This document shows positions 1 through 64,000 of a stretch of DNA of 64,000 nucleotides, one piece after another. Under the pieces are notes generated by a model. The model was given only the letters and a program-made list of their open reading frames with translations, had not been told where the DNA came from and did no database searches. Position 1 is the stretch's first letter; the number at the start of each line of letters is the position of its first letter. Source of the DNA: Brachyhypopomus gauderio (lineage: Eukaryota; Chordata; Actinopteri; Gymnotiformes; Hypopomidae); contig NC_135212.1 of assembly GCF_052324685.1 (NCBI RefSeq), positions 49,689,898-49,753,897 of the forward strand, read 5' to 3'. The translations under genes were made by a program, and so were the position numbers.

Positions 1-27
1 TCCCCATAACCTCTCGGCCACCACGTC
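1..27 (-). tRNA. tRNA-Ser(GCT)-type gene, 5' part only, cut by the window edge
   Basis: Only the acceptor 5' strand and D arm are inside the window. The acceptor 5' strand carries a change (accacgtc on the + strand instead of acctcgtc) and the D stem reads like the damaged copy at 802. The remainder lies to the left of the window. It shows that the array continues beyond this edge. Confidence 0.8.
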
Positions 28-81
28 GTTTGTGGTTGTGTGTCGATTGCGATTTCAAAGATGCAAACACTTTCACAGCAC

Positions 82-85
82 AAAA
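82..85 (-). terminator. Distal T4 pol III terminator in the spacer (recurs in every unit)
   Basis: The + strand acaaaag gives TTTT on the tRNA strand 75 bp past the 3' end of the gene at 160. Most units have only TTTCTTT next to the gene, which is not a canonical run of four or more T, so this is the first ordinary terminator reached. In some units it is T6 (agcaaaaaagaagg, for example near 1363). Confidence 0.5.
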
Positions 86-95
86 GGAGGCTTAT

Positions 96-140
96 CTGAC
101 TTGTGGGTCCTGCACTTACATCAGGAGACACGATTGTCAG
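96..140. other. Conserved imperfect stem-loop in the spacer, about 20 bp past the tRNA 3' end
   Basis: Three 5-bp helices stack around a 9-nt loop: CTGAC with GTCAG (outer), TTGTG with CACGA (one G-U), and TCCTG with CAGGA (inner), separated by a 2x2 internal loop and a 2-nt bulge. The arrangement recurs in essentially every spacer at the same offset. In variants with tgtagttacagcagg the loop changes but the helices remain; gggtactg and tattacttg variants weaken one pair. On the tRNA strand it would form in a transcript that reads through the proximal TTTCTTT. Function unknown. Confidence 0.5.
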
Positions 141-170
141 AAATTAAAGAAAGCAACACCGACGAAGGTG

Positions 171-181
171 GGATTCGAACC
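171..181 (-). promoter_or_regulatory. Internal B box of the tRNA gene (pol III promoter)
   Basis: GGTTCGAATCC is a perfect match to the B-box consensus GGTTCGANTCC. It covers the T loop. Two recurrent pseudogene classes (exemplars 2942 and 5296) destroy its invariant C. Confidence 0.88.
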
Positions 182-223
182 CACGCGTGCTATGCACAAT
201 GGATTAGCAGTCCATCGCCTTAA

Positions 224-234
224 CCTCTCGGCCA
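224..234 (-). promoter_or_regulatory. Internal A box of the tRNA gene (pol III promoter)
   Basis: TGGCCGAGAGG matches the TRGYNNARNNG A-box consensus and lies at tRNA positions 8-18. It is the TFIIIC contact and recurs at the same place in each consensus unit. Copies with ctatccgcc or ctatcggcc on the + strand have it altered. Confidence 0.85.
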
Positions 235-373
235 CCTCGTCGTGTGTGGTTGTGTGTCGATAGCAATTTCAAAGAAGCAAACACTTTCACAGCACAAAAG
301 AAGGCTTTTCTGACTTGTGGGTCCTGTAGTTACAGCAGGAGACACGATTGTCAGAAATTAAAGAAAGCAACAC

Positions 374-455
374 CGACGGAGGTGGGATTCGAACACACAC
401 GTGCTATGCATAATGGATTAGCAGTCCATCGCCTTAACCTCTCGGCCACCTCGTC
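374..455 (-). pseudogene. tRNA-Ser(GCT) copy with broken T stem and acceptor (D arm normal)
   Basis: The anticodon arm is intact, but gacgga on the + strand gives an A5-C68 mismatch in the acceptor, and gaacacacac gives a T-C mismatch in the T stem. The first pair of the variable stem is also lost (gcataatgg). Close relatives start at 20490 and 23272, 3370 (also with a T-loop change) and 58084 (acceptor repaired). Copies at 38824 and 54874 carry only the T-stem change. They are likely poorly folded or unstable products. Confidence 0.7.
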
Positions 456-801
456 GTTTGTGGTGGTGTGTCGATTGCGATTTCAAAGATGCAAACACTT
501 TCACAGCACAAAAGGAGGCTTATCTGACTTGTGGGTCCTGCACTTATATAAGGAGACACGATTGTCAGAAATTAAAGAAAGCAACACCGACGAAGGTAGG
601 ATTCGAACCCACGCGTGCTATGCACAATGGATTAGCAGTCCATCGCCTTAACCTCTCGGCCACCTCGTCGTTTGTGGTTGTGTGTCGATAGCAATTTCAA
701 AGAAGCAAACACTTTCACAGCACAAAAGCAGCCGTATATGACTTGTGGGTCCTGCACTTACAACAGGAGACACGATTGTCAGAAATTAAAGAAAGCCACA
801 C

Positions 802-883
802 CGACGAAGGTGGGATTCGAACCCATGCGTGCTATGCACAATGGATTAGCAGTCCATCCCCATAACCTCTCGGCCACCACGTC
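802..883 (-). pseudogene. tRNA-Ser(GCT) copy with D-stem mismatch class (catcccc)
   Basis: The + strand catcccc replaces catcgcc, giving a G10-G25 clash in the D stem. This copy also has catgcg at the T-stem edge and an acceptor change. Others with the same D-stem change start at 14284, 20918, 24984, 39680, 43532, 55730 and 58512; several of those also have cttggcc. The anticodon loop and B box are kept, so transcription is possible and tertiary folding is doubtful. Confidence 0.6.
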
Positions 884-1216
884 GTTTGTGGTTGTGTGTC
901 GATTGCGATTTCAAAGATGCAAACACTTTCACAGCACAAAAGGAGGCTTATCTGACTTGTGGGTCCTGCACTTACATCAGGAGACACGATTGTCAGAAAT
1001 TAAAGAAAGCAACACCGACGAAGGTGGGATTCGAACCCACGCGTGCTATGCACAATGGATTAGCAGTCCATCGACTTAACCTCTCGGCCACCTCGTCAAT
1101 TACGGTTGTGTGTCGATTGCGATTTCAAAGATGCAAACACTTTCACAGCACAAAAGGAGGCTTGTCTGACTTGTGGGTCCTGCACTTACATCAGGAGACA
1201 CGATTGTCAGAAATTT

Positions 1217-1222
1217 AAAAAA
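1217..1222 (-). terminator. Proximal T6 pol III terminator (spacer variant aatttaaaaaagc)
   Basis: Six T on the tRNA strand, eight bases past the gene that starts at 1230. This variant accompanies the paired damaged classes at 1230 and 1444, their copies elsewhere in the array, and the copy at 59368. Confidence 0.65.
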
Positions 1223-1229
1223 GCAACAC

Positions 1230-1311
1230 AGACGAAGGTGGGATTCGAACCCACGCGAGCTATGCAAAATGGATAAGCAGTCCATCACCTTAACCTCTAG
1301 GCCACCTCGTC
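1230..1311 (-). pseudogene. tRNA-Ser(GCT) pseudogene class 1: A37 replaced by T
   Basis: The anticodon loop reads CTGCTTA instead of CTGCTAA, so the purine at position 37, normally hypermodified in this tRNA, is a T. The variable stem has two mismatches (gcgagctatgcaaaa on the + strand), and D-stem pair 10-25 is G-T. The acceptor, T arm and B box are intact. Same class at 4868, 5510, 7222, 9148, 9790, 11502, 21346, 44602, 49310 and 60438. Each is followed at once by a class 2 copy and has a T6 terminator. Confidence 0.75.
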
Positions 1312-1443
1312 GTTTGTGGTTGTGTGTCGATAGCAATTTCAAAGAAGCAAACACTTTCACAGCAAAAAAGAAGGCTTTTTTGACTTGTGGGTCCTGCACT
1401 TACATCAGGAGACACGATTGTCAGAAATTTAAAAAAGCAACAC

Positions 1444-1525
1444 CGACGAAGGTGGGATTCGAACCCACGCGTGCTATGCAAAATTGATTAGCAGTCCATC
1501 ACCTTAACCTCTAGGCCACCTCGTC
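1444..1525 (-). pseudogene. tRNA-Ser(GCT) pseudogene class 2: anticodon-stem mismatch
   Basis: aaattgattag on the + strand turns anticodon-stem strand TCCAT into TCAAT, a G-A mismatch, while the GCT anticodon stays. The variable stem has a T-C mismatch. The class sits directly next to class 1 at 5082, 5724, 7436, 9362, 10004, 11716 (ttggttag variant), 21560, 44816, 49524 and 60652. Confidence 0.75.
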
Positions 1526-1871
1526 GTTTGTGGTTGTGTGTCGATTGCGATTTCAAAGATGCAAATACTTTCACAGCACAAAAGGAGGCGTATCTGACTT
1601 GTGGGTCCTGCACTTATATCAGGAGACACGATGGTCAGAAATTAAAGAAATCAACACCGACGAAGGTGGGATTCGAACCCACGCGTGCTATGCACAATGG
1701 ATTAGCAGTCCATCGCCTTAACCTCTCGGCCACCTCGTCGTTTGTGGTTGTGTGTCGATAGCAATTTCAAAGAAGCAAACACTTTCACAGCACAAAAGAA
1801 GGCTTTTCTGACTTGTGGGTCCTGTAGTTACAGAAGGAGACACGATTGTCAGAAATTAAAGAAAGCAACAC

Positions 1872-1953
1872 CGACGGAGGTGGGATTCGAACACACACGT
1901 GCTATGCATAATGGATTAGCAGTCCATCGCCTTAATCTATCCGCCACCTTGTC
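1872..1953 (-). pseudogene. tRNA-Ser(GCT) pseudogene class 5: acceptor, D and T arms all damaged
   Basis: The acceptor has two A-C mismatches (pairs 4-69 and 5-68), the D stem has a G-G clash from ctatccgcc, and the T stem has a T-C mismatch from gaacacacac. The A box is degraded. Only the anticodon arm is fully normal. Same class at 4012, 6366, 8292, 10646, 12572, 15996, 27338 and 33833. A functional tRNA is very unlikely. Confidence 0.82.
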
Positions 1954-2513
1954 GTTTGTGCTTGTGTGTCGATTGCGATTTCAAAGATGCAAACACTTTC
2001 ACAGCACAAAAGCAGCCGTATCTGACTTGTGGGTACTGCACTTACACCAGGAGACATGATTGTCAGAAATTAAAGAAAGCAACACCGACGAAGGTGGGAT
2101 TCGAACCCACGCGTGCTATGCACAATGGATTAGCAGTCCATCGCCTTAACCTCTCGGCCACCTCGTCAATTACGGTTGTGTGTCGATTGCGATTTCAAAG
2201 ATGCAAATACTTTCACAGCACAAAAGGAGGCGTATCTGACTTGTGGGTCCTACACTTATATCAGGAGACACGATGGTCAGAAATTAAAGAAAGCAACACC
2301 GACGAAGGTGGGATTCGAACCCACGCGTGCTATGCACAATGGATTAGCAGTCCATCGCCTTAACCTCTCGGCCACCTCGTCGTTTGTGGTTGTGTGTCGA
2401 TAGCAATTTCAAAGAAGCAAACACTTTCACAGCACAAAAGAAGGCTTTTCTGACTTGTGGGTCCTGTAGTTACAGCAGGAGACACGATTGTCAGAAATTA
2501 AAGAAAGCAACAC

Positions 2514-2595
2514 CGACGGAGGTGGGATTCGAACCCACGCATGCTATGCACAATGGATTAGCAGTCCATCGCCTTAACCTCTCGGCCACCTCGTT
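2514..2595 (-). pseudogene. tRNA-Ser(GCT) copy with first acceptor pair lost (cgttg or cattg end)
   Basis: The gene's 5' base is A instead of G, giving A1-C72, and cgcatg replaces cgcgtg beside the variable arm. This copy also has A5-C68. Relatives start at 22202, 23700, 38610, 45672, 46100, 50380, 50808, 61508 and 61936; those in the right half also change position 3. Loss of pair 1-72 should disturb 5' processing by RNase P. Confidence 0.6.
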
Positions 2596-2727
2596 GTTTG
2601 TGGTGGTGTGTCGATTGCGATTTCAAAGATGCAAACACTTTCACAGCACAAAAGGAGGCTTATCTGACTTGTGGGTCCTGCTCTTATATCAGGAGACACG
2701 ATTGTCAGAAATTAAAGAAAGCAACAC

Positions 2728-2809
2728 CGACAAAGGTGGGATTCGAACCCACGCGTGCTATGCACAAGGGATTAGCAGTCCATCGCCTTAACCTCTCGGC
2801 CACCTCGTC
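2728..2809 (-). pseudogene. tRNA-Ser(GCT) copy with anticodon-stem mismatch (caaggg)
   Basis: A single change turns anticodon-stem pair T28-A42 into T-C. All other arms are normal, so it may still be transcribed. Same change at 22416, 23914, 46314, 51022 and 62150. Copies at 47598 and 52306 (aatgcatta), and at 48454, 53162 and 59154 (gttcatcg), break other pairs of the same stem. Confidence 0.6.
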
Positions 2810-2941
2810 AATTACAGTTGTGTGTCGATTGCGATTTCAAAGATGCAAACACTTTCACAGCACAAAAGGAGGCTTATCTGACTTGTGGGTCCTGCACTTA
2901 CTTCAGGAGACACGATTGTCAGAAATTAAAGAAAACAACAC

Positions 2942-3023
2942 CGACGAATGTGGTATTCAAACCCACGCGTGCAAAGCACAATGGATTAGCAGTCCATCGC
3001 CTTAACCTCTTGGCTACCTCGTC
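2942..3023 (-). pseudogene. tRNA-Ser(GCT) pseudogene class 3: T arm and B box destroyed
   Basis: The T loop is TTTGAAT (TTTGTAT in the gtatac sub-class), so the invariant C of the B box is lost. The T stem has a G-A mismatch and acceptor pair 7-66 is G-A. The A box remains a valid match (TAGCCAAGAGG). The variable arm is the compensated GTGC-TTT-GCAC form. Same class at 4440, 6794, 8720, 11074, 13000, 22630, 24128, 40536, 41392, 44174, 46528, 48668, 51236, 53376, 54660, 56586, 60010 and 62364. Confidence 0.82.
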
Positions 3024-3141
3024 GCTTGCGGTTTTGTGTCGATTGCGATTTCAAAGATGCAAACACTTTCACAGCACAAAAGCAGGCTTGTCTGACTTGT
3101 GGGTCCTGCACTTACATCAGGAGACACGATTGTCAGAAATT

Positions 3142-3148
3142 AAAAAAA
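3142..3148 (-). terminator. Proximal T7 pol III terminator (spacer variant attaaaaaaagc)
   Basis: Seven T on the tRNA strand, eight bases past the gene starting at 3156. A single g-to-a change relative to the common attaaagaaagc converts TTTCTTT to T7. The variant is found mostly beside the GTGC-TTT-GCAC tRNA class. Confidence 0.7.
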
Positions 3149-3155
3149 GCAACAC

Positions 3156-3237
3156 CGACGAAGGTGGGATTCGAACCCACGCGTGCAAAGCACAATGGAT
3201 TAGCAGTCCATCGCCTTAACCTCTCGGCCACCTCGTC
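3156..3237 (-). tRNA. tRNA-Ser(GCT), intact variant with TTT variable-arm loop
   Basis: All four standard stems match the consensus gene. The variable arm is GTGC-TTT-GCAC instead of GTGC-ATA-GCAC, so only its loop differs. The A and B boxes are perfect. Other clean copies start at 15568, 16424, 17708, 17922, 18992, 19206, 22844, 26268, 31265, 32763, 37540, 37754, 42034, 46956, 51664, 57228 and 62792. Copies with one or a few further changes start at 8078, 12358, 13214, 13428, 13642, 15354, 16638, 24342, 26054, 31051, 32549, 40964, 41820, 42248, 57014 and 57442. Most have a T7 terminator, which makes this class the best-equipped transcription unit in the window. Confidence 0.9.
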
Positions 3238-4653
3238 GTGTGTGGTTGTGTGTCGATAGCAATTTCAAAGAAGCAAACACTTTCACAGCACAAAAGAAGG
3301 CTTTTCTGACTTGTGGGTCCTGTAGTTACAGCAGGAGACACGATTGTCAGAAATTAAAGAAAGCAACACCGACGGAAGTGGGATTCAAACACACACGTGC
3401 TATGCATAATGGATTAGCAGTCCATCGCCTTAACCTCTCGGCCACCTTGTCGTTTGTGGTGGTGTGTCGATTGCGATTTCAAAGATGCAAACACTTTCAC
3501 AGCACAAAAGGAGGCTTATCTGACTTGTGGGTCCTGCACTTATATAAGGAGACACGATTGTCAGAAATTAAAGAAAGCAACACCGACGAAGGTAGGATTC
3601 GAACCCACGCGTGCTATGCACAATGGATTAGCAGTCCATCGCCTTAACCTCTCGGCCACCTCGTCGTTTGTGGTTGTGTGTCGATAGCAATTTCAAAGAA
3701 GCAAACACTTTCACAGCACAAAAGCAGCCGTATATGACTTGTGGGTCCTGCACTTAGAACAGGAGACACGATTGTCAGAAATTAAAGAAAGCCACACCGA
3801 CGAAGGTGGGATTCGAACCCACGCGTGCTATGCACAATGGATTAGCAGTCCATCGCCTTAACCTCTCGGCCACCTCGTCGTTTGTGGTTGTGTGTCGATA
3901 GCAATTTCAAAGAAGCAAACACTTTCACAGCACAAAAGAAGGCTTTTCTGACTTGTGGGTCCTGTAGTTACAGCAGGAGACACGATTGTCAGAAATTAAA
4001 GAAAGCAACACCGACGGAGGTGGGATTCGAACACACACGTGCTATGCATAATGGATTAGCAGTCCATCGCCTTAATCTATCCGCCACCTTGTCGTTTGTG
4101 CTTGTGTGTCGATTGCGATTTCAAAGATGCAAACACTTTCACAGCACAAAAGCAGCCGTATCTGACTTGTGGGTACTGCACTTACACCAGGAGACATGAT
4201 TGTCAGAAATTAAAGAAAGCAACACCGACGAAGGTGGGATTCGAACCCACGCGTGCTATGCACAATGGATTAGCAGTCCATCGCCTTAACCTCTCGGCCA
4301 CCTCGTCAATTACAGTTGTGTGTCGATTGCGATTTCAAAGATGCAAACACTTTCACAGCACAAAAGGAGGCTTATCTGACTTGTGGGTCCTGCACTTACT
4401 TCAGGAGACACGATTGTCAGAAATTAAAGAAAACAACACCGACGAATGTGGTATACAAACCCACGCGTGCAAAGCACAATGGATTAGCAGTCCATCGCCT
4501 TAACCTCTTGGCTACCTCGTCGCTTGTGGTTTTGTGTCGATTGCGATTTCAAAGATGCAAACACTTTCACAGCACAAAAGCAGCCGTATCTGACTTGTGG
4601 GTACTGCACTTACACCAGGAGACACGATTGTCAGAAATTAAAGAAAGCAACAC

Positions 4654-4735
4654 CGACGAAGGTGGGATTCGAACCCACGCGTGCTATGCATAATGGATTA
4701 GCAGTCCATCTCCTTAACCTCTCGGCCACCTCGTC
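4654..4735 (-). tRNA. tRNA-Ser(GCT)-type copy with catctcc D-stem change
   Basis: G10-A25 mismatch in the D stem and loss of the first variable-stem pair (gcataatgg). Acceptor, anticodon and T arms are normal and both boxes are intact. Same form at 7008, 8934, 11288 (extra cgcttg change), 44388, 48882, 53590 and 60224. Whether it is functional cannot be judged by eye. Confidence 0.6.
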
Positions 4736-5295
4736 AATCACGGTTGTGTGTCGATTGCGATTTCAAAGATGCAAACACTTTCACAGCACAAAAGGAGGCT
4801 TGTCTGACTTGTGGGTCCTGCACTTACATCAGGAGACACGATTGTCAGAAATTTAAAAAAGCAACACCGACGAAGGTGGGATTCGAACCCACGCGAGCTA
4901 TGCAAAATGGATAAGCAGTCCATCACCTTAACCTCTAGGCCACCTCGTCGTTTGTGGTTGTGTGTCGATAGCAATTTCAAAGAAGCAAACACTTTCACAG
5001 CACAAAAGAAGGCTTTTTTGACTTGTGGGTCCTGCACTTACATCAGGAGACACGATTGTCAGAAATTTAAAAAAGCAACACCGACGAAGGTGGGATTCGA
5101 ACCCACGCGTGCTATGCAAAATTGATTAGCAGTCCATCACCTTAACCTCTAGGCCACCTCGTCGTTTGTGGTTGTTTGTCGATTGCGATTTCAAAGATGC
5201 AAACACTTTCACAGCACAAAAGAAGGCTTATCTGACTTGTGGGTCCTGCACTTACACCAGGAGACACGATTGTCAGAAATTAAAGAAAGCAACAC

Positions 5296-5377
5296 CGACG
5301 AAGGTGGGATTCTAACCCACGCGTGCTATGCACAATGGATTAGCAGTCCATCGCCTTAACCTCTCGGCCACCTCGTC
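5296..5377 (-). pseudogene. tRNA-Ser(GCT) pseudogene class 4: T-loop C56 replaced (gattctaac)
   Basis: One base changes the T loop from TTCGAAT to TTAGAAT. It removes the C that forms the D-loop/T-loop tertiary pair and is also the core of the B box. The rest of the molecule is normal, so the damage is a single lesion. Same lesion at 7650, 9576, 11930, 17494, 18778, 20062, 27124, 32121, 33619, 39252, 43104, 45030, 48026, 49738, 52734, 55302, 60866 and 63862. Confidence 0.78.
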
Positions 5378-8300
5378 AATTACGGTTGTGTGTCGATTGC
5401 GATTTCAAAGATGCAAACACTTTCACAGCACAAAAGGAAGCTTGTCTGACTTGTGGGTCCTGCACTTACATCAGGAGACACGATTGTCAGAAATTTAAAA
5501 AAGCAACACCGACGAAGGTGGGATTCGAACCCACGCGAGCTATGCAAAATGGATAAGCAGTCCATCACCTTAACCTCTAGGCCACCTCGTCGTTTGTGGT
5601 TGTGTGTCGATAGCAATTTCAAAGAAGCAAACACTTTCACAGCAAAAAAGAAGGCTTTTTTGACTTGTGGGTCCTGCACTTACATCAGGAGACACGATTG
5701 TCAGAAATTTAAAAAAGCAACACCGACGAAGGTGGGATTCGAACCCACGCGTGCTATGCAAAATTGATTAGCAGTCCATCACCTTAACCTCTAGGCCACC
5801 TCGTCATTTGTGGTTGTGTGTCGATTGCGATTTCAAAGATGCAAACACTTTCACAGCACAAAAGAAGGCTTATCTGACTTGTGGGTCCTGCACTTACACC
5901 AGGAGACACGATTGTCAGAAATTAAAGAAAGCAACACCGACGAAGGTGGGATTCGAACCCACGCGTGCTATGCACAATGGATTAGCAGTCCATCGCCTTA
6001 ACCTCTCGGCCACCTCGTCAATTACGGTTGTGTGTCGATTGCGATTTCAAAGATGCAAATACTTTCACAGCACAAAAGGAGGCGTATCTGACTTGTGGGT
6101 CCTGCACTTATATCAGGAGACACGATGGTCAGAAATTAAAGAAAGCAACACCGACGAAGGTGGGATTCGAACCCACGCGTGCTATGCACAATGGATTAGC
6201 AGTCCATCGCCTTAACCTCTCGGCCACCTCGTCGTTTGTGGTTGTGTGTCGATAGCAATTTCAAAGAAGCAAACACTTTCACAGCACAAAAGAAGGCTTT
6301 TCTGACTTGTGGGTCCTGTAGTTACAGCAGGAGACACGATTGTCAGAAATTAAAGAAAGCAACACCGACGGAGGTGGGATTCGAACACACACGTGCTATG
6401 CATAATGGATTAGCAGTCCATCGCCTTAATCTATCCGCCACCTTGTCGTTTGTGCTTGTGTGTCGATTGCGATTTCAAAGATGCAAACACTTTCACAGCA
6501 CAAAAGCAGCCGTATCTGACTTGTGGGTACTGCACTTACACCAGGAGACATGATTGTCAGAAATTAAAGAAAGCAACACCGACGAAGGTGGGATTCGAAC
6601 CCACGCGTGCTATGCACAATGGATTAGCAGTCCATCGCCTTAACCTCTCGGCCACCTCGTCAATTACAGTTGTGTGTCGATTGCGATTTCAAAGATGCAA
6701 ACACTTTCACAGCACAAAAGGAGGCTTATCTGACTTGTGGGTCCTGCACTTACTTCAGGAGACACGATTGTCAGAAATTAAAGAAAACAACACCGACGAA
6801 TGTGGTATACAAACCCACGCGTGCAAAGCACAATGGATTAGCAGTCCATCGCCTTAACCTCTTGGCTACCTCGTCGCTTGTGGTTTTGTGTCGATTGCGA
6901 TTTCAAAGATGCAAACACTTTCACAGCACAAAAGCAGCCGTATCTGACTTGTGGGTACTGCACTTACACCAGGAGACACGATTGTCAGAAATTAAAGAAA
7001 GCAACACCGACGAAGGTGGGATTCGAACCCACGCGTGCTATGCATAATGGATTAGCAGTCCATCTCCTTAACCTCTCGGCCACCTCGTCAATCACGGTTG
7101 TGTGTCGATTGCGATTTCAAAGATGCAAACACTTTCACAGCACAAAAGGAGGCTTGTCTGACTTGTGGGTCCTGCACTTACATCAGGAGACACGATTGTC
7201 AGAAATTTAAAAAAGCAACACCGACGAAGGTGGGATTCGAACCCACGCGAGCTATGCAAAATGGATAAGCAGTCCATCACCTTAACCTCTAGGCCACCTC
7301 GTCGTTTGTGGTTGTGTGTCGATAGCAATTTCAAAGAAGCAAACACTTTCACAGCACAAAAGAAGGCTTTTTTGACTTGTGGGTCCTGCACTTACATCAG
7401 GAGACACGATTGTCAGAAATTTAAAAAAGCAACACCGACGAAGGTGGGATTCGAACCCACGCGTGCTATGCAAAATTGATTAGCAGTCCATCACCTTAAC
7501 CTCTAGGCCACCTCGTCGTTTGTGGTTGTTTGTCGATTGCGATTTCAAAGATGCAAACACTTTCACAGCACAAAAGAAGGCTTATCTGACTTGTGGGTCC
7601 TGCACTTACACCAGGAGACACGATTGTCAGAAATTAAAGAAAGCAACACCGACGAAGGTGGGATTCTAACCCACGCGTGCTATGCACAATGGATTAGCAG
7701 TCCATCGCCTTAACCTCTCGGCCACCTCGTCAATTACGGTTGTGTGTCGATTGCGATTTCAAAGATGCAAATACTTTCACAGCACAAAAGGAGGCGTATC
7801 TGACTTGTGGGTCCTGCACTTATATCAGGAGACACGATGGTCAGAAATTAAAGAAAGCAACACCGACGAAGGTGGGATTCGAACCCACGCGTGCTATGCA
7901 CAATGGATTAGCAGTCCATCGCCTTAACCTCTCGGCCACCTCGTCGTTTGTGGTTGTGTGTCGATAGCAATTTCAAAGAAGCAAACACTTTCACAGCACA
8001 AAAGAAGGCTTTTCTGACTTGTGGGTCCTGTAGTTACAGCAGGAGACACGATTGTCAGAAATTAAAGAAAGCAACACCGACGAAGGTGGGATTCGAACCC
8101 ACGCGTGCAAAGCACAATGGATTAGCAGTCGATCACCTTAACCTCTCGGCCACCTCATCGTTTGTGGTTGTGTGTCGATAGCAATTTCAAAGAAGCAAAC
8201 ACTTTCACAGCACAAAAGAAGGCTTTTCTGACTTGTGGGTCCTGTAGTTACAGCAGGAGACACGATTGTCAGAAATTAAAGAAAGCAACACCGACGGAGG

Positions 8301-11300
8301 TGGGATTCGAACACACACGTGCTATGCATAATGGATTAGCAGTCCATCGCCTTAATCTATCCGCCAGCTTGTCGTTTGTGCTTGTGTGTCGATTGCGATT
8401 TCAAAGATGCAAACACTTTCACAGCACAAAAGCAGCCGTATCTGACTTGTGGGTACTGCACTTACACCAGGAGACATGATTGTCAGAAATTAAAGAAAGC
8501 AACACCGACGAAGGTGGGATTCGAACCCACGCGTGCTATGCACAATGGATTAGCAGTCCATCGCCTTAACCTCTCGGCCACCTCGTCAATTACAGTTGTG
8601 TGTCGATTGCGATTTCAAAGATGCAAACACTTTCACAGCACAAAAGGAGGCTTATCTGACTTGTGGGTCCTGCACTTACTTCAGGAGACACGATTGTCAG
8701 AAATTAAAGAAAACAACACCGACGAATGTGGTATACAAACCCACGCGTGCAAAGCACAATGGATTAGCAGTCCATCGCCTTAACCTCTTGGCTACCTCGT
8801 CGCTTGTGGTTTTGTGTCGATTGCGATTTCAAAGATGCAAACACTTTCACAGCACAAAAGCAGCCGTATCTGACTTGTGGGTACTGCACTTACACCAGGA
8901 GACACGATTGTCAGAAATTAAAGAAAGCAACACCGACGAAGGTGGGATTCGAACCCACGCGTGCTATGCATAATGGATTAGCAGTCCATCTCCTTAACCT
9001 CTCGGCCACCTCGTCAATCACGGTTGTGTGTCGATTGCGATTTCAAAGATGCAAACACTTTCACAGCACAAAAGGAGGCTTGTCTGACTTGTGGGTCCTG
9101 CACTTACATCAGGAGACACGATTGTCAGAAATTTAAAAAAGCAACACCGACGAAGGTGGGATTCGAACCCACGCGAGCTATGCAAAATGGATAAGCAGTC
9201 CATCACCTTAACCTCTAGGCCACCTCGTCGTTTGTGGTTGTGTGTCGATAGCAATTTCAAAGAAGCAAACACTTTCACAGCACAAAAGAAGGCTTTTTTG
9301 ACTTGTGGGTCCTGCACTTACATCAGGAGACACGATTGTCAGAAATTTAAAAAAGCAACACCGACGAAGGTGGGATTCGAACCCACGCGTGCTATGCAAA
9401 ATTGATTAGCAGTCCATCACCTTAACCTCTAGGCCACCTCGTCGTTTGTGGTTGTTTGTCGATTGCGATTTCAAAGATGCAAACACTTTCACAGCACAAA
9501 AGAAGGCTTATCTGACTTGTGGGTCCTGCACTTACACCAGGAGACACGATTGTCAGAAATTAAAGAAAGCAACACCGACGAAGGTGGGATTCTAACCCAC
9601 GCGTGCTATGCACAATGGATTAGCAGTCCATCGCCTTAACCTCTCGGCCACCTCGTCAATTACGGTTGTGTGTCGATTGCGATTTCAAAGATGCAAACAC
9701 TTTCACAGCACAAAAGGAAGCTTGTCTGACTTGTGGGTCCTGCACTTACATCAGGAGACACGATTGTCAGAAATTTAAAAAAGCAACACCGACGAAGGTG
9801 GGATTCGAACCCACGCGAGCTATGCAAAATGGATAAGCAGTCCATCACCTTAACCTCTAGGCCACCTCGTCGTTTGTGGTTGTGTGTCGATAGCAATTTC
9901 AAAGAAGCAAACACTTTCACAGCAAAAAAGAAGGCTTTTTTGACTTGTGGGTCCTGCACTTACATCAGGAGACACGATTGTCAGAAATTTAAAAAAGCAA
10001 CACCGACGAAGGTGGGATTCGAACCCACGCGTGCTATGCAAAATTGATTAGCAGTCCATCACCTTAACCTCTAGGCCACCTCGTCGTTTGTGGTTGTGTG
10101 TCGATTGCGATTTCAAAGATGCAAACACTTTCACAGCACAAAAGAAGGCTTATCTGACTTGTGGGTCCTGCACTTACACCAGGAGACACGATTGTCAGAA
10201 ATTAAAGAAAGCAACACCGACGAAGGTGGGATTCGAACCCACGCGGGCTATGCACAATGGATTAGCAGTCCATCGCCTTAACCTCTCGGCCACCTCGTCA
10301 ATTACGGTTGTGTGTCGATTGCGATTTCAAAGATGCAAATACTTTCACAGCACAAAAGGAGGCGTATCTGACTTGTGGGTCCTGCACTTATATCAGGAGA
10401 CACGATGGTCAGAAATTAAAGAAAGCAACACCGACGAAGGTGGGATTCGAACCCACGCGTGCTATGCACAATGGATTAGCAGTCCATCGCCTTAACCTCT
10501 CGGCCACCTCGTCGTTTGTGGTTGTGTGTCGATAGCAATTTCAAAGAAGCAAACACTTTCACAGCACAAAAGAAGGCTTTTCTGACTTGTGGGTCCTGTA
10601 GTTACAGCAGGAGACACGATTGTCAGAAATTAAAGAAAGCAACACCGACGGAGGTGGGATTCGAACACACACGTGCTATGCATAATGGATTAGCAGTCCA
10701 TCGCCTTAATCTATCCGCCACCTTGTCGTTTGTGCTTGTGTGTCGATTGCGATTTCAAAGATGCAAACACTTTCACAGCACAAAAGCAGCCGTATCTGAC
10801 TTGTGGGTACTGCACTTACACCAGGAGACATGATTGTCAGAAATTAAAGAAAGCAACACCGACGAAGGTGGGATTCGAACCCACGCGTGCTATGCACAAT
10901 GGATTAGCAGTCCATCGCCTTAACCTCTCGGCCACCTCGTCAATTACAGTTGTGTGTCGATTGCGATTTCAAAGATGCAAACACTTTCACAGCACAAAAG
11001 GAGGCTTATCTGACTTGTGGGTCCTGCACTTACTTCAGGAGACACGATTGTCAGAAATTAAAGAAAACAACACCGACGAATGTGGTATACAAACCCACGC
11101 GTGCAAAGCACAATGGATTAGCAGTCCATCGCCTTAACCTCTTGGCTACCTCGTCGCTTGTGGTTTTGTGTCGATTGCGATTTCAAAGATGCAAACACTT
11201 TCACAGCACAAAAGCAGCCGTATCTGACTTGTGGGTACTGCACTTACACCAGGAGACACGATTGTCAGAAATTAAAGAAAGCAACACCGACGAAGGTGGG

Positions 11301-13699
11301 ATTCGAACCCACGCTTGCTATGCATAATGGATTAGCAGTCCATCTCCTTAACCTCTCGGCCACCTCGTCAATCACGGTTGTGTGTCGATTGCGATTTCAA
11401 AGATGCAAACACTTTCACAGCACAAAAGGAGGCTTGTCTGACTTGTGGGTCCTGCACTTACATCAGGAGACACGATTGTCAGAAATTTAAAAAAGCAACA
11501 CCGACGAAGGTGGGATTCGAACCCACGCGAGCTATGCAAAATGGATAAGCAGTCCATCACCTTAACCTCTAGGCCACCTCGTCGTTTGTGGTTGTGTGTC
11601 GATAGCAATTTCAAAGAAGCAAACACTTTCACAGCACAAAAGAAGGCTTTTTTGACTTGTGGGTCCTGCACTTACATCAGGAGACACGATTGTCAGAAAT
11701 TTAAAAAAGCAACACCGACGAAGGTGGGATTCGAACCCACGCGTGCTATGCAAAATTGGTTAGCAGTCCATCACCTTAACCTCTAGGCCACCTCGTCGTT
11801 TGTGGTTGTTTGTCGATTGCGATTTCAAAGATGCAAACACTTTCACAGCACAAAAGAAGGCTTATCTGACTTGTGGGTCCTGCACTTACACCAGGAGACA
11901 CGATTGTCAGAAATTAAAGAAAGCAACACCGACGAAGGTGGGATTCTAACCCACGCGTGCTATGCACAATGGATTAGCAGTCCATCGCCTTAACCTCTCG
12001 GCCACCTCGTCAATTACGGTTGTGTGTCGATTGCGATTTCAAAGATGCAAATACTTTCACAGCACAAAAGGAGGCGTGTCTGACTTGTGGGTCCTGCACT
12101 TATATCAGGAGACACGATGGTCAGAAATTAAAGAAAGCAACACCGACGAAGGTGGGATTCGAACCCACGCATGCTATGCACAATGGATTAGCAGTCCATC
12201 GCCTTAACCTCTAGGCCACCTCGTCGTTTGTGGTTGTGTGTCGATAGCAATTTCAAAGAAGCAAACACTTTCACAGCACAAAAGAAGGCTTTTCTGACTT
12301 GTGGGTCCTGTAGTTACAGCAGGAGACACGATTGTCAGAAATTAAAGAAAGCAACACCGACGAAGGTGGGATTCGAACCCACGCGTGCAAAGCACAATGG
12401 ATTAGCAGTCCATCACCTTAACCTCTCGGCCACCTCATCGTTTGTGGTTGTGTGTCGATAGCAATTTCAAAGAAGCAAACACTTTCACAGCACAAAAGAA
12501 GGCTTTTCTGACTTGTGGGTCCTGTAGTTACAGCAGGAGACACGATTGTCAGAAATTAAAGAAAGCAACACCGACGGAGGTGGGATTCGAACACACACGT
12601 GCTATGCATAATGGATTAGCAGTCCATCGCCTTAATCTATCCGCCACCTTGTCGTTTGTGCTTGTGTGTCGATTGCGATTTCAAAGATGCAAACACTTTC
12701 ACAGCACAAAAGCAGCCGTATCTGACTTGTGGGTACTGCACTTACACCAGGAGACATGATTGTCAGAAATTAAAGAAAGCAACACCGACGAAGGTGGGAT
12801 TCGAACCCACGCGTGCTATGCACAATGGATTAGCAGTCCATCGCCTTAACCTCTCGGCCACCTCGTCAATTACAGTTGTGTGTCGATTGCGATTTCAAAG
12901 ATGCAAACACTTTCACAGCACAAAAGGAGGCTTATCTGACTTGTGGGTCCTGCACTTACTTCAGGAGACACGATTGTCAGAAATTAAAGAAAACAACACC
13001 GACGAATGTGGTATACAAACCCACGCGTGCAAAGCACAATGGATTAGCAGTCCATCGCCTTAACCTCTTGGCTACCTCGTCGCTTGTGGTTTTGTGTCGA
13101 TTGCGATTTCAAAGATGCAAACACTTTCACAGCACAAAAGCAGCCGTATCTGACTTGTGGGTACTGCACTTACACCAGGAGACACGATTGTCAGAAATTA
13201 AAGAAAGCAACACCGACGAAGGTGGGATTCGAACCCACGCGTGCAAAGCACAATGGATTAGCAGTCCATCACCTTAACCTCTCGGCCACCTCATCGTTTG
13301 TGGTTGTGTGTCGATAGCAATTTCAAAGAAGCAAGCACTTTCACAGCACAAAAGAAGGCCTTTCTGACTTGTGGGTCCTGTAGTTACATCAGGAGACACG
13401 ATTGTCAGAAATTAAAAAAAGCAACACCGACGAAGGTGGGATTCGAACCCACGCATGCAAAGCACAATGGATTAGCAGTCCATCGCCTTAACCTCTCGGC
13501 CACCTCGTCAATTATGGTTGTGTGTCGATTGTGATTTCAAAGATGCAAACACTTTCACAGCACAAAAGCAGGCTTGTCTGACTTGTGGGTCCTGCACTTA
13601 CATCAGGAGACACGATTGTCAGAAATTAAAAAAAGCAACACCGACGAAGGTGGGATTCGAACCCACGCGTGCAAAGCACAATGGATTAGCAGTCCATCA

Positions 13700-15700
13700 C
13701 CTTAACCTCTCGGCCACCTCATCGTTTGTGGTTGTGTGTCGATAGCAATTTCAAAGAAGCAAGCACTTTCACAGCACAAAAGAAGGCCTTTCTGACTTGT
13801 GGGTCCTGTAGTTACAGCAGGAGACACGATTGTCAGAAATTAAAGAAAGCAACACCGACGAAGGTGGGATTCGAACCCACGCGTGCTATGCACAATGGAT
13901 TAGCAGTCCATCGCCTTAACCTCACGCCCACCTCGTCAATTACGGTTGTGTGTCGATTGCGATTTCAAAGATGCAAATACTTTCACAGCACAAAAGGAGG
14001 CTTATCTGACTTGTGGGTCCTGCACTTATATCAGGAGACACGATTGTCAGAAATTAAAGAAAGCAACACCGACGAAGGTGGGATTCGAACCCACGCGTGC
14101 TATGCACAATGGATTAGCAGTCCATTGCCTTAACCTCTCGGCCACCTCGTCGTTTGTGGTTGTGTGTCGATAGCAATTTCAAAGAAGCAAACACTTTCAC
14201 AGCACAAAAGCAGCCGTATATGACTTGTTGGTCCTGCACTTACAACAGGAGACACGATTGTCAGAAATTAAAGAAAGCAACACAGACGAAGGTGGGATTC
14301 GAACCCACGCGTGCTATGCACAATGGATTAGCAGTCCATCCCCTTAACCTCTTGGCCACCTCGTCGTTTGTGGTTGTGTGTCGATTGCGATTTCAAAGAT
14401 GCAAACACTTTCACAGCACAAAAGGAGGCTTATCTGACTTGTGGGTCCTGCACTTATATCAGGAGACACGATTGTCAGAAATTAAAGAAAGCAACACCGA
14501 CGAAGGTGGGATTCGAACCCACGCGTGCTATGCACAATGGATTAGCAGTCCATCGCCTTAACCTCTCGACCACCTCGTCAATTACAGTTGTGTGTCGATT
14601 GCGATTTCAAAGATGCAAACACTTTCACAGCACAAAAGGAGGCTTATCTGACTTGTGGGTCCTGCACTTATATCAGGAGACACGATTGTCAGAAATTAAA
14701 GAAAACAACACCGACGAAGGTGGGATTCGAACCCACGCGTGCTATGCACAATGGATTAGCAGTCCATCGCCTTAACCTCTCGGCCACCTCGTCAATTACA
14801 GTTGTGTGTCGATTGCGATTTCAAAGATGCAAACACTATCACAGCACAAAAGGAGGCTTATCTGACTTGTGGGTCCTGCACTTATATCAGGAGACACGAT
14901 TGTCAGAAATTAAAGAAAGCAACACCGACGAAGGTGGGATTCGAACCCACGCGTGCTATGCACAATGGATTAGCAGTCCATCGCCTTAACCTCTCGGCCA
15001 CCTCGTCGTTTGTGGTTGTGTGTCGATAGCAATTTCAAAGAAGCAAACACTTTCACAGCACAAAAGCAGCCGTATATGACTTGTTGGTCCTGCACTTACA
15101 ACAGGAGACACGATTGTCAGAAATTAAAGAAAGCAACACCGACGAAGGTGGGATTCGAACCCACGCGTGCTATGCACAATGGATTAGCAGTCCATCGCCT
15201 TAACCTCTCGGCCACCTCGTCAATTATGGTTGTGTGTCGATTGCGATTTCAAAGATGCAAACACTTTCACAACACAAAAGCAGGCTTGTCTGACTTGTGG
15301 GTCCTGCACTTACATCAGGAGACACGATTGTCAGAAATTAAAAAAAGCAACACCGACGAAGGTGGGATTCGAACCCACACGTGCAAAGCACAATGGATTA
15401 GCAGTCCATCGCCTTAACCTCTCGGCCACCTCGTCAATTATGGTTGTGTGTCGATTGTGATTTCAAAGATGCAAACACTTTCACAGCACAAAAGCAGGCT
15501 TGTCTGACTTGTGGGTCCTGCACTTACATCAGGAGACACGATTGTCAGAAATTAAAAAAAGCAACACCGACGAAGGTGGGATTCGAACCCACGCGTGCAA
15601 AGCACAATGGATTAGCAGTCCATCGCCTTAACCTCTCGGCCACCTCGTCGTTTGTGGTTGTGTGTCGATTGCGATTTCAAAGATGCAAACACTTTCACAG
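13700..15700. repeat. Long-range duplicate of about 24.4-26.4 kb
   Basis: Variant order is conserved at an exact 50-monomer (10,700-bp) offset, including rare features such as the cctcacgccc D arm at 13856 and 24556, ccattgcc at 14070 and 24770, and cacacgtgc at 15354 and 26054. Confidence 0.8.
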
Positions 15701-16851
15701 CACAAAAGAAGGCTTATCTGACTTGTGGGTCCTGCACTTACACCAGGAGACACGATTGTCAGAAATTAAAGAAAGCAACACCGACAAAGGTGGGATTCGA
15801 ACCCACGCGTGCTATGCACAATGGATTAGCAGTCCATCGCCTTAACCTCTCGGCCACCTCGTCGTGTGTGGTTGTGTGTCGATAGCAATTTCAAAGAAGC
15901 AAACACTTTCACAGCACAAAAGAAGGCTTTTCTGACTTGTGGGTCCTGTAGTTACAGCAGGAGATACGATTGTCAGAAATTAAAGAAAGCAACACCGACG
16001 GAGGTGGGATTCGAACACACACGTGCTATGCATAATGGATTAGCAGTCCATCGCCTTAATCTATCCGCCACCTTGTCGTTTGTGCTTGTGTGTCGATTGC
16101 GATTTCAAAGATGCAAACACTTTCACAGCACAAAAGCAGCCGTATCTGACTTGTGGGTACTGCACTTACACCAGGAGACATGATTGTCAGAAATTAAAGA
16201 AAGCAACACCGACGAAGGTGGGATTCGAACCCACGCGTGCTATGCACAATGGATTAGCAGTCCATCGCCTTAACCTCTCGGCCACCTCGTCAATTACGGT
16301 TGTGTGTCGATTGCGATTTCAAAGATGCAAATACTTTCACAGCACAAAAGGAGGCGTATCTGACTTGTGGGTCCTGCTCTTATATCAGGAGACACGATTG
16401 TCAGAAATTAAAGAAAGCAACACCGACGAAGGTGGGATTCGAACCCACGCGTGCAAAGCACAATGGATTAGCAGTCCATCGCCTTAACCTCTCGGCCACC
16501 TCGTCAATTATGGTTGTGTGTCGATTGTGATTTCAAAGATGCAAACACTTTCACAGCACAAAAGCAGGCTTGTCTGACTTGTGGGTCCTGCACTTACATC
16601 AGGAGACACGATTGTCAGAAATTAAAAAAAGCAACACCGACGAAAGTGGGATTCGAACCCACGCGTGCAAAGCACAATGGATTAGCAGTCCATCGCCTTA
16701 ACCTCTCGGCCACCTCGTCGTTTGTGGTTGTGTGTCGATAGCAATTTCAAAGAAGCAAGCACTTTCACAGCACAAAAGAAGGCCTTTCTGACTTGTGGGT
16801 CCTGTAGTTACAGCAGGAGACACGATTGTCAGAAATTAAAGAAAGCAACAC

Positions 16852-16933
16852 CGACGAAGGTGGGATTCGAACCCACAAGTGCTATGCATAATGGATTAGC
16901 AGTCCATCGCCTTACCCTCTCGGCCACCTTGTC
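16852..16933 (-). pseudogene. tRNA-Ser(GCT) pseudogene class 6: acceptor A4-C69, altered D loop
   Basis: ccaccttgtc on the + strand gives acceptor pair A4-C69, cttaccc changes the D loop and removes its TTAA, and cccacaagtg changes the variable/T junction. The T arm and both boxes are kept. Same class at 18136, 19420, 26482, 31479, 32977, 37968, 42462, 47384, 49096, 52092, 53804, 57656 and 63220. Confidence 0.65.
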
Positions 16934-17279
16934 GTTTGTGGTTGTGTGTCGATTGCGATTTCAAAGATGCAAACACTTTCACAGCACAAAAGAAGGCTTA
17001 TCTGACTTGTGGGTCCTGCACTTACACCAGGAGACACAATTGTCAGAAATTAAAGAAAGCAACACCGACGAAGGTGGGATTCGAACCCACGCGTGCTATG
17101 CACAATGGATTAGCAGTCCATCGCCTTAACCTCTCGGCCACCTCGTCGTGTGTGGTTGTGTGTCGATAGCAATTTCAAAGAAGCAAACACTTTCACAGCA
17201 CAAAAGAAGGCTTTTCTGACTTGTGGGTCCTGTAGTTACAGCAGGAGACACGATTGTCAGAAATTAAAGAAAGCAACAC

Positions 17280-17361
17280 CGACGAAGGTGGGATTCGAAC
17301 ACACACGTGCTATGCATAATGGATTAGCAGTCCATCGCCTTAATCTATCGGCCACCTTGTC
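17280..17361 (-). pseudogene. tRNA-Ser(GCT) pseudogene class 5b: acceptor and T-stem damage, ctatcgg D arm
   Basis: A milder relative of class 5. The D stem pairs normally, but acceptor pair 4-69 is A-C, the T stem has a T-C mismatch, and the A box is altered. Same class at 18564, 19848, 26910, 31907, 33405, 38396, 39038, 42890, 47812, 52520, 55088 and 63648. A sub-class that also has gacgga starts at 45458, 45886, 50166, 50594, 61294 and 61722. Confidence 0.75.
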
Positions 17362-20300
17362 GTTTGTGCTTGTGTGTCGATTGCGATTTCAAAGATGCAA
17401 ACACTTTCACAGCACAAAAGCAGCCGTATATTACTTGTGGGTCCTGCACTTACAACAGGAGACACGATTGTCAGAAATTAAAGAAAGCAACACCGACGAA
17501 GGTGGGATTCTAACCCACGCGTGCTATGCATAATGGATTAGCAGTCCATCGCCTTAACCTCTCGGCCACCTCGTCAATTACGGTTGTGTGTCGATTGCGA
17601 TTTCAAAGATGCAAATACTTTCACAGCACAAAAGGAGGCGTATCTGACTTGTGGGTCCTGCTCTTATATCAGGAGACACGATTGTCAGAAATTAAAGAAA
17701 GCAACACCGACGAAGGTGGGATTCGAACCCACGCGTGCAAAGCACAATGGATTAGCAGTCCATCGCCTTAACCTCTCGGCCACCTCGTCAATTATGGTTG
17801 TGTGTCGATTGTGATTTCAAAGATGCAAACACTTTCACAGCACAAAAGCAGGCTTGTCTGACTTGTGGGTCCTGCACTTACATCAGGAGACACGATTGTC
17901 AGAAATTAAAAAAAGCAACACCGACGAAGGTGGGATTCGAACCCACGCGTGCAAAGCACAATGGATTAGCAGTCCATCGCCTTAACCTCTCGGCCACCTC
18001 GTCGTTTGTGGTTGTGTGTCGATAGCAATTTCAAAGAAGCAAGCACTTTCACAGCACAAAAGAAGGCCTTTCTGACTTGTGGGTCCTGTAGTTACAGCAG
18101 GAGACACGATTGTCAGAAATTAAAGAAAGCAACACCGACGAAGGTGGGATTCGAACCCACAAGTGCTATGCATAATGGATTAGCAGTCCATCGCCTTACC
18201 CTCTCGGCCACCTTGTCGTTTGTGGTTGTGTGTCGATTGCGATTTCAAAGATGCAAACACTTTCACAGCACAAAAGAAGGCTTATCTGACTTGTGGGTCC
18301 TGCACTTACACCAGGAGACACAATTGTCAGAAATTAAAGAAAGCAACACCGACGAAGGTGGGATTCGAACCCACGCGTGCTATGCACAATGGATTAGCAG
18401 TCCATCGCCTTAACCTCTCGGCCACCTCGTCGTGTGTGGTTGTGTGTCGATAGCAATTTCAAAGAAGCAAACACTTTCACAGCACAAAAGAAGGCTTTTC
18501 TGACTTGTGGGTCCTGTAGTTACAGCAGGAGACACGATTGTCAGAAATTAAAGAAAGCAACACCGACGAAGGTGGGATTCGAACACACACGTGCTATGCA
18601 TAATGGATTAGCAGTCCATCGCCTTAATCTATCGGCCACCTTGTCGTTTGTGCTTGTGTGTCGATTGCGATTTCAAAGATGCAAACACTTTCACAGCACA
18701 AAAGCAGCCGTATATTACTTGTGGGTCCTGCACTTACAACAGGAGACACGATTGTCAGAAATTAAAGAAAGCAACACCGACGAAGGTGGGATTCTAACCC
18801 ACGCGTGCTATGCATAATGGATTAGCAGTCCATCGCCTTAACCTCTCGGCCACCTCGTCAATTACGGTTGTGTGTCGATTGCGATTTCAAAGATGCAAAT
18901 ACTTTCACAGCACAAAAGGAGGCGTATCTGACTTGTGGGTCCTGCTCTTATATCAGGAGACACGATTGTCAGAAATTAAAGAAAGCAACACCGACGAAGG
19001 TGGGATTCGAACCCACGCGTGCAAAGCACAATGGATTAGCAGTCCATCGCCTTAACCTCTCGGCCACCTCGTCAATTATGGTTGTGTGTCGATTGTGATT
19101 TCAAAGATGCAAACACTTTCACAGCACAAAAGCAGGCTTGTCTGACTTGTGGGTCCTGCACTTACATCAGGAGACACGATTGTCAGAAATTAAAAAAAGC
19201 AACACCGACGAAGGTGGGATTCGAACCCACGCGTGCAAAGCACAATGGATTAGCAGTCCATCGCCTTAACCTCTCGGCCACCTCGTCGTTTGTGGTTGTG
19301 TGTCGATAGCAATTTCAAAGAAGCAAGCACTTTCACAGCACAAAAGAAGGCCTTTCTGACTTGTGGGTCCTGTAGTTACAGCAGGAGACACGATTGTCAG
19401 AAATTAAAGAAAGCAACACCGACGAAGGTGGGATTCGAACCCACAAGTGCTATGCATAATGGATTAGCAGTCCATCGCCTTACCCTCTCGGCCACCTTGT
19501 CGTTTGTGGTTGTGTGTCGATTGCGATTTCAAAGATGCAAACACTTTCACAGCACAAAAGAAGGCTTATCTGACTTGTGGGTCCTGCACTTACACCAGGA
19601 GACACAATTGTCAGAAATTAAAGAAAGCAACACCGACGAAGGTGGGATTCGAACCCACGCGTGCTATGCACAATGGATTAGCAGTCCATCGCCTTAACCT
19701 CTCGGCCACCTCGTCGTGTGTGGTTGTGTGTCGATAGCAATTTCAAAGAAGCAAACACTTTCACAGCACAAAAGAAGGCTTTTCTGACTTGTGGGTCCTG
19801 TAGTTACAGCAGGAGACACGATTGTCAGAAATTAAAGAAAGCAACACCGACGAAGGTGGGATTCGAACACACACGTGCTATGCATAATGGATTAGCAGTC
19901 CATCGCCTTAATCTATCGGCCACCTTGTCGTTTGTGCTTGTGTGTCGATTGCGATTTCAAAGATGCAAACACTTTCACAGCACAAAAGCAGCCGTATATT
20001 ACTTGTGGGTCCTGCACTTACAACAGGAGACACGATTGTCAGAAATTAAAGAAAGCAACACCGACGAAGGTGGGATTCTAACCCACGCGTGCTATGCACA
20101 ATGGATTAGCAGTCCATCCCCTTAACCTCTCGGCCACCTCGTCGTTTGTGGTTGTGTGTCGATTGCGATTTCAAAGATGCAAACACTTTCACAGCACAAA
20201 AGGAGGCTTATCTGACTTGTGGGTCCTGCACTTATATCAGGAGACACGATTGTCAGAAATTAAAGAAAGCAACACCGACGAAGGTGGGATTCGAACCCAC

Positions 20301-23300
20301 GCGTGCTATGCACAATGGATTAGCAGTCCATCGCCTTAACCTCTCGGCCACCTCGTCGTTTGTGGTTGTGTGTCGATAGCAATTTCAAAGAAGCAAACAC
20401 TTTCACAGCACAAAAGAAGGCTTTTCTGACTTGTGGGTCCTGTAGTTACAGCAGGAGACACGATTGTCAGAAATTAAAGAAAGCAACACCGACGGAGGAG
20501 GGATTCGAACACACACGTGCTATGCATAATGGATTAGCAGTCCATCGCCTTAACCTCTCGGCCACCTCGTCGTTTGTGGTGGTGTGTCGATTGCGATTTC
20601 AAAGATGCAAACACTTTCACAGCACAAAAGGAGGCTTATCTGACTTGTGGGTCCTGCACTTATATAAGGAGACACGATTGTCAGAAATTAAAGAAAGCAA
20701 CACCGACGAAGGTAGGATTCGAACCCACGCGTGCTATGCACAATGGATTAGCAGTCCATCGCCTTAACCTCTCGGCCACCTCGTCGTTTGTGGTTGTGTG
20801 TCGATAGCAATTTCAAAGAAGCAAACACTTTCACAGCACAAAAGCAGCCGTATATGACTTGTGGGTCCTGCACTTACAACAGGAGACACGATTGTCAGAA
20901 ATTAAAGAAAGCCACACCGACGAAGGTGGGATTCGAACCCACGCGTGCTATGCACAATGGATTAGCAGTCCATCCCCTTAACCTCTCGGCCACCTCGTCG
21001 TTTGTGGTTGTGTGTCGATTGCGATTTCAAAGATGCAAACACTTTCACAGCACAAAAGGAGGCTTATCTGACTTGTGGGTCCTGCACTTACATCAGGAGA
21101 CACGATTGTCAGAAATTAAAGAAAGCAACACCGACGAAGGTGGGATTCGAACCCACGCGTGCTATGCACAATGGATTAGCAGTCCATCGACTTAACCTCT
21201 CGGCCACCTCGTCAATTACGGTTGTGTGTCGATTGCGATTTCAAAGATGCAAACACTTTCACAGCACAAAAGGAGGCTTGTCTGACTTGTGGGTCCTGCA
21301 CTTACATCAGGAGACACGATTGTCAGAAATTTAAAAAAGCAACACCGACGAAGGTGGGATTCGAACCCACGCGAGCTATGCAAAATGGATAAGCAGTCCA
21401 TCACCTTAACCTCTAGGCCACCTCGTCGTTTGTGGTTGTGTGTCGATAGCAATTTCAAAGAAGCAAACACTTTCACAGCAAAAAAGAAGGCTTTTTTGAC
21501 TTGTGGGTCCTGCACTTACATCAGGAGACACGATTGTCAGAAATTTAAAAAAGCAACACCGACGAAGGTGGGATTCGAACCCACGCGTGCTATGCAAAAT
21601 TGATTAGCAGTCCATCACCTTAACCTCTAGGCCACCTCGTCGTTTGTGGTTGTGTGTCGATTGCGATTTCAAAGATGCAAACACTTTCACAGCACAAAAG
21701 CAGCCGTATCTGACTTGTGGGTACTGCACTTACACCAGGAGACATGATTGTCAGAAATTAAAGAAAGCAACACCGACGAAGGTGGGATTCGAACCCACGC
21801 GTGCTATGCACAATGGATTAGCAGTCCATCGCCTTAACCTCTCGGCCACCTCGTCAATTACGGTTGTGTGTCGATTGCGATTTCAAAGATGCAAATACTT
21901 TCACAGCACAAAAGGAGGCGTATCTGACTTGTGGGTCCTACACTTATATCAGGAGACACGATGGTCAGAAATTAAAGAAAGCAACACCGACGAAGGTGGG
22001 ATTCGAACCCACGCGTGCTATGCACAATGGATTAGCAGTCCATCGCCTTAACCTCTCGGCCACCTCGTCGTTTGTGGTTGTGTGTCGATAGCAATTTCAA
22101 AGAAGCAAACACTTTCACAGCACAAAAGAAGGCTTTTCTGACTTGTGGGTCCTGTAGTTACAGCAGGAGACACGATTGTCAGAAATTAAAGAAAGCAACA
22201 CCGACGGAGGTGGGATTCGAACCCACGCATGCTATGCACAATGGATTAGCAGTCCATCGCCTTAACCTCTCGGCCACCTCGTTGTTTGTGGTGGTGTGTC
22301 GATTGCGATTTCAAAGATGCAAACACTTTCACAGCACAAAAGGAGGCTTATCTGACTTGTGGGTCCTGCTCTTATATCAGGAGACACGATTGTCAGAAAT
22401 TAAAGAAAGCAACACCGACGAAGGTGGGATTCGAACCCACGCGTGCTATGCACAAGGGATTAGCAGTCCATCGCCTTAACCTCTCGGCCACCTCGTCAAT
22501 TACAGTTGTGTGTCGATTGCGATTTCAAAGATGCAAACACTTTCACAGCACAAAAGGAGGCTTATCTGACTTGTGGGTCCTGCACTTACTTCAGGAGACA
22601 CGATTGTCAGAAATTAAAGAAAACAACACCGACGAATGTGGTATTCAAACCCACGCGTGCAAAGCACAATGGATTAGCAGTCCATCGCCTTAACCTCTTG
22701 GCTACCTCGTCGCTTGCGGTTTTGTGTCGATTGCGATTTCAAAGATGCAAACACTTTCACAGCACAAAAGCAGGCTTGTCTGACTTGTGGGTCCTGCACT
22801 TACATCAGGAGACACGATTGTCAGAAATTAAAAAAAGCAACACCGACGAAGGTGGGATTCGAACCCACGCGTGCAAAGCACAATGGATTAGCAGTCCATC
22901 GCCTTAACCTCTCGGCCACCTCGTCGTTTGTGGTTGTGTGTCGATAGCAATTTCAAAGAAGCAAGCACTTTCACAGCACAAAAGAAGGCCTTTCTGACTT
23001 GTGGGTCCTGTAGTTACAGCAGGAGACACGATTGTCAGAAATTAAAGAAAGCAACACCGACGAAGGTGGGATTCGAACCCACGCGTGCTATGCACAATGG
23101 ATTAGCAGTCCATCGCCTTAACCTCTCGGCCACCTCGTCGTGTGTGGTTGTGTGTCGATAGCAATTTCAAAGAAGCAAACACTTTCACAGCACAAAAGAA
23201 GGCTTTTCTGACTTGTGGGTCCTGTAGTTACAGCCGGAGACACGATTGTCAGAAATTAAAGAAAGCAACACCGACGGAGGTGGGATTCGAACACACACGT

Positions 23301-26300
23301 GCTATGCATAATGGATTAGCAGTCCATCGCCTTAACCTCTCGGCCACCTCGTCGTTTGTGGTGGTGTGTCGATTGCGATTTCAAAGATGCAAACACTTTC
23401 ACAGCACAAAAGGAGGCTTATCTGACTTGTGGGTCCTGCACTTATATAAGGAGACACAATTGTCAGAAATTAAAGAAAGCAACACCGACGAAGGTAGGAT
23501 TCAAACCCACGCATGCTATGCACAATGGATTAGCAGTCCATCGCCTTAACCTCTCGGCCACCTCGTTGTTTGTGGTGGTGTGTCGATTGCGATTTCAAAG
23601 ATGCAAACACTTTCACAGCACAAAAGGAGGCTTATCTGACTTGTGGGTCCTGCACTTATATAAGGAGACACGATTGTCAGAAATTAAAGAAAGCAACACC
23701 GACGAAGGTAGGATTCGAACCCACGCATGCTATGCACAATGGATTAGCAGTCCATCGCCTTAACCTCTCGGCCACCTCGTTGTTTGTGGTGGTGTGTCGA
23801 TTGCGATTTCAAAGATGCAAACACTTTCACAGCACAAAAGGAGGCTTATCTGACTTGTGGGTCCTGCTCTTATATCAGGAGACACGATTGTCAGAAATTA
23901 AAGAAAGCAACACCGACGAAGGTGGGATTCGAACCCACGCGTGCTATGCACAAGGGATTAGCAGTCCATCGCCTTAACCTCTCGGCCACCTCGTCAATTA
24001 CAGTTGTGTGTCGATTGCGATTTCAAAGATGCAAACACTTTCACAGCACAAAAGGAGGCTTATCTGACTTGTGGGTCCTGCACTTACTTCAGGAGACACG
24101 ATTGTCAGAAATTAAAGAAAACAACACCGACGAATGTGGTATTCAAACCCACGCGTGCAAAGCACAATGGATTAGCAGTCCATCGCCTTAACCTCTTGGC
24201 TACCTCGTCGCTTGCGGTTTTGTGTCGATTGCGATTTCAAAGATGCAAACACTTTCACAGCACAAAAGCAGGCTTGTCTGACTTGTGGGTCCTGCACTTA
24301 CATCAGGAGACACGATTGTCAGAAATTAAAAAAAGCAACACCGACGAAGGTGGGATTCGAACCCACGCGTGCAAAGCACAATGGATTAGCAGTCCATCGC
24401 CTTAAGCTCTCGGCCACCTCGTCGTTTGTGGTTGTGTGTCGATAGCAATTTCAAAGAAGCAAGCACTTTCACAGCACAAAAGAAGGCCTTTCTGACTTGT
24501 GGGTCCTGTAGTTACAGCAGGAGACACGATTGTCAGAAATTAAAGAAAGCAACACCGACGAAGGTGGGATTCGAACCCACGCGTGCTATGCACAATGGAT
24601 TAGCAGTCCATCGCCTTAACCTCACGCCCACCTCGTCAATTACGGTTGTGTGTCGATTGCGATTTCAAAGATGCAAATACTTTCACAGCACAAAAGGAGG
24701 CTTATCTGACTTGTGGGTCCTGCACTTATATCAGGAGACACGATTGTCAGAAATTAAAGAAAGCAACACCGACGAAGGTGGGATTCGAACCCACGCGTGC
24801 TATGCACAATGGATTAGCAGTCCATTGCCTTAACCTCTCGGCCACCTCGTCGTTTGTGGTTGTGTGTCGATAGCAATTTCAAAGAAGCAAACACTTTCAC
24901 AGCACAAAAGCAGCCGTATATGACTTGTTGGTCCTGCACTTACAACAGGAGACACGATTGTCAGAAATTAAAGAAAGCAACACAGACGAAGGTGGGATTC
25001 GAACCCACGCGTGCTATGCACAATGGATTAGCAGTCCATCCCCTTAACCTCTTGGCCACCTCGTCGTTTGTGGTTGTGTGTCGATTGCGATTTCAAAGAT
25101 GCAAACACTTTCACAGCACAAAAGGAGGCTTATCTGACTTGTGGGTCCTGCACTTATATCAGGAGACACGATTGTCAGAAATTAAAGAAAGCAACACCGA
25201 CGAAGGTGGGATTCGAACCCACGCGTGCTATGCACAATGGATTAGCAGTCCATCGCCTTAACCTCTCGGCCACCTCGTCAATTACAGTTGTGTGTCGATT
25301 GCGATTTCAAAGATGCAAACACTTTCACAGCACAAAAGGAGGCTTATCTGACTTGTGGGTCCTGCACTTATATCAGGAGACACGATTGTCAGAAATTAAA
25401 GAAAACAACACCGACGAAGGTGGGATTCGAACCCACGCGTGCTATGCACAATGGATTAGCAGTCCATCGCCTTAACCTCTCGGCCACCTCGTCAATTACA
25501 GTTGTGTGTCGATTGCGATTTCAAAGATGCAAACACTATCACAGCACAAAAGGAGGCTTATCTGACTTGTGGGTCCTGCACTTATATCAGGAGACACGAT
25601 TGTCAGAAATTAAAGAAAGCAACACCGACGAAGGTGGGATTCGAACCCACGCGTGCTATGCACAATGGATTAGCAGTCCATCGCCTTAACCTCTCGGCCA
25701 CCTCGTCGTTTGTGGTTGTGTGTCGATAGCAATTTCAAAGAAGCAAACACTTTCACAGCACAAAAGCAGCCGTATATGACTTGTTGGTCCTGCACTTACA
25801 ACAGGAGACACGATTGTCAGAAATTAAAGAAAGCAACACCGACGAAGGTGGGATTCGAACCCACGCGTGCTATGCACAATGGATTAGCAGTCCATCGCCT
25901 TAACCTCTCGGCCACCTCGTCAATTATGGTTGTGTGTCGATTGCGATTTCAAAGATGCAAACACTTTCACAACACAAAAGCAGGCTTGTCTGACTTGTGG
26001 GTCCTGCACTTACATCAGGAGACACGATTGTCAGAAATTAAAAAAAGCAACACCGACGAAGGTGGGATTCGAACCCACACGTGCAAAGCACAATGGATTA
26101 GCAGTCCATCGCCTTAACCTCTCGGCCACCTCGTCAATTATGGTTGTGTGTCGATTGTGATTTCAAAGATGCAAACACTTTCACAGCACAAAAGCAGGCT
26201 TGTCTGACTTGTGGGTCCTGCACTTACATCAGGAGACACGATTGTCAGAAATTAAAAAAAGCAACACCGACGAAGGTGGGATTCGAACCCACGCGTGCAA

Positions 26301-27749
26301 AGCACAATGGATTAGCAGTCCATCGCCTTAACCTCTCGGCCACCTCGTCGTTTGTGGTTGTGTGTCGATAGCAATTTCAAAGAAGCAAGCACTTTCACAG
26401 CACAAAAGAAGGCCTTTCTGACTTGTGGGTCCTGTAGTTACAGCAGGAGACACGATTGTCAGAAATTAAAGAAAGCAACACCGACGAAGGTGGGATTCGA
26501 ACCCACAAGTGCTATGCATAATGGATTAGCAGTCCATCGCCTTACCCTCTCGGCCACCTTGTCGTTTGTGGTTGTGTGTCGATTGCGATTTCAAAGATGC
26601 AAACACTTTCACAGCACAAAAGAAGGCTTATCTGACTTGTGGGTCCTGCACTTACACCAGGAGACACGATTGTCAGAAATTAAAGAAAGCAACACCGACA
26701 AAGGTGGGATTCGAACCCACGCGTGCTATGCACAATGGATTAGCAGTCCATCGCCTTAACCTCTCGGCCACCTCGTCGTGTGTGGTTGTGTGTCGATAGC
26801 AATTTCAAAGAAGCAAACACTTTCACAGCACAAAAGAAGGCTTTTCTAACTTGTGGGTCCTGTAGTTACAGCAGGAGACACGATTGTCAGAAATTAAAGA
26901 AAGCAACACCGACGAAGGTGGGATTCGAACACACACGTGCTATGCATAATGGATTAGCAGTCCATCGCCTTAATCTATCGGCCACCTTGTCGTTTGTGCT
27001 TGTGTGTCGATTGCGATTTCAAAGATGCAAACACTTTCACAGCACAAAAGCAGCCGTATATTACTTGTGGGTCCTGCACTTACAACAGGAGACACGATTG
27101 TCAGAAATTAAAGAAAGCAACACCGACGAAGGTGGGATTCTAACCCACGCGTGCTATGCACAATGGATTAGCAGTCCATCGCCTTAACCTCTCGGCCACC
27201 TCATCGTTTGTGGTTGTGTGTCGATAGCAATTTCAAAGAAGCAAACACTTTCACAGCACAAAAGAAGGCTTTTCTGACTTGTGGGTCCTGTAGTTACAGC
27301 AGGAGACACGATTGTCAGAAATTAAAGAAAGCAACACCGACGGAGGTGGGATTCGAACACACACGTGCTATGCATAATGGATTAGCAGTCCATCGCCTTA
27401 ATCTATCCGCCACCTTGTCGTTTGTGCTTGTGTGTCGATTGCGATTTCAAAGATGCAAACACTTTCACAGCACAAAAGCAGCCGTATCTGACTTGTGGGT
27501 ACTGCACTTACACCAGGAGACATGATTGTCAGAAATTAAAGAAAGCAACACCGACGAAGGTGGGATTCGAACCCACGCGTGCTATGCACAATGGATTAGC
27601 AGTCCATCGCCTTAACCTCTCGGCCACCTCGTCAATTACGGTTGTGTGTCGATTGCGATTTCAAAGATGCAAATACTTTCACAGCACAAAAGGAGGCGTA
27701 TCTGACTTGTGGGTCCTGCTCTTATATCAGGAGACACGATTGTCAGAAA

Positions 27750-27753
27750 TTAA
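27750..27753. other. TTAA target site, left of element copy 1
   Basis: The spacer normally reads aaattaaagaaagc. Here the TTAA is followed by the element's CCCT end, and a second TTAA at 31035-31038 resumes the spacer as aaagaaagc. This is the exact signature of piggyBac insertion. Confidence 0.93.
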
Positions 27754-27768
27754 CCCTCCTGTCGTGTT
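27754..27768 (+). repeat. 5' terminal inverted repeat, element copy 1
   Basis: CCCTCCTGTCGTGTT. Compared with the reverse complement of the other end (CCCTTCGGTTTTGTT) it matches at 11 of 15 positions, with the outer four perfect. Confidence 0.8.
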
Positions 27769-27770
27769 CG

Positions 27771-27784
27771 GGTCAAATCTGACC
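27771..27784. repeat. Subterminal palindrome GGTC-N6-GACC, first
   Basis: GGTCAAATCTGACC, 17 bp inside the 5' end. The same arms recur at 27949 and 30977, so it is a candidate transposase binding site. Counterpart in copy 2 at 34266-34279. Confidence 0.6.
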
Positions 27785-27948
27785 GATTTACAACTTAAAC
27801 CGCTCATAAATATTGTGTTTTACATCTGATTGCTGCAAGGCCTTATGCCATCCTCCACACTATGCACTGGAACATATAAAAGTGATGATCATCTTTTTCA
27901 TTGAATTTTGAGTGTTTTAAACCAACGTTTTACATCTGTGTTGTTGCC

Positions 27949-27962
27949 GGTCAAATGTGACC
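27949..27962. repeat. Subterminal palindrome GGTC-N6-GACC, second
   Basis: GGTCAAATGTGACC differs from the first palindrome by one base in the centre. Counterpart in copy 2 at 34444-34457. Confidence 0.6.
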
Positions 27963-28031
27963 GTCACAGGAAATGAATGGGTATTCAGAATATATTCATC
28001 TATCAGATAGAAAACATCCCCATACAAACTC

Positions 28032-28062
28032 TCACACACACACACCTACACACACACACACT
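28032..28062 (+). repeat. Interrupted CA microsatellite in element copy 1
   Basis: CA dinucleotides interrupted once by cta. The same tract is present in copy 2 at 34527-34557. Confidence 0.8.
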
Positions 28063-28793
28063 GGCACCAGGCCATCCAGGCCTGTCCTTTGTTATGTATA
28101 TGCAGCCATCTCCAGGTAGACGGGGAGGGGGGTGATAGTGGGAACTGTGTAGATCCATTGACTCAGATGGAGAAGAAAAAACCCTGGTCTCCCCTTGGGT
28201 TAGGAGTGCCTCGGTGGTGGATGGGTGTGTATGTGTTGGAACATATATTCAATAATATATTCATAAGTGTGTTGCACATATGAGATATAGTGGCACATAT
28301 AGTGGCAGTTTTTCAAAAGACAAAAACTATTTCAAATAAGGTAAAACAAACCAGAGCTATTTGGGCTAATGAATATGCTACTTTCTGCAGTGTGAGATTT
28401 CCTAAATTTCCTCTTTTTGTTTACTGGTTATGGCTGTTGTGTTTTTTTCACATTATTTCAACCTTTCACTAATCAAATCTCAAACATATCCTGTCTCATG
28501 AGGCAGCCAAAGGTGTGTATTGAAAGGTGTGTCAACAGCAACCACCCACAGCTGACACATGCCTCATTTTACATAACACTGGAGGTAAGAAGGGCTTATC
28601 ACACCTGCCAAGAGAGCAAGAGATCCTGTCATTTGAAATAAGTTGGGAGTCTAGTAGGGAGTCTGTCAAAAGAAGGGGGCTTGGTAGTTCTAGCTAGACA
28701 GTTGTCTGGTATGTGAACCCATCTCTTTCCCATGCTTTTGTGCCTATCCCCCACGTGAACCACACCTTCCAGACTACCTCTCCCCCCCTCACA

Positions 28794-28801
28794 TATTTAT
28801 A
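28794..28801 (+). promoter_or_regulatory. TATA-like box before the transposase, copy 1
   Basis: TATTTATA 40 bp before the first ATG of the transposase. An initiation site about 30 bp downstream would leave a very short leader, so the true start may lie elsewhere. Counterpart in copy 2 at 35289-35296. Confidence 0.35.
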
Positions 28802-28840
28802 GCTTGATGTTTGCCTTGCACTCCTTTTACTCTGAGCACA

Positions 28841-30683
28841 ATGAGTAGGCGACTGACCAAGAGGTTTTCTGTTGAAGAGGTTCTGGTCCAGGTTTTTGGA
28901 CATGATGAAGAGGGCAATGAAATTCAACCAGAGATAGAGGAGGATGTCTCGGAGGTGGAAGACAACATGGATATAGATCTAGACTTGGAGGAGACTGACG
29001 AGTCAACAGATGGAGAGGGAGAAGCACTTGAACAGGCACCTGAGGAGAGATTTCAGTCCAAGAGTGGACACCTGCTCTGGTCTTCATCCCCCCAGGACAG
29101 AAGATGTAGAACGGGAGTCGAAAACATCATAAAGATGACGCCAGGGCCAACACGGTATGCAACATCTCGTGTGGATGACATCAAGTCCAGCTTCCAACTC
29201 TTTTTACCAGAGTCTATTGAGGGAATTATACTAGAGATGACTAACCTAGAGGGGAAGCGTGTGTTTGGCGACACCTGGGGAGAAATTGACCAGGTAGACC
29301 TTCAAGCCTACATAGGTTTGCTGATTTTAGCCGGAGTGTATCGCTCAAACCATGAATCTACTAAAGGTCTGTGGGATGCAGAGGATGGTAGGCCTGTATT
29401 CCGGGCAACCATGTCCTTACAGCAATTTCATATCCTTTCAAGAATTATTCGATTTGATAACAGAGATACACGACCCGTCCGCTGGCGAAATGACAAACTG
29501 GCTGCCATCAGGAAAATTTGGGACAGGTGGGTGGAGCGGCTACCACTAATGTACAATCCAGGCCCAGAGGTGACCGTTGATGAGCGCCTGGTTCCCTTCA
29601 GAGGTCGCTGTTCTTTCAAAGTGTACATTCCAAGCAAACCAGGCAAATACGGAATAAAGATCTGGGCAGCCTGTGATGCCAGGAGCAGCTATGCCTGGAA
29701 TATGCAGGTATACCTGGGTAAAGACAGTACTGGAAGGGCTGAAAAAAACCAGGGCATGCGTGTTGTGCTGGACATGACAACCGGTCTCCAAGGACATAAT
29801 ATCACATGCGACAATTTCTTCACATCGCATGCTCTTGGCCAGGAGCTGCTGAAGAGAAAGCTCACCATGGTAGGGACAGTGAGGAAGAACAAGCCTGAAC
29901 TTCCCCCTGCACTGGTATTGACCAGAGGAAGAGACACACTGTCATCTAAATTTGCTTTCACTGACACACACACTGTTGTGTCATATGTGCCCAAGAAAAA
30001 TAAAAATGTGATCCTGATGAGCACGCTACATAAAGATGCTGCTGTCAGCACCACAGAGGACAAGAAACCTCTTATCATCCAGGACTACAATAAGAACAAA
30101 GGAGGAGTGGACTGCCTTGATAAGGTAATGCAAAGTTTCATCCATCATGTATTTTATTTTAATTTATGTGAATCATAGCATTTTGTGTATGACAGATTCA
30201 ATATTGTTCCCAATCACTTATTTATTGTTCCTTTTATTGCAGCTTACTGGTACATACACCTGCAAGCGGATGACAGCTCGCTGGCCTGTGGCACTGTTCC
30301 ACAACATGCTTGATGTGTCTGCGTTCAACGCATATGTGGTGTGGACAGCTATCAACCCAACCTGGAACCAGGGGAAGAGTTACAAGAGGAGACTTTTCCT
30401 AGCAGAGCTGGGAAAAGCTTTGGTGACTCCTCTTATTCAAAGGCGCCAGTACATCCCCCGCACACCAGCCTCTGCCAGTCTGGTAAGGAGTCTGCAAGCC
30501 ACAGCCCCAGCCCCAGCCCCAGCCCTGGCTGCTCTCCCCCAACAAGGGCATGGACAGAAAAGGAAGCGCTGTGGGCTCTGTGTCCCTAGAGACAACAAGT
30601 CAAGCCTGAGATGCAGCAAATGTTATGCCTATGTTTGCAAGGCCCACTCTGATCTGAGTGTGACATGCCACTCATGTGCATGA
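28841..30683 (+). CDS. PGBD4-like piggyBac transposase, copy 1 (two exons, 574 aa)
   Basis: DDE transposase that excises and inserts the element at TTAA. Exon 1 is 28841-30124 (428 codons), exon 2 is 30243-30683 (146 codons and TGA), joined in phase 0. The start is the first ATG in frame; the frame extends ten codons further upstream but only from a TTG. Residues about 22-69 are strongly acidic. The RNase H-like core has the first catalytic aspartate at D247 (TVDER), the second at D324 (TCDNFF), and the third at D424 with D427 (GGVDCLDK), the known piggyBac arrangement. The C terminus has an Ala-Pro tract, a basic GQKRKR run and a zinc-binding domain (538-573) with spacing C-x2-C-x10-C-x2-C-x4-C-x2-H-x6-C-x2-C, the piggyBac C5HC2 cross-brace type. 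No disabling change was seen. A domesticated host gene is unlikely because the TTAA sites and terminal repeats are preserved. Confidence 0.93.
30125..30242 (+). other. Intron of the transposase gene, copy 1 (118 bp)
   Basis: Begins GTAATG and ends with a pyrimidine-rich tract and TTGCAG. Removing it joins the GGVDCLDK motif to LTGTYTCKR, continuous with the family sequence. It has an in-frame stop at 30176-30178, so a retained intron would give a 445-residue protein lacking the zinc domain. Its length is not a multiple of three. Confidence 0.85.
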
Positions 30684-30699
30684 ATTCACATGCGCGTGT

Positions 30700-30700
<1 letters not shown>

Positions 30701-30753
<53 letters not shown>

Positions 30754-30761
30754 AAACACAC
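30701..30761 (+). repeat. CA microsatellite and interrupted tail, element copy 1
   Basis: Long pure CA tract followed by two caaacaca interruptions. The matching tract in copy 2 is 6 bp shorter and has one interruption, the only length difference I found between the two elements. Confidence 0.9.
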
Positions 30762-30775
30762 CGTGTTGAGTTTGG

Positions 30776-30795
30776 TTTTTTTTTTTTTTTTTTTT
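30776..30795 (+). repeat. T20 homopolymer in element copy 1
   Basis: Twenty T in the 3' untranslated part. The same length appears in copy 2 at 37265-37284. Confidence 0.85.
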
Positions 30796-30918
30796 CTTCA
30801 TTACATGTTCCTTTTGTAATATATTTTCAGTGCATTTGTATTTTCTCTAGATATTTTATGTGTAATTCTATAAATTCGTGTTAACTATCTGAGATGTTGT
30901 TAACAGTGAAAAGTGTTT

Positions 30919-30933
30919 AATAAAACCAATAAA
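30919..30933 (+). terminator. Overlapping poly(A) signals of the transposase mRNA, copy 1
   Basis: Two AATAAA hexamers at 30919-30924 and 30928-30933, about 240 bp after the stop codon and before the 3' end of the element. A T-rich tract follows at about 30947-30959. Confidence 0.7.
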
Positions 30934-30976
30934 TTTGGTGGTGAATTTTTTTTTTTTTTGTGTGTTAAAACAGACC

Positions 30977-30990
30977 GGTCTTTGTAGACC
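30977..30990. repeat. Subterminal palindrome GGTC-N6-GACC, third
   Basis: GGTCTTTGTAGACC, 44 bp inside the 3' end, with the same outer arms as the two palindromes of the 5' end. It overlaps an 8-bp palindrome GACCGGTC at 30973-30980. Counterpart in copy 2 at 37466-37479. Confidence 0.6.
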
Positions 30991-31019
30991 GGGAACACTA
31001 CAGTAAGAAACGTAAGGTC

Positions 31020-31034
31020 AACAAAACCGAAGGG
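31020..31034 (-). repeat. 3' terminal inverted repeat, element copy 1
   Basis: Mate of the 27754 repeat. It also holds four A at 31023-31026, which on the tRNA strand is a T4 run 25 nt past the tRNA gene at 31051. Confidence 0.8.
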
Positions 31035-34000
31035 TTAAAGAAAGCAACACCGACGAAGGTGGGATTCGAACCCACGCATGCAAAGCACAATGGATTAGCA
31101 GTCCATCGCCTTAACCTCTCGGCCACCTCGTCAATTATGGTTGTGTGTCGATTGTGATTTCAAAGATGCAAACACTTTCACAGCACAAAAGCAGGCTTGT
31201 CTGACTTGTGGGTCCTGCACTTACATCAGGAGACACGATTGTCAGAAATTAAAAAAAGCAACACCGACGAAGGTGGGATTCGAACCCACGCGTGCAAAGC
31301 ACAATGGATTAGCAGTCCATCGCCTTAACCTCTCGGCCACCTCGTCGTTTGTGGTTGTGTGTCGATAGCAATTTCAAAGAAGCAAGCACTTTCACAGCAC
31401 AAAAGAAGGCCTTTCTGACTTGTGGGTCCTGTAGTTACAGCAGGAGACACGATTGTCAGAAATTAAAGAAAGCAACACCGACGAAGGTGGGATTCGAACC
31501 CACAAGTGCTATGCATAATGGATTAGCAGTCCATCGCCTTACCCTCTCGGCCACCTTGTCGTTTGTGGTTGTGTGTCGATTGCGATTTCAAAGATGCAAA
31601 CACTTTCACAGCACAAAAGAAGGCTTATCTGACTTGTGGGTCCTGCACTTACACCAGGAGACACAATTGTCAGAAATTAAAGAAAGCAACACCGACGAAG
31701 GTGGGATTCGAACCCACGCGTGCTATGCACAATGGATTAGCAGTCCATCGCCTTAACCTCTCGGCCACCTCGTCGTGTGTGGTTGTGTGTCGATAGCAAT
31801 TTCAAAGAAGCAAACACTTTCACAGCACAAAAGAAGGCTTTTCTGACTTGTGGGTCCTGTAGTTACAGCAGGAGACACGATTGTCAGAAATTAAAGAAAG
31901 CAACACCGACGAAGGTGGGATTCGAACACACACGTGCTATGCATAATGGATTAGCAGTCCATCGCCTTAATCTATCGGCCACCTTGTCGTTTGTGCTTGT
32001 GTGTCGATTGCGATTTCAAAGATGCAAACACTTTCACAGCACAAAAGCAGCCGTATATTACTTGTGGGTCCTGCACTTACAACAGGAGACACGATTGTCA
32101 GAAATTAAAGAAAGCAACACCGACGAAGGTGGGATTCTAACCCACGCGTGCTATGCACAATGGATTAGCAGTCCATCGCCTTAACCTCTCGGCCACCTCG
32201 TCGTTTGTGGTTGTGTGTCGATAGCAATTTCAAAGAAGCAAACACTTTCACAGCACAAAAGCAGCCGTATATGACTTGTTGGTCCTGCACTTACAACAGG
32301 AGACACGATTGTCAGAAATTAAAGAAAGCAACACCGACGAAGGTGGGATTCGAACCCACGCGTGCTATGCACAATGGATTAGCAGTCCATCGCCTTAACC
32401 TCTCGGCCACCTCGTCAATTATGGTTGTGTGTCGATTGCGATTTCAAAGATGCAAACACTTTCACAACACAAAAGCAGGCTTGTCTGACTTGTGGGTCCT
32501 GCACTTACATCAGGAGACACGATTGTCAGAAATTAAAAAAAGCAACACCGACGAAGGTGGGATTCGAACCCACACGTGCAAAGCACAATGGATTAGCAGT
32601 CCATCGCCTTAACCTCTCGGCCACCTCGTCAATTATGGTTGTGTGTCGATTGTGATTTCAAAGATGCAAACACTTTCACAGCACAAAAGCAGGCTTGTCT
32701 GACTTGTGGGTCCTGCACTTACATCAGGAGACACGATTGTCAGAAATTAAAAAAAGCAACACCGACGAAGGTGGGATTCGAACCCACGCGTGCAAAGCAC
32801 AATGGATTAGCAGTCCATCGCCTTAACCTCTCGGCCACCTCGTCGTTTGTGGTTGTGTGTCGATAGCAATTTCAAAGAAGCAAGCACTTTCACAGCACAA
32901 AAGAAGGCCTTTCTGACTTGTGGGTCCTGTAGTTACAGCAGGAGACACGATTGTCAGAAATTAAAGAAAGCAACACCGACGAAGGTGGGATTCGAACCCA
33001 CAAGTGCTATGCATAATGGATTAGCAGTCCATCGCCTTACCCTCTCGGCCACCTTGTCGTTTGTGGTTGTGTGTCGATTGCGATTTCAAAGATGCAAACA
33101 CTTTCACAGCACAAAAGAAGGCTTATCTGACTTGTGGGTCCTGCACTTACACCAGGAGACACGATTGTCAGAAATTAAAGAAAGCAACACCGACAAAGGT
33201 GGGATTCGAACCCACGCGTGCTATGCACAATGGATTAGCAGTCCATCGCCTTAACCTCTCGGCCACCTCGTCGTGTGTGGTTGTGTGTCGATAGCAATTT
33301 CAAAGAAGCAAACACTTTCACAGCACAAAAGAAGGCTTTTCTAACTTGTGGGTCCTGTAGTTACAGCAGGAGACACGATTGTCAGAAATTAAAGAAAGCA
33401 ACACCGACGAAGGTGGGATTCGAACACACACGTGCTATGCATAATGGATTAGCAGTCCATCGCCTTAATCTATCGGCCACCTTGTCGTTTGTGCTTGTGT
33501 GTCGATTGCGATTTCAAAGATGCAAACACTTTCACAGCACAAAAGCAGCCGTATATTACTTGTGGGTCCTGCACTTACAACAGGAGACACGATTGTCAGA
33601 AATTAAAGAAAGCAACACCGACGAAGGTGGGATTCTAACCCACGCGTGCTATGCACAATGGATTAGCAGTCCATCGCCTTAACCTCTCGGCCACCTCATC
33701 GTTTGTGGTTGTGTGTCGATAGCAATTTCAAAGAAGCAAACACTTTCACAGCACAAAAGAAGGCTTTTCTGACTTGTGGGTCCTGTAGTTACAGCAGGAG
33801 ACACGATTGTCAGAAATTAAAGAAAGCAACACCGACGGAGGTGGGATTCGAACACACACGTGCTATGCATAATGGATTAGCAGTCCATCGCCTTAATCTA
33901 TCCGCCACCTTGTCGTTTGTGCTTGTGTGTCGATTGCGATTTCAAAGATGCAAACACTTTCACAGCACAAAAGCAGCCGTATCTGACTTGTGGGTACTGC

Positions 34001-34248
34001 ACTTACACCAGGAGACATGATTGTCAGAAATTAAAGAAAGCAACACCGACGAAGGTGGGATTCGAACCCACGCGTGCTATGCACAATGGATTAGCAGTCC
34101 ATCGCCTTAACCTCTCGGCCACCTCGTCAATTACGGTTGTGTGTCGATTGCGATTTCAAAGATGCAAATACTTTCACAGCACAAAAGGAGGCGTATCTGA
34201 CTTGTGGGTCCTGCTCTTATATCAGGAGACACGATTGTCAGAAATTAA
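31035..34248 (-). repeat. Block 2 of the tRNA-Ser(GCT) array, exactly 15 monomers between the two transposons
   Basis: From the right TTAA of copy 1 through the left TTAA of copy 2. tRNA-like genes start at 31051 and every 214 bp to 34047. Classes in order: TTT-loop, TTT-loop, class 6, consensus, class 5b, class 4, consensus, TTT-loop, TTT-loop, class 6, consensus, class 5b, class 4, class 5, consensus. The first unit after the element has cgcatg, while the equivalent unit after copy 2 has cgcgtg. Confidence 0.96.
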
Positions 34249-34263
34249 CCCTCCTGTCGTGTT
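34249..34263 (+). repeat. 5' terminal inverted repeat, element copy 2
   Basis: Identical to the 5' end of copy 1 and paired with 37509-37523. Confidence 0.8.
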
Positions 34264-35335
34264 CGGGTCAAATCTGACCGATTTACAACTTAAACCGCTC
34301 ATAAATATTGTGTTTTACATCTGATTGCTGCAAGGCCTTATGCCATCCTCCACACTATGCACTGGAACATATAAAAGTGATGATCATCTTTTTCATTGAA
34401 TTTTGAGTGTTTTAAACCAACGTTTTACATCTGTGTTGTTGCCGGTCAAATGTGACCGTCACAGGAAATGAATGGGTATTCAGAATATATTCATCTATCA
34501 GATAGAAAACATCCCCATACAAACTCTCACACACACACACCTACACACACACACACTGGCACCAGGCCATCCAGGCCTGTCCTTTGTTATGTATATGCAG
34601 CCATCTCCAGGTAGACGGGGAGGGGGGTGATAGTGGGAACTGTGTAGATCCATTGACTCAGATGGAGAAGAAAAAACCCTGGTCTCCCCTTGGGTTAGGA
34701 GTGCCTCGGTGGTGGATGGGTGTGTATGTGTTGGAACATATATTCAATAATATATTCATAAGTGTGTTGCACATATGAGATATAGTGGCACATATAGTGG
34801 CAGTTTTTCAAAAGACAAAAACTATTTCAAATAAGGTAAAACAAACCAGAGCTATTTGGGCTAATGAATATGCTACTTTCTGCAGTGTGAGATTTCCTAA
34901 ATTTCCTCTTTTTGTTTACTGGTTATGGCTGTTGTGTTTTTTTCACATTATTTCAACCTTTCACTAATCAAATCTCAAACATATCCTGTCTCATGAGGCA
35001 GCCAAAGGTGTGTATTGAAAGGTGTGTCAACAGCAACCACCCACAGCTGACACATGCCTCATTTTACATAACACTGGAGGTAAGAAGGGCTTATCACACC
35101 TGCCAAGAGAGCAAGAGATCCTGTCATTTGAAATAAGTTGGGAGTCTAGTAGGGAGTCTGTCAAAAGAAGGGGGCTTGGTAGTTCTAGCTAGACAGTTGT
35201 CTGGTATGTGAACCCATCTCTTTCCCATGCTTTTGTGCCTATCCCCCACGTGAACCACACCTTCCAGACTACCTCTCCCCCCCTCACATATTTATAGCTT
35301 GATGTTTGCCTTGCACTCCTTTTACTCTGAGCACA

Positions 35336-37178
35336 ATGAGTAGGCGACTGACCAAGAGGTTTTCTGTTGAAGAGGTTCTGGTCCAGGTTTTTGGACATGA
35401 TGAAGAGGGCAATGAAATTCAACCAGAGATAGAGGAGGATGTCTCGGAGGTGGAAGACAACATGGATATAGATCTAGACTTGGAGGAGACTGACGAGTCA
35501 ACAGATGGAGAGGGAGAAGCACTTGAACAGGCACCTGAGGAGAGATTTCAGTCCAAGAGTGGACACCTGCTCTGGTCTTCATCCCCCCAGGACAGAAGAT
35601 GTAGAACGGGAGTCGAAAACATCATAAAGATGACGCCAGGGCCAACACGGTATGCAACATCTCGTGTGGATGACATCAAGTCCAGCTTCCAACTCTTTTT
35701 ACCAGAGTCTATTGAGGGAATTATACTAGAGATGACTAACCTAGAGGGGAAGCGTGTGTTTGGCGACACCTGGGGAGAAATTGACCAGGTAGACCTTCAA
35801 GCCTACATAGGTTTGCTGATTTTAGCCGGAGTGTATCGCTCAAACCATGAATCTACTAAAGGTCTGTGGGATGCAGAGGATGGTAGGCCTGTATTCCGGG
35901 CAACCATGTCCTTACAGCAATTTCATATCCTTTCAAGAATTATTCGATTTGATAACAGAGATACACGACCCGTCCGCTGGCGAAATGACAAACTGGCTGC
36001 CATCAGGAAAATTTGGGACAGGTGGGTGGAGCGGCTACCACTAATGTACAATCCAGGCCCAGAGGTGACCGTTGATGAGCGCCTGGTTCCCTTCAGAGGT
36101 CGCTGTTCTTTCAAAGTGTACATTCCAAGCAAACCAGGCAAATACGGAATAAAGATCTGGGCAGCCTGTGATGCCAGGAGCAGCTATGCCTGGAATATGC
36201 AGGTATACCTGGGTAAAGACAGTACTGGAAGGGCTGAAAAAAACCAGGGCATGCGTGTTGTGCTGGACATGACAACCGGTCTCCAAGGACATAATATCAC
36301 ATGCGACAATTTCTTCACATCGCATGCTCTTGGCCAGGAGCTGCTGAAGAGAAAGCTCACCATGGTAGGGACAGTGAGGAAGAACAAGCCTGAACTTCCC
36401 CCTGCACTGGTATTGACCAGAGGAAGAGACACACTGTCATCTAAATTTGCTTTCACTGACACACACACTGTTGTGTCATATGTGCCCAAGAAAAATAAAA
36501 ATGTGATCCTGATGAGCACGCTACATAAAGATGCTGCTGTCAGCACCACAGAGGACAAGAAACCTCTTATCATCCAGGACTACAATAAGAACAAAGGAGG
36601 AGTGGACTGCCTTGATAAGGTAATGCAAAGTTTCATCCATCATGTATTTTATTTTAATTTATGTGAATCATAGCATTTTGTGTATGACAGATTCAATATT
36701 GTTCCCAATCACTTATTTATTGTTCCTTTTATTGCAGCTTACTGGTACATACACCTGCAAGCGGATGACAGCTCGCTGGCCTGTGGCACTGTTCCACAAC
36801 ATGCTTGATGTGTCTGCGTTCAACGCATATGTGGTGTGGACAGCTATCAACCCAACCTGGAACCAGGGGAAGAGTTACAAGAGGAGACTTTTCCTAGCAG
36901 AGCTGGGAAAAGCTTTGGTGACTCCTCTTATTCAAAGGCGCCAGTACATCCCCCGCACACCAGCCTCTGCCAGTCTGGTAAGGAGTCTGCAAGCCACAGC
37001 CCCAGCCCCAGCCCCAGCCCTGGCTGCTCTCCCCCAACAAGGGCATGGACAGAAAAGGAAGCGCTGTGGGCTCTGTGTCCCTAGAGACAACAAGTCAAGC
37101 CTGAGATGCAGCAAATGTTATGCCTATGTTTGCAAGGCCCACTCTGATCTGAGTGTGACATGCCACTCATGTGCATGA
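35336..37178 (+). CDS. PGBD4-like piggyBac transposase, copy 2 (two exons, 574 aa)
   Basis: Exon 1 is 35336-36619, intron 36620-36737, exon 2 36738-37178. Both exons translate to the same protein as copy 1, with the same catalytic aspartates (247, 324, 424) and C5HC2 zinc domain. Two intact, identical copies 6.5 kb apart mean that the duplication is too young for mutations to have gathered in the coding region, or that the copies are kept alike by exchange. Either copy could supply transposase to both sets of ends. Confidence 0.93.
36620..36737 (+). other. Intron of the transposase gene, copy 2 (118 bp)
   Basis: Same GT-AG borders, polypyrimidine tract and in-frame stop (36671-36673) as in copy 1. 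Confidence 0.85.
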
Positions 37179-37194
37179 ATTCACATGCGCGTGT

Positions 37195-37195
<1 letters not shown>

Positions 37196-37250
<55 letters not shown>
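37196..37250 (+). repeat. CA microsatellite, element copy 2
   Basis: CA tract ending in one caaacacac interruption. It is the shorter allele of the tract at 30701-30761. Confidence 0.9.
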
Positions 37251-37407
37251 CGTGTTGAGTTTGGTTTTTTTTTTTTTTTTTTTTCTTCATTACATGTTCC
37301 TTTTGTAATATATTTTCAGTGCATTTGTATTTTCTCTAGATATTTTATGTGTAATTCTATAAATTCGTGTTAACTATCTGATATGTTGTTAACAGTGAAA
37401 AGTGTTT

Positions 37408-37422
37408 AATAAAACCAATAAA
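37408..37422 (+). terminator. Overlapping poly(A) signals of the transposase mRNA, copy 2
   Basis: AATAAA at 37408-37413 and 37417-37422, as in copy 1. Confidence 0.7.
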
Positions 37423-37508
37423 TTTGGTGGTGAATTTTTTTTTTTTTTGTGTGTTAAAACAGACCGGTCTTTGTAGACCGGGAACACTACAGTAAGAAAC
37501 GTAAGGTC

Positions 37509-37523
37509 AACAAAACCGAAGGG
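37509..37523 (-). repeat. 3' terminal inverted repeat, element copy 2
   Basis: Identical to the 3' end of copy 1, with the A4 run at 37512-37515. Confidence 0.8.
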
Positions 37524-38799
37524 TTAAAGAAAGCAACACCGACGAAGGTGGGATTCGAACCCACGCGTGCAAAGCACAATGGATTAGCAGTCCATCGCCT
37601 TAACCTCTCGGCCACCTCGTCAATTATGGTTGTGTGTCGATTGTGATTTCAAAGATGCAAACACTTTCACAGCACAAAAGCAGGCTTGTCTGACTTGTGG
37701 GTCCTGCACTTACATCAGGAGACACGATTGTCAGAAATTAAAAAAAGCAACACCGACGAAGGTGGGATTCGAACCCACGCGTGCAAAGCACAATGGATTA
37801 GCAGTCCATCGCCTTAACCTCTCGGCCACCTCGTCGTTTGTGGTTGTGTGTCGATAGCAATTTCAAAGAAGCAAGCACTTTCACAGCACAAAAGAAGGCC
37901 TTTCTGACTTGTGGGTCCTGTAGTTACAGCAGGAGACACGATTGTCAGAAATTAAAGAAAGCAACACCGACGAAGGTGGGATTCGAACCCACAAGTGCTA
38001 TGCATAATGGATTAGCAGTCCATCGCCTTACCCTCTCGGCCACCTTGTCGTTTGTGGTTGTGTGTCGATTGCGATTTCAAAGATGCAAACACTTTCACAG
38101 CACAAAAGAAGGCTTATCTGACTTGTGGGTCCTGCACTTACACCAGGAGACACAATTGTCAGAAATTAAAGAAAGCAACACCGACGAAGGTGGGATTCGA
38201 ACCCACGCGTGCTATGCACAATGGATTAGCAGTCCATCGCCTTAACCTCTCGGCCACCTCGTCGTGTGTGGTTGTGTGTCGATAGCAATTTCAAAGAAGC
38301 AAACACTTTCACAGCACAAAAGAAGGCTTTTCTGACTTGTGGGTCCTGTAGTTACAGCAGGAGACACGATTGTCAGAAATTAAAGAAAGCAACACCGACG
38401 AAGGTGGGATTCGAACACACACGTGCTATGCATAATGGATTAGCAGTCCATCGCCTTAATCTATCGGCCACCTTGTCGTTTGTGCTTGTGTGTCGATTGC
38501 GATTTCAAAGATGCAAACACTTTCACAGCACAAAAGCAGCCGTATATGACTTGTGGGTCCTGCACTTACAACAGGAGACACGATTGTCAGAAATTAAAGA
38601 AAGCAACACCGACGAAGGTGGGATTCGAACCCACGCATGCTATGCACAATGGATTAGCAGTCCATCGCCTTAACCTCTCGGCCACCTCGTTGTTTGTGGT
38701 GGTGTGTTGATTGCGATTTCAAAGATGCAAACACTTTCACAGCACAAAAGGAGGCTTGTCTGACTTGTGGGTCCTGCACTTACATCAGGAGACACGATT

Positions 38800-41700
38800 G
38801 TCAGAAATTAAAAAAAGCAACACCGACGAAGGTGGGATTCGAACACACGCGTGCTATGCACAATGGATTAGCAGTCCATCGCCTTAACCTCTCGGCCACC
38901 TCGTCGTGTGTGGTTGTGTGTCGATAGCAATTTCAAAGAAGCAAACACTTTCACAGCACAAAAGAAGGCTTTTCTGACTTGTGGGTCCTGTAGTTACAGC
39001 AGGAGACACAATTGTCAGAAATTAAAGAAAGCAACACCGACGAAGGTGGGATTCGAACACACACGTGCTATGCATAATGGATTAGCAGTCCATCGCCTTA
39101 ATCTATCGGCCACCTTGTCGTTTGTGCTTGTGTGTCGATTGCGATTTCAAAGATGCAAACACTTTCACAGCACAAAAGCAGCCGTATATGACTTGTGGGT
39201 CCTGCACTTACAACAGGAGACACGATTGTCAGAAATTAAAGAAAGCAACACCGACGAAGGTGGGATTCTAATCCACGCGTGCTATGCACAATGGATTAGC
39301 AGTCCATCCCCTTAACCTCTCGGCCACCTCGTCGTTTGTGGTTGTGTGTCAATTGCGATTTCAAAGATGCAAACACTTTCACAGCACAAAAGGAGGCTTA
39401 TCTGACTTGTGGGTCCTGCACTTATATCAGGAGACACGATTGTCAGAAATTAAAGAAAGCAACACCGACGAAGGTGGGATTCGAACCCACGCGTGCTATG
39501 CACAATGGATTAGCAGTCCATCGCCTTAACCTCTCGGCCACCTCGTCGTTTGTGGTTGTGTGTCGATAGCAATTTCAAAGAAGCAAACACTTTCACAGCA
39601 CAAAAGCAGCCGTATATGACTTGTTGGTCCTGCACTTACAAGAGGAGACACGATTGTCAGAAATTAAAGAAAGCAACACCGACGAAGGTGGGATTCGAAC
39701 CCACGCGTGCTATGCACAATGGATTAGCAGTCCATCCCCTTAACCTCTTGGCCACCTCGTCGTTTGTGGTTGTGTGTCGATTGCGATTTCAAAGATGCAA
39801 ACACTTTCACAGCACAAAAGGAGGCTTATCTGACTTGTGGGTCCTGCACTTATATCAGGAGACACGATTGTCAGAAATTAAAGAAAGCAACACCGACGAA
39901 GGTGGGATTCAAACCCACGCGTGCTATGCACAATGGATTAGCAGTCCATCGCCTTAACCTCTCTGCCACCTCGTCAATTACAGTTGTGTGTCGATTGCGA
40001 TTTCAAAGATGCAAACACTTTCACAGCACAAAAGGAGGCTTATCTGACTTGTGGGTCCTGCACTTATATCAGGAGACACGATTGTCAGAAATTAAAGAAA
40101 GCAACACCGACGAAGGTGGGATTCGAACCCACGCGTGCTATGCACAATGGATTAGCAGTCCATCGCCTTAACCTCTCGGCCACCTCGTCAATTACAGTTG
40201 TGTGTCGATTGCGATTTCAAAGATGCAAACACTATCACAGCACAAAAGGAGGCTTATCTGACTTGTGGGTCCTGCACTTATATCAGGAGACACGATTGTC
40301 AGAAATTAAAGAAAGCAACACCGACGAAGGTGGGATTCGAACCCACGCGTGCTATGCACAATGGATTAGCAGTCCATCGCCTTAACCTCTCGGCCACCTC
40401 GTCAATTACAGTTGTGAGTCGATTGCGATTTCAAAGATGCAAACACTTTCACAGCACAAAAGGAGGCTTATCTGACTTGTGGGTCCTGCACTTACTTCAG
40501 GAGACAAGATTGTCAGAAATTAAAGAAAACAACACCGACGAATGTGGTATTCAAACCCACGCGTGCAAAGCACAATGGATTAGCAGTCCATCGCCTTAAC
40601 CTCTTGGCTACCTCGTCGCTTGTGGTTTTGTGTCGATTGCGATTTCAAAGATGCAAACACTTTCACAGCACAAAAGCAGCCGAATCTGACTTGTGGGTCC
40701 TGCACTTACACCAGGAGACACGATTGTCAGAAATTAAAAAAAGCAACACCGACGAAGGTGGGATTCAAACACACGCGTGCTATGCACAATGGATTAGCAG
40801 TCCATCGCCTTAACCTCTCGGCCACCTCGTCAATTATGGTTGTGTGTCGATTGCGATTTCAAAGATGCAAACACTTTCACAACACAAAAGCAGGCTTGTC
40901 TGACTTGTGGGTCCTGCACTTACATCAGGAGACACGATTGTCAGAAATTAAAAAAAGCAACACCGACGAAGGTGGGACTCGAACCCACGCGTGCAAAGCA
41001 CAATGGTTAAGCAGTCCATCGCCTTAACCTCTCGGCCACCTCGTCAATTACAGTTGTGTGTCGATTGCGATTTCAAAGATGCAAACACTATCACAGCACA
41101 AAAGGAGGCTTATCTGACTTGTGGGTCCTGCACTTATATCAGGAGACACGATTGTCAGAAATTAAAGAAAGCAACACCGACGAAGGTGGGATTCGAACCC
41201 ACGCGTGCTATGCACAATGGATTAGCAGTCCATCGCCTTAACCTCTCGGCCACCTCGTCAATTACAGTTGTGAGTCGATTGCGATTTCAAAGATGCAAAC
41301 ACTTTCACAGCACAAAAGGAGGCTTATCTGACTTGTGGGTCCTGCACTTACTTCAGGAGACAAGATTGTCAGAAATTAAAGAAAACAACACCGACGAATG
41401 TGGTATTCAAACCCACGCGTGCAAAGCACAATGGATTAGCAGTCCATCGCCTTAACCTCTTGGCTACCTCGTCGCTTGTGGTTTTGTGTCGATTGCGATT
41501 TCAAAGATGCAAACACTTTCACAGCACAAAAGCAGCCGAATCTGACTTGTGGGTCCTGCACTTACACCAGGAGACACGATTGTCAGAAATTAAAAAAAGC
41601 AACACCGACGAAGGTGGGATTCAAACACACGCGTGCTATGCACAATGGATTAGCAGTCCATCGCCTTAACCTCTCGGCCACCTCGTCAATTATGGTTGTG

Positions 41701-44700
41701 TGTCGATTGCGATTTCAAAGATGCAAACACTTTCACAACACAAAAGCAGGCTTGTCTGACTTGTGGGTCCTGCACTTACATCAGGAGACACGATTGTCAG
41801 AAATTAAAAAAAGCAACACCGACGAAGGTGGGACTCGAACCCACGCGTGCAAAGCACAATGGATTAGCAGTCCATCGCCTTAACCTCTCGGCCACCTCGT
41901 CAATTATGGTTGTGTGTCGATTGTGATTTCAAAGATGCAAACACTTTCACAGCACAAAAGCAGGCTTGTCTGACTTGTGGGTCCTGCACTTACATCAGGA
42001 GACACGATTGTCAGAAATTAAAAAAAGCAACACCGACGAAGGTGGGATTCGAACCCACGCGTGCAAAGCACAATGGATTAGCAGTCCATCGCCTTAACCT
42101 CTCGGCCACCTCGTCGTTTGTGGTTGTGTGTCGATAGCAATTTCAAAGAAGCAAGCACTTTCACAACACAAAAGCAGGCTTGTCTGACTTGTGGGTCCTG
42201 CACTTACATCAGGAGACACGATTGTCAGAAATTAAAAAAAGCAACACCGACGAAGGTGGGATTCGAACCCACGCGTGCAAAGCACAATGGATTAGCAGTC
42301 CATCGCCTTAACGTCTCGGCCACCTCGTCGTTTGTGGTTGTGTGTCGATAGCAATTTCAAAGAAGCAAGCACTTTCACAGCACAAAAGAAGGCCTTTCTG
42401 ACTTGTGGGTCCTGTAGTTACAGCAGGAGACACGATTGTCAGAAATTAAAGAAAGCAACACCGACGAAGGTGGGATTCGAACCCACAAGTGCTATGCATA
42501 ATGGATTAGCAGTCCATCGCCTTACCCTCTCGGCCACCTTGTCGTTTGTGGTTGTGTGTCGATTGCGATTTCAAAGATGCAAACACTTTCACAGCACAAA
42601 AGAAGGCTTATCTGACTTGTGGGTCCTGCACTTACACCAGGAGACACGATTGTCAGAAATTAAAGAAAGCAACACCGACGAAGGTGGGATTCGAACCCAC
42701 GCGTGCTATGCACAATGGATTAGCAGTCCATCGCCTTAACCTCTCGGCCACCTCGTCGTGTGTGGTTGTGTGTCGATAGCAATTTCAAAGAAGCAAACAC
42801 TTTCACAGCACAAAAGAAGGCTTTTCTGACTTGTGGGTCCTGTAGTTACAGCAGGAGACACGATTGTCAGAAATTAAAGAAAGCAACACCGACGAAGGTG
42901 GGATTCGAACACACACGTGCTATGCATAATGGATTAGCAGTCCATCGCCTTAATCTATCGGCCACCTTGTCGTTTGTGCTTGTGTGTCGATTGCGATTTC
43001 AAAGATGCAAACACTTTCACAGCACAAAAGCAGCCGTATATGACTTGTGGGTCCTGCACTTACAACAGGAGACACGATTGTCAGAAATTAAAGAAAGCAA
43101 CACCGACAAAGGTGGGATTCTAACCCACGCGTGCTATGCACAATGGATTAGCAGTCCATCCCCTTAACCTCTCGGCCACCTCGTCGTTTGTGGTTGTGTG
43201 TCGATTGCGATTTCAAAGATGCAAACACTTTCACAGCACAAAAGGAGGCTTATCTGACTTGTGGGTCCTGCACTTATATCAGGAGACACGATTGTCAGAA
43301 ATTAAAGAAAGCAACACCGACGAAGGTGGGATTCGAACCCACGCGTGCTATGCACAATGGATTAGCAGTCCATCGCCTTAACCTCTCGGCCACCTCGTCG
43401 TTTGTGGTTGTGTGTCGATAGCAATTTCAAAGAAGCAAACACTTTCACAGCACAAAAGCAGCCGTATATGACTTGTTGGTCCTGCACTTACAACAGGAGA
43501 CACGATTGTCAGAAATTAAAGAAAGCAACACCGACGAAGGTGGGATTCGAACCCACGCGTGCTATGCGCAATGGATTAGCAGTCCATCCCCTTAACCTCT
43601 TGGCCACCTCGTCGTTTGTGGTTGTGTGTCGATTGCGATTTCAAAGATGCAAACACTTTCACAGCACAAAAGGAGGCTTATCTGACTTGTGGGTCCTGCA
43701 CTTATATCAGGAGACACGATTGTCAGAAATTAAAGAAAGCAACACCGACGAAGGTGGGATTCGAACCCAAACGGGCTATGCATAATGGATTAGCAGTCCA
43801 TCGCCTTAATCTCTCGGCCACCTCGTCAATTACAGTTGTGTGTCGATTGCGATTTCAAAGATGCAAACACTTTCACAGCACAAAAGCAGCCGTATATGAC
43901 TTGTGGGTACTGCACTTACAACAGGAGACACGATTGTCAGAAATTAAGGAAAGCAACACCGACGAAGGTGGGATTCGAACCCACGCGTGCTATGCACAAT
44001 GGATTAGCAGTCCATCGCCTTAACCTCTCGGCCACCTCGTCAATTACAGTTGTGTGTCGATTGCGATTTCAAAGATGCAAACACTTTCACAGCACAAAAG
44101 GAGGCTTATCTGACTTGTGGGTCCTGCACTTACTTCAGGAGACACGATTGTCAGAAATTAAAGAAAACAACACCGACGAATGTGGTATTCAAACCCACGC
44201 GTGCAAAGCACAATGGATTAGCAGTCCATCGCCTTAACCTCTTGGCTACCTCGTCGCTTGTGGTTTTGTGTCGATTGCGATTTCAAAGATGCAAACACTT
44301 TCACAGCACAAAAGCAGTCGTATCTGACTTGTGGGTACTGCACTTACACCAGGAGACACGATTGTCAGAAATTAAAGAAAGCAACACCGACGAAGGTGGG
44401 ATTCGAACCCACGCGTGCTATGCATAATGGATTAGCAGTCCATCTCCTTAACCTCTCGGCCACCTCGTCAATCACGGTTGTGTGTCGATTGCGATTTCAA
44501 AGATGCAAAGACTTTCACAGCACAAAAGGAGGCTTGTCTGACTTGTGGGTCCTGCACTTACATCAGGAGACACGATTGTCAGAAATTTAAAAAAGCAACA
44601 CCGACGAAGGTGGGATTCGAACCCACGCGAGCTATGCAAAATGGATAAGCAGTCCATCACCTTAACCTCTAGGCCACCTCGTCGTTTGTGGTTGTGTGTC

Positions 44701-47700
44701 GATAGCAATTTCAAAGAAGCAAACACTTTCACAGCACAAAAGAAGGCTTTTTTGACTTGTGGGTCCTGCACTTACATCAGGAGACACGATTGTCAGAAAT
44801 TTAAAAAAGCAACACCGACGAAGGTGGGATTCGAACCCACGCGTGCTATGCAAAATTGATTAGCAGTCCATCACCTTAACCTCTAGGCCACCTCGTCGTT
44901 TGTGGTTGTTTGTCGATTGCGATTTCAAAGATGCAAACACTTTCACAGCACAAAAGAAGGCTTATCTGACTTGTGGGTCCTGCACTTACACCAGGAGACA
45001 CGATTGTCAGAAATTAAAGAAAGCAACACCGACGAAGGTGGGATTCTAACCCACGCGTGCTATGCACAATGGATTAGCAGTCCATCGCCTTAACCTCTCG
45101 GCCACCTCGTCAATTATGGTTGTGTGTCGATTGCGATTTCAAAGATGCAAATACTTTCACAGCACAAAAGGAGGCGTATCTGACTTGTGGGTCCTGCACT
45201 TATATCAGGAGACACGATGGTCAGAAATTAAAGAAAGCAACACCGACGAAGGTGGGATTCGAACCCACGCGTGCTATGCACTATGGATTAGCAGTCCATC
45301 GCCTTAACCTCTCGGCCACCTCGTCGTTTGTGGTTGTGTGTCGATAGCAATTTCAAAGAAGCAAACACTTTCACAGCACAAAAGAAGGCTTTTCTGACTT
45401 GTGGGTCCTGTAGTTACAGCAGGAGACACGATTGTCAGAAATTAAAGAAAGCAACACCGACGGAGGTGGGATTCGAACACACACGTGCTATGCATAATGG
45501 ATTAGCAGTCCATCGCCTTAATCTATCGGCCACCTTGTCGTTTGTGCTTGTGTGTCGATTGCGATTTCAAAGATGCAAACACTTTCACAGCACAAAAGCA
45601 GCCGTATATGACTTGTGGGTCCTGCACTTACAACAGGAGACACGATTGTCAGAAATTAAAGAAAGCAACACCGACGAAGGTGGGATTCGAACCCACGCAT
45701 GCTATGCACAATGGATTAGCAGTCCATCGCCTTAACCTCTCGGCCACCTCATTGTTTGTGGTGGTGTGTCGATTGCGATTTCAAAGATGCAAACACTTTC
45801 ACAGCACAAAAGAAGGCTTTTCTGACTTGTGGGTCCTGTAGTTACAGCAGGAGACACGATTGTCAGAAATTAAAGAAAGCAACACCGACGGAGGTGGGAT
45901 TCGAACACACACGTGCTATGCATAATGGATTAGCAGTCCATCGCCTTAATCTATCGGCCACCTTGTCGTTTGTGCTTGTGTGTCGATTGCGATTTCAAAG
46001 ATGCAAACACTTTCACAGCACAAAAGCAGCCGTATATGACTTGTGGGTCCTGCACTTACAACAGGAGACACGATTGTCAGAAATTAAAGAAAGCAACACC
46101 GACGAAGGTGGGATTCGAACCCACGCATGCTATGCACAATGGATTAGCAGTCCATCGCCTTAACCTCTCGGCCACCTCATTGTTTGTGGTGGTGTGTCGA
46201 TTGCGATTTCAAAGATGCAAACACTTTCACAGCACAAAAGGAGGCTTATCTGACTTGTGGGTCCTGCACTTATATCAGGAGACACGATTGTCAGAAATTA
46301 AAGAAAGCAACACCGACGAAGGTGGGATTCGAACCCACGCGTGCTATGCACAAGGGATTAGCAGTCCATCGCCTTAACCTCTCGGCCACCTCGTCAATTA
46401 CAGTTGTGTGTCGATTGCGATTTCAAAGATGCAAACACTTTCACAGCACAAAAGGAGGCTTATCTGACTTGTGGGTCCTGCACTTACTTCAGGAGACACG
46501 ATTGTCAGAAATTAAAGAAAACAACACCGACAAATGTGGTATTCAAACCCACGCGTGCAAAGCACAATGGATTAGCAGTCCATTGCCTTAACCTCTTGGC
46601 TACCTCGTCGCTTGCGGTTTTGTGTCGATTGTGATTTCAAAGATGCAAACACTTTCACAGCACAAAAGCAGCCATATCTGACTTGTGGGTCCTGCACTTA
46701 CACCAGGAGACACGATTGTCAGAAATTAAAAAAAGCAACACCGACGAAGGTGGGATTCGAACACACGCGTGCTATGCACAATGGATAAGCAGTCCATCGC
46801 CTTAACCTCTCGGCCACCTCGTCAATTACGGTTGTGTGTCGATTGCGATTTCAAAGATGCAAACACTTTCACAACACAAAAGCAGGCTTGTCTGACTTGT
46901 GGGTCCTGCACTTACATCAGGAGACACGATTGTCAGAAATTAAAAAAAGCAACACCGACGAAGGTGGGATTCGAACCCACGCGTGCAAAGCACAATGGAT
47001 TAGCAGTCCATCGCCTTAACCTCTCGGCCACCTCGTCAATTATGGTTGTGTGTCGATAGCAATTTCAAAGAAGCAAGCACTTTCACAGCACAAAAGAAGG
47101 CCTTTCTGACTTGTGGGTCCTGTAGTTACAGCAGGAGACACGATTGTCAGAAATTAAAGAAAGCAACACCGACGAAGGTGGGATTCGAACCCACGCGTGC
47201 TATGCACAATGGATTAGCAGTCCATCGCCTTAACCTCTCGGCCACCTCGTCAATTACAGTTGTGTGTCGATTGCGATTTCAAAGATGCAAATACTTTCAC
47301 AGCACAAAAGGAGGCTTATCTGACTTGTGGGTCCTGCACTTATATCAGGAGACACGATTGTCAGAAATTAAAGAAAGCAACACCGACGAAGGTGGGATTC
47401 GAACCCACAAGTGCTATGCATAATGGATTAGCAGTCCATCGCCTTACCCTCTCGGCCACCTTGTCGTTTGTGGTTGTGTGTCGATTGCGATTTCAAAGAT
47501 GCAAACACTTTCACAGCACAAAAGAAGGCTTATCTGACTTGTGGGTCCTGCACTTACACCAGGAGACACGATTGTCAGAAATTAAAGAAAGCAACACCGA
47601 CGAAGGTGGGATTCGAACCCACGCGTGCTATGCACAATGCATTAGCAGTCCATCGCCTTAACCTCTCGGCCACCTCGTCGTGTGTGGTTGTGTGTCGATA

Positions 47701-48160
47701 GCAATTTCAAAGAAGCAAACACTTTCACAGCACAAAAGAAGGCTTTTCTGACTTGTGGGTCCTGTAGTTACAGCAGGAGACACGATTGTCAGAAATTAAA
47801 GAAAGCAACACCGACGAAGGTGGGATTCGAACACACACGTGCTATGCATAATGGATTAGCAGTCCATCGCCTTAATCTATCGGCCACCTTGTCGTTTGTG
47901 CTTGTGTGTCGATTGCGATTTCAAAGATGCAAACACTTTCACAGCACAAAAGCAGCCGTATATGACTTGTGGGTCCTGCACTTACAACAGGAGACACGAT
48001 TGTCAGAAATTAAAGAAAGCAACACGGACAAAGGTGGGATTCTAACCCACGCGTGCTATGCACAATGGATTAGCAGTCCATCCCCTTAACCTCTCGGCCA
48101 CCTCGTCGTTTGTGGTTGTGTGTCGATTGCGATTTCAAAGATGCAAACACTTTCACAGCA
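38800..48160. repeat. Long-range duplicate of about 54.87-64.0 kb
   Basis: The order of rare variants matches 54.87-64.0 kb at offsets of 16,050, 15,194, 14,980 and 15,836 bp (75, 71, 70 and 74 monomers). The offset steps mark gains or losses of whole monomers. One step is a 4-monomer (856-bp) tandem duplication at about 40.2-41.9 kb that is missing from the right-hand copy. Confidence 0.75.
43746..43827 (-). pseudogene. tRNA-Ser(GCT) copy with cccaaacggg T-stem/variable-arm change
   Basis: The sequence between the T stem and variable arm reads aacccaaacgggc on the + strand, which changes the outer T-stem base and the variable stem. The anticodon arm and B box are normal. The only other copy with this signature starts at 59582, exactly 74 monomers away, which helps mark the left edge of a long-range duplication. 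Confidence 0.6.
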
Positions 48161-51100
48161 CAAAAGGAGGCTTATCTGACTTGTGGGTCCTGCACTTATA
48201 TCAGGAGACACGATTGTCAGAAATTAAAGAAAGCAACACCGACGAATGTGGGATTCGAACCCACGCGTGCTATGCACAATGGATTAGCAGTCCATCGCCT
48301 TAACCTCTCGGCCACCTCGTCAATTACAGTTGTGTGTCGATTGCGATTTCAAAGATGCAAACACTTTCACAGCACAAAAGCAGCCGTATATGACTTGTGG
48401 GTACTGCACTTACAACAGGAGACACGATTGTCAGAAATTAAGGAAAGCAACACCGACGAAGGTGGGATTCGAACCCACGCGTGCTATGCACAATGGATTA
48501 GCAGTTCATCGCCTTAACCTCTCGGCCACCTCGTCAATTACAGTTGTGTGTCGATTGCGATTTCAAAGATGCAAACACTTTCACAGCACAAAAGGAGGCT
48601 TATCTGACTTGTGGGTCCTGCACTTACTTCAGGAGACACGATTGTCAGAAATTAAAGAAAACAACACCGACGAATGTGGTATTCAAACCCACGCGTGCAA
48701 AGCACAATGGATTAGCAGTCCATCGCCTTAACCTCTTGGCTACCTCGTCGCTTGTGGTTTTGTGTCGATTGCGATTTCAAAGATGCAAACACTTTCACAG
48801 CACAAAAGCAGCCGTATCTGACTTGTGGGTACTGCACTTACACCAGGAGACACGATTGTCAGAAATTAAAGAAAGCAACACCGACGAAGGTGGGATTCGA
48901 ACCCACGCGTGCTATGCATAATGGATTAGCAGTCCATCTCCTTAACCTCTCGGCCACCTCGTCAATTACGGTTGTGTGTCGATTGCGATTTCAAAGATGC
49001 AAATACTTTCACAGCACAAAAGGAGGCTTATCTGACTTGTGGGTCCTGCACTTATATCAGGAGACACGATTGTCAGAAATTAAAGAAAGCAACACCGACG
49101 AAGGTGGGATTCGAACCCACAAGTGCTATGCATAATGGATTAGCAGTCCATCGCCTTACCCTCTCGGCCACCTTGTCGTTTGTGGTTGTGTGTCGATTGC
49201 GATTTCAAAGATGCAAACACTTTCACAGCACAAAAGGAGGCTTGTCTGACTTGTGGGTCCTGCACTTACATCAGGAGACACGATTGTCAGAAATTTAAAA
49301 AAGCAACACCGACGAAGGTGGGATTCGAACCCACGCGAGCTATGCAAAATGGATAAGCAGTCCATCACCTTAACCTCTAGGCCACCTCGTCGTTTGTGGT
49401 TGTGTGTCGATAGCAATTTCAAAGAAGCAAACACTTTCACAGCACAAAAGAAGGCTTTTTTGACTTGTGGGTCCTGCACTTACATCAGGAGACACGATTG
49501 TCAGAAATTTAAAAAAGCAACACCGACGAAGGTGGGATTCGAACCCACGCGTGCTATGCAAAATTGATTAGCAGTCCATCACCTTAACCTCTAGGCCACC
49601 TCGTCGTTTGTGGTTGTTTGTCGATTGCGATTTCAAAGATGCAAACACTTTCACAGCACAAAAGAAGGCTTATCTGACTTGTGGGTCCTGCACTTACACC
49701 AGGAGACACGATTGTCAGAAATTAAAGAAAGCAACACCGACGAAGGTGGGATTCTAACCCACGCGTGCTATGCACAATGGATTAGCAGTCCATCGCCTTA
49801 ACCTCTCGGCCACCTCGTCAATTATGGTTGTGTGTCGATTGCGATTTCAAAGATGCAAATACTTTCACAGCACAAAAGGAGGCGTATCTGACTTGTGGGT
49901 CCTGCACTTATATCAGGAGACACGATGGTCAGAAATTAAAGAAAGCAACACCGACGAAGGTGGGATTCGAACCCACGCGTGCTATGCACTATGGATTAGC
50001 AGTCCATCGCCTTAACCTCTCGGCCACCTCGTCGTTTGTGGTTGTGTGTCGATAGCAATTTCAAAGAAGCAAACACTTTCACAGCACAAAAGAAGGCTTT
50101 TCTGACTTGTGGGTCCTGTAGTTACAGCAGGAGACACGATTGTCAGAAATTAAAGAAAGCAACACCGACGGAGGTGGGATTCGAACACACACGTGCTATG
50201 CATAATGGATTAGCAGTCCATCGCCTTAATCTATCGGCCACCTTGTCGTTTGTGCTTGTGTGTCGATTGCGATTTCAAAGATGCAAACACTTTCACAGCA
50301 CAAAAGCAGCCGTATATGACTTGTGGGTCCTGCACTTACAACAGGAGACACGATTGTCAGAAATTAAAGAAAGCAACACCGACGAAGGTGGGATTCGAAC
50401 CCACGCATGCTATGCACAATGGATTAGCAGTCCATCGCCTTAACCTCTCGGCCACCTCATTGTTTGTGGTGGTGTGTCGATTGCGATTTCAAAGATGCAA
50501 ACACTTTCACAGCACAAAAGAAGGCTTTTCTGACTTGTGGGTCCTGTAGTTACAGCAGGAGACACGATTGTCAGAAATTAAAGAAAGCAACACCGACGGA
50601 GGTGGGATTCGAACACACACGTGCTATGCATAATGGATTAGCAGTCCATCGCCTTAATCTATCGGCCACCTTGTCGTTTGTGCTTGTGTGTCGATTGCGA
50701 TTTCAAAGATGCAAACACTTTCACAGCACAAAAGCAGCCGTATATGACTTGTGGGTCCTGCACTTACAACAGGAGACACGATTGTCAGAAATTAAAGAAA
50801 GCAACACCGACGAAGGTGGGATTCGAACCCACGCATGCTATGCACAATGGATTAGCAGTCCATCGCCTTAACCTCTCGGCCACCTCATTGTTTGTGGTGG
50901 TGTGTCGATTGCGATTTCAAAGATGCAAACACTTTCACAGCACAAAAGGAGGCTTATCTGACTTGTGGGTCCTGCACTTATATCAGGAGACACGATTGTC
51001 AGAAATTAAAGAAAGCAACACCGACGAAGGTGGGATTCGAACCCACGCGTGCTATGCACAAGGGATTAGCAGTCCATCGCCTTAACCTCTCGGCCACCTC

Positions 51101-53950
51101 GTCAATTACAGTTGTGTGTCGATTGCGATTTCAAAGATGCAAACACTTTCACAGCACAAAAGGAGGCTTATCTGACTTGTGGGTCCTGCACTTACTTCAG
51201 GAGACACGATTGTCAGAAATTAAAGAAAACAACACCGACAAATGTGGTATTCAAACCCACGCGTGCAAAGCACAATGGATTAGCAGTCCATTGCCTTAAC
51301 CTCTTGGCTACCTCGTCGCTTGCGGTTTTGTGTCGATTGTGATTTCAAAGATGCAAACACTTTCACAGCACAAAAGCAGCCGTATCTGACTTGTGGGTCC
51401 TGCACTTACACCAGGAGACACGATTGTCAGAAATTAAAAAAAGCAACACCGACGAAGGTGGGATTCGAACACACGCGTGCTATGCACAATGGATAAGCAG
51501 TCCATCGCCTTAACCTCTCGGCCACCTCGTCAATTACGGTTGTGTGTCGATTGCGATTTCAAAGATGCAAACACTTTCACAACACAAAAGCAGGCTTGTC
51601 TGACTTGTGGGTCCTGCACTTACATCAGGAGACACGATTGTCAGAAATTAAAAAAAGCAACACCGACGAAGGTGGGATTCGAACCCACGCGTGCAAAGCA
51701 CAATGGATTAGCAGTCCATCGCCTTAACCTCTCGGCCACCTCGTCAATTATGGTTGTGTGTCGATAGCAATTTCAAAGAAGCAAGCACTTTCACAGCACA
51801 AAAGAAGGCCTTTCTGACTTGTGGGTCCTGTAGTTACAGCAGGAGACACGATTGTCAGAAATTAAAGAAAGCAACACCGACGAAGGTGGGATTCGAACCC
51901 ACGCGTGCTATGCACAATGGATTAGCAGTCCATCGCCTTAACCTCTCGGCCACCTCGTCAATTACAGTTGTGTGTCGATTGCGATTTCAAAGATGCAAAT
52001 ACTTTCACAGCACAAAAGGAGGCTTATCTGACTTGTGGGTCCTGCACTTATATCAGGAGACACGATTGTCAGAAATTAAAGAAAGCAACACCGACGAAGG
52101 TGGGATTCGAACCCACAAGTGCTATGCATAATGGATTAGCAGTCCATCGCCTTACCCTCTCGGCCACCTTGTCGTTTGTGGTTGTGTGTCGATTGCGATT
52201 TCAAAGATGCAAACACTTTCACAGCACAAAAGAAGGCTTATCTGACTTGTGGGTCCTGCACTTACACCAGGAGACACGATTGTCAGAAATTAAAGAAAGC
52301 AACACCGACGAAGGTGGGATTCGAACCCACGCGTGCTATGCACAATGCATTAGCAGTCCATCGCCTTAACCTCTCGGCCACCTCGTCGTGTGTGGTTGTG
52401 TGTCGATAGCAATTTCAAAGAAGCAAACACTTTCACAGCACAAAAGAAGGCTTTTCTGACTTGTGGGTCCTGTAGTTACAGCAGGAGACACGATTGTCAG
52501 AAATTAAAGAAAGCAACACCGACGAAGGTGGGATTCGAACACACACGTGCTATGCATAATGGATTAGCAGTCCATCGCCTTAATCTATCGGCCACCTTGT
52601 CGTTTGTGCTTGTGTGTCGATTGCGATTTCAAAGATGCAAACACTTTCACAGCACAAAAGCAGCCGTATATGACTTGTGGGTCCTGCACTTACAACAGGA
52701 GACACGATTGTCAGAAATTAAAGAAAGCAACACGGACAAAGGTGGGATTCTAACCCACGCGTGCTATGCACAATGGATTAGCAGTCCATCCCCTTAACCT
52801 CTCGGCCACCTCGTCGTTTGTGGTTGTGTGTCGATTGCGATTTCAAAGATGCAAACACTTTCACAGCACAAAAGGAGGCTTATCTGACTTGTGGGTCCTG
52901 CACTTATATCAGGAGACACGATTGTCAGAAATTAAAGAAAGCAACACCGACGAATGTGGGATTCGAACCCACGCGTGCTATGCACAATGGATTAGCAGTC
53001 CATCGCCTTAACCTCTCGGCCACCTCGTCAATTACAGTTGTGTGTCGATTGCGATTTCAAAGATGCAAACACTTTCACAGCACAAAAGCAGCCGTATATG
53101 ACTTGTGGGTACTGCACTTACAACAGGAGACACGATTGTCAGAAATTAAGGAAAGCAACACCGACGAAGGTGGGATTCGAACCCACGCGTGCTATGCACA
53201 ATGGATTAGCAGTTCATCGCCTTAACCTCTCGGCCACCTCGTCAATTACAGTTGTGTGTCGATTGCGATTTCAAAGATGCAAACACTTTCACAGCACAAA
53301 AGGAGGCTTATCTGACTTGTGGGTCCTGCACTTACTTCAGGAGACACGATTGTCAGAAATTAAAGAAAACAACACCGACGAATGTGGTATTCAAACCCAC
53401 GCGTGCAAAGCACAATGGATTAGCAGTCCATCGCCTTAACCTCTTGGCTACCTCGTCGCTTGTGGTTTTGTGTCGATTGCGATTTCAAAGATGCAAACAC
53501 TTTCACAGCACAAAAGCAGCCGTATCTGACTTGTGGGTACTGCACTTACACCAGGAGACACGATTGTCAGAAATTAAAGAAAGCAACACCGACGAAGGTG
53601 GGATTCGAACCCACGCGTGCTATGCATAATGGATTAGCAGTCCATCTCCTTAACCTCTCGGCCACCTCGTCAATTACGGTTGTGTGTCGATTGCGATTTC
53701 AAAGATGCAAATACTTTCACAGCACAAAAGGAGGCTTATCTGACTTGTGGGTCCTGCACTTATATCAGGAGACACGATTGTCAGAAATTAAAGAAAGCAA
53801 CACCGACGAAGGTGGGATTCGAACCCACAAGTGCTATGCATAATGGATTAGCAGTCCATCGCCTTACCCTCTCGGCCACCTTGTCGTTTGTGGTTGTGTG
53901 TCGATTGCGATTTCAAAGATGCAAACACTTTCACAGCACAAAAGAAGGCT
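44480..53950. repeat. Higher-order repeat, 22-mer (4,708 bp), two tandem copies
   Basis: Class 1 at 44602 and 49310, class 2 at 44816 and 49524, class 4 at 45030 and 49738, and all following variants up to class 6 at 49096 and 53804 keep a 4,708-bp offset. A third copy begins near 59.5 kb and runs to the window edge (for example class 1 at 60438). Edges are set by the first mismatching variants and are good to about one monomer. Confidence 0.85.
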
Positions 53951-56900
53951 TATCTGACTTGTGGGTCCTGCACTTCCACCAGGAGACACGATTGTCAGAA
54001 ATTAAAGAAAGCAACACCGACGAAGGTGGGATTCGAACCCACGCGTGCTATGCACAATGGATTAGCAGTCCATCGCCTTAACCTCTCGGCCACCTCGTCA
54101 ATTACAGTTGTGTGTCGATTGCGATTTCAAAGATGCAAACACTTTCACAGCACAAAAGGAGGCTTATCTGACTTGTGGGTCCTGCACTTATATCAGGAGA
54201 CACGATTGTCAGAAATTAAAGAAAGCAACACCGACGAAGGTGGGATTCGAACCCACGCGTGCTATGCACAATGGATTAGCAGTCCATCGCCTTAACCTCT
54301 CGGCCACCTCGTCAATTACAGTTGTGTGTCGATTGCGATTTCAAAGATGCAAACACTATCACAGCACAAAAGGAGGCTTATCTGACTTGTGGGTCCTGCA
54401 CTTATATCAGGAGACACGATTGTCAGAAATTAAAGAAAGCAACACCGACGAAGGTGGGATTCGAACCCACGCGTGCTATGCACAATGGATTAGCAGTCCA
54501 TCGCCTTAACCTCTCGGCCACCTCGTCAATTACAGTTGTGAGTCGATTGCGATTTCAAAGATGCAAACACTTTCACAGCACAAAAGGAGGCTTATCTGAC
54601 TTGTGGGTCCTGCACTTACTTCAGGAGACAAGATTGTCAGAAATTAAAGAAAACAACACCGACGAATGTGGTATTCAAACCCACGCGTGCAAAGCACAAT
54701 GGATTAGCAGTCCATCGCCTTAACCTCTTGGCTACCTCGTCGCTTGTGGTTTTGTGTCGATTGCGATTTCAAAGATGCAAACACTTTCACAGCACAAAAG
54801 CAGCCGAATCTGACTTGTGGGTCCTGCACTTACACCAGGAGACACGATTGTCAGAAATTAAAAAACGCAACACCGACGAAGGTGGGATTCGAACACACGC
54901 GTGCTATGCACAATGGATTAGCAGTCCATCGCCTTAACCTCTCGGCCACCTCGTCGTGTGTGGTTGTGTGTCGATAGCAATTTCAAAGAAGCAAACACTT
55001 TCACAGCACAAAAGAAGGCTTTTCTGACTTGTGGGTCCTGTAGTTACAGCAGGAGACACAATTGTCAGAAATTAAAGAAAGCAACACCGACGAAGGTGGG
55101 ATTCGAACACACACGTGCTATGCATAATGGATTAGCAGTCCATCGCCTTAATCTATCGGCCACCTTGTCGTTTGTGCTTGTGTGTCGATTGCGATTTCAA
55201 AGATGCAAACACTTTCACAGCACAAAAGCAGCCGTATATGACTTGTGGGTCCTGCACTTACAACAGGAGACACGATTGTCAGAAATTAAAGAAAGCAACA
55301 CCGACGAAGGTGGGATTCTAATCCACGCGTGCTATGCACAATGGATTAGCAGTCCATCCCCTTAACCTCTCGGCCACCTCGTCGTTTGTGGTTGTGTGTC
55401 AATTGCGATTTCAAAGATGCAAACACTTTCACAGCACAAAAGGAGGCTTATCTGACTTGTGGGTCCTGCACTTATATCAGGAGACACGATTGTCAGAAAT
55501 TAAAGAAAGCAACACCGACGAAGGTGGGATTCGAACCCACGCGTGCTATGCACAATGGATTAGCAGTCCATCGCCTTAACCTCTCGGCCACCTCGTCGTT
55601 TGTGGTTGTGTGTCGATAGCAATTTCAAAGAAGCAAACACTTTCACAGCACAAAAGCAGCCGTATATGACTTGTTGGTCCTGCACTTACAACAGGAGACA
55701 CGATTGTCAGAAATTAAAGAAAGCAACACCGACGAAGGTGGGATTCGAACCCACGCGTGCTATGCACAATGGATTAGCAGTCCATCCCCTTAACCTCTTG
55801 GCCACCTCGTCGTTTGTGGTTGTGTGTCGATTGCGATTTCAAAGATGCAAACACTTTCACAGCACAAAAGGAGGCTTATCTGACTTGTGGGTCCTGCACT
55901 TATATCAGGAGACACGATTGTCAGAAATTAAAGAAAGCAACACCGACGAAGGTGGGATTCAAACCCACGCGTGCTATGCACAATGGATTAGCAGTCCATC
56001 GCCTTAACCTCTCTGCCACCTCGTCAATTACAGTTGTGTGTCGATTGCGATTTCAAAGATGCAAACACTTTCACAGCACAAAAGGAGGCTTATCTGACTT
56101 GTGGGTCCTGCACTTATATCAGGAGACACGATTGTCAGAAATTAAAGAAAGCAACACCGACGAAGGTGGGATTTGAACCCACGCGTGCTATGCACAATGG
56201 ATTAGCAGTCCATCGCCTTAACCTCTCGGCCACCTCGTCAATTACAGTTGTGTGTCGATTGCGATTTCAAAGATGCAAACACTATCACAGCACAAAAGGA
56301 GGCTTATCTGACTTGTGGGTCCTGCACTTATATCAGGAGACACGATTGTCAGAAATTAAAGAAAGCAACACCGACGAAGGTGGGATTCGAACCCACGCGT
56401 GCTATGCACAATGGATTAGCAGTCCATCGCCTTAACCTCTCGGCCACCTCGTCAATTACAGTTGTGAGTCGATTGCGATTTCAAAGATGCAAACACTTTC
56501 ACAGCACAAAAGGAGGCTTATCTGACTTGTGGGTCCTGCACTTACTTCAGGAGACAAGATTGTCAGAAATTAAAGAAAACAACACCGACGAATGTGGTAT
56601 TCAAACCCACGCGTGCAAAGCACAATGGATTAGCAGTCCATCGCCTTAACCTCTTGGCTACCTCGTCGCTTGTGGTTTTGTGTCGATTGCGATTTCAAAG
56701 ATGCAAACACTTTCACAGCACAAAAGCAGCCGAATCTGACTTGTGGGTCCTGCACTTACACCAGGAGACACGATTGTCAGAAATTAAAAAAAGCAACACC
56801 GACGAAGGTGGGATTCAAACACACGCGTGCTATGCACAATGGATTAGCAGTCCATCGCCTTAACCTCTCGGCCACCTCGTCAATTATGGTTGTGTGTCGA

Positions 56901-59367
56901 TTGCGATTTCAAAGATGCAAACACTTTCACAACACAAAAGCAGGCTTGTCTGACTTGTGGGTCCTGCACTTACATCAGGAGACACGATTGTCAGAAATTA
57001 AAAAAAGCAACACCGACGAAGGTGGGACTCGAACCCACGCGTGCAAAGCACAATGGATTAGCAGTCCATCGCCTTAACCTCTCGGCCACCTCGTCAATTA
57101 TGGTTGTGTGTCGATTGTGATTTCAAAGATGCAAACACTTTCACAGCACAAAAGCAGGCTTGTCTGACTTGTGGGTCCTGCACTTACATCAGGAGACACG
57201 ATTGTCAGAAATTAAAAAAAGCAACACCGACGAAGGTGGGATTCGAACCCACGCGTGCAAAGCACAATGGATTAGCAGTCCATCGCCTTAACCTCTCGGC
57301 CACCTCGTCGTTTGTGGTTGTGTGTCGATAGCAATTTCAAAGAAGCAAGCACTTTCACAACACAAAAGCAGGCTTGTCTGACTTGTGGGTCCTGCACTTA
57401 CATCAGGAGACACGATTGTCAGAAATTAAAAAAAGCAACACCGACGAAGGTGGGATTCGAACCCACGCGTGCAAAGCACAATGGATTAGCAGTCCATCGC
57501 CTTAACGTCTCGGCCACCTCGTCGTTTGTGGTTGTGTGTCGATAGCAATTTCAAAGAAGCAAGCACTTTCACAGCACAAAAGAAGGCCTTTCTGACTTGT
57601 GGGTCCTGTAGTTACAGCAGGAGACACGATTGTCAGAAATTAAAGAAAGCAACACCGACGAAGGTGGGATTCGAACCCACAAGTGCTATGCATAATGGAT
57701 TAGCAGTCCATCGCCTTACCCTCTCGGCCACCTTGTCGTTTGTGGTTGTGTGTCGATTGCGATTTCAAAGATGCAAACACTTTCACAGCACAAAAGAAGG
57801 CTTATCTGACTTGTGGGTCCTGCACTTACACCAGGAGACACGATTGTCAGAAATTAAAGAAAGCAACACCGACGAAGGTGGGATTCGAACCCACGCGTGC
57901 TATGCACAATGGATTAGCAGTCCATCGCCTTAACCTCTCGGCCACCTCGTCGTGTGTGGTTGTGTGTCGATAGCAATTTCAAAGAAGCAAACACTTTCAC
58001 AGCACAAAAGAAGGCTTTTCTGACTTGTGGGTCCTGTAGTTACAGCAGGAGACACGATTGTCAGAAATTAAAGAAAGCAACACCGACGAAGGTGGGATTC
58101 GAACACACACGTGCTATGCATAATGGATTAGCAGTCCATCGCCTTAACCTCTCGGCCACCTCGTCGTTTGTGGTTGTGTGTCGATTGCGATTTCAAAGAT
58201 GCAAACACTTTCACAGCACAAAAGGAGGCTTATCTGACTTGTGGGTCCTGCACTTATATCAGGAGACACGATTGTCAGAAATTAAAGAAAGCAACACCGA
58301 CGAAGGTGGGATTCGAACCCACGCGTGCTATGCACAATGGATTAGCAGTCCATCGCCTTAACCTCTCGGCCACCTCGTCGTTTGTGGTTGTGTGTCGATA
58401 GCAATTTCAAAGAAGCAAACACTTTCACAGCACAAAAGCAGCCGTATATGACTTGTTGGTCCTGCACTTACAACAGGAGACACGATTGTCAGAAATTAAA
58501 GAAAGCAACACCGACGAAGGTGGGATTCGAACCCACGCGTGCTATGCGCAATGGATTAGCAGTCCATCCCCTTAACCTCTTGGCCACCTCGTCGTTTGTG
58601 GTTGTGTGTCGATTGCGATTTCAAAGATGCAAACACTTTCACAGCACAAAAGGAGGCTTATCTGACTTGTGGGTCCTGCACTTATATCAGGAGACACGAT
58701 TGTCAGAAATTAAAGAAAGCAACACCGACGAAGGTGGGATTCGAACCCACGCGTGCTATGCACAATGGATTAGCAGTCCATCGCCTTAACCTCTCGGCCA
58801 CCTCGTCAATTACAGTTGTGTGTCGATTGCGATTTCAAAGATGCAAACACTTTCACAGCACAAAAGGAGGCTTATCTGACTTGTGGGTCCTGCACTTATA
58901 TCAGGAGACACGATTGTCAGAAATTAAAGAAAGCAACACCGACGAAGGTGGGATTCGAACCCACGCGTGCTATGCACAATGGATTAGCAGTCCATCGCCT
59001 TAACCTCTCGGCCACCTCGTCAATTACAGTTGTGTGTCGATTGCGATTTCAAAGATGCAAACACTTTCACAGCACAAAAGCAGCCGTATCTGACTTGTGG
59101 GTACTGCACTTACACCAGGAGACACGATTGTCAGAAATTAAAGAAAGCAACACCGACGAAGGTGGGATTCGAACCCACGCGTGCTATGCATAATGGATTA
59201 GCAGTTCATCGTCTTAACCTCTCGGCCACCTCGTCAATTACAGTTGTGTGTCGATTGCGATTTCAAAGATGCAAACACTTTCACAGCACAAAAGGAGGCT
59301 TGTCTGACTTGTGGGTCCTGCACTTACATCAGAAGACACGATTGTCAGAAATTTAAAAAAGCAACAC

Positions 59368-59449
59368 CGACGAAGGTGGGATTCGAACCCACGCGTGCTA
59401 TGCAAAATGGATTAGCAGTCCATCACCTTAACCTCTAGGCCACCTCGTC
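59368..59449 (-). tRNA. tRNA-Ser(GCT) copy intermediate between the consensus and pseudogene classes 1 and 2
   Basis: It has the T6 terminator, the ctctagg D arm, catcacc and gcaaaatgg features of classes 1 and 2, but keeps the normal anticodon loop CTGCTAA and normal anticodon stem. The remaining faults are one variable-stem mismatch and a G-T D-stem pair. It may be the ancestor of the class 1/2 pair or a recombinant between them. Confidence 0.65.
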
Positions 59450-62400
59450 GTTTGTGGTTGTGTGTCGATAGCAATTTCAAAGAAGCAAACACTTTCACAG
59501 CACAAAAGAAGGCTTTTTTGACTTGTGGGTCCTGTAGTTACAGCAGGAGACACGATTGTCAGAAATTAAAGAAAGCAACAACGACGAAGGTGGGATTCGA
59601 ACCCAAACGGGCTATGCATAATGGATTAGCAGTCCATCGCCTTAATCTCTCGGCCACCTTGTCGTTTGTGGTTGTGTGTCGATTGCGATTTCAAAGATGC
59701 AAACACTTTCACAGCACAAAAGCAGCCGTATATGACTTGTGGGTACTGCACTTACAACAGGAGACACGATTGTCAGAAATTAAGGAAAGCAACACCGACG
59801 AAGGTGGGATTCGAACCCACGCGTGCTATGCACAATGGATTAGCAGTCCATCGCCTTAACCTCTCGGCCACCTCGTCAATTACAGTTGTGTGTCGATTGC
59901 GATTTCAAAGATGCAAACACTTTCACAGCACAAAAGGAGGCTTATCTGACTTGTGGGTCCTGCACTTACTTCAGGAGACACGATTGTCAGAAATTAAAGA
60001 AAACAACACCGACGAATGTGGTATTCAAACCCACGCGTGCAAAGCACAATGGATTAGCAGTCCATCGCCTTAACCTCTTGGCTACCTCGTCGCTTGTGGT
60101 TTTGTGTCGATTGCGATTTCAAAGATGCAAACACTTTCACAGCACAAAAGCAGCCGTATCTGACTTGTGGGTACTGCACTTACACCAGGAGACACGATTG
60201 TCAGAAATTAAAGAAAGCAACACCGACGAAGGTGGGATTCGAACCCACGCGTGCTATGCATAATGGATTAGCAGTCCATCTCCTTAACCTCTCGGCCACC
60301 TCGTCAATCACGGTTGTGTGTCGATTGCGATTTCAAAGATGCAAAGACTTTCACAGCACAAAAGGAGGCTTGTCTGACTTGTGGGTCCTGCACTTACATC
60401 AGGAGACACGATTGTCAGAAATTTAAAAAAGCAACACCGACGAAGGTGGGATTCGAACCCACGCGAGCTATGCAAAATGGATAAGCAGTCCATCACCTTA
60501 ACCTCTAGGCCACCTCGTCGTTTGTGGTTGTGTGTCGATAGCAATTTCAAAGAAGCAAACACTTTCACAGCACAAAAGAAGGCTTTTTTGACTTGTGGGT
60601 CCTGCACTTACATCAGGAGACACGATTGTCAGAAATTTAAAAAAGCAACACCGACGAAGGTGGGATTCGAACCCACGCGTGCTATGCAAAATTGATTAGC
60701 AGTCCATCACCTTAACCTCTAGGCCACCTCGTCGTTTGTGGTTGTTTGTCGATTGCGATTTCAAAGATGCAAACACTTTCACAGCACAAAAGAAGGCTTA
60801 TCTGACTTGTGGGTCCTGCACTTACACCAGGAGACACGATTGTCAGAAATTAAAGAAAGCAACACCGACGAAGGTGGGATTCTAACCCACGCGTGCTATG
60901 CACAATGGATTAGCAGTCCATCGCCTTAACCTCTCGGCCACCTCGTCAATTATGGTTGTGTGTCGATTGCGATTTCAAAGATGCAAATACTTTCACAGCA
61001 CAAAAGGAGGCGTATCTGACTTGTGGGTCCTGCACTTATATCAGGAGACACGATGGTCAGAAATTAAAGAAAGCAACACCGACGAAGGTGGGATTCGAAC
61101 CCACGCGTGCTATGCACTATGGATTAGCAGTCCATCGCCTTAACCTCTCGGCCACCTCGTCGTTTGTGGTTGTGTGTCGATAGCAATTTCAAAGAAGCAA
61201 ACACTTTCACAGCACAAAAGAAGGCTTTTCTGACTTGTGGGTCCTGTAGTTACAGCAGGAGACACGATTGTCAGAAATTAAAGAAAGCAACACCGACGGA
61301 GGTGGGATTCGAACACACACGTGCTATGCATAATGGATTAGCAGTCCATCGCCTTAATCTATCGGCCACCTTGTCGTTTGTGCTTGTGTGTCGATTGCGA
61401 TTTCAAAGATGCAAACACTTTCACAGCACAAAAGCAGCCGTATATGACTTGTGGGTCCTGCACTTACAACAGGAGACACGATTGTCAGAAATTAAAGAAA
61501 GCAACACCGACGAAGGTGGGATTCGAACCCACGCATGCTATGCACAATGGATTAGCAGTCCATCGCCTTAACCTCTCGGCCACCTCATTGTTTGTGGTGG
61601 TGTGTCGATTGCGATTTCAAAGATGCAAACACTTTCACAGCACAAAAGAAGGCTTTTCTGACTTGTGGGTCCTGTAGTTACAGCAGGAGACACGATTGTC
61701 AGAAATTAAAGAAAGCAACACCGACGGAGGTGGGATTCGAACACACACGTGCTATGCATAATGGATTAGCAGTCCATCGCCTTAATCTATCGGCCACCTT
61801 GTCGTTTGTGCTTGTGTGTCGATTGCGATTTCAAAGATGCAAACACTTTCACAGCACAAAAGCAGCCGTATATGACTTGTGGGTCCTGCACTTACAACAG
61901 GAGACACGATTGTCAGAAATTAAAGAAAGCAACACCGACGAAGGTGGGATTCGAACCCACGCATGCTATGCACAATGGATTAGCAGTCCATCGCCTTAAC
62001 CTCTCGGCCACCTCATTGTTTGTGGTGGTGTGTCGATTGCGATTTCAAAGATGCAAACACTTTCACAGCACAAAAGGAGGCTTATCTGACTTGTGGGTCC
62101 TGCACTTATATCAGGAGACACGATTGTCAGAAATTAAAGAAAGCAACACCGACGAAGGTGGGATTCGAACCCACGCGTGCTATGCACAAGGGATTAGCAG
62201 TCCATCGCCTTAACCTCTCGGCCACCTCGTCAATTACAGTTGTGTGTCGATTGCGATTTCAAAGATGCAAACACTTTCACAGCACAAAAGGAGGCTTATC
62301 TGACTTGTGGGTCCTGCACTTACTTCAGGAGACACGATTGTCAGAAATTAAAGAAAACAACACCGACAAATGTGGTATTCAAACCCACGCAAGCAAAGCA

Positions 62401-64000
62401 CAATGGATTAGCAGTCCATTGCCTTAACCTCTTGGCTACCTCGTCGCTTGCGGTTTTGTGTCGATTGTGATTTCAAAGATGCAAACACTTTCACAGCACA
62501 AAAGCAGCCGTATCTGACTTGTGGGTCCTGCACTTACACCAGGAGACACGATTGTCAGAAATTAAAAAAAGCAACACCGACGAAGGTGGGATTCGAACAC
62601 ACGCGTGCTATGCACAATGGATAAGCAGTCCATCGCCTTAACCTCTCGGCCACCTCGTCAATTACGGTTGTGTGTCGATTGCGATTTCAAAGATGCAAAC
62701 ACTTTCACAACACAAAAGCAGGCTTGTCTGACTTGTGGGTCCTGCACTTACATCAGGAGACACGATTGTCAGAAATTAAAAAAAGCAACACCGACGAAGG
62801 TGGGATTCGAACCCACGCGTGCAAAGCACAATGGATTAGCAGTCCATCGCCTTAACCTCTCGGCCACCTCGTCAATTATGGTTGTGTGTCGATAGCAATT
62901 TCAAAGAAGCAAGCACTTTCACAGCACAAAAGAAGGCCTTTCTGACTTGTGGGTCCTGTAGTTACAGCAGGAGACACGATTGTCAGAAATTAAAGAAAGC
63001 AACACCGACGAAGGTGGGATTCGAACCCACGCGTGCTATGCACAATGGATTAGCAGTCCATCGCCTTAACCTCTCGGCCACCTCGTCAATTACAGTTGTG
63101 TGTCGATTGCGATTTCAAAGATGCAAATACTTTCACAGCACAAAAGGAGGCTTATCTGACTTGTGGGTCCTGCACTTATATCAGGAGACACGATTGTCAG
63201 AAATTAAAGAAAGCAACACCGACGAAGGTGGGATTCGAACCCACAAGTGCTATGCATAATGGATTAGCAGTCCATCGCCTTACCCTCTCGGCCACCTTGT
63301 CGTTTGTGGTTGTGTGTCGATTGCGATTTCAAAGATGCAAACACTTTCACAGCACAAAAGAAGGCTTATCTGACTTGTGGGTCCTGCACTTACACCAGGA
63401 GACACGATTGTCAGAAATTAAAGAAAGCAACACCGACGAAGGTGGGATTCGAACCCACGCGTGCTATGCACAATGGATTAGCAGTCCATCGCCTTAACCT
63501 CTCGGCCACCTCGTCGTGTGTGGTTGTGTGTCGATAGCAATTTCAAAGAAGCAAACACTTTCACAGCACAAAAGAAGGCTTTTCTGACTTGTGGGTCCTG
63601 TAGTTACAGCAGGAGACACGATTGTCAGAAATTAAAGAAAGCAACACCGACGAAGGTGGGATTCGAACACACACGTGCTATGCATAATGGATTAGCAGTC
63701 CATCGCCTTAATCTATCGGCCACCTTGTCGTTTGTGCTTGTGTGTCGATTGCGATTTCAAAGATGCAAACACTTTCACAGCACAAAAGCAGCCGTATATG
63801 ACTTGTGGGTCCTGCACTTACAACAGGAGACACGATTGTCAGAAATTAAAGAAAGCAACACCGACAAAGGTGGGATTCTAACCCACGCGTGCTATGCACA
63901 ATGGATTAGCAGTCCATCCCCTTAACCTCTCGGCCACCTCGTCGTTTGTGGTTGTGTGTCGATTGCGATTTCAAAGATGCAAACACTTTCACAGCACAAA

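Follow-up and report, generated by a model that had tools for sequence, protein, structure and literature searches.

Does a genomic stretch in which one tRNA gene is repeated hundreds of times hold a stock of working genes, or has the gene become a satellite? The question is raised by a segment of 64,000 nucleotides (the window) from the electric fish Brachyhypopomus gauderio. ARAGORN predicted 268 genes in this 64-kb window, all of them (268/268) tRNA-Ser(GCT) and every one on the minus strand, whereas none was called in five dinucleotide-block shuffles of the window. The GCT anticodon reads the codons AGC and AGU. The Rfam tRNA model RF00005, with overlapping hits counted once, reached its gathering score at 267 of the 268 ARAGORN genes, the single miss being a degenerate copy at 8291–8366.

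Extent and unit of the array

Neighbouring tRNA-Ser(GCT) genes in the ARAGORN output are spaced 214 bp apart, save across two transposon interruptions. TRF likewise reported a period of 214 with 0% indels in the segments 7–27753, 31035–34248 and 37524–64000. The first array segment (1–27753, minus strand; ARAGORN, TRF and RF00005) includes a partial unit at 1–143 and 129 complete 214-bp units with one tRNA-Ser(GCT) gene each, and ends at the TTAA preceding the first transposon. The second (31035–34248, minus strand; TRF and RF00005) comprises 15 complete 214-bp units, and the third (37524–64000, minus strand; ARAGORN, TRF and RF00005) comprises 123 complete 214-bp units and a 155-bp partial unit with the 268th gene. 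Not one of the 267 complete units departs from the length of 214 bp. The gene accounts for 38% of the unit, and a homologous 132-bp flank is present in every complete unit; the pattern of this spacer had no exact match in a collection of viral contigs (viral_contigs). The partial units at the left (143 bp) and right (155 bp) edges are both in phase with the array, which must therefore continue past both window edges. The array DNA in the window totals 57,444 bases (57.4 kb).

In the terminology of PMC2888827, this is a homogeneous tDNA cluster, with genes of one isoacceptor family no more than 1000 nt apart; under the 1000-nt rule the window contains three of them, with 129, 15 and 124 genes. 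The preliminary description of a tRNA gene of a single isotype and anticodon, amplified as a strict 214-bp tandem repeat over at least 57 kb and running off both edges, is thus borne out in each of these points.

Integrity and variation of the gene copies

We take a complete cloverleaf, a long variable arm, a discriminator G and the lack of an encoded CCA to be the identity features of a nuclear tRNA-Ser(GCT) gene. The consensus is such a gene: it pairs in all stems tested, and no CCA is encoded after it. The GCT anticodon is unchanged in 267/267 complete units, and the discriminator is G in 262 of the 267. The consensus gene sequence is intact and is the commonest gene type, being present in 55 of the 267 complete units; an example with the consensus score (63.9 bits, RF00005) lies at 2300–2381 on the minus strand. 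Isodecoder differences within the array include the variable-arm sequences TGCATAGCA versus TGCTTTGCA, among others.

A strict test, requiring that four stems be paired and that the A and B boxes be intact, was passed by 112/267 genes; the other 155 are each defective in one or more stems or promoter boxes. The A box is intact in 234/267 copies and the B box in 185/267, as scored against the consensus of the internal Pol III promoter. The strict test may understate the number of working genes, given that 204 of the 268 genes reach at least 50 bits with RF00005 (hand count). Downstream of the gene, a run of at least four T residues occurs within the first 45 nt of real downstream DNA in 80/267 units; in 186/266 units the first such run sits 74 nt off. 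The common trailer contains TTTCTTT. Many copies may therefore end transcription poorly, 187/267 having no such run within these 45 nt. The claim that the array is made of 268 genes holds for the ARAGORN calls, 267 of which pass RF00005, but is too strong for the genes themselves, only 112/267 being strictly intact.

The word "homogeneous" in the same description was also too strong. In addition to the stem and box defects, the 267 complete units include 120 distinct units and 70 distinct genes. Mean identity to the consensus is 95.4%, the average pairwise difference between units is 15.4 of 214 sites, and 103/214 columns are variable, with no indel in any unit. Variation is higher at CpG sites than elsewhere and consists more often of transitions there, a pattern that methylation would cause and that would be an indirect sign of it. 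One defective gene type, scoring 30.1 bits (RF00005), recurs seven times in 1–27760 and once at 33833, as expected if it hitchhiked on duplicated blocks.

Selection on the gene gave no clear signal in four tests (gene versus spacer diversity, rare versus common variants, intactness versus simulation, and pairing-preserving changes). Mean diversity is 3.65% in the gene and 5.17% in the spacer, a difference that by itself points to mild constraint on the gene, and weak selection on the array is possible. Rare and common variants did not clearly differ in the test for selection on the gene (Fisher P 0.36). Intact sequences make up 18 of the 70 distinct genes, as compared with 14.8 ± 3.0 expected under uniform random change (simulation, P 0.18) and 15.1 ± 3.0 when CpG sites are weighted threefold (P 0.22). 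Distinct intact genes have a mean of 6.2 copies each, versus 3.0 for non-intact ones, but the former value is 3.4 once the consensus type is left out. Pairing was kept in 6/32 distinct stem variants, against 18.5% expected, and no double changes were found. Because intactness is at the random expectation and compensation in stems is lacking, no copy-level selection was detected, and the decay of gene copies matches random mutation. It is nevertheless odd for unconstrained DNA that the anticodon is constant in 267/267 units and that no unit carries an indel despite the 103 variable columns. With five window sizes, a scan for a conserved upstream element at about −59 to −20 gave uncorrected P values between 0.03 and 0.32, and no element is claimed.

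Growth by block duplication

At the level of whole units, 42 block pairs of at least 5 units were found, covering 234 of the 267 units. Divergence within block pairs is 0–0.75% (among 30 of the 42 pairs); the largest pair spans 23 units with 0.20% divergence, and another spans 21 units with 0.02% (1 difference). Since 234/267 units lie in such repeated blocks, array growth is by duplication of multi-unit blocks. These duplications are nested and of varied length, with lags of 6, 11, 15, 20, 22, 52 and 74 units among others. The higher-order structure that had been described is therefore present as a mosaic of nested block duplications, but not as one regular period: a regular higher-order repeat was rejected, for although the lags of 11, 20, 22, 52 and 74 units are lowest in mean differences, no one period applies array-wide. 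Single-unit slippage as the mode of growth is not supported either, as adjacent units (16.2 differing sites) are no more similar than random pairs (15.4).

The unit sequences have also been reshuffled internally, by recombination within units: all four combinations were observed in 354/496 pairs of variable sites, and linkage (r2) drops with distance from 0.22 to 0.03. Block edges fall within the gene in 31/60 cases versus 34% expected; these edges are non-independent and displaced from the true breakpoints, and no enrichment is claimed. In its structure, the window has what characterizes satellite DNA, that is, a long head-to-tail array (57.4 kb) with block amplification and the within-unit recombination of concerted evolution. 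Satellite-like behaviour, earlier only inferred, is now supported by the block duplications, the reshuffling within units and gene decay at the rate of random change; in spreading by blocks and in decaying, the copies largely resemble non-coding satellite DNA.

The non-array DNA of the window consists of two near-identical 3.28-kb piggyBac transposons, each in a TTAA site; they were absent from the preliminary description. Copy 1 (27754–31034, plus strand) is flanked by TTAA at 27750–27753 and 31035–31038, has the ends CCCTCC... and ...GAAGGG, and encodes a transposase matching Pfam DDE_Tnp_1_7 (E value 6.1e-67) and the transposase of PDB 6x67 (4.7e-72), with a further match to piggyBat (9c0f; 2.6e-27). 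The long open part of the transposase gene, its first exon, which gives the Pfam and PDB matches, lies at 28841–30178 (plus strand). A short intron probably comes next, from about 30125, judging from GT...AG-like ends; the next open stretch (30147–30680), searched alone, matched no Pfam family. Copy 2 (34249–37523, plus strand) is the same as copy 1 except for a single substitution and a change of 6 bp in the length of a CA repeat. The assignment to piggyBac rests on the DDE_Tnp_1_7 transposase of copy 1, the TTAA flanking both copies and an empty site within the array. That site lies in a block of seven units without the transposon (15980–17477, minus strand), which matches the sequence across transposon 1 with 2 differences in 1498 bases. 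Moreover, 15 units and the transposon form a 6.49-kb tandem duplication (25610–32104 versus 32105–38593; 25610–38593 as a whole) with 3 differences in 3210 array bases. One piggyBac insertion was thus captured by the array and then co-duplicated with 15 units in one event.

Nature and upkeep of the array

We consider it most likely, with good confidence, that the locus is an array of Pol III genes which evolves in the manner of a satellite, through unequal exchange, and in which a minority of the genes is strictly intact. It would have started from one nuclear tRNA-Ser(GCT) gene with about 130 bp of flank, amplified in tandem. Unequal exchange would then maintain it as a satellite by duplicating multi-unit blocks, and crossover or gene conversion would shuffle the unit sequences. 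The 112 strictly intact copies would be competent for RNA polymerase III, and most copies would usually be redundant or silenced. If the array confers a benefit, e.g., a bulk supply of tRNA to oocytes, this would be felt at the level of the whole array, via the intact majority-type gene.

Such a supply, as proposed for zebrafish, is the core of a plausible, though less probable, alternative, in which amplification would have been selected to load eggs with tRNA-Ser, comparable to maternal 5S rRNA genes, and the array would be silent in somatic cells. The intactness of the commonest gene (55/267) is consistent with it; the failure of 155 copies in the strict test, decay at the random rate and the 187 units without a T run in the first 45 nt, even though the common trailer has TTTCTTT, argue against it. 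It is unlikely that the array is a chromosome-structural satellite, in which the role of the repeated Pol III genes would be not to supply tRNA but to act as a heterochromatin boundary, a pericentromere or a replication pause. The constant length of the unit, none of the 267 having an indel, would suit that role, and two reports offer parallels, namely the human 1q23.3 array, where tandem tRNA repeats are candidate boundary elements (PMC4041453), and a plant Ser/Tyr tRNA array that intersects heterochromatin (PMC12308677). However, the frequent changes in the A and B boxes would weaken TFIIIC binding, and the window bears no sign of its chromosomal place. A related and decidedly speculative proposal is that what began as a working tRNA gene is by now a chromosome satellite in the full sense. 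It would be retained because hundreds of Pol III promoters, phased at a constant 214 bp, influence chromatin or replication (or because of a single burst of transcription in the oocyte), the coding content of most copies being free to decay. If so, selection on spacing and not on sequence would have left its mark in the zero length changes alongside 103 variable columns.

An assembly artefact, in which a short tRNA cluster was repeatedly collapsed and re-expanded, is very improbable. Misassembly might in principle have produced the longest near-identical pairs, for example the 21 units with a single difference and the 6.49-kb block with the transposon. Yet the window has 120 distinct units, the two transposons differ by one base and in CA-repeat length, and there are several nested duplications of varied length; scattered differences between the copies of duplicated blocks also make an artefact of long-read assembly unlikely. 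A tRNA-like head is found in many SINEs, and the array might on that account be a tandem tRNA-derived SINE or other retro-element in place of tRNA genes. This is scarcely credible: the tRNA is complete, with the acceptor stem on both sides and the discriminator G almost throughout, every complete unit carries the homologous flank, the units follow one another in strict tandem, and neither a poly-A tail nor a target-site duplication is seen in the consensus.

The array is real and tidy, yet its kind is not new, fish in particular having provided earlier examples. In these, 65% of tDNAs are clustered in zebrafish and 87% in stickleback, but adjacent pairs in the zebrafish clusters are mostly heterogeneous (PMC2888827), whereas here 268/268 genes share one isotype, one anticodon and one unit length. 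Zebrafish chromosome 4 has 5227 tRNA genes (60%), and in early embryos their CpG methylation is nearly complete; its long-arm arrays, or maternal gene block, also place tRNA genes in a highly repetitive region (PMC11417395, PMC11075544, PMC11574265). Arrays at the end of blue catfish chromosome 14 (PMC10071708) are among the closest known systems. In Arabidopsis, the SYY cluster (tRNA-Ser/tRNA-Tyr) is a tandem repeat of tRNA genes that meets heterochromatin and is silent in most tissues but active in special cells; it differs in being from a plant and in mixing Ser and Tyr genes, in contrast to the single Ser(GCT) gene per 214 bp (PMC12308677). The human 1q23.3 tRNA VNTR is likewise a tandem repeat containing tRNA genes, and an unstable one, but has 7.3-kb units in 9–43 copies in which tRNA genes occupy less than 6% of the unit, as against 38% here (PMC4041453). 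Judged by titles and abstract openings, we recognised no description of a single-isotype tRNA-Ser(GCT) satellite among the open-access papers that the literature searches listed.

In fish and some other eukaryotes, tRNA genes number in the thousands and their use is unclear. The window is a clean record of such a gene becoming a satellite: it shows the block sizes, the order of events, for which the transposon insertion serves as a marker, and the proportion of intact to broken copies. Judging from this window, the number of tRNA genes predicted, here 268, can exceed that of strictly intact ones by more than a factor of two. Should the array be maternal, one could test on it whether satellite-like tRNA arrays supply the egg.

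Composition and constant length of the array

The preliminary description had claimed 268 tRNA-Ser(GCT) genes at a 214-bp period, and this is borne out by ARAGORN, the Rfam tRNA model (RF00005), TRF and a unit grid. ARAGORN called 268 tRNA genes across the window. Every one is tRNA-Ser with anticodon GCT on the minus strand, and five dinucleotide-block shuffles of the window gave none. With RF00005, 267 of the 268 genes reach at least the gathering score (128 in 1–27760, 15 in the middle array segment, and 124 in 37500–64000), the sole miss being a degenerate copy at 8291–8366; a hand count from the score tables gave 204 genes with at least 50 bits. No Rfam family other than RF00005 passed in the three stretches searched, which together make up the whole window. 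TRF returned three segments with period 214 and 0% indels. The 214-bp grid holds 267 complete units of constant length, and at both window edges the partial units, 143 bp on the left and 155 bp on the right, are in phase with the array. The unit statistics (n = 267) exclude the 268th gene, which belongs to the right-hand partial unit.

The 267 units comprise 120 distinct unit sequences and 70 distinct gene sequences. Identity to the consensus averages 95.4% (range 90.7 to 99.1%), and the mean pairwise difference between units is 15.4 of 214 sites. While 103 of the 214 columns are variable, indels are present in 0 of 267 units, which is surprising for neutral DNA given vertebrate indel to substitution ratios. 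It is possible that spacing is under selection, or that length variants are lost during exchange.

Block duplication and the piggyBac interruptions

Satellite-like behaviour, also proposed in the preliminary description, is upheld by block duplications and by reshuffling within units. With a block pair defined as at least five units with no more than 3 differences per unit, 42 pairs cover 234 of the 267 units. The longest spans 23 units at a lag (the distance between pair members) of 20 units, with 10 differences in 4922 bases; next in length are pairs of 21 units at lag 22 (1 difference in 4494 bases) and of 19 units at lag 74, the latter with 5 differences over 4066 bases. The array has no single higher-order period, and neighbouring units are no closer than random pairs (16.2 vs 15.4 differences). 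Within units, all four combinations are seen at 354 of 496 pairs of common variable sites, and r2 is 0.22 for sites less than 15 bp apart but only 0.03 at a distance of about 100 bp; variable sites have thus been reshuffled inside units. Multi-unit blocks would have been exchanged unequally, with crossover or conversion between units, in the manner of a satellite. At block edges, which are not independent, 31 of 60 first mismatches lie inside the gene (34% expected), which may reflect fork stalling at tRNA genes.

A 3.28-kb piggyBac element breaks the array twice, at 27754–31034 (copy 1) and 34249–37523 (copy 2). The long open stretch of copy 1 (28841–30178) matches Pfam DDE_Tnp_1_7 (6.1e-67) and, among solved structures, transposase 6x67 (4.7e-72). 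A further open stretch follows (30147–30683); searched alone as 30147–30680, it had no Pfam family match. What resembles a short intron separates the two. The element may still be autonomous. Both copies are flanked by TTAA, the insertion site lying within the unit trailer; two TTAA sites are present in 251 of 267 units, one in 15 and three in one. A single substitution and a CA-repeat change of 6 bp distinguish the copies, and the same unit series without the transposon is found at 15980–17477 (2 differences in 1498 bases). Fifteen units plus transposon are tandemly duplicated (25610–32104 vs 32105–38593; 3 differences in 3210 array bases). Because the copies are nearly identical and a transposon-free block exists, the simplest history would be one insertion into the array, followed by a tandem 15-unit duplication that carried the transposon.

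State of the genes and tests for selection

A strict test demanded that the acceptor, D, anticodon and T stems be paired and that both the A and the B box be complete, the short variable-arm stem being exempt; it is stringent, since one stem mismatch need not disable a tRNA. By this test 112 of 267 genes, representing 18 distinct sequences, are intact (stems 126, A box 234, B box 185 of 267 when taken singly), so that a sizeable minority of the copies are predicted to be still strictly intact genes. The commonest gene sequence (55 copies) is intact, and anticodon GCT is kept in 267/267 units. Changes affect B-box C56 in 44 units, G18/G19 in 33 and A37 in 15. A run of at least four T occurs within 45 nt past the gene in only 80 of 267 units, and the first such run is 74 nt off in 186 of 266. 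Two trailer kinds are seen, TTTCTTT in the majority vs runs of 4–7 T in those 80 units. If TTTCTTT ends transcription poorly, transcript length would differ between units.

Per-site variability averages 3.65% in the gene, below the 5.17% of the spacer, but the number of distinct variants per site is no lower (63 at 82 sites vs 70 at 132). Variants confined to one distinct unit were not rarer among gene (24/63) than among spacer variants (21/70; Fisher P 0.36). The 18 intact sequences among 70 agree with the 14.8 ± 3.0 expected under random changes (P 0.18), or 15.1 ± 3.0 when CpG sites are given threefold weight (P 0.22). Intact distinct genes average 6.2 copies vs 3.0 for the others, or 3.4 when the consensus type is left out. 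Pairing is kept in 6 of 32 distinct stem changes vs 18.5% expected, with no compensating double changes among the 32. On the variant, intactness and stem-pairing tests, therefore, copy-level selection was not detected. Spacer variability reaches its minimum upstream of the gene, at about -59 to -20, a stretch containing TGAAAGTGTTTGCATCTTTGAAAT (best P 0.03, uncorrected, over five window sizes).

In gene and spacer alike, CpG sites are about two to three times as variable as others, and transitions make up 19 of 31 CpG variants vs 36 of 102 elsewhere, the pattern that methylation would produce. The consensus gene has a CpG observed/expected ratio of 1.2, compared with 0.51 for its spacer and 0.33 for the transposon.

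A probable satellite among tRNA gene arrays

The array appears to work as satellite DNA, to whose unit the tRNA gene would be incidental. The rival with the most outside support is a maternal tRNA reserve. In zebrafish, egg isodecoders derive from highly repetitive DNA (PMC11417395), and a maternal block has been proposed for the heterochromatic portion of chromosome 4 (PMC11075544); in early embryos the tRNA genes of the large zebrafish clusters are almost fully CpG-methylated (PMC11574265), from which we infer that most cluster copies are probably silent at this stage. The satellite reading and the maternal reserve are mutually compatible. Unlike the present array, the zebrafish clusters have mostly mixed tRNA gene pairs (PMC2888827). 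Other papers record tRNA arrays in Arabidopsis (PMC12308677), human (PMC4041453) and blue catfish (PMC10071708). The resemblance of the gene to vertebrate tRNA-Ser(GCT), together with the overall pattern, suggests a vertebrate host, probably a fish. Among known tRNA gene arrays, that of B. gauderio is an unusually pure new example.
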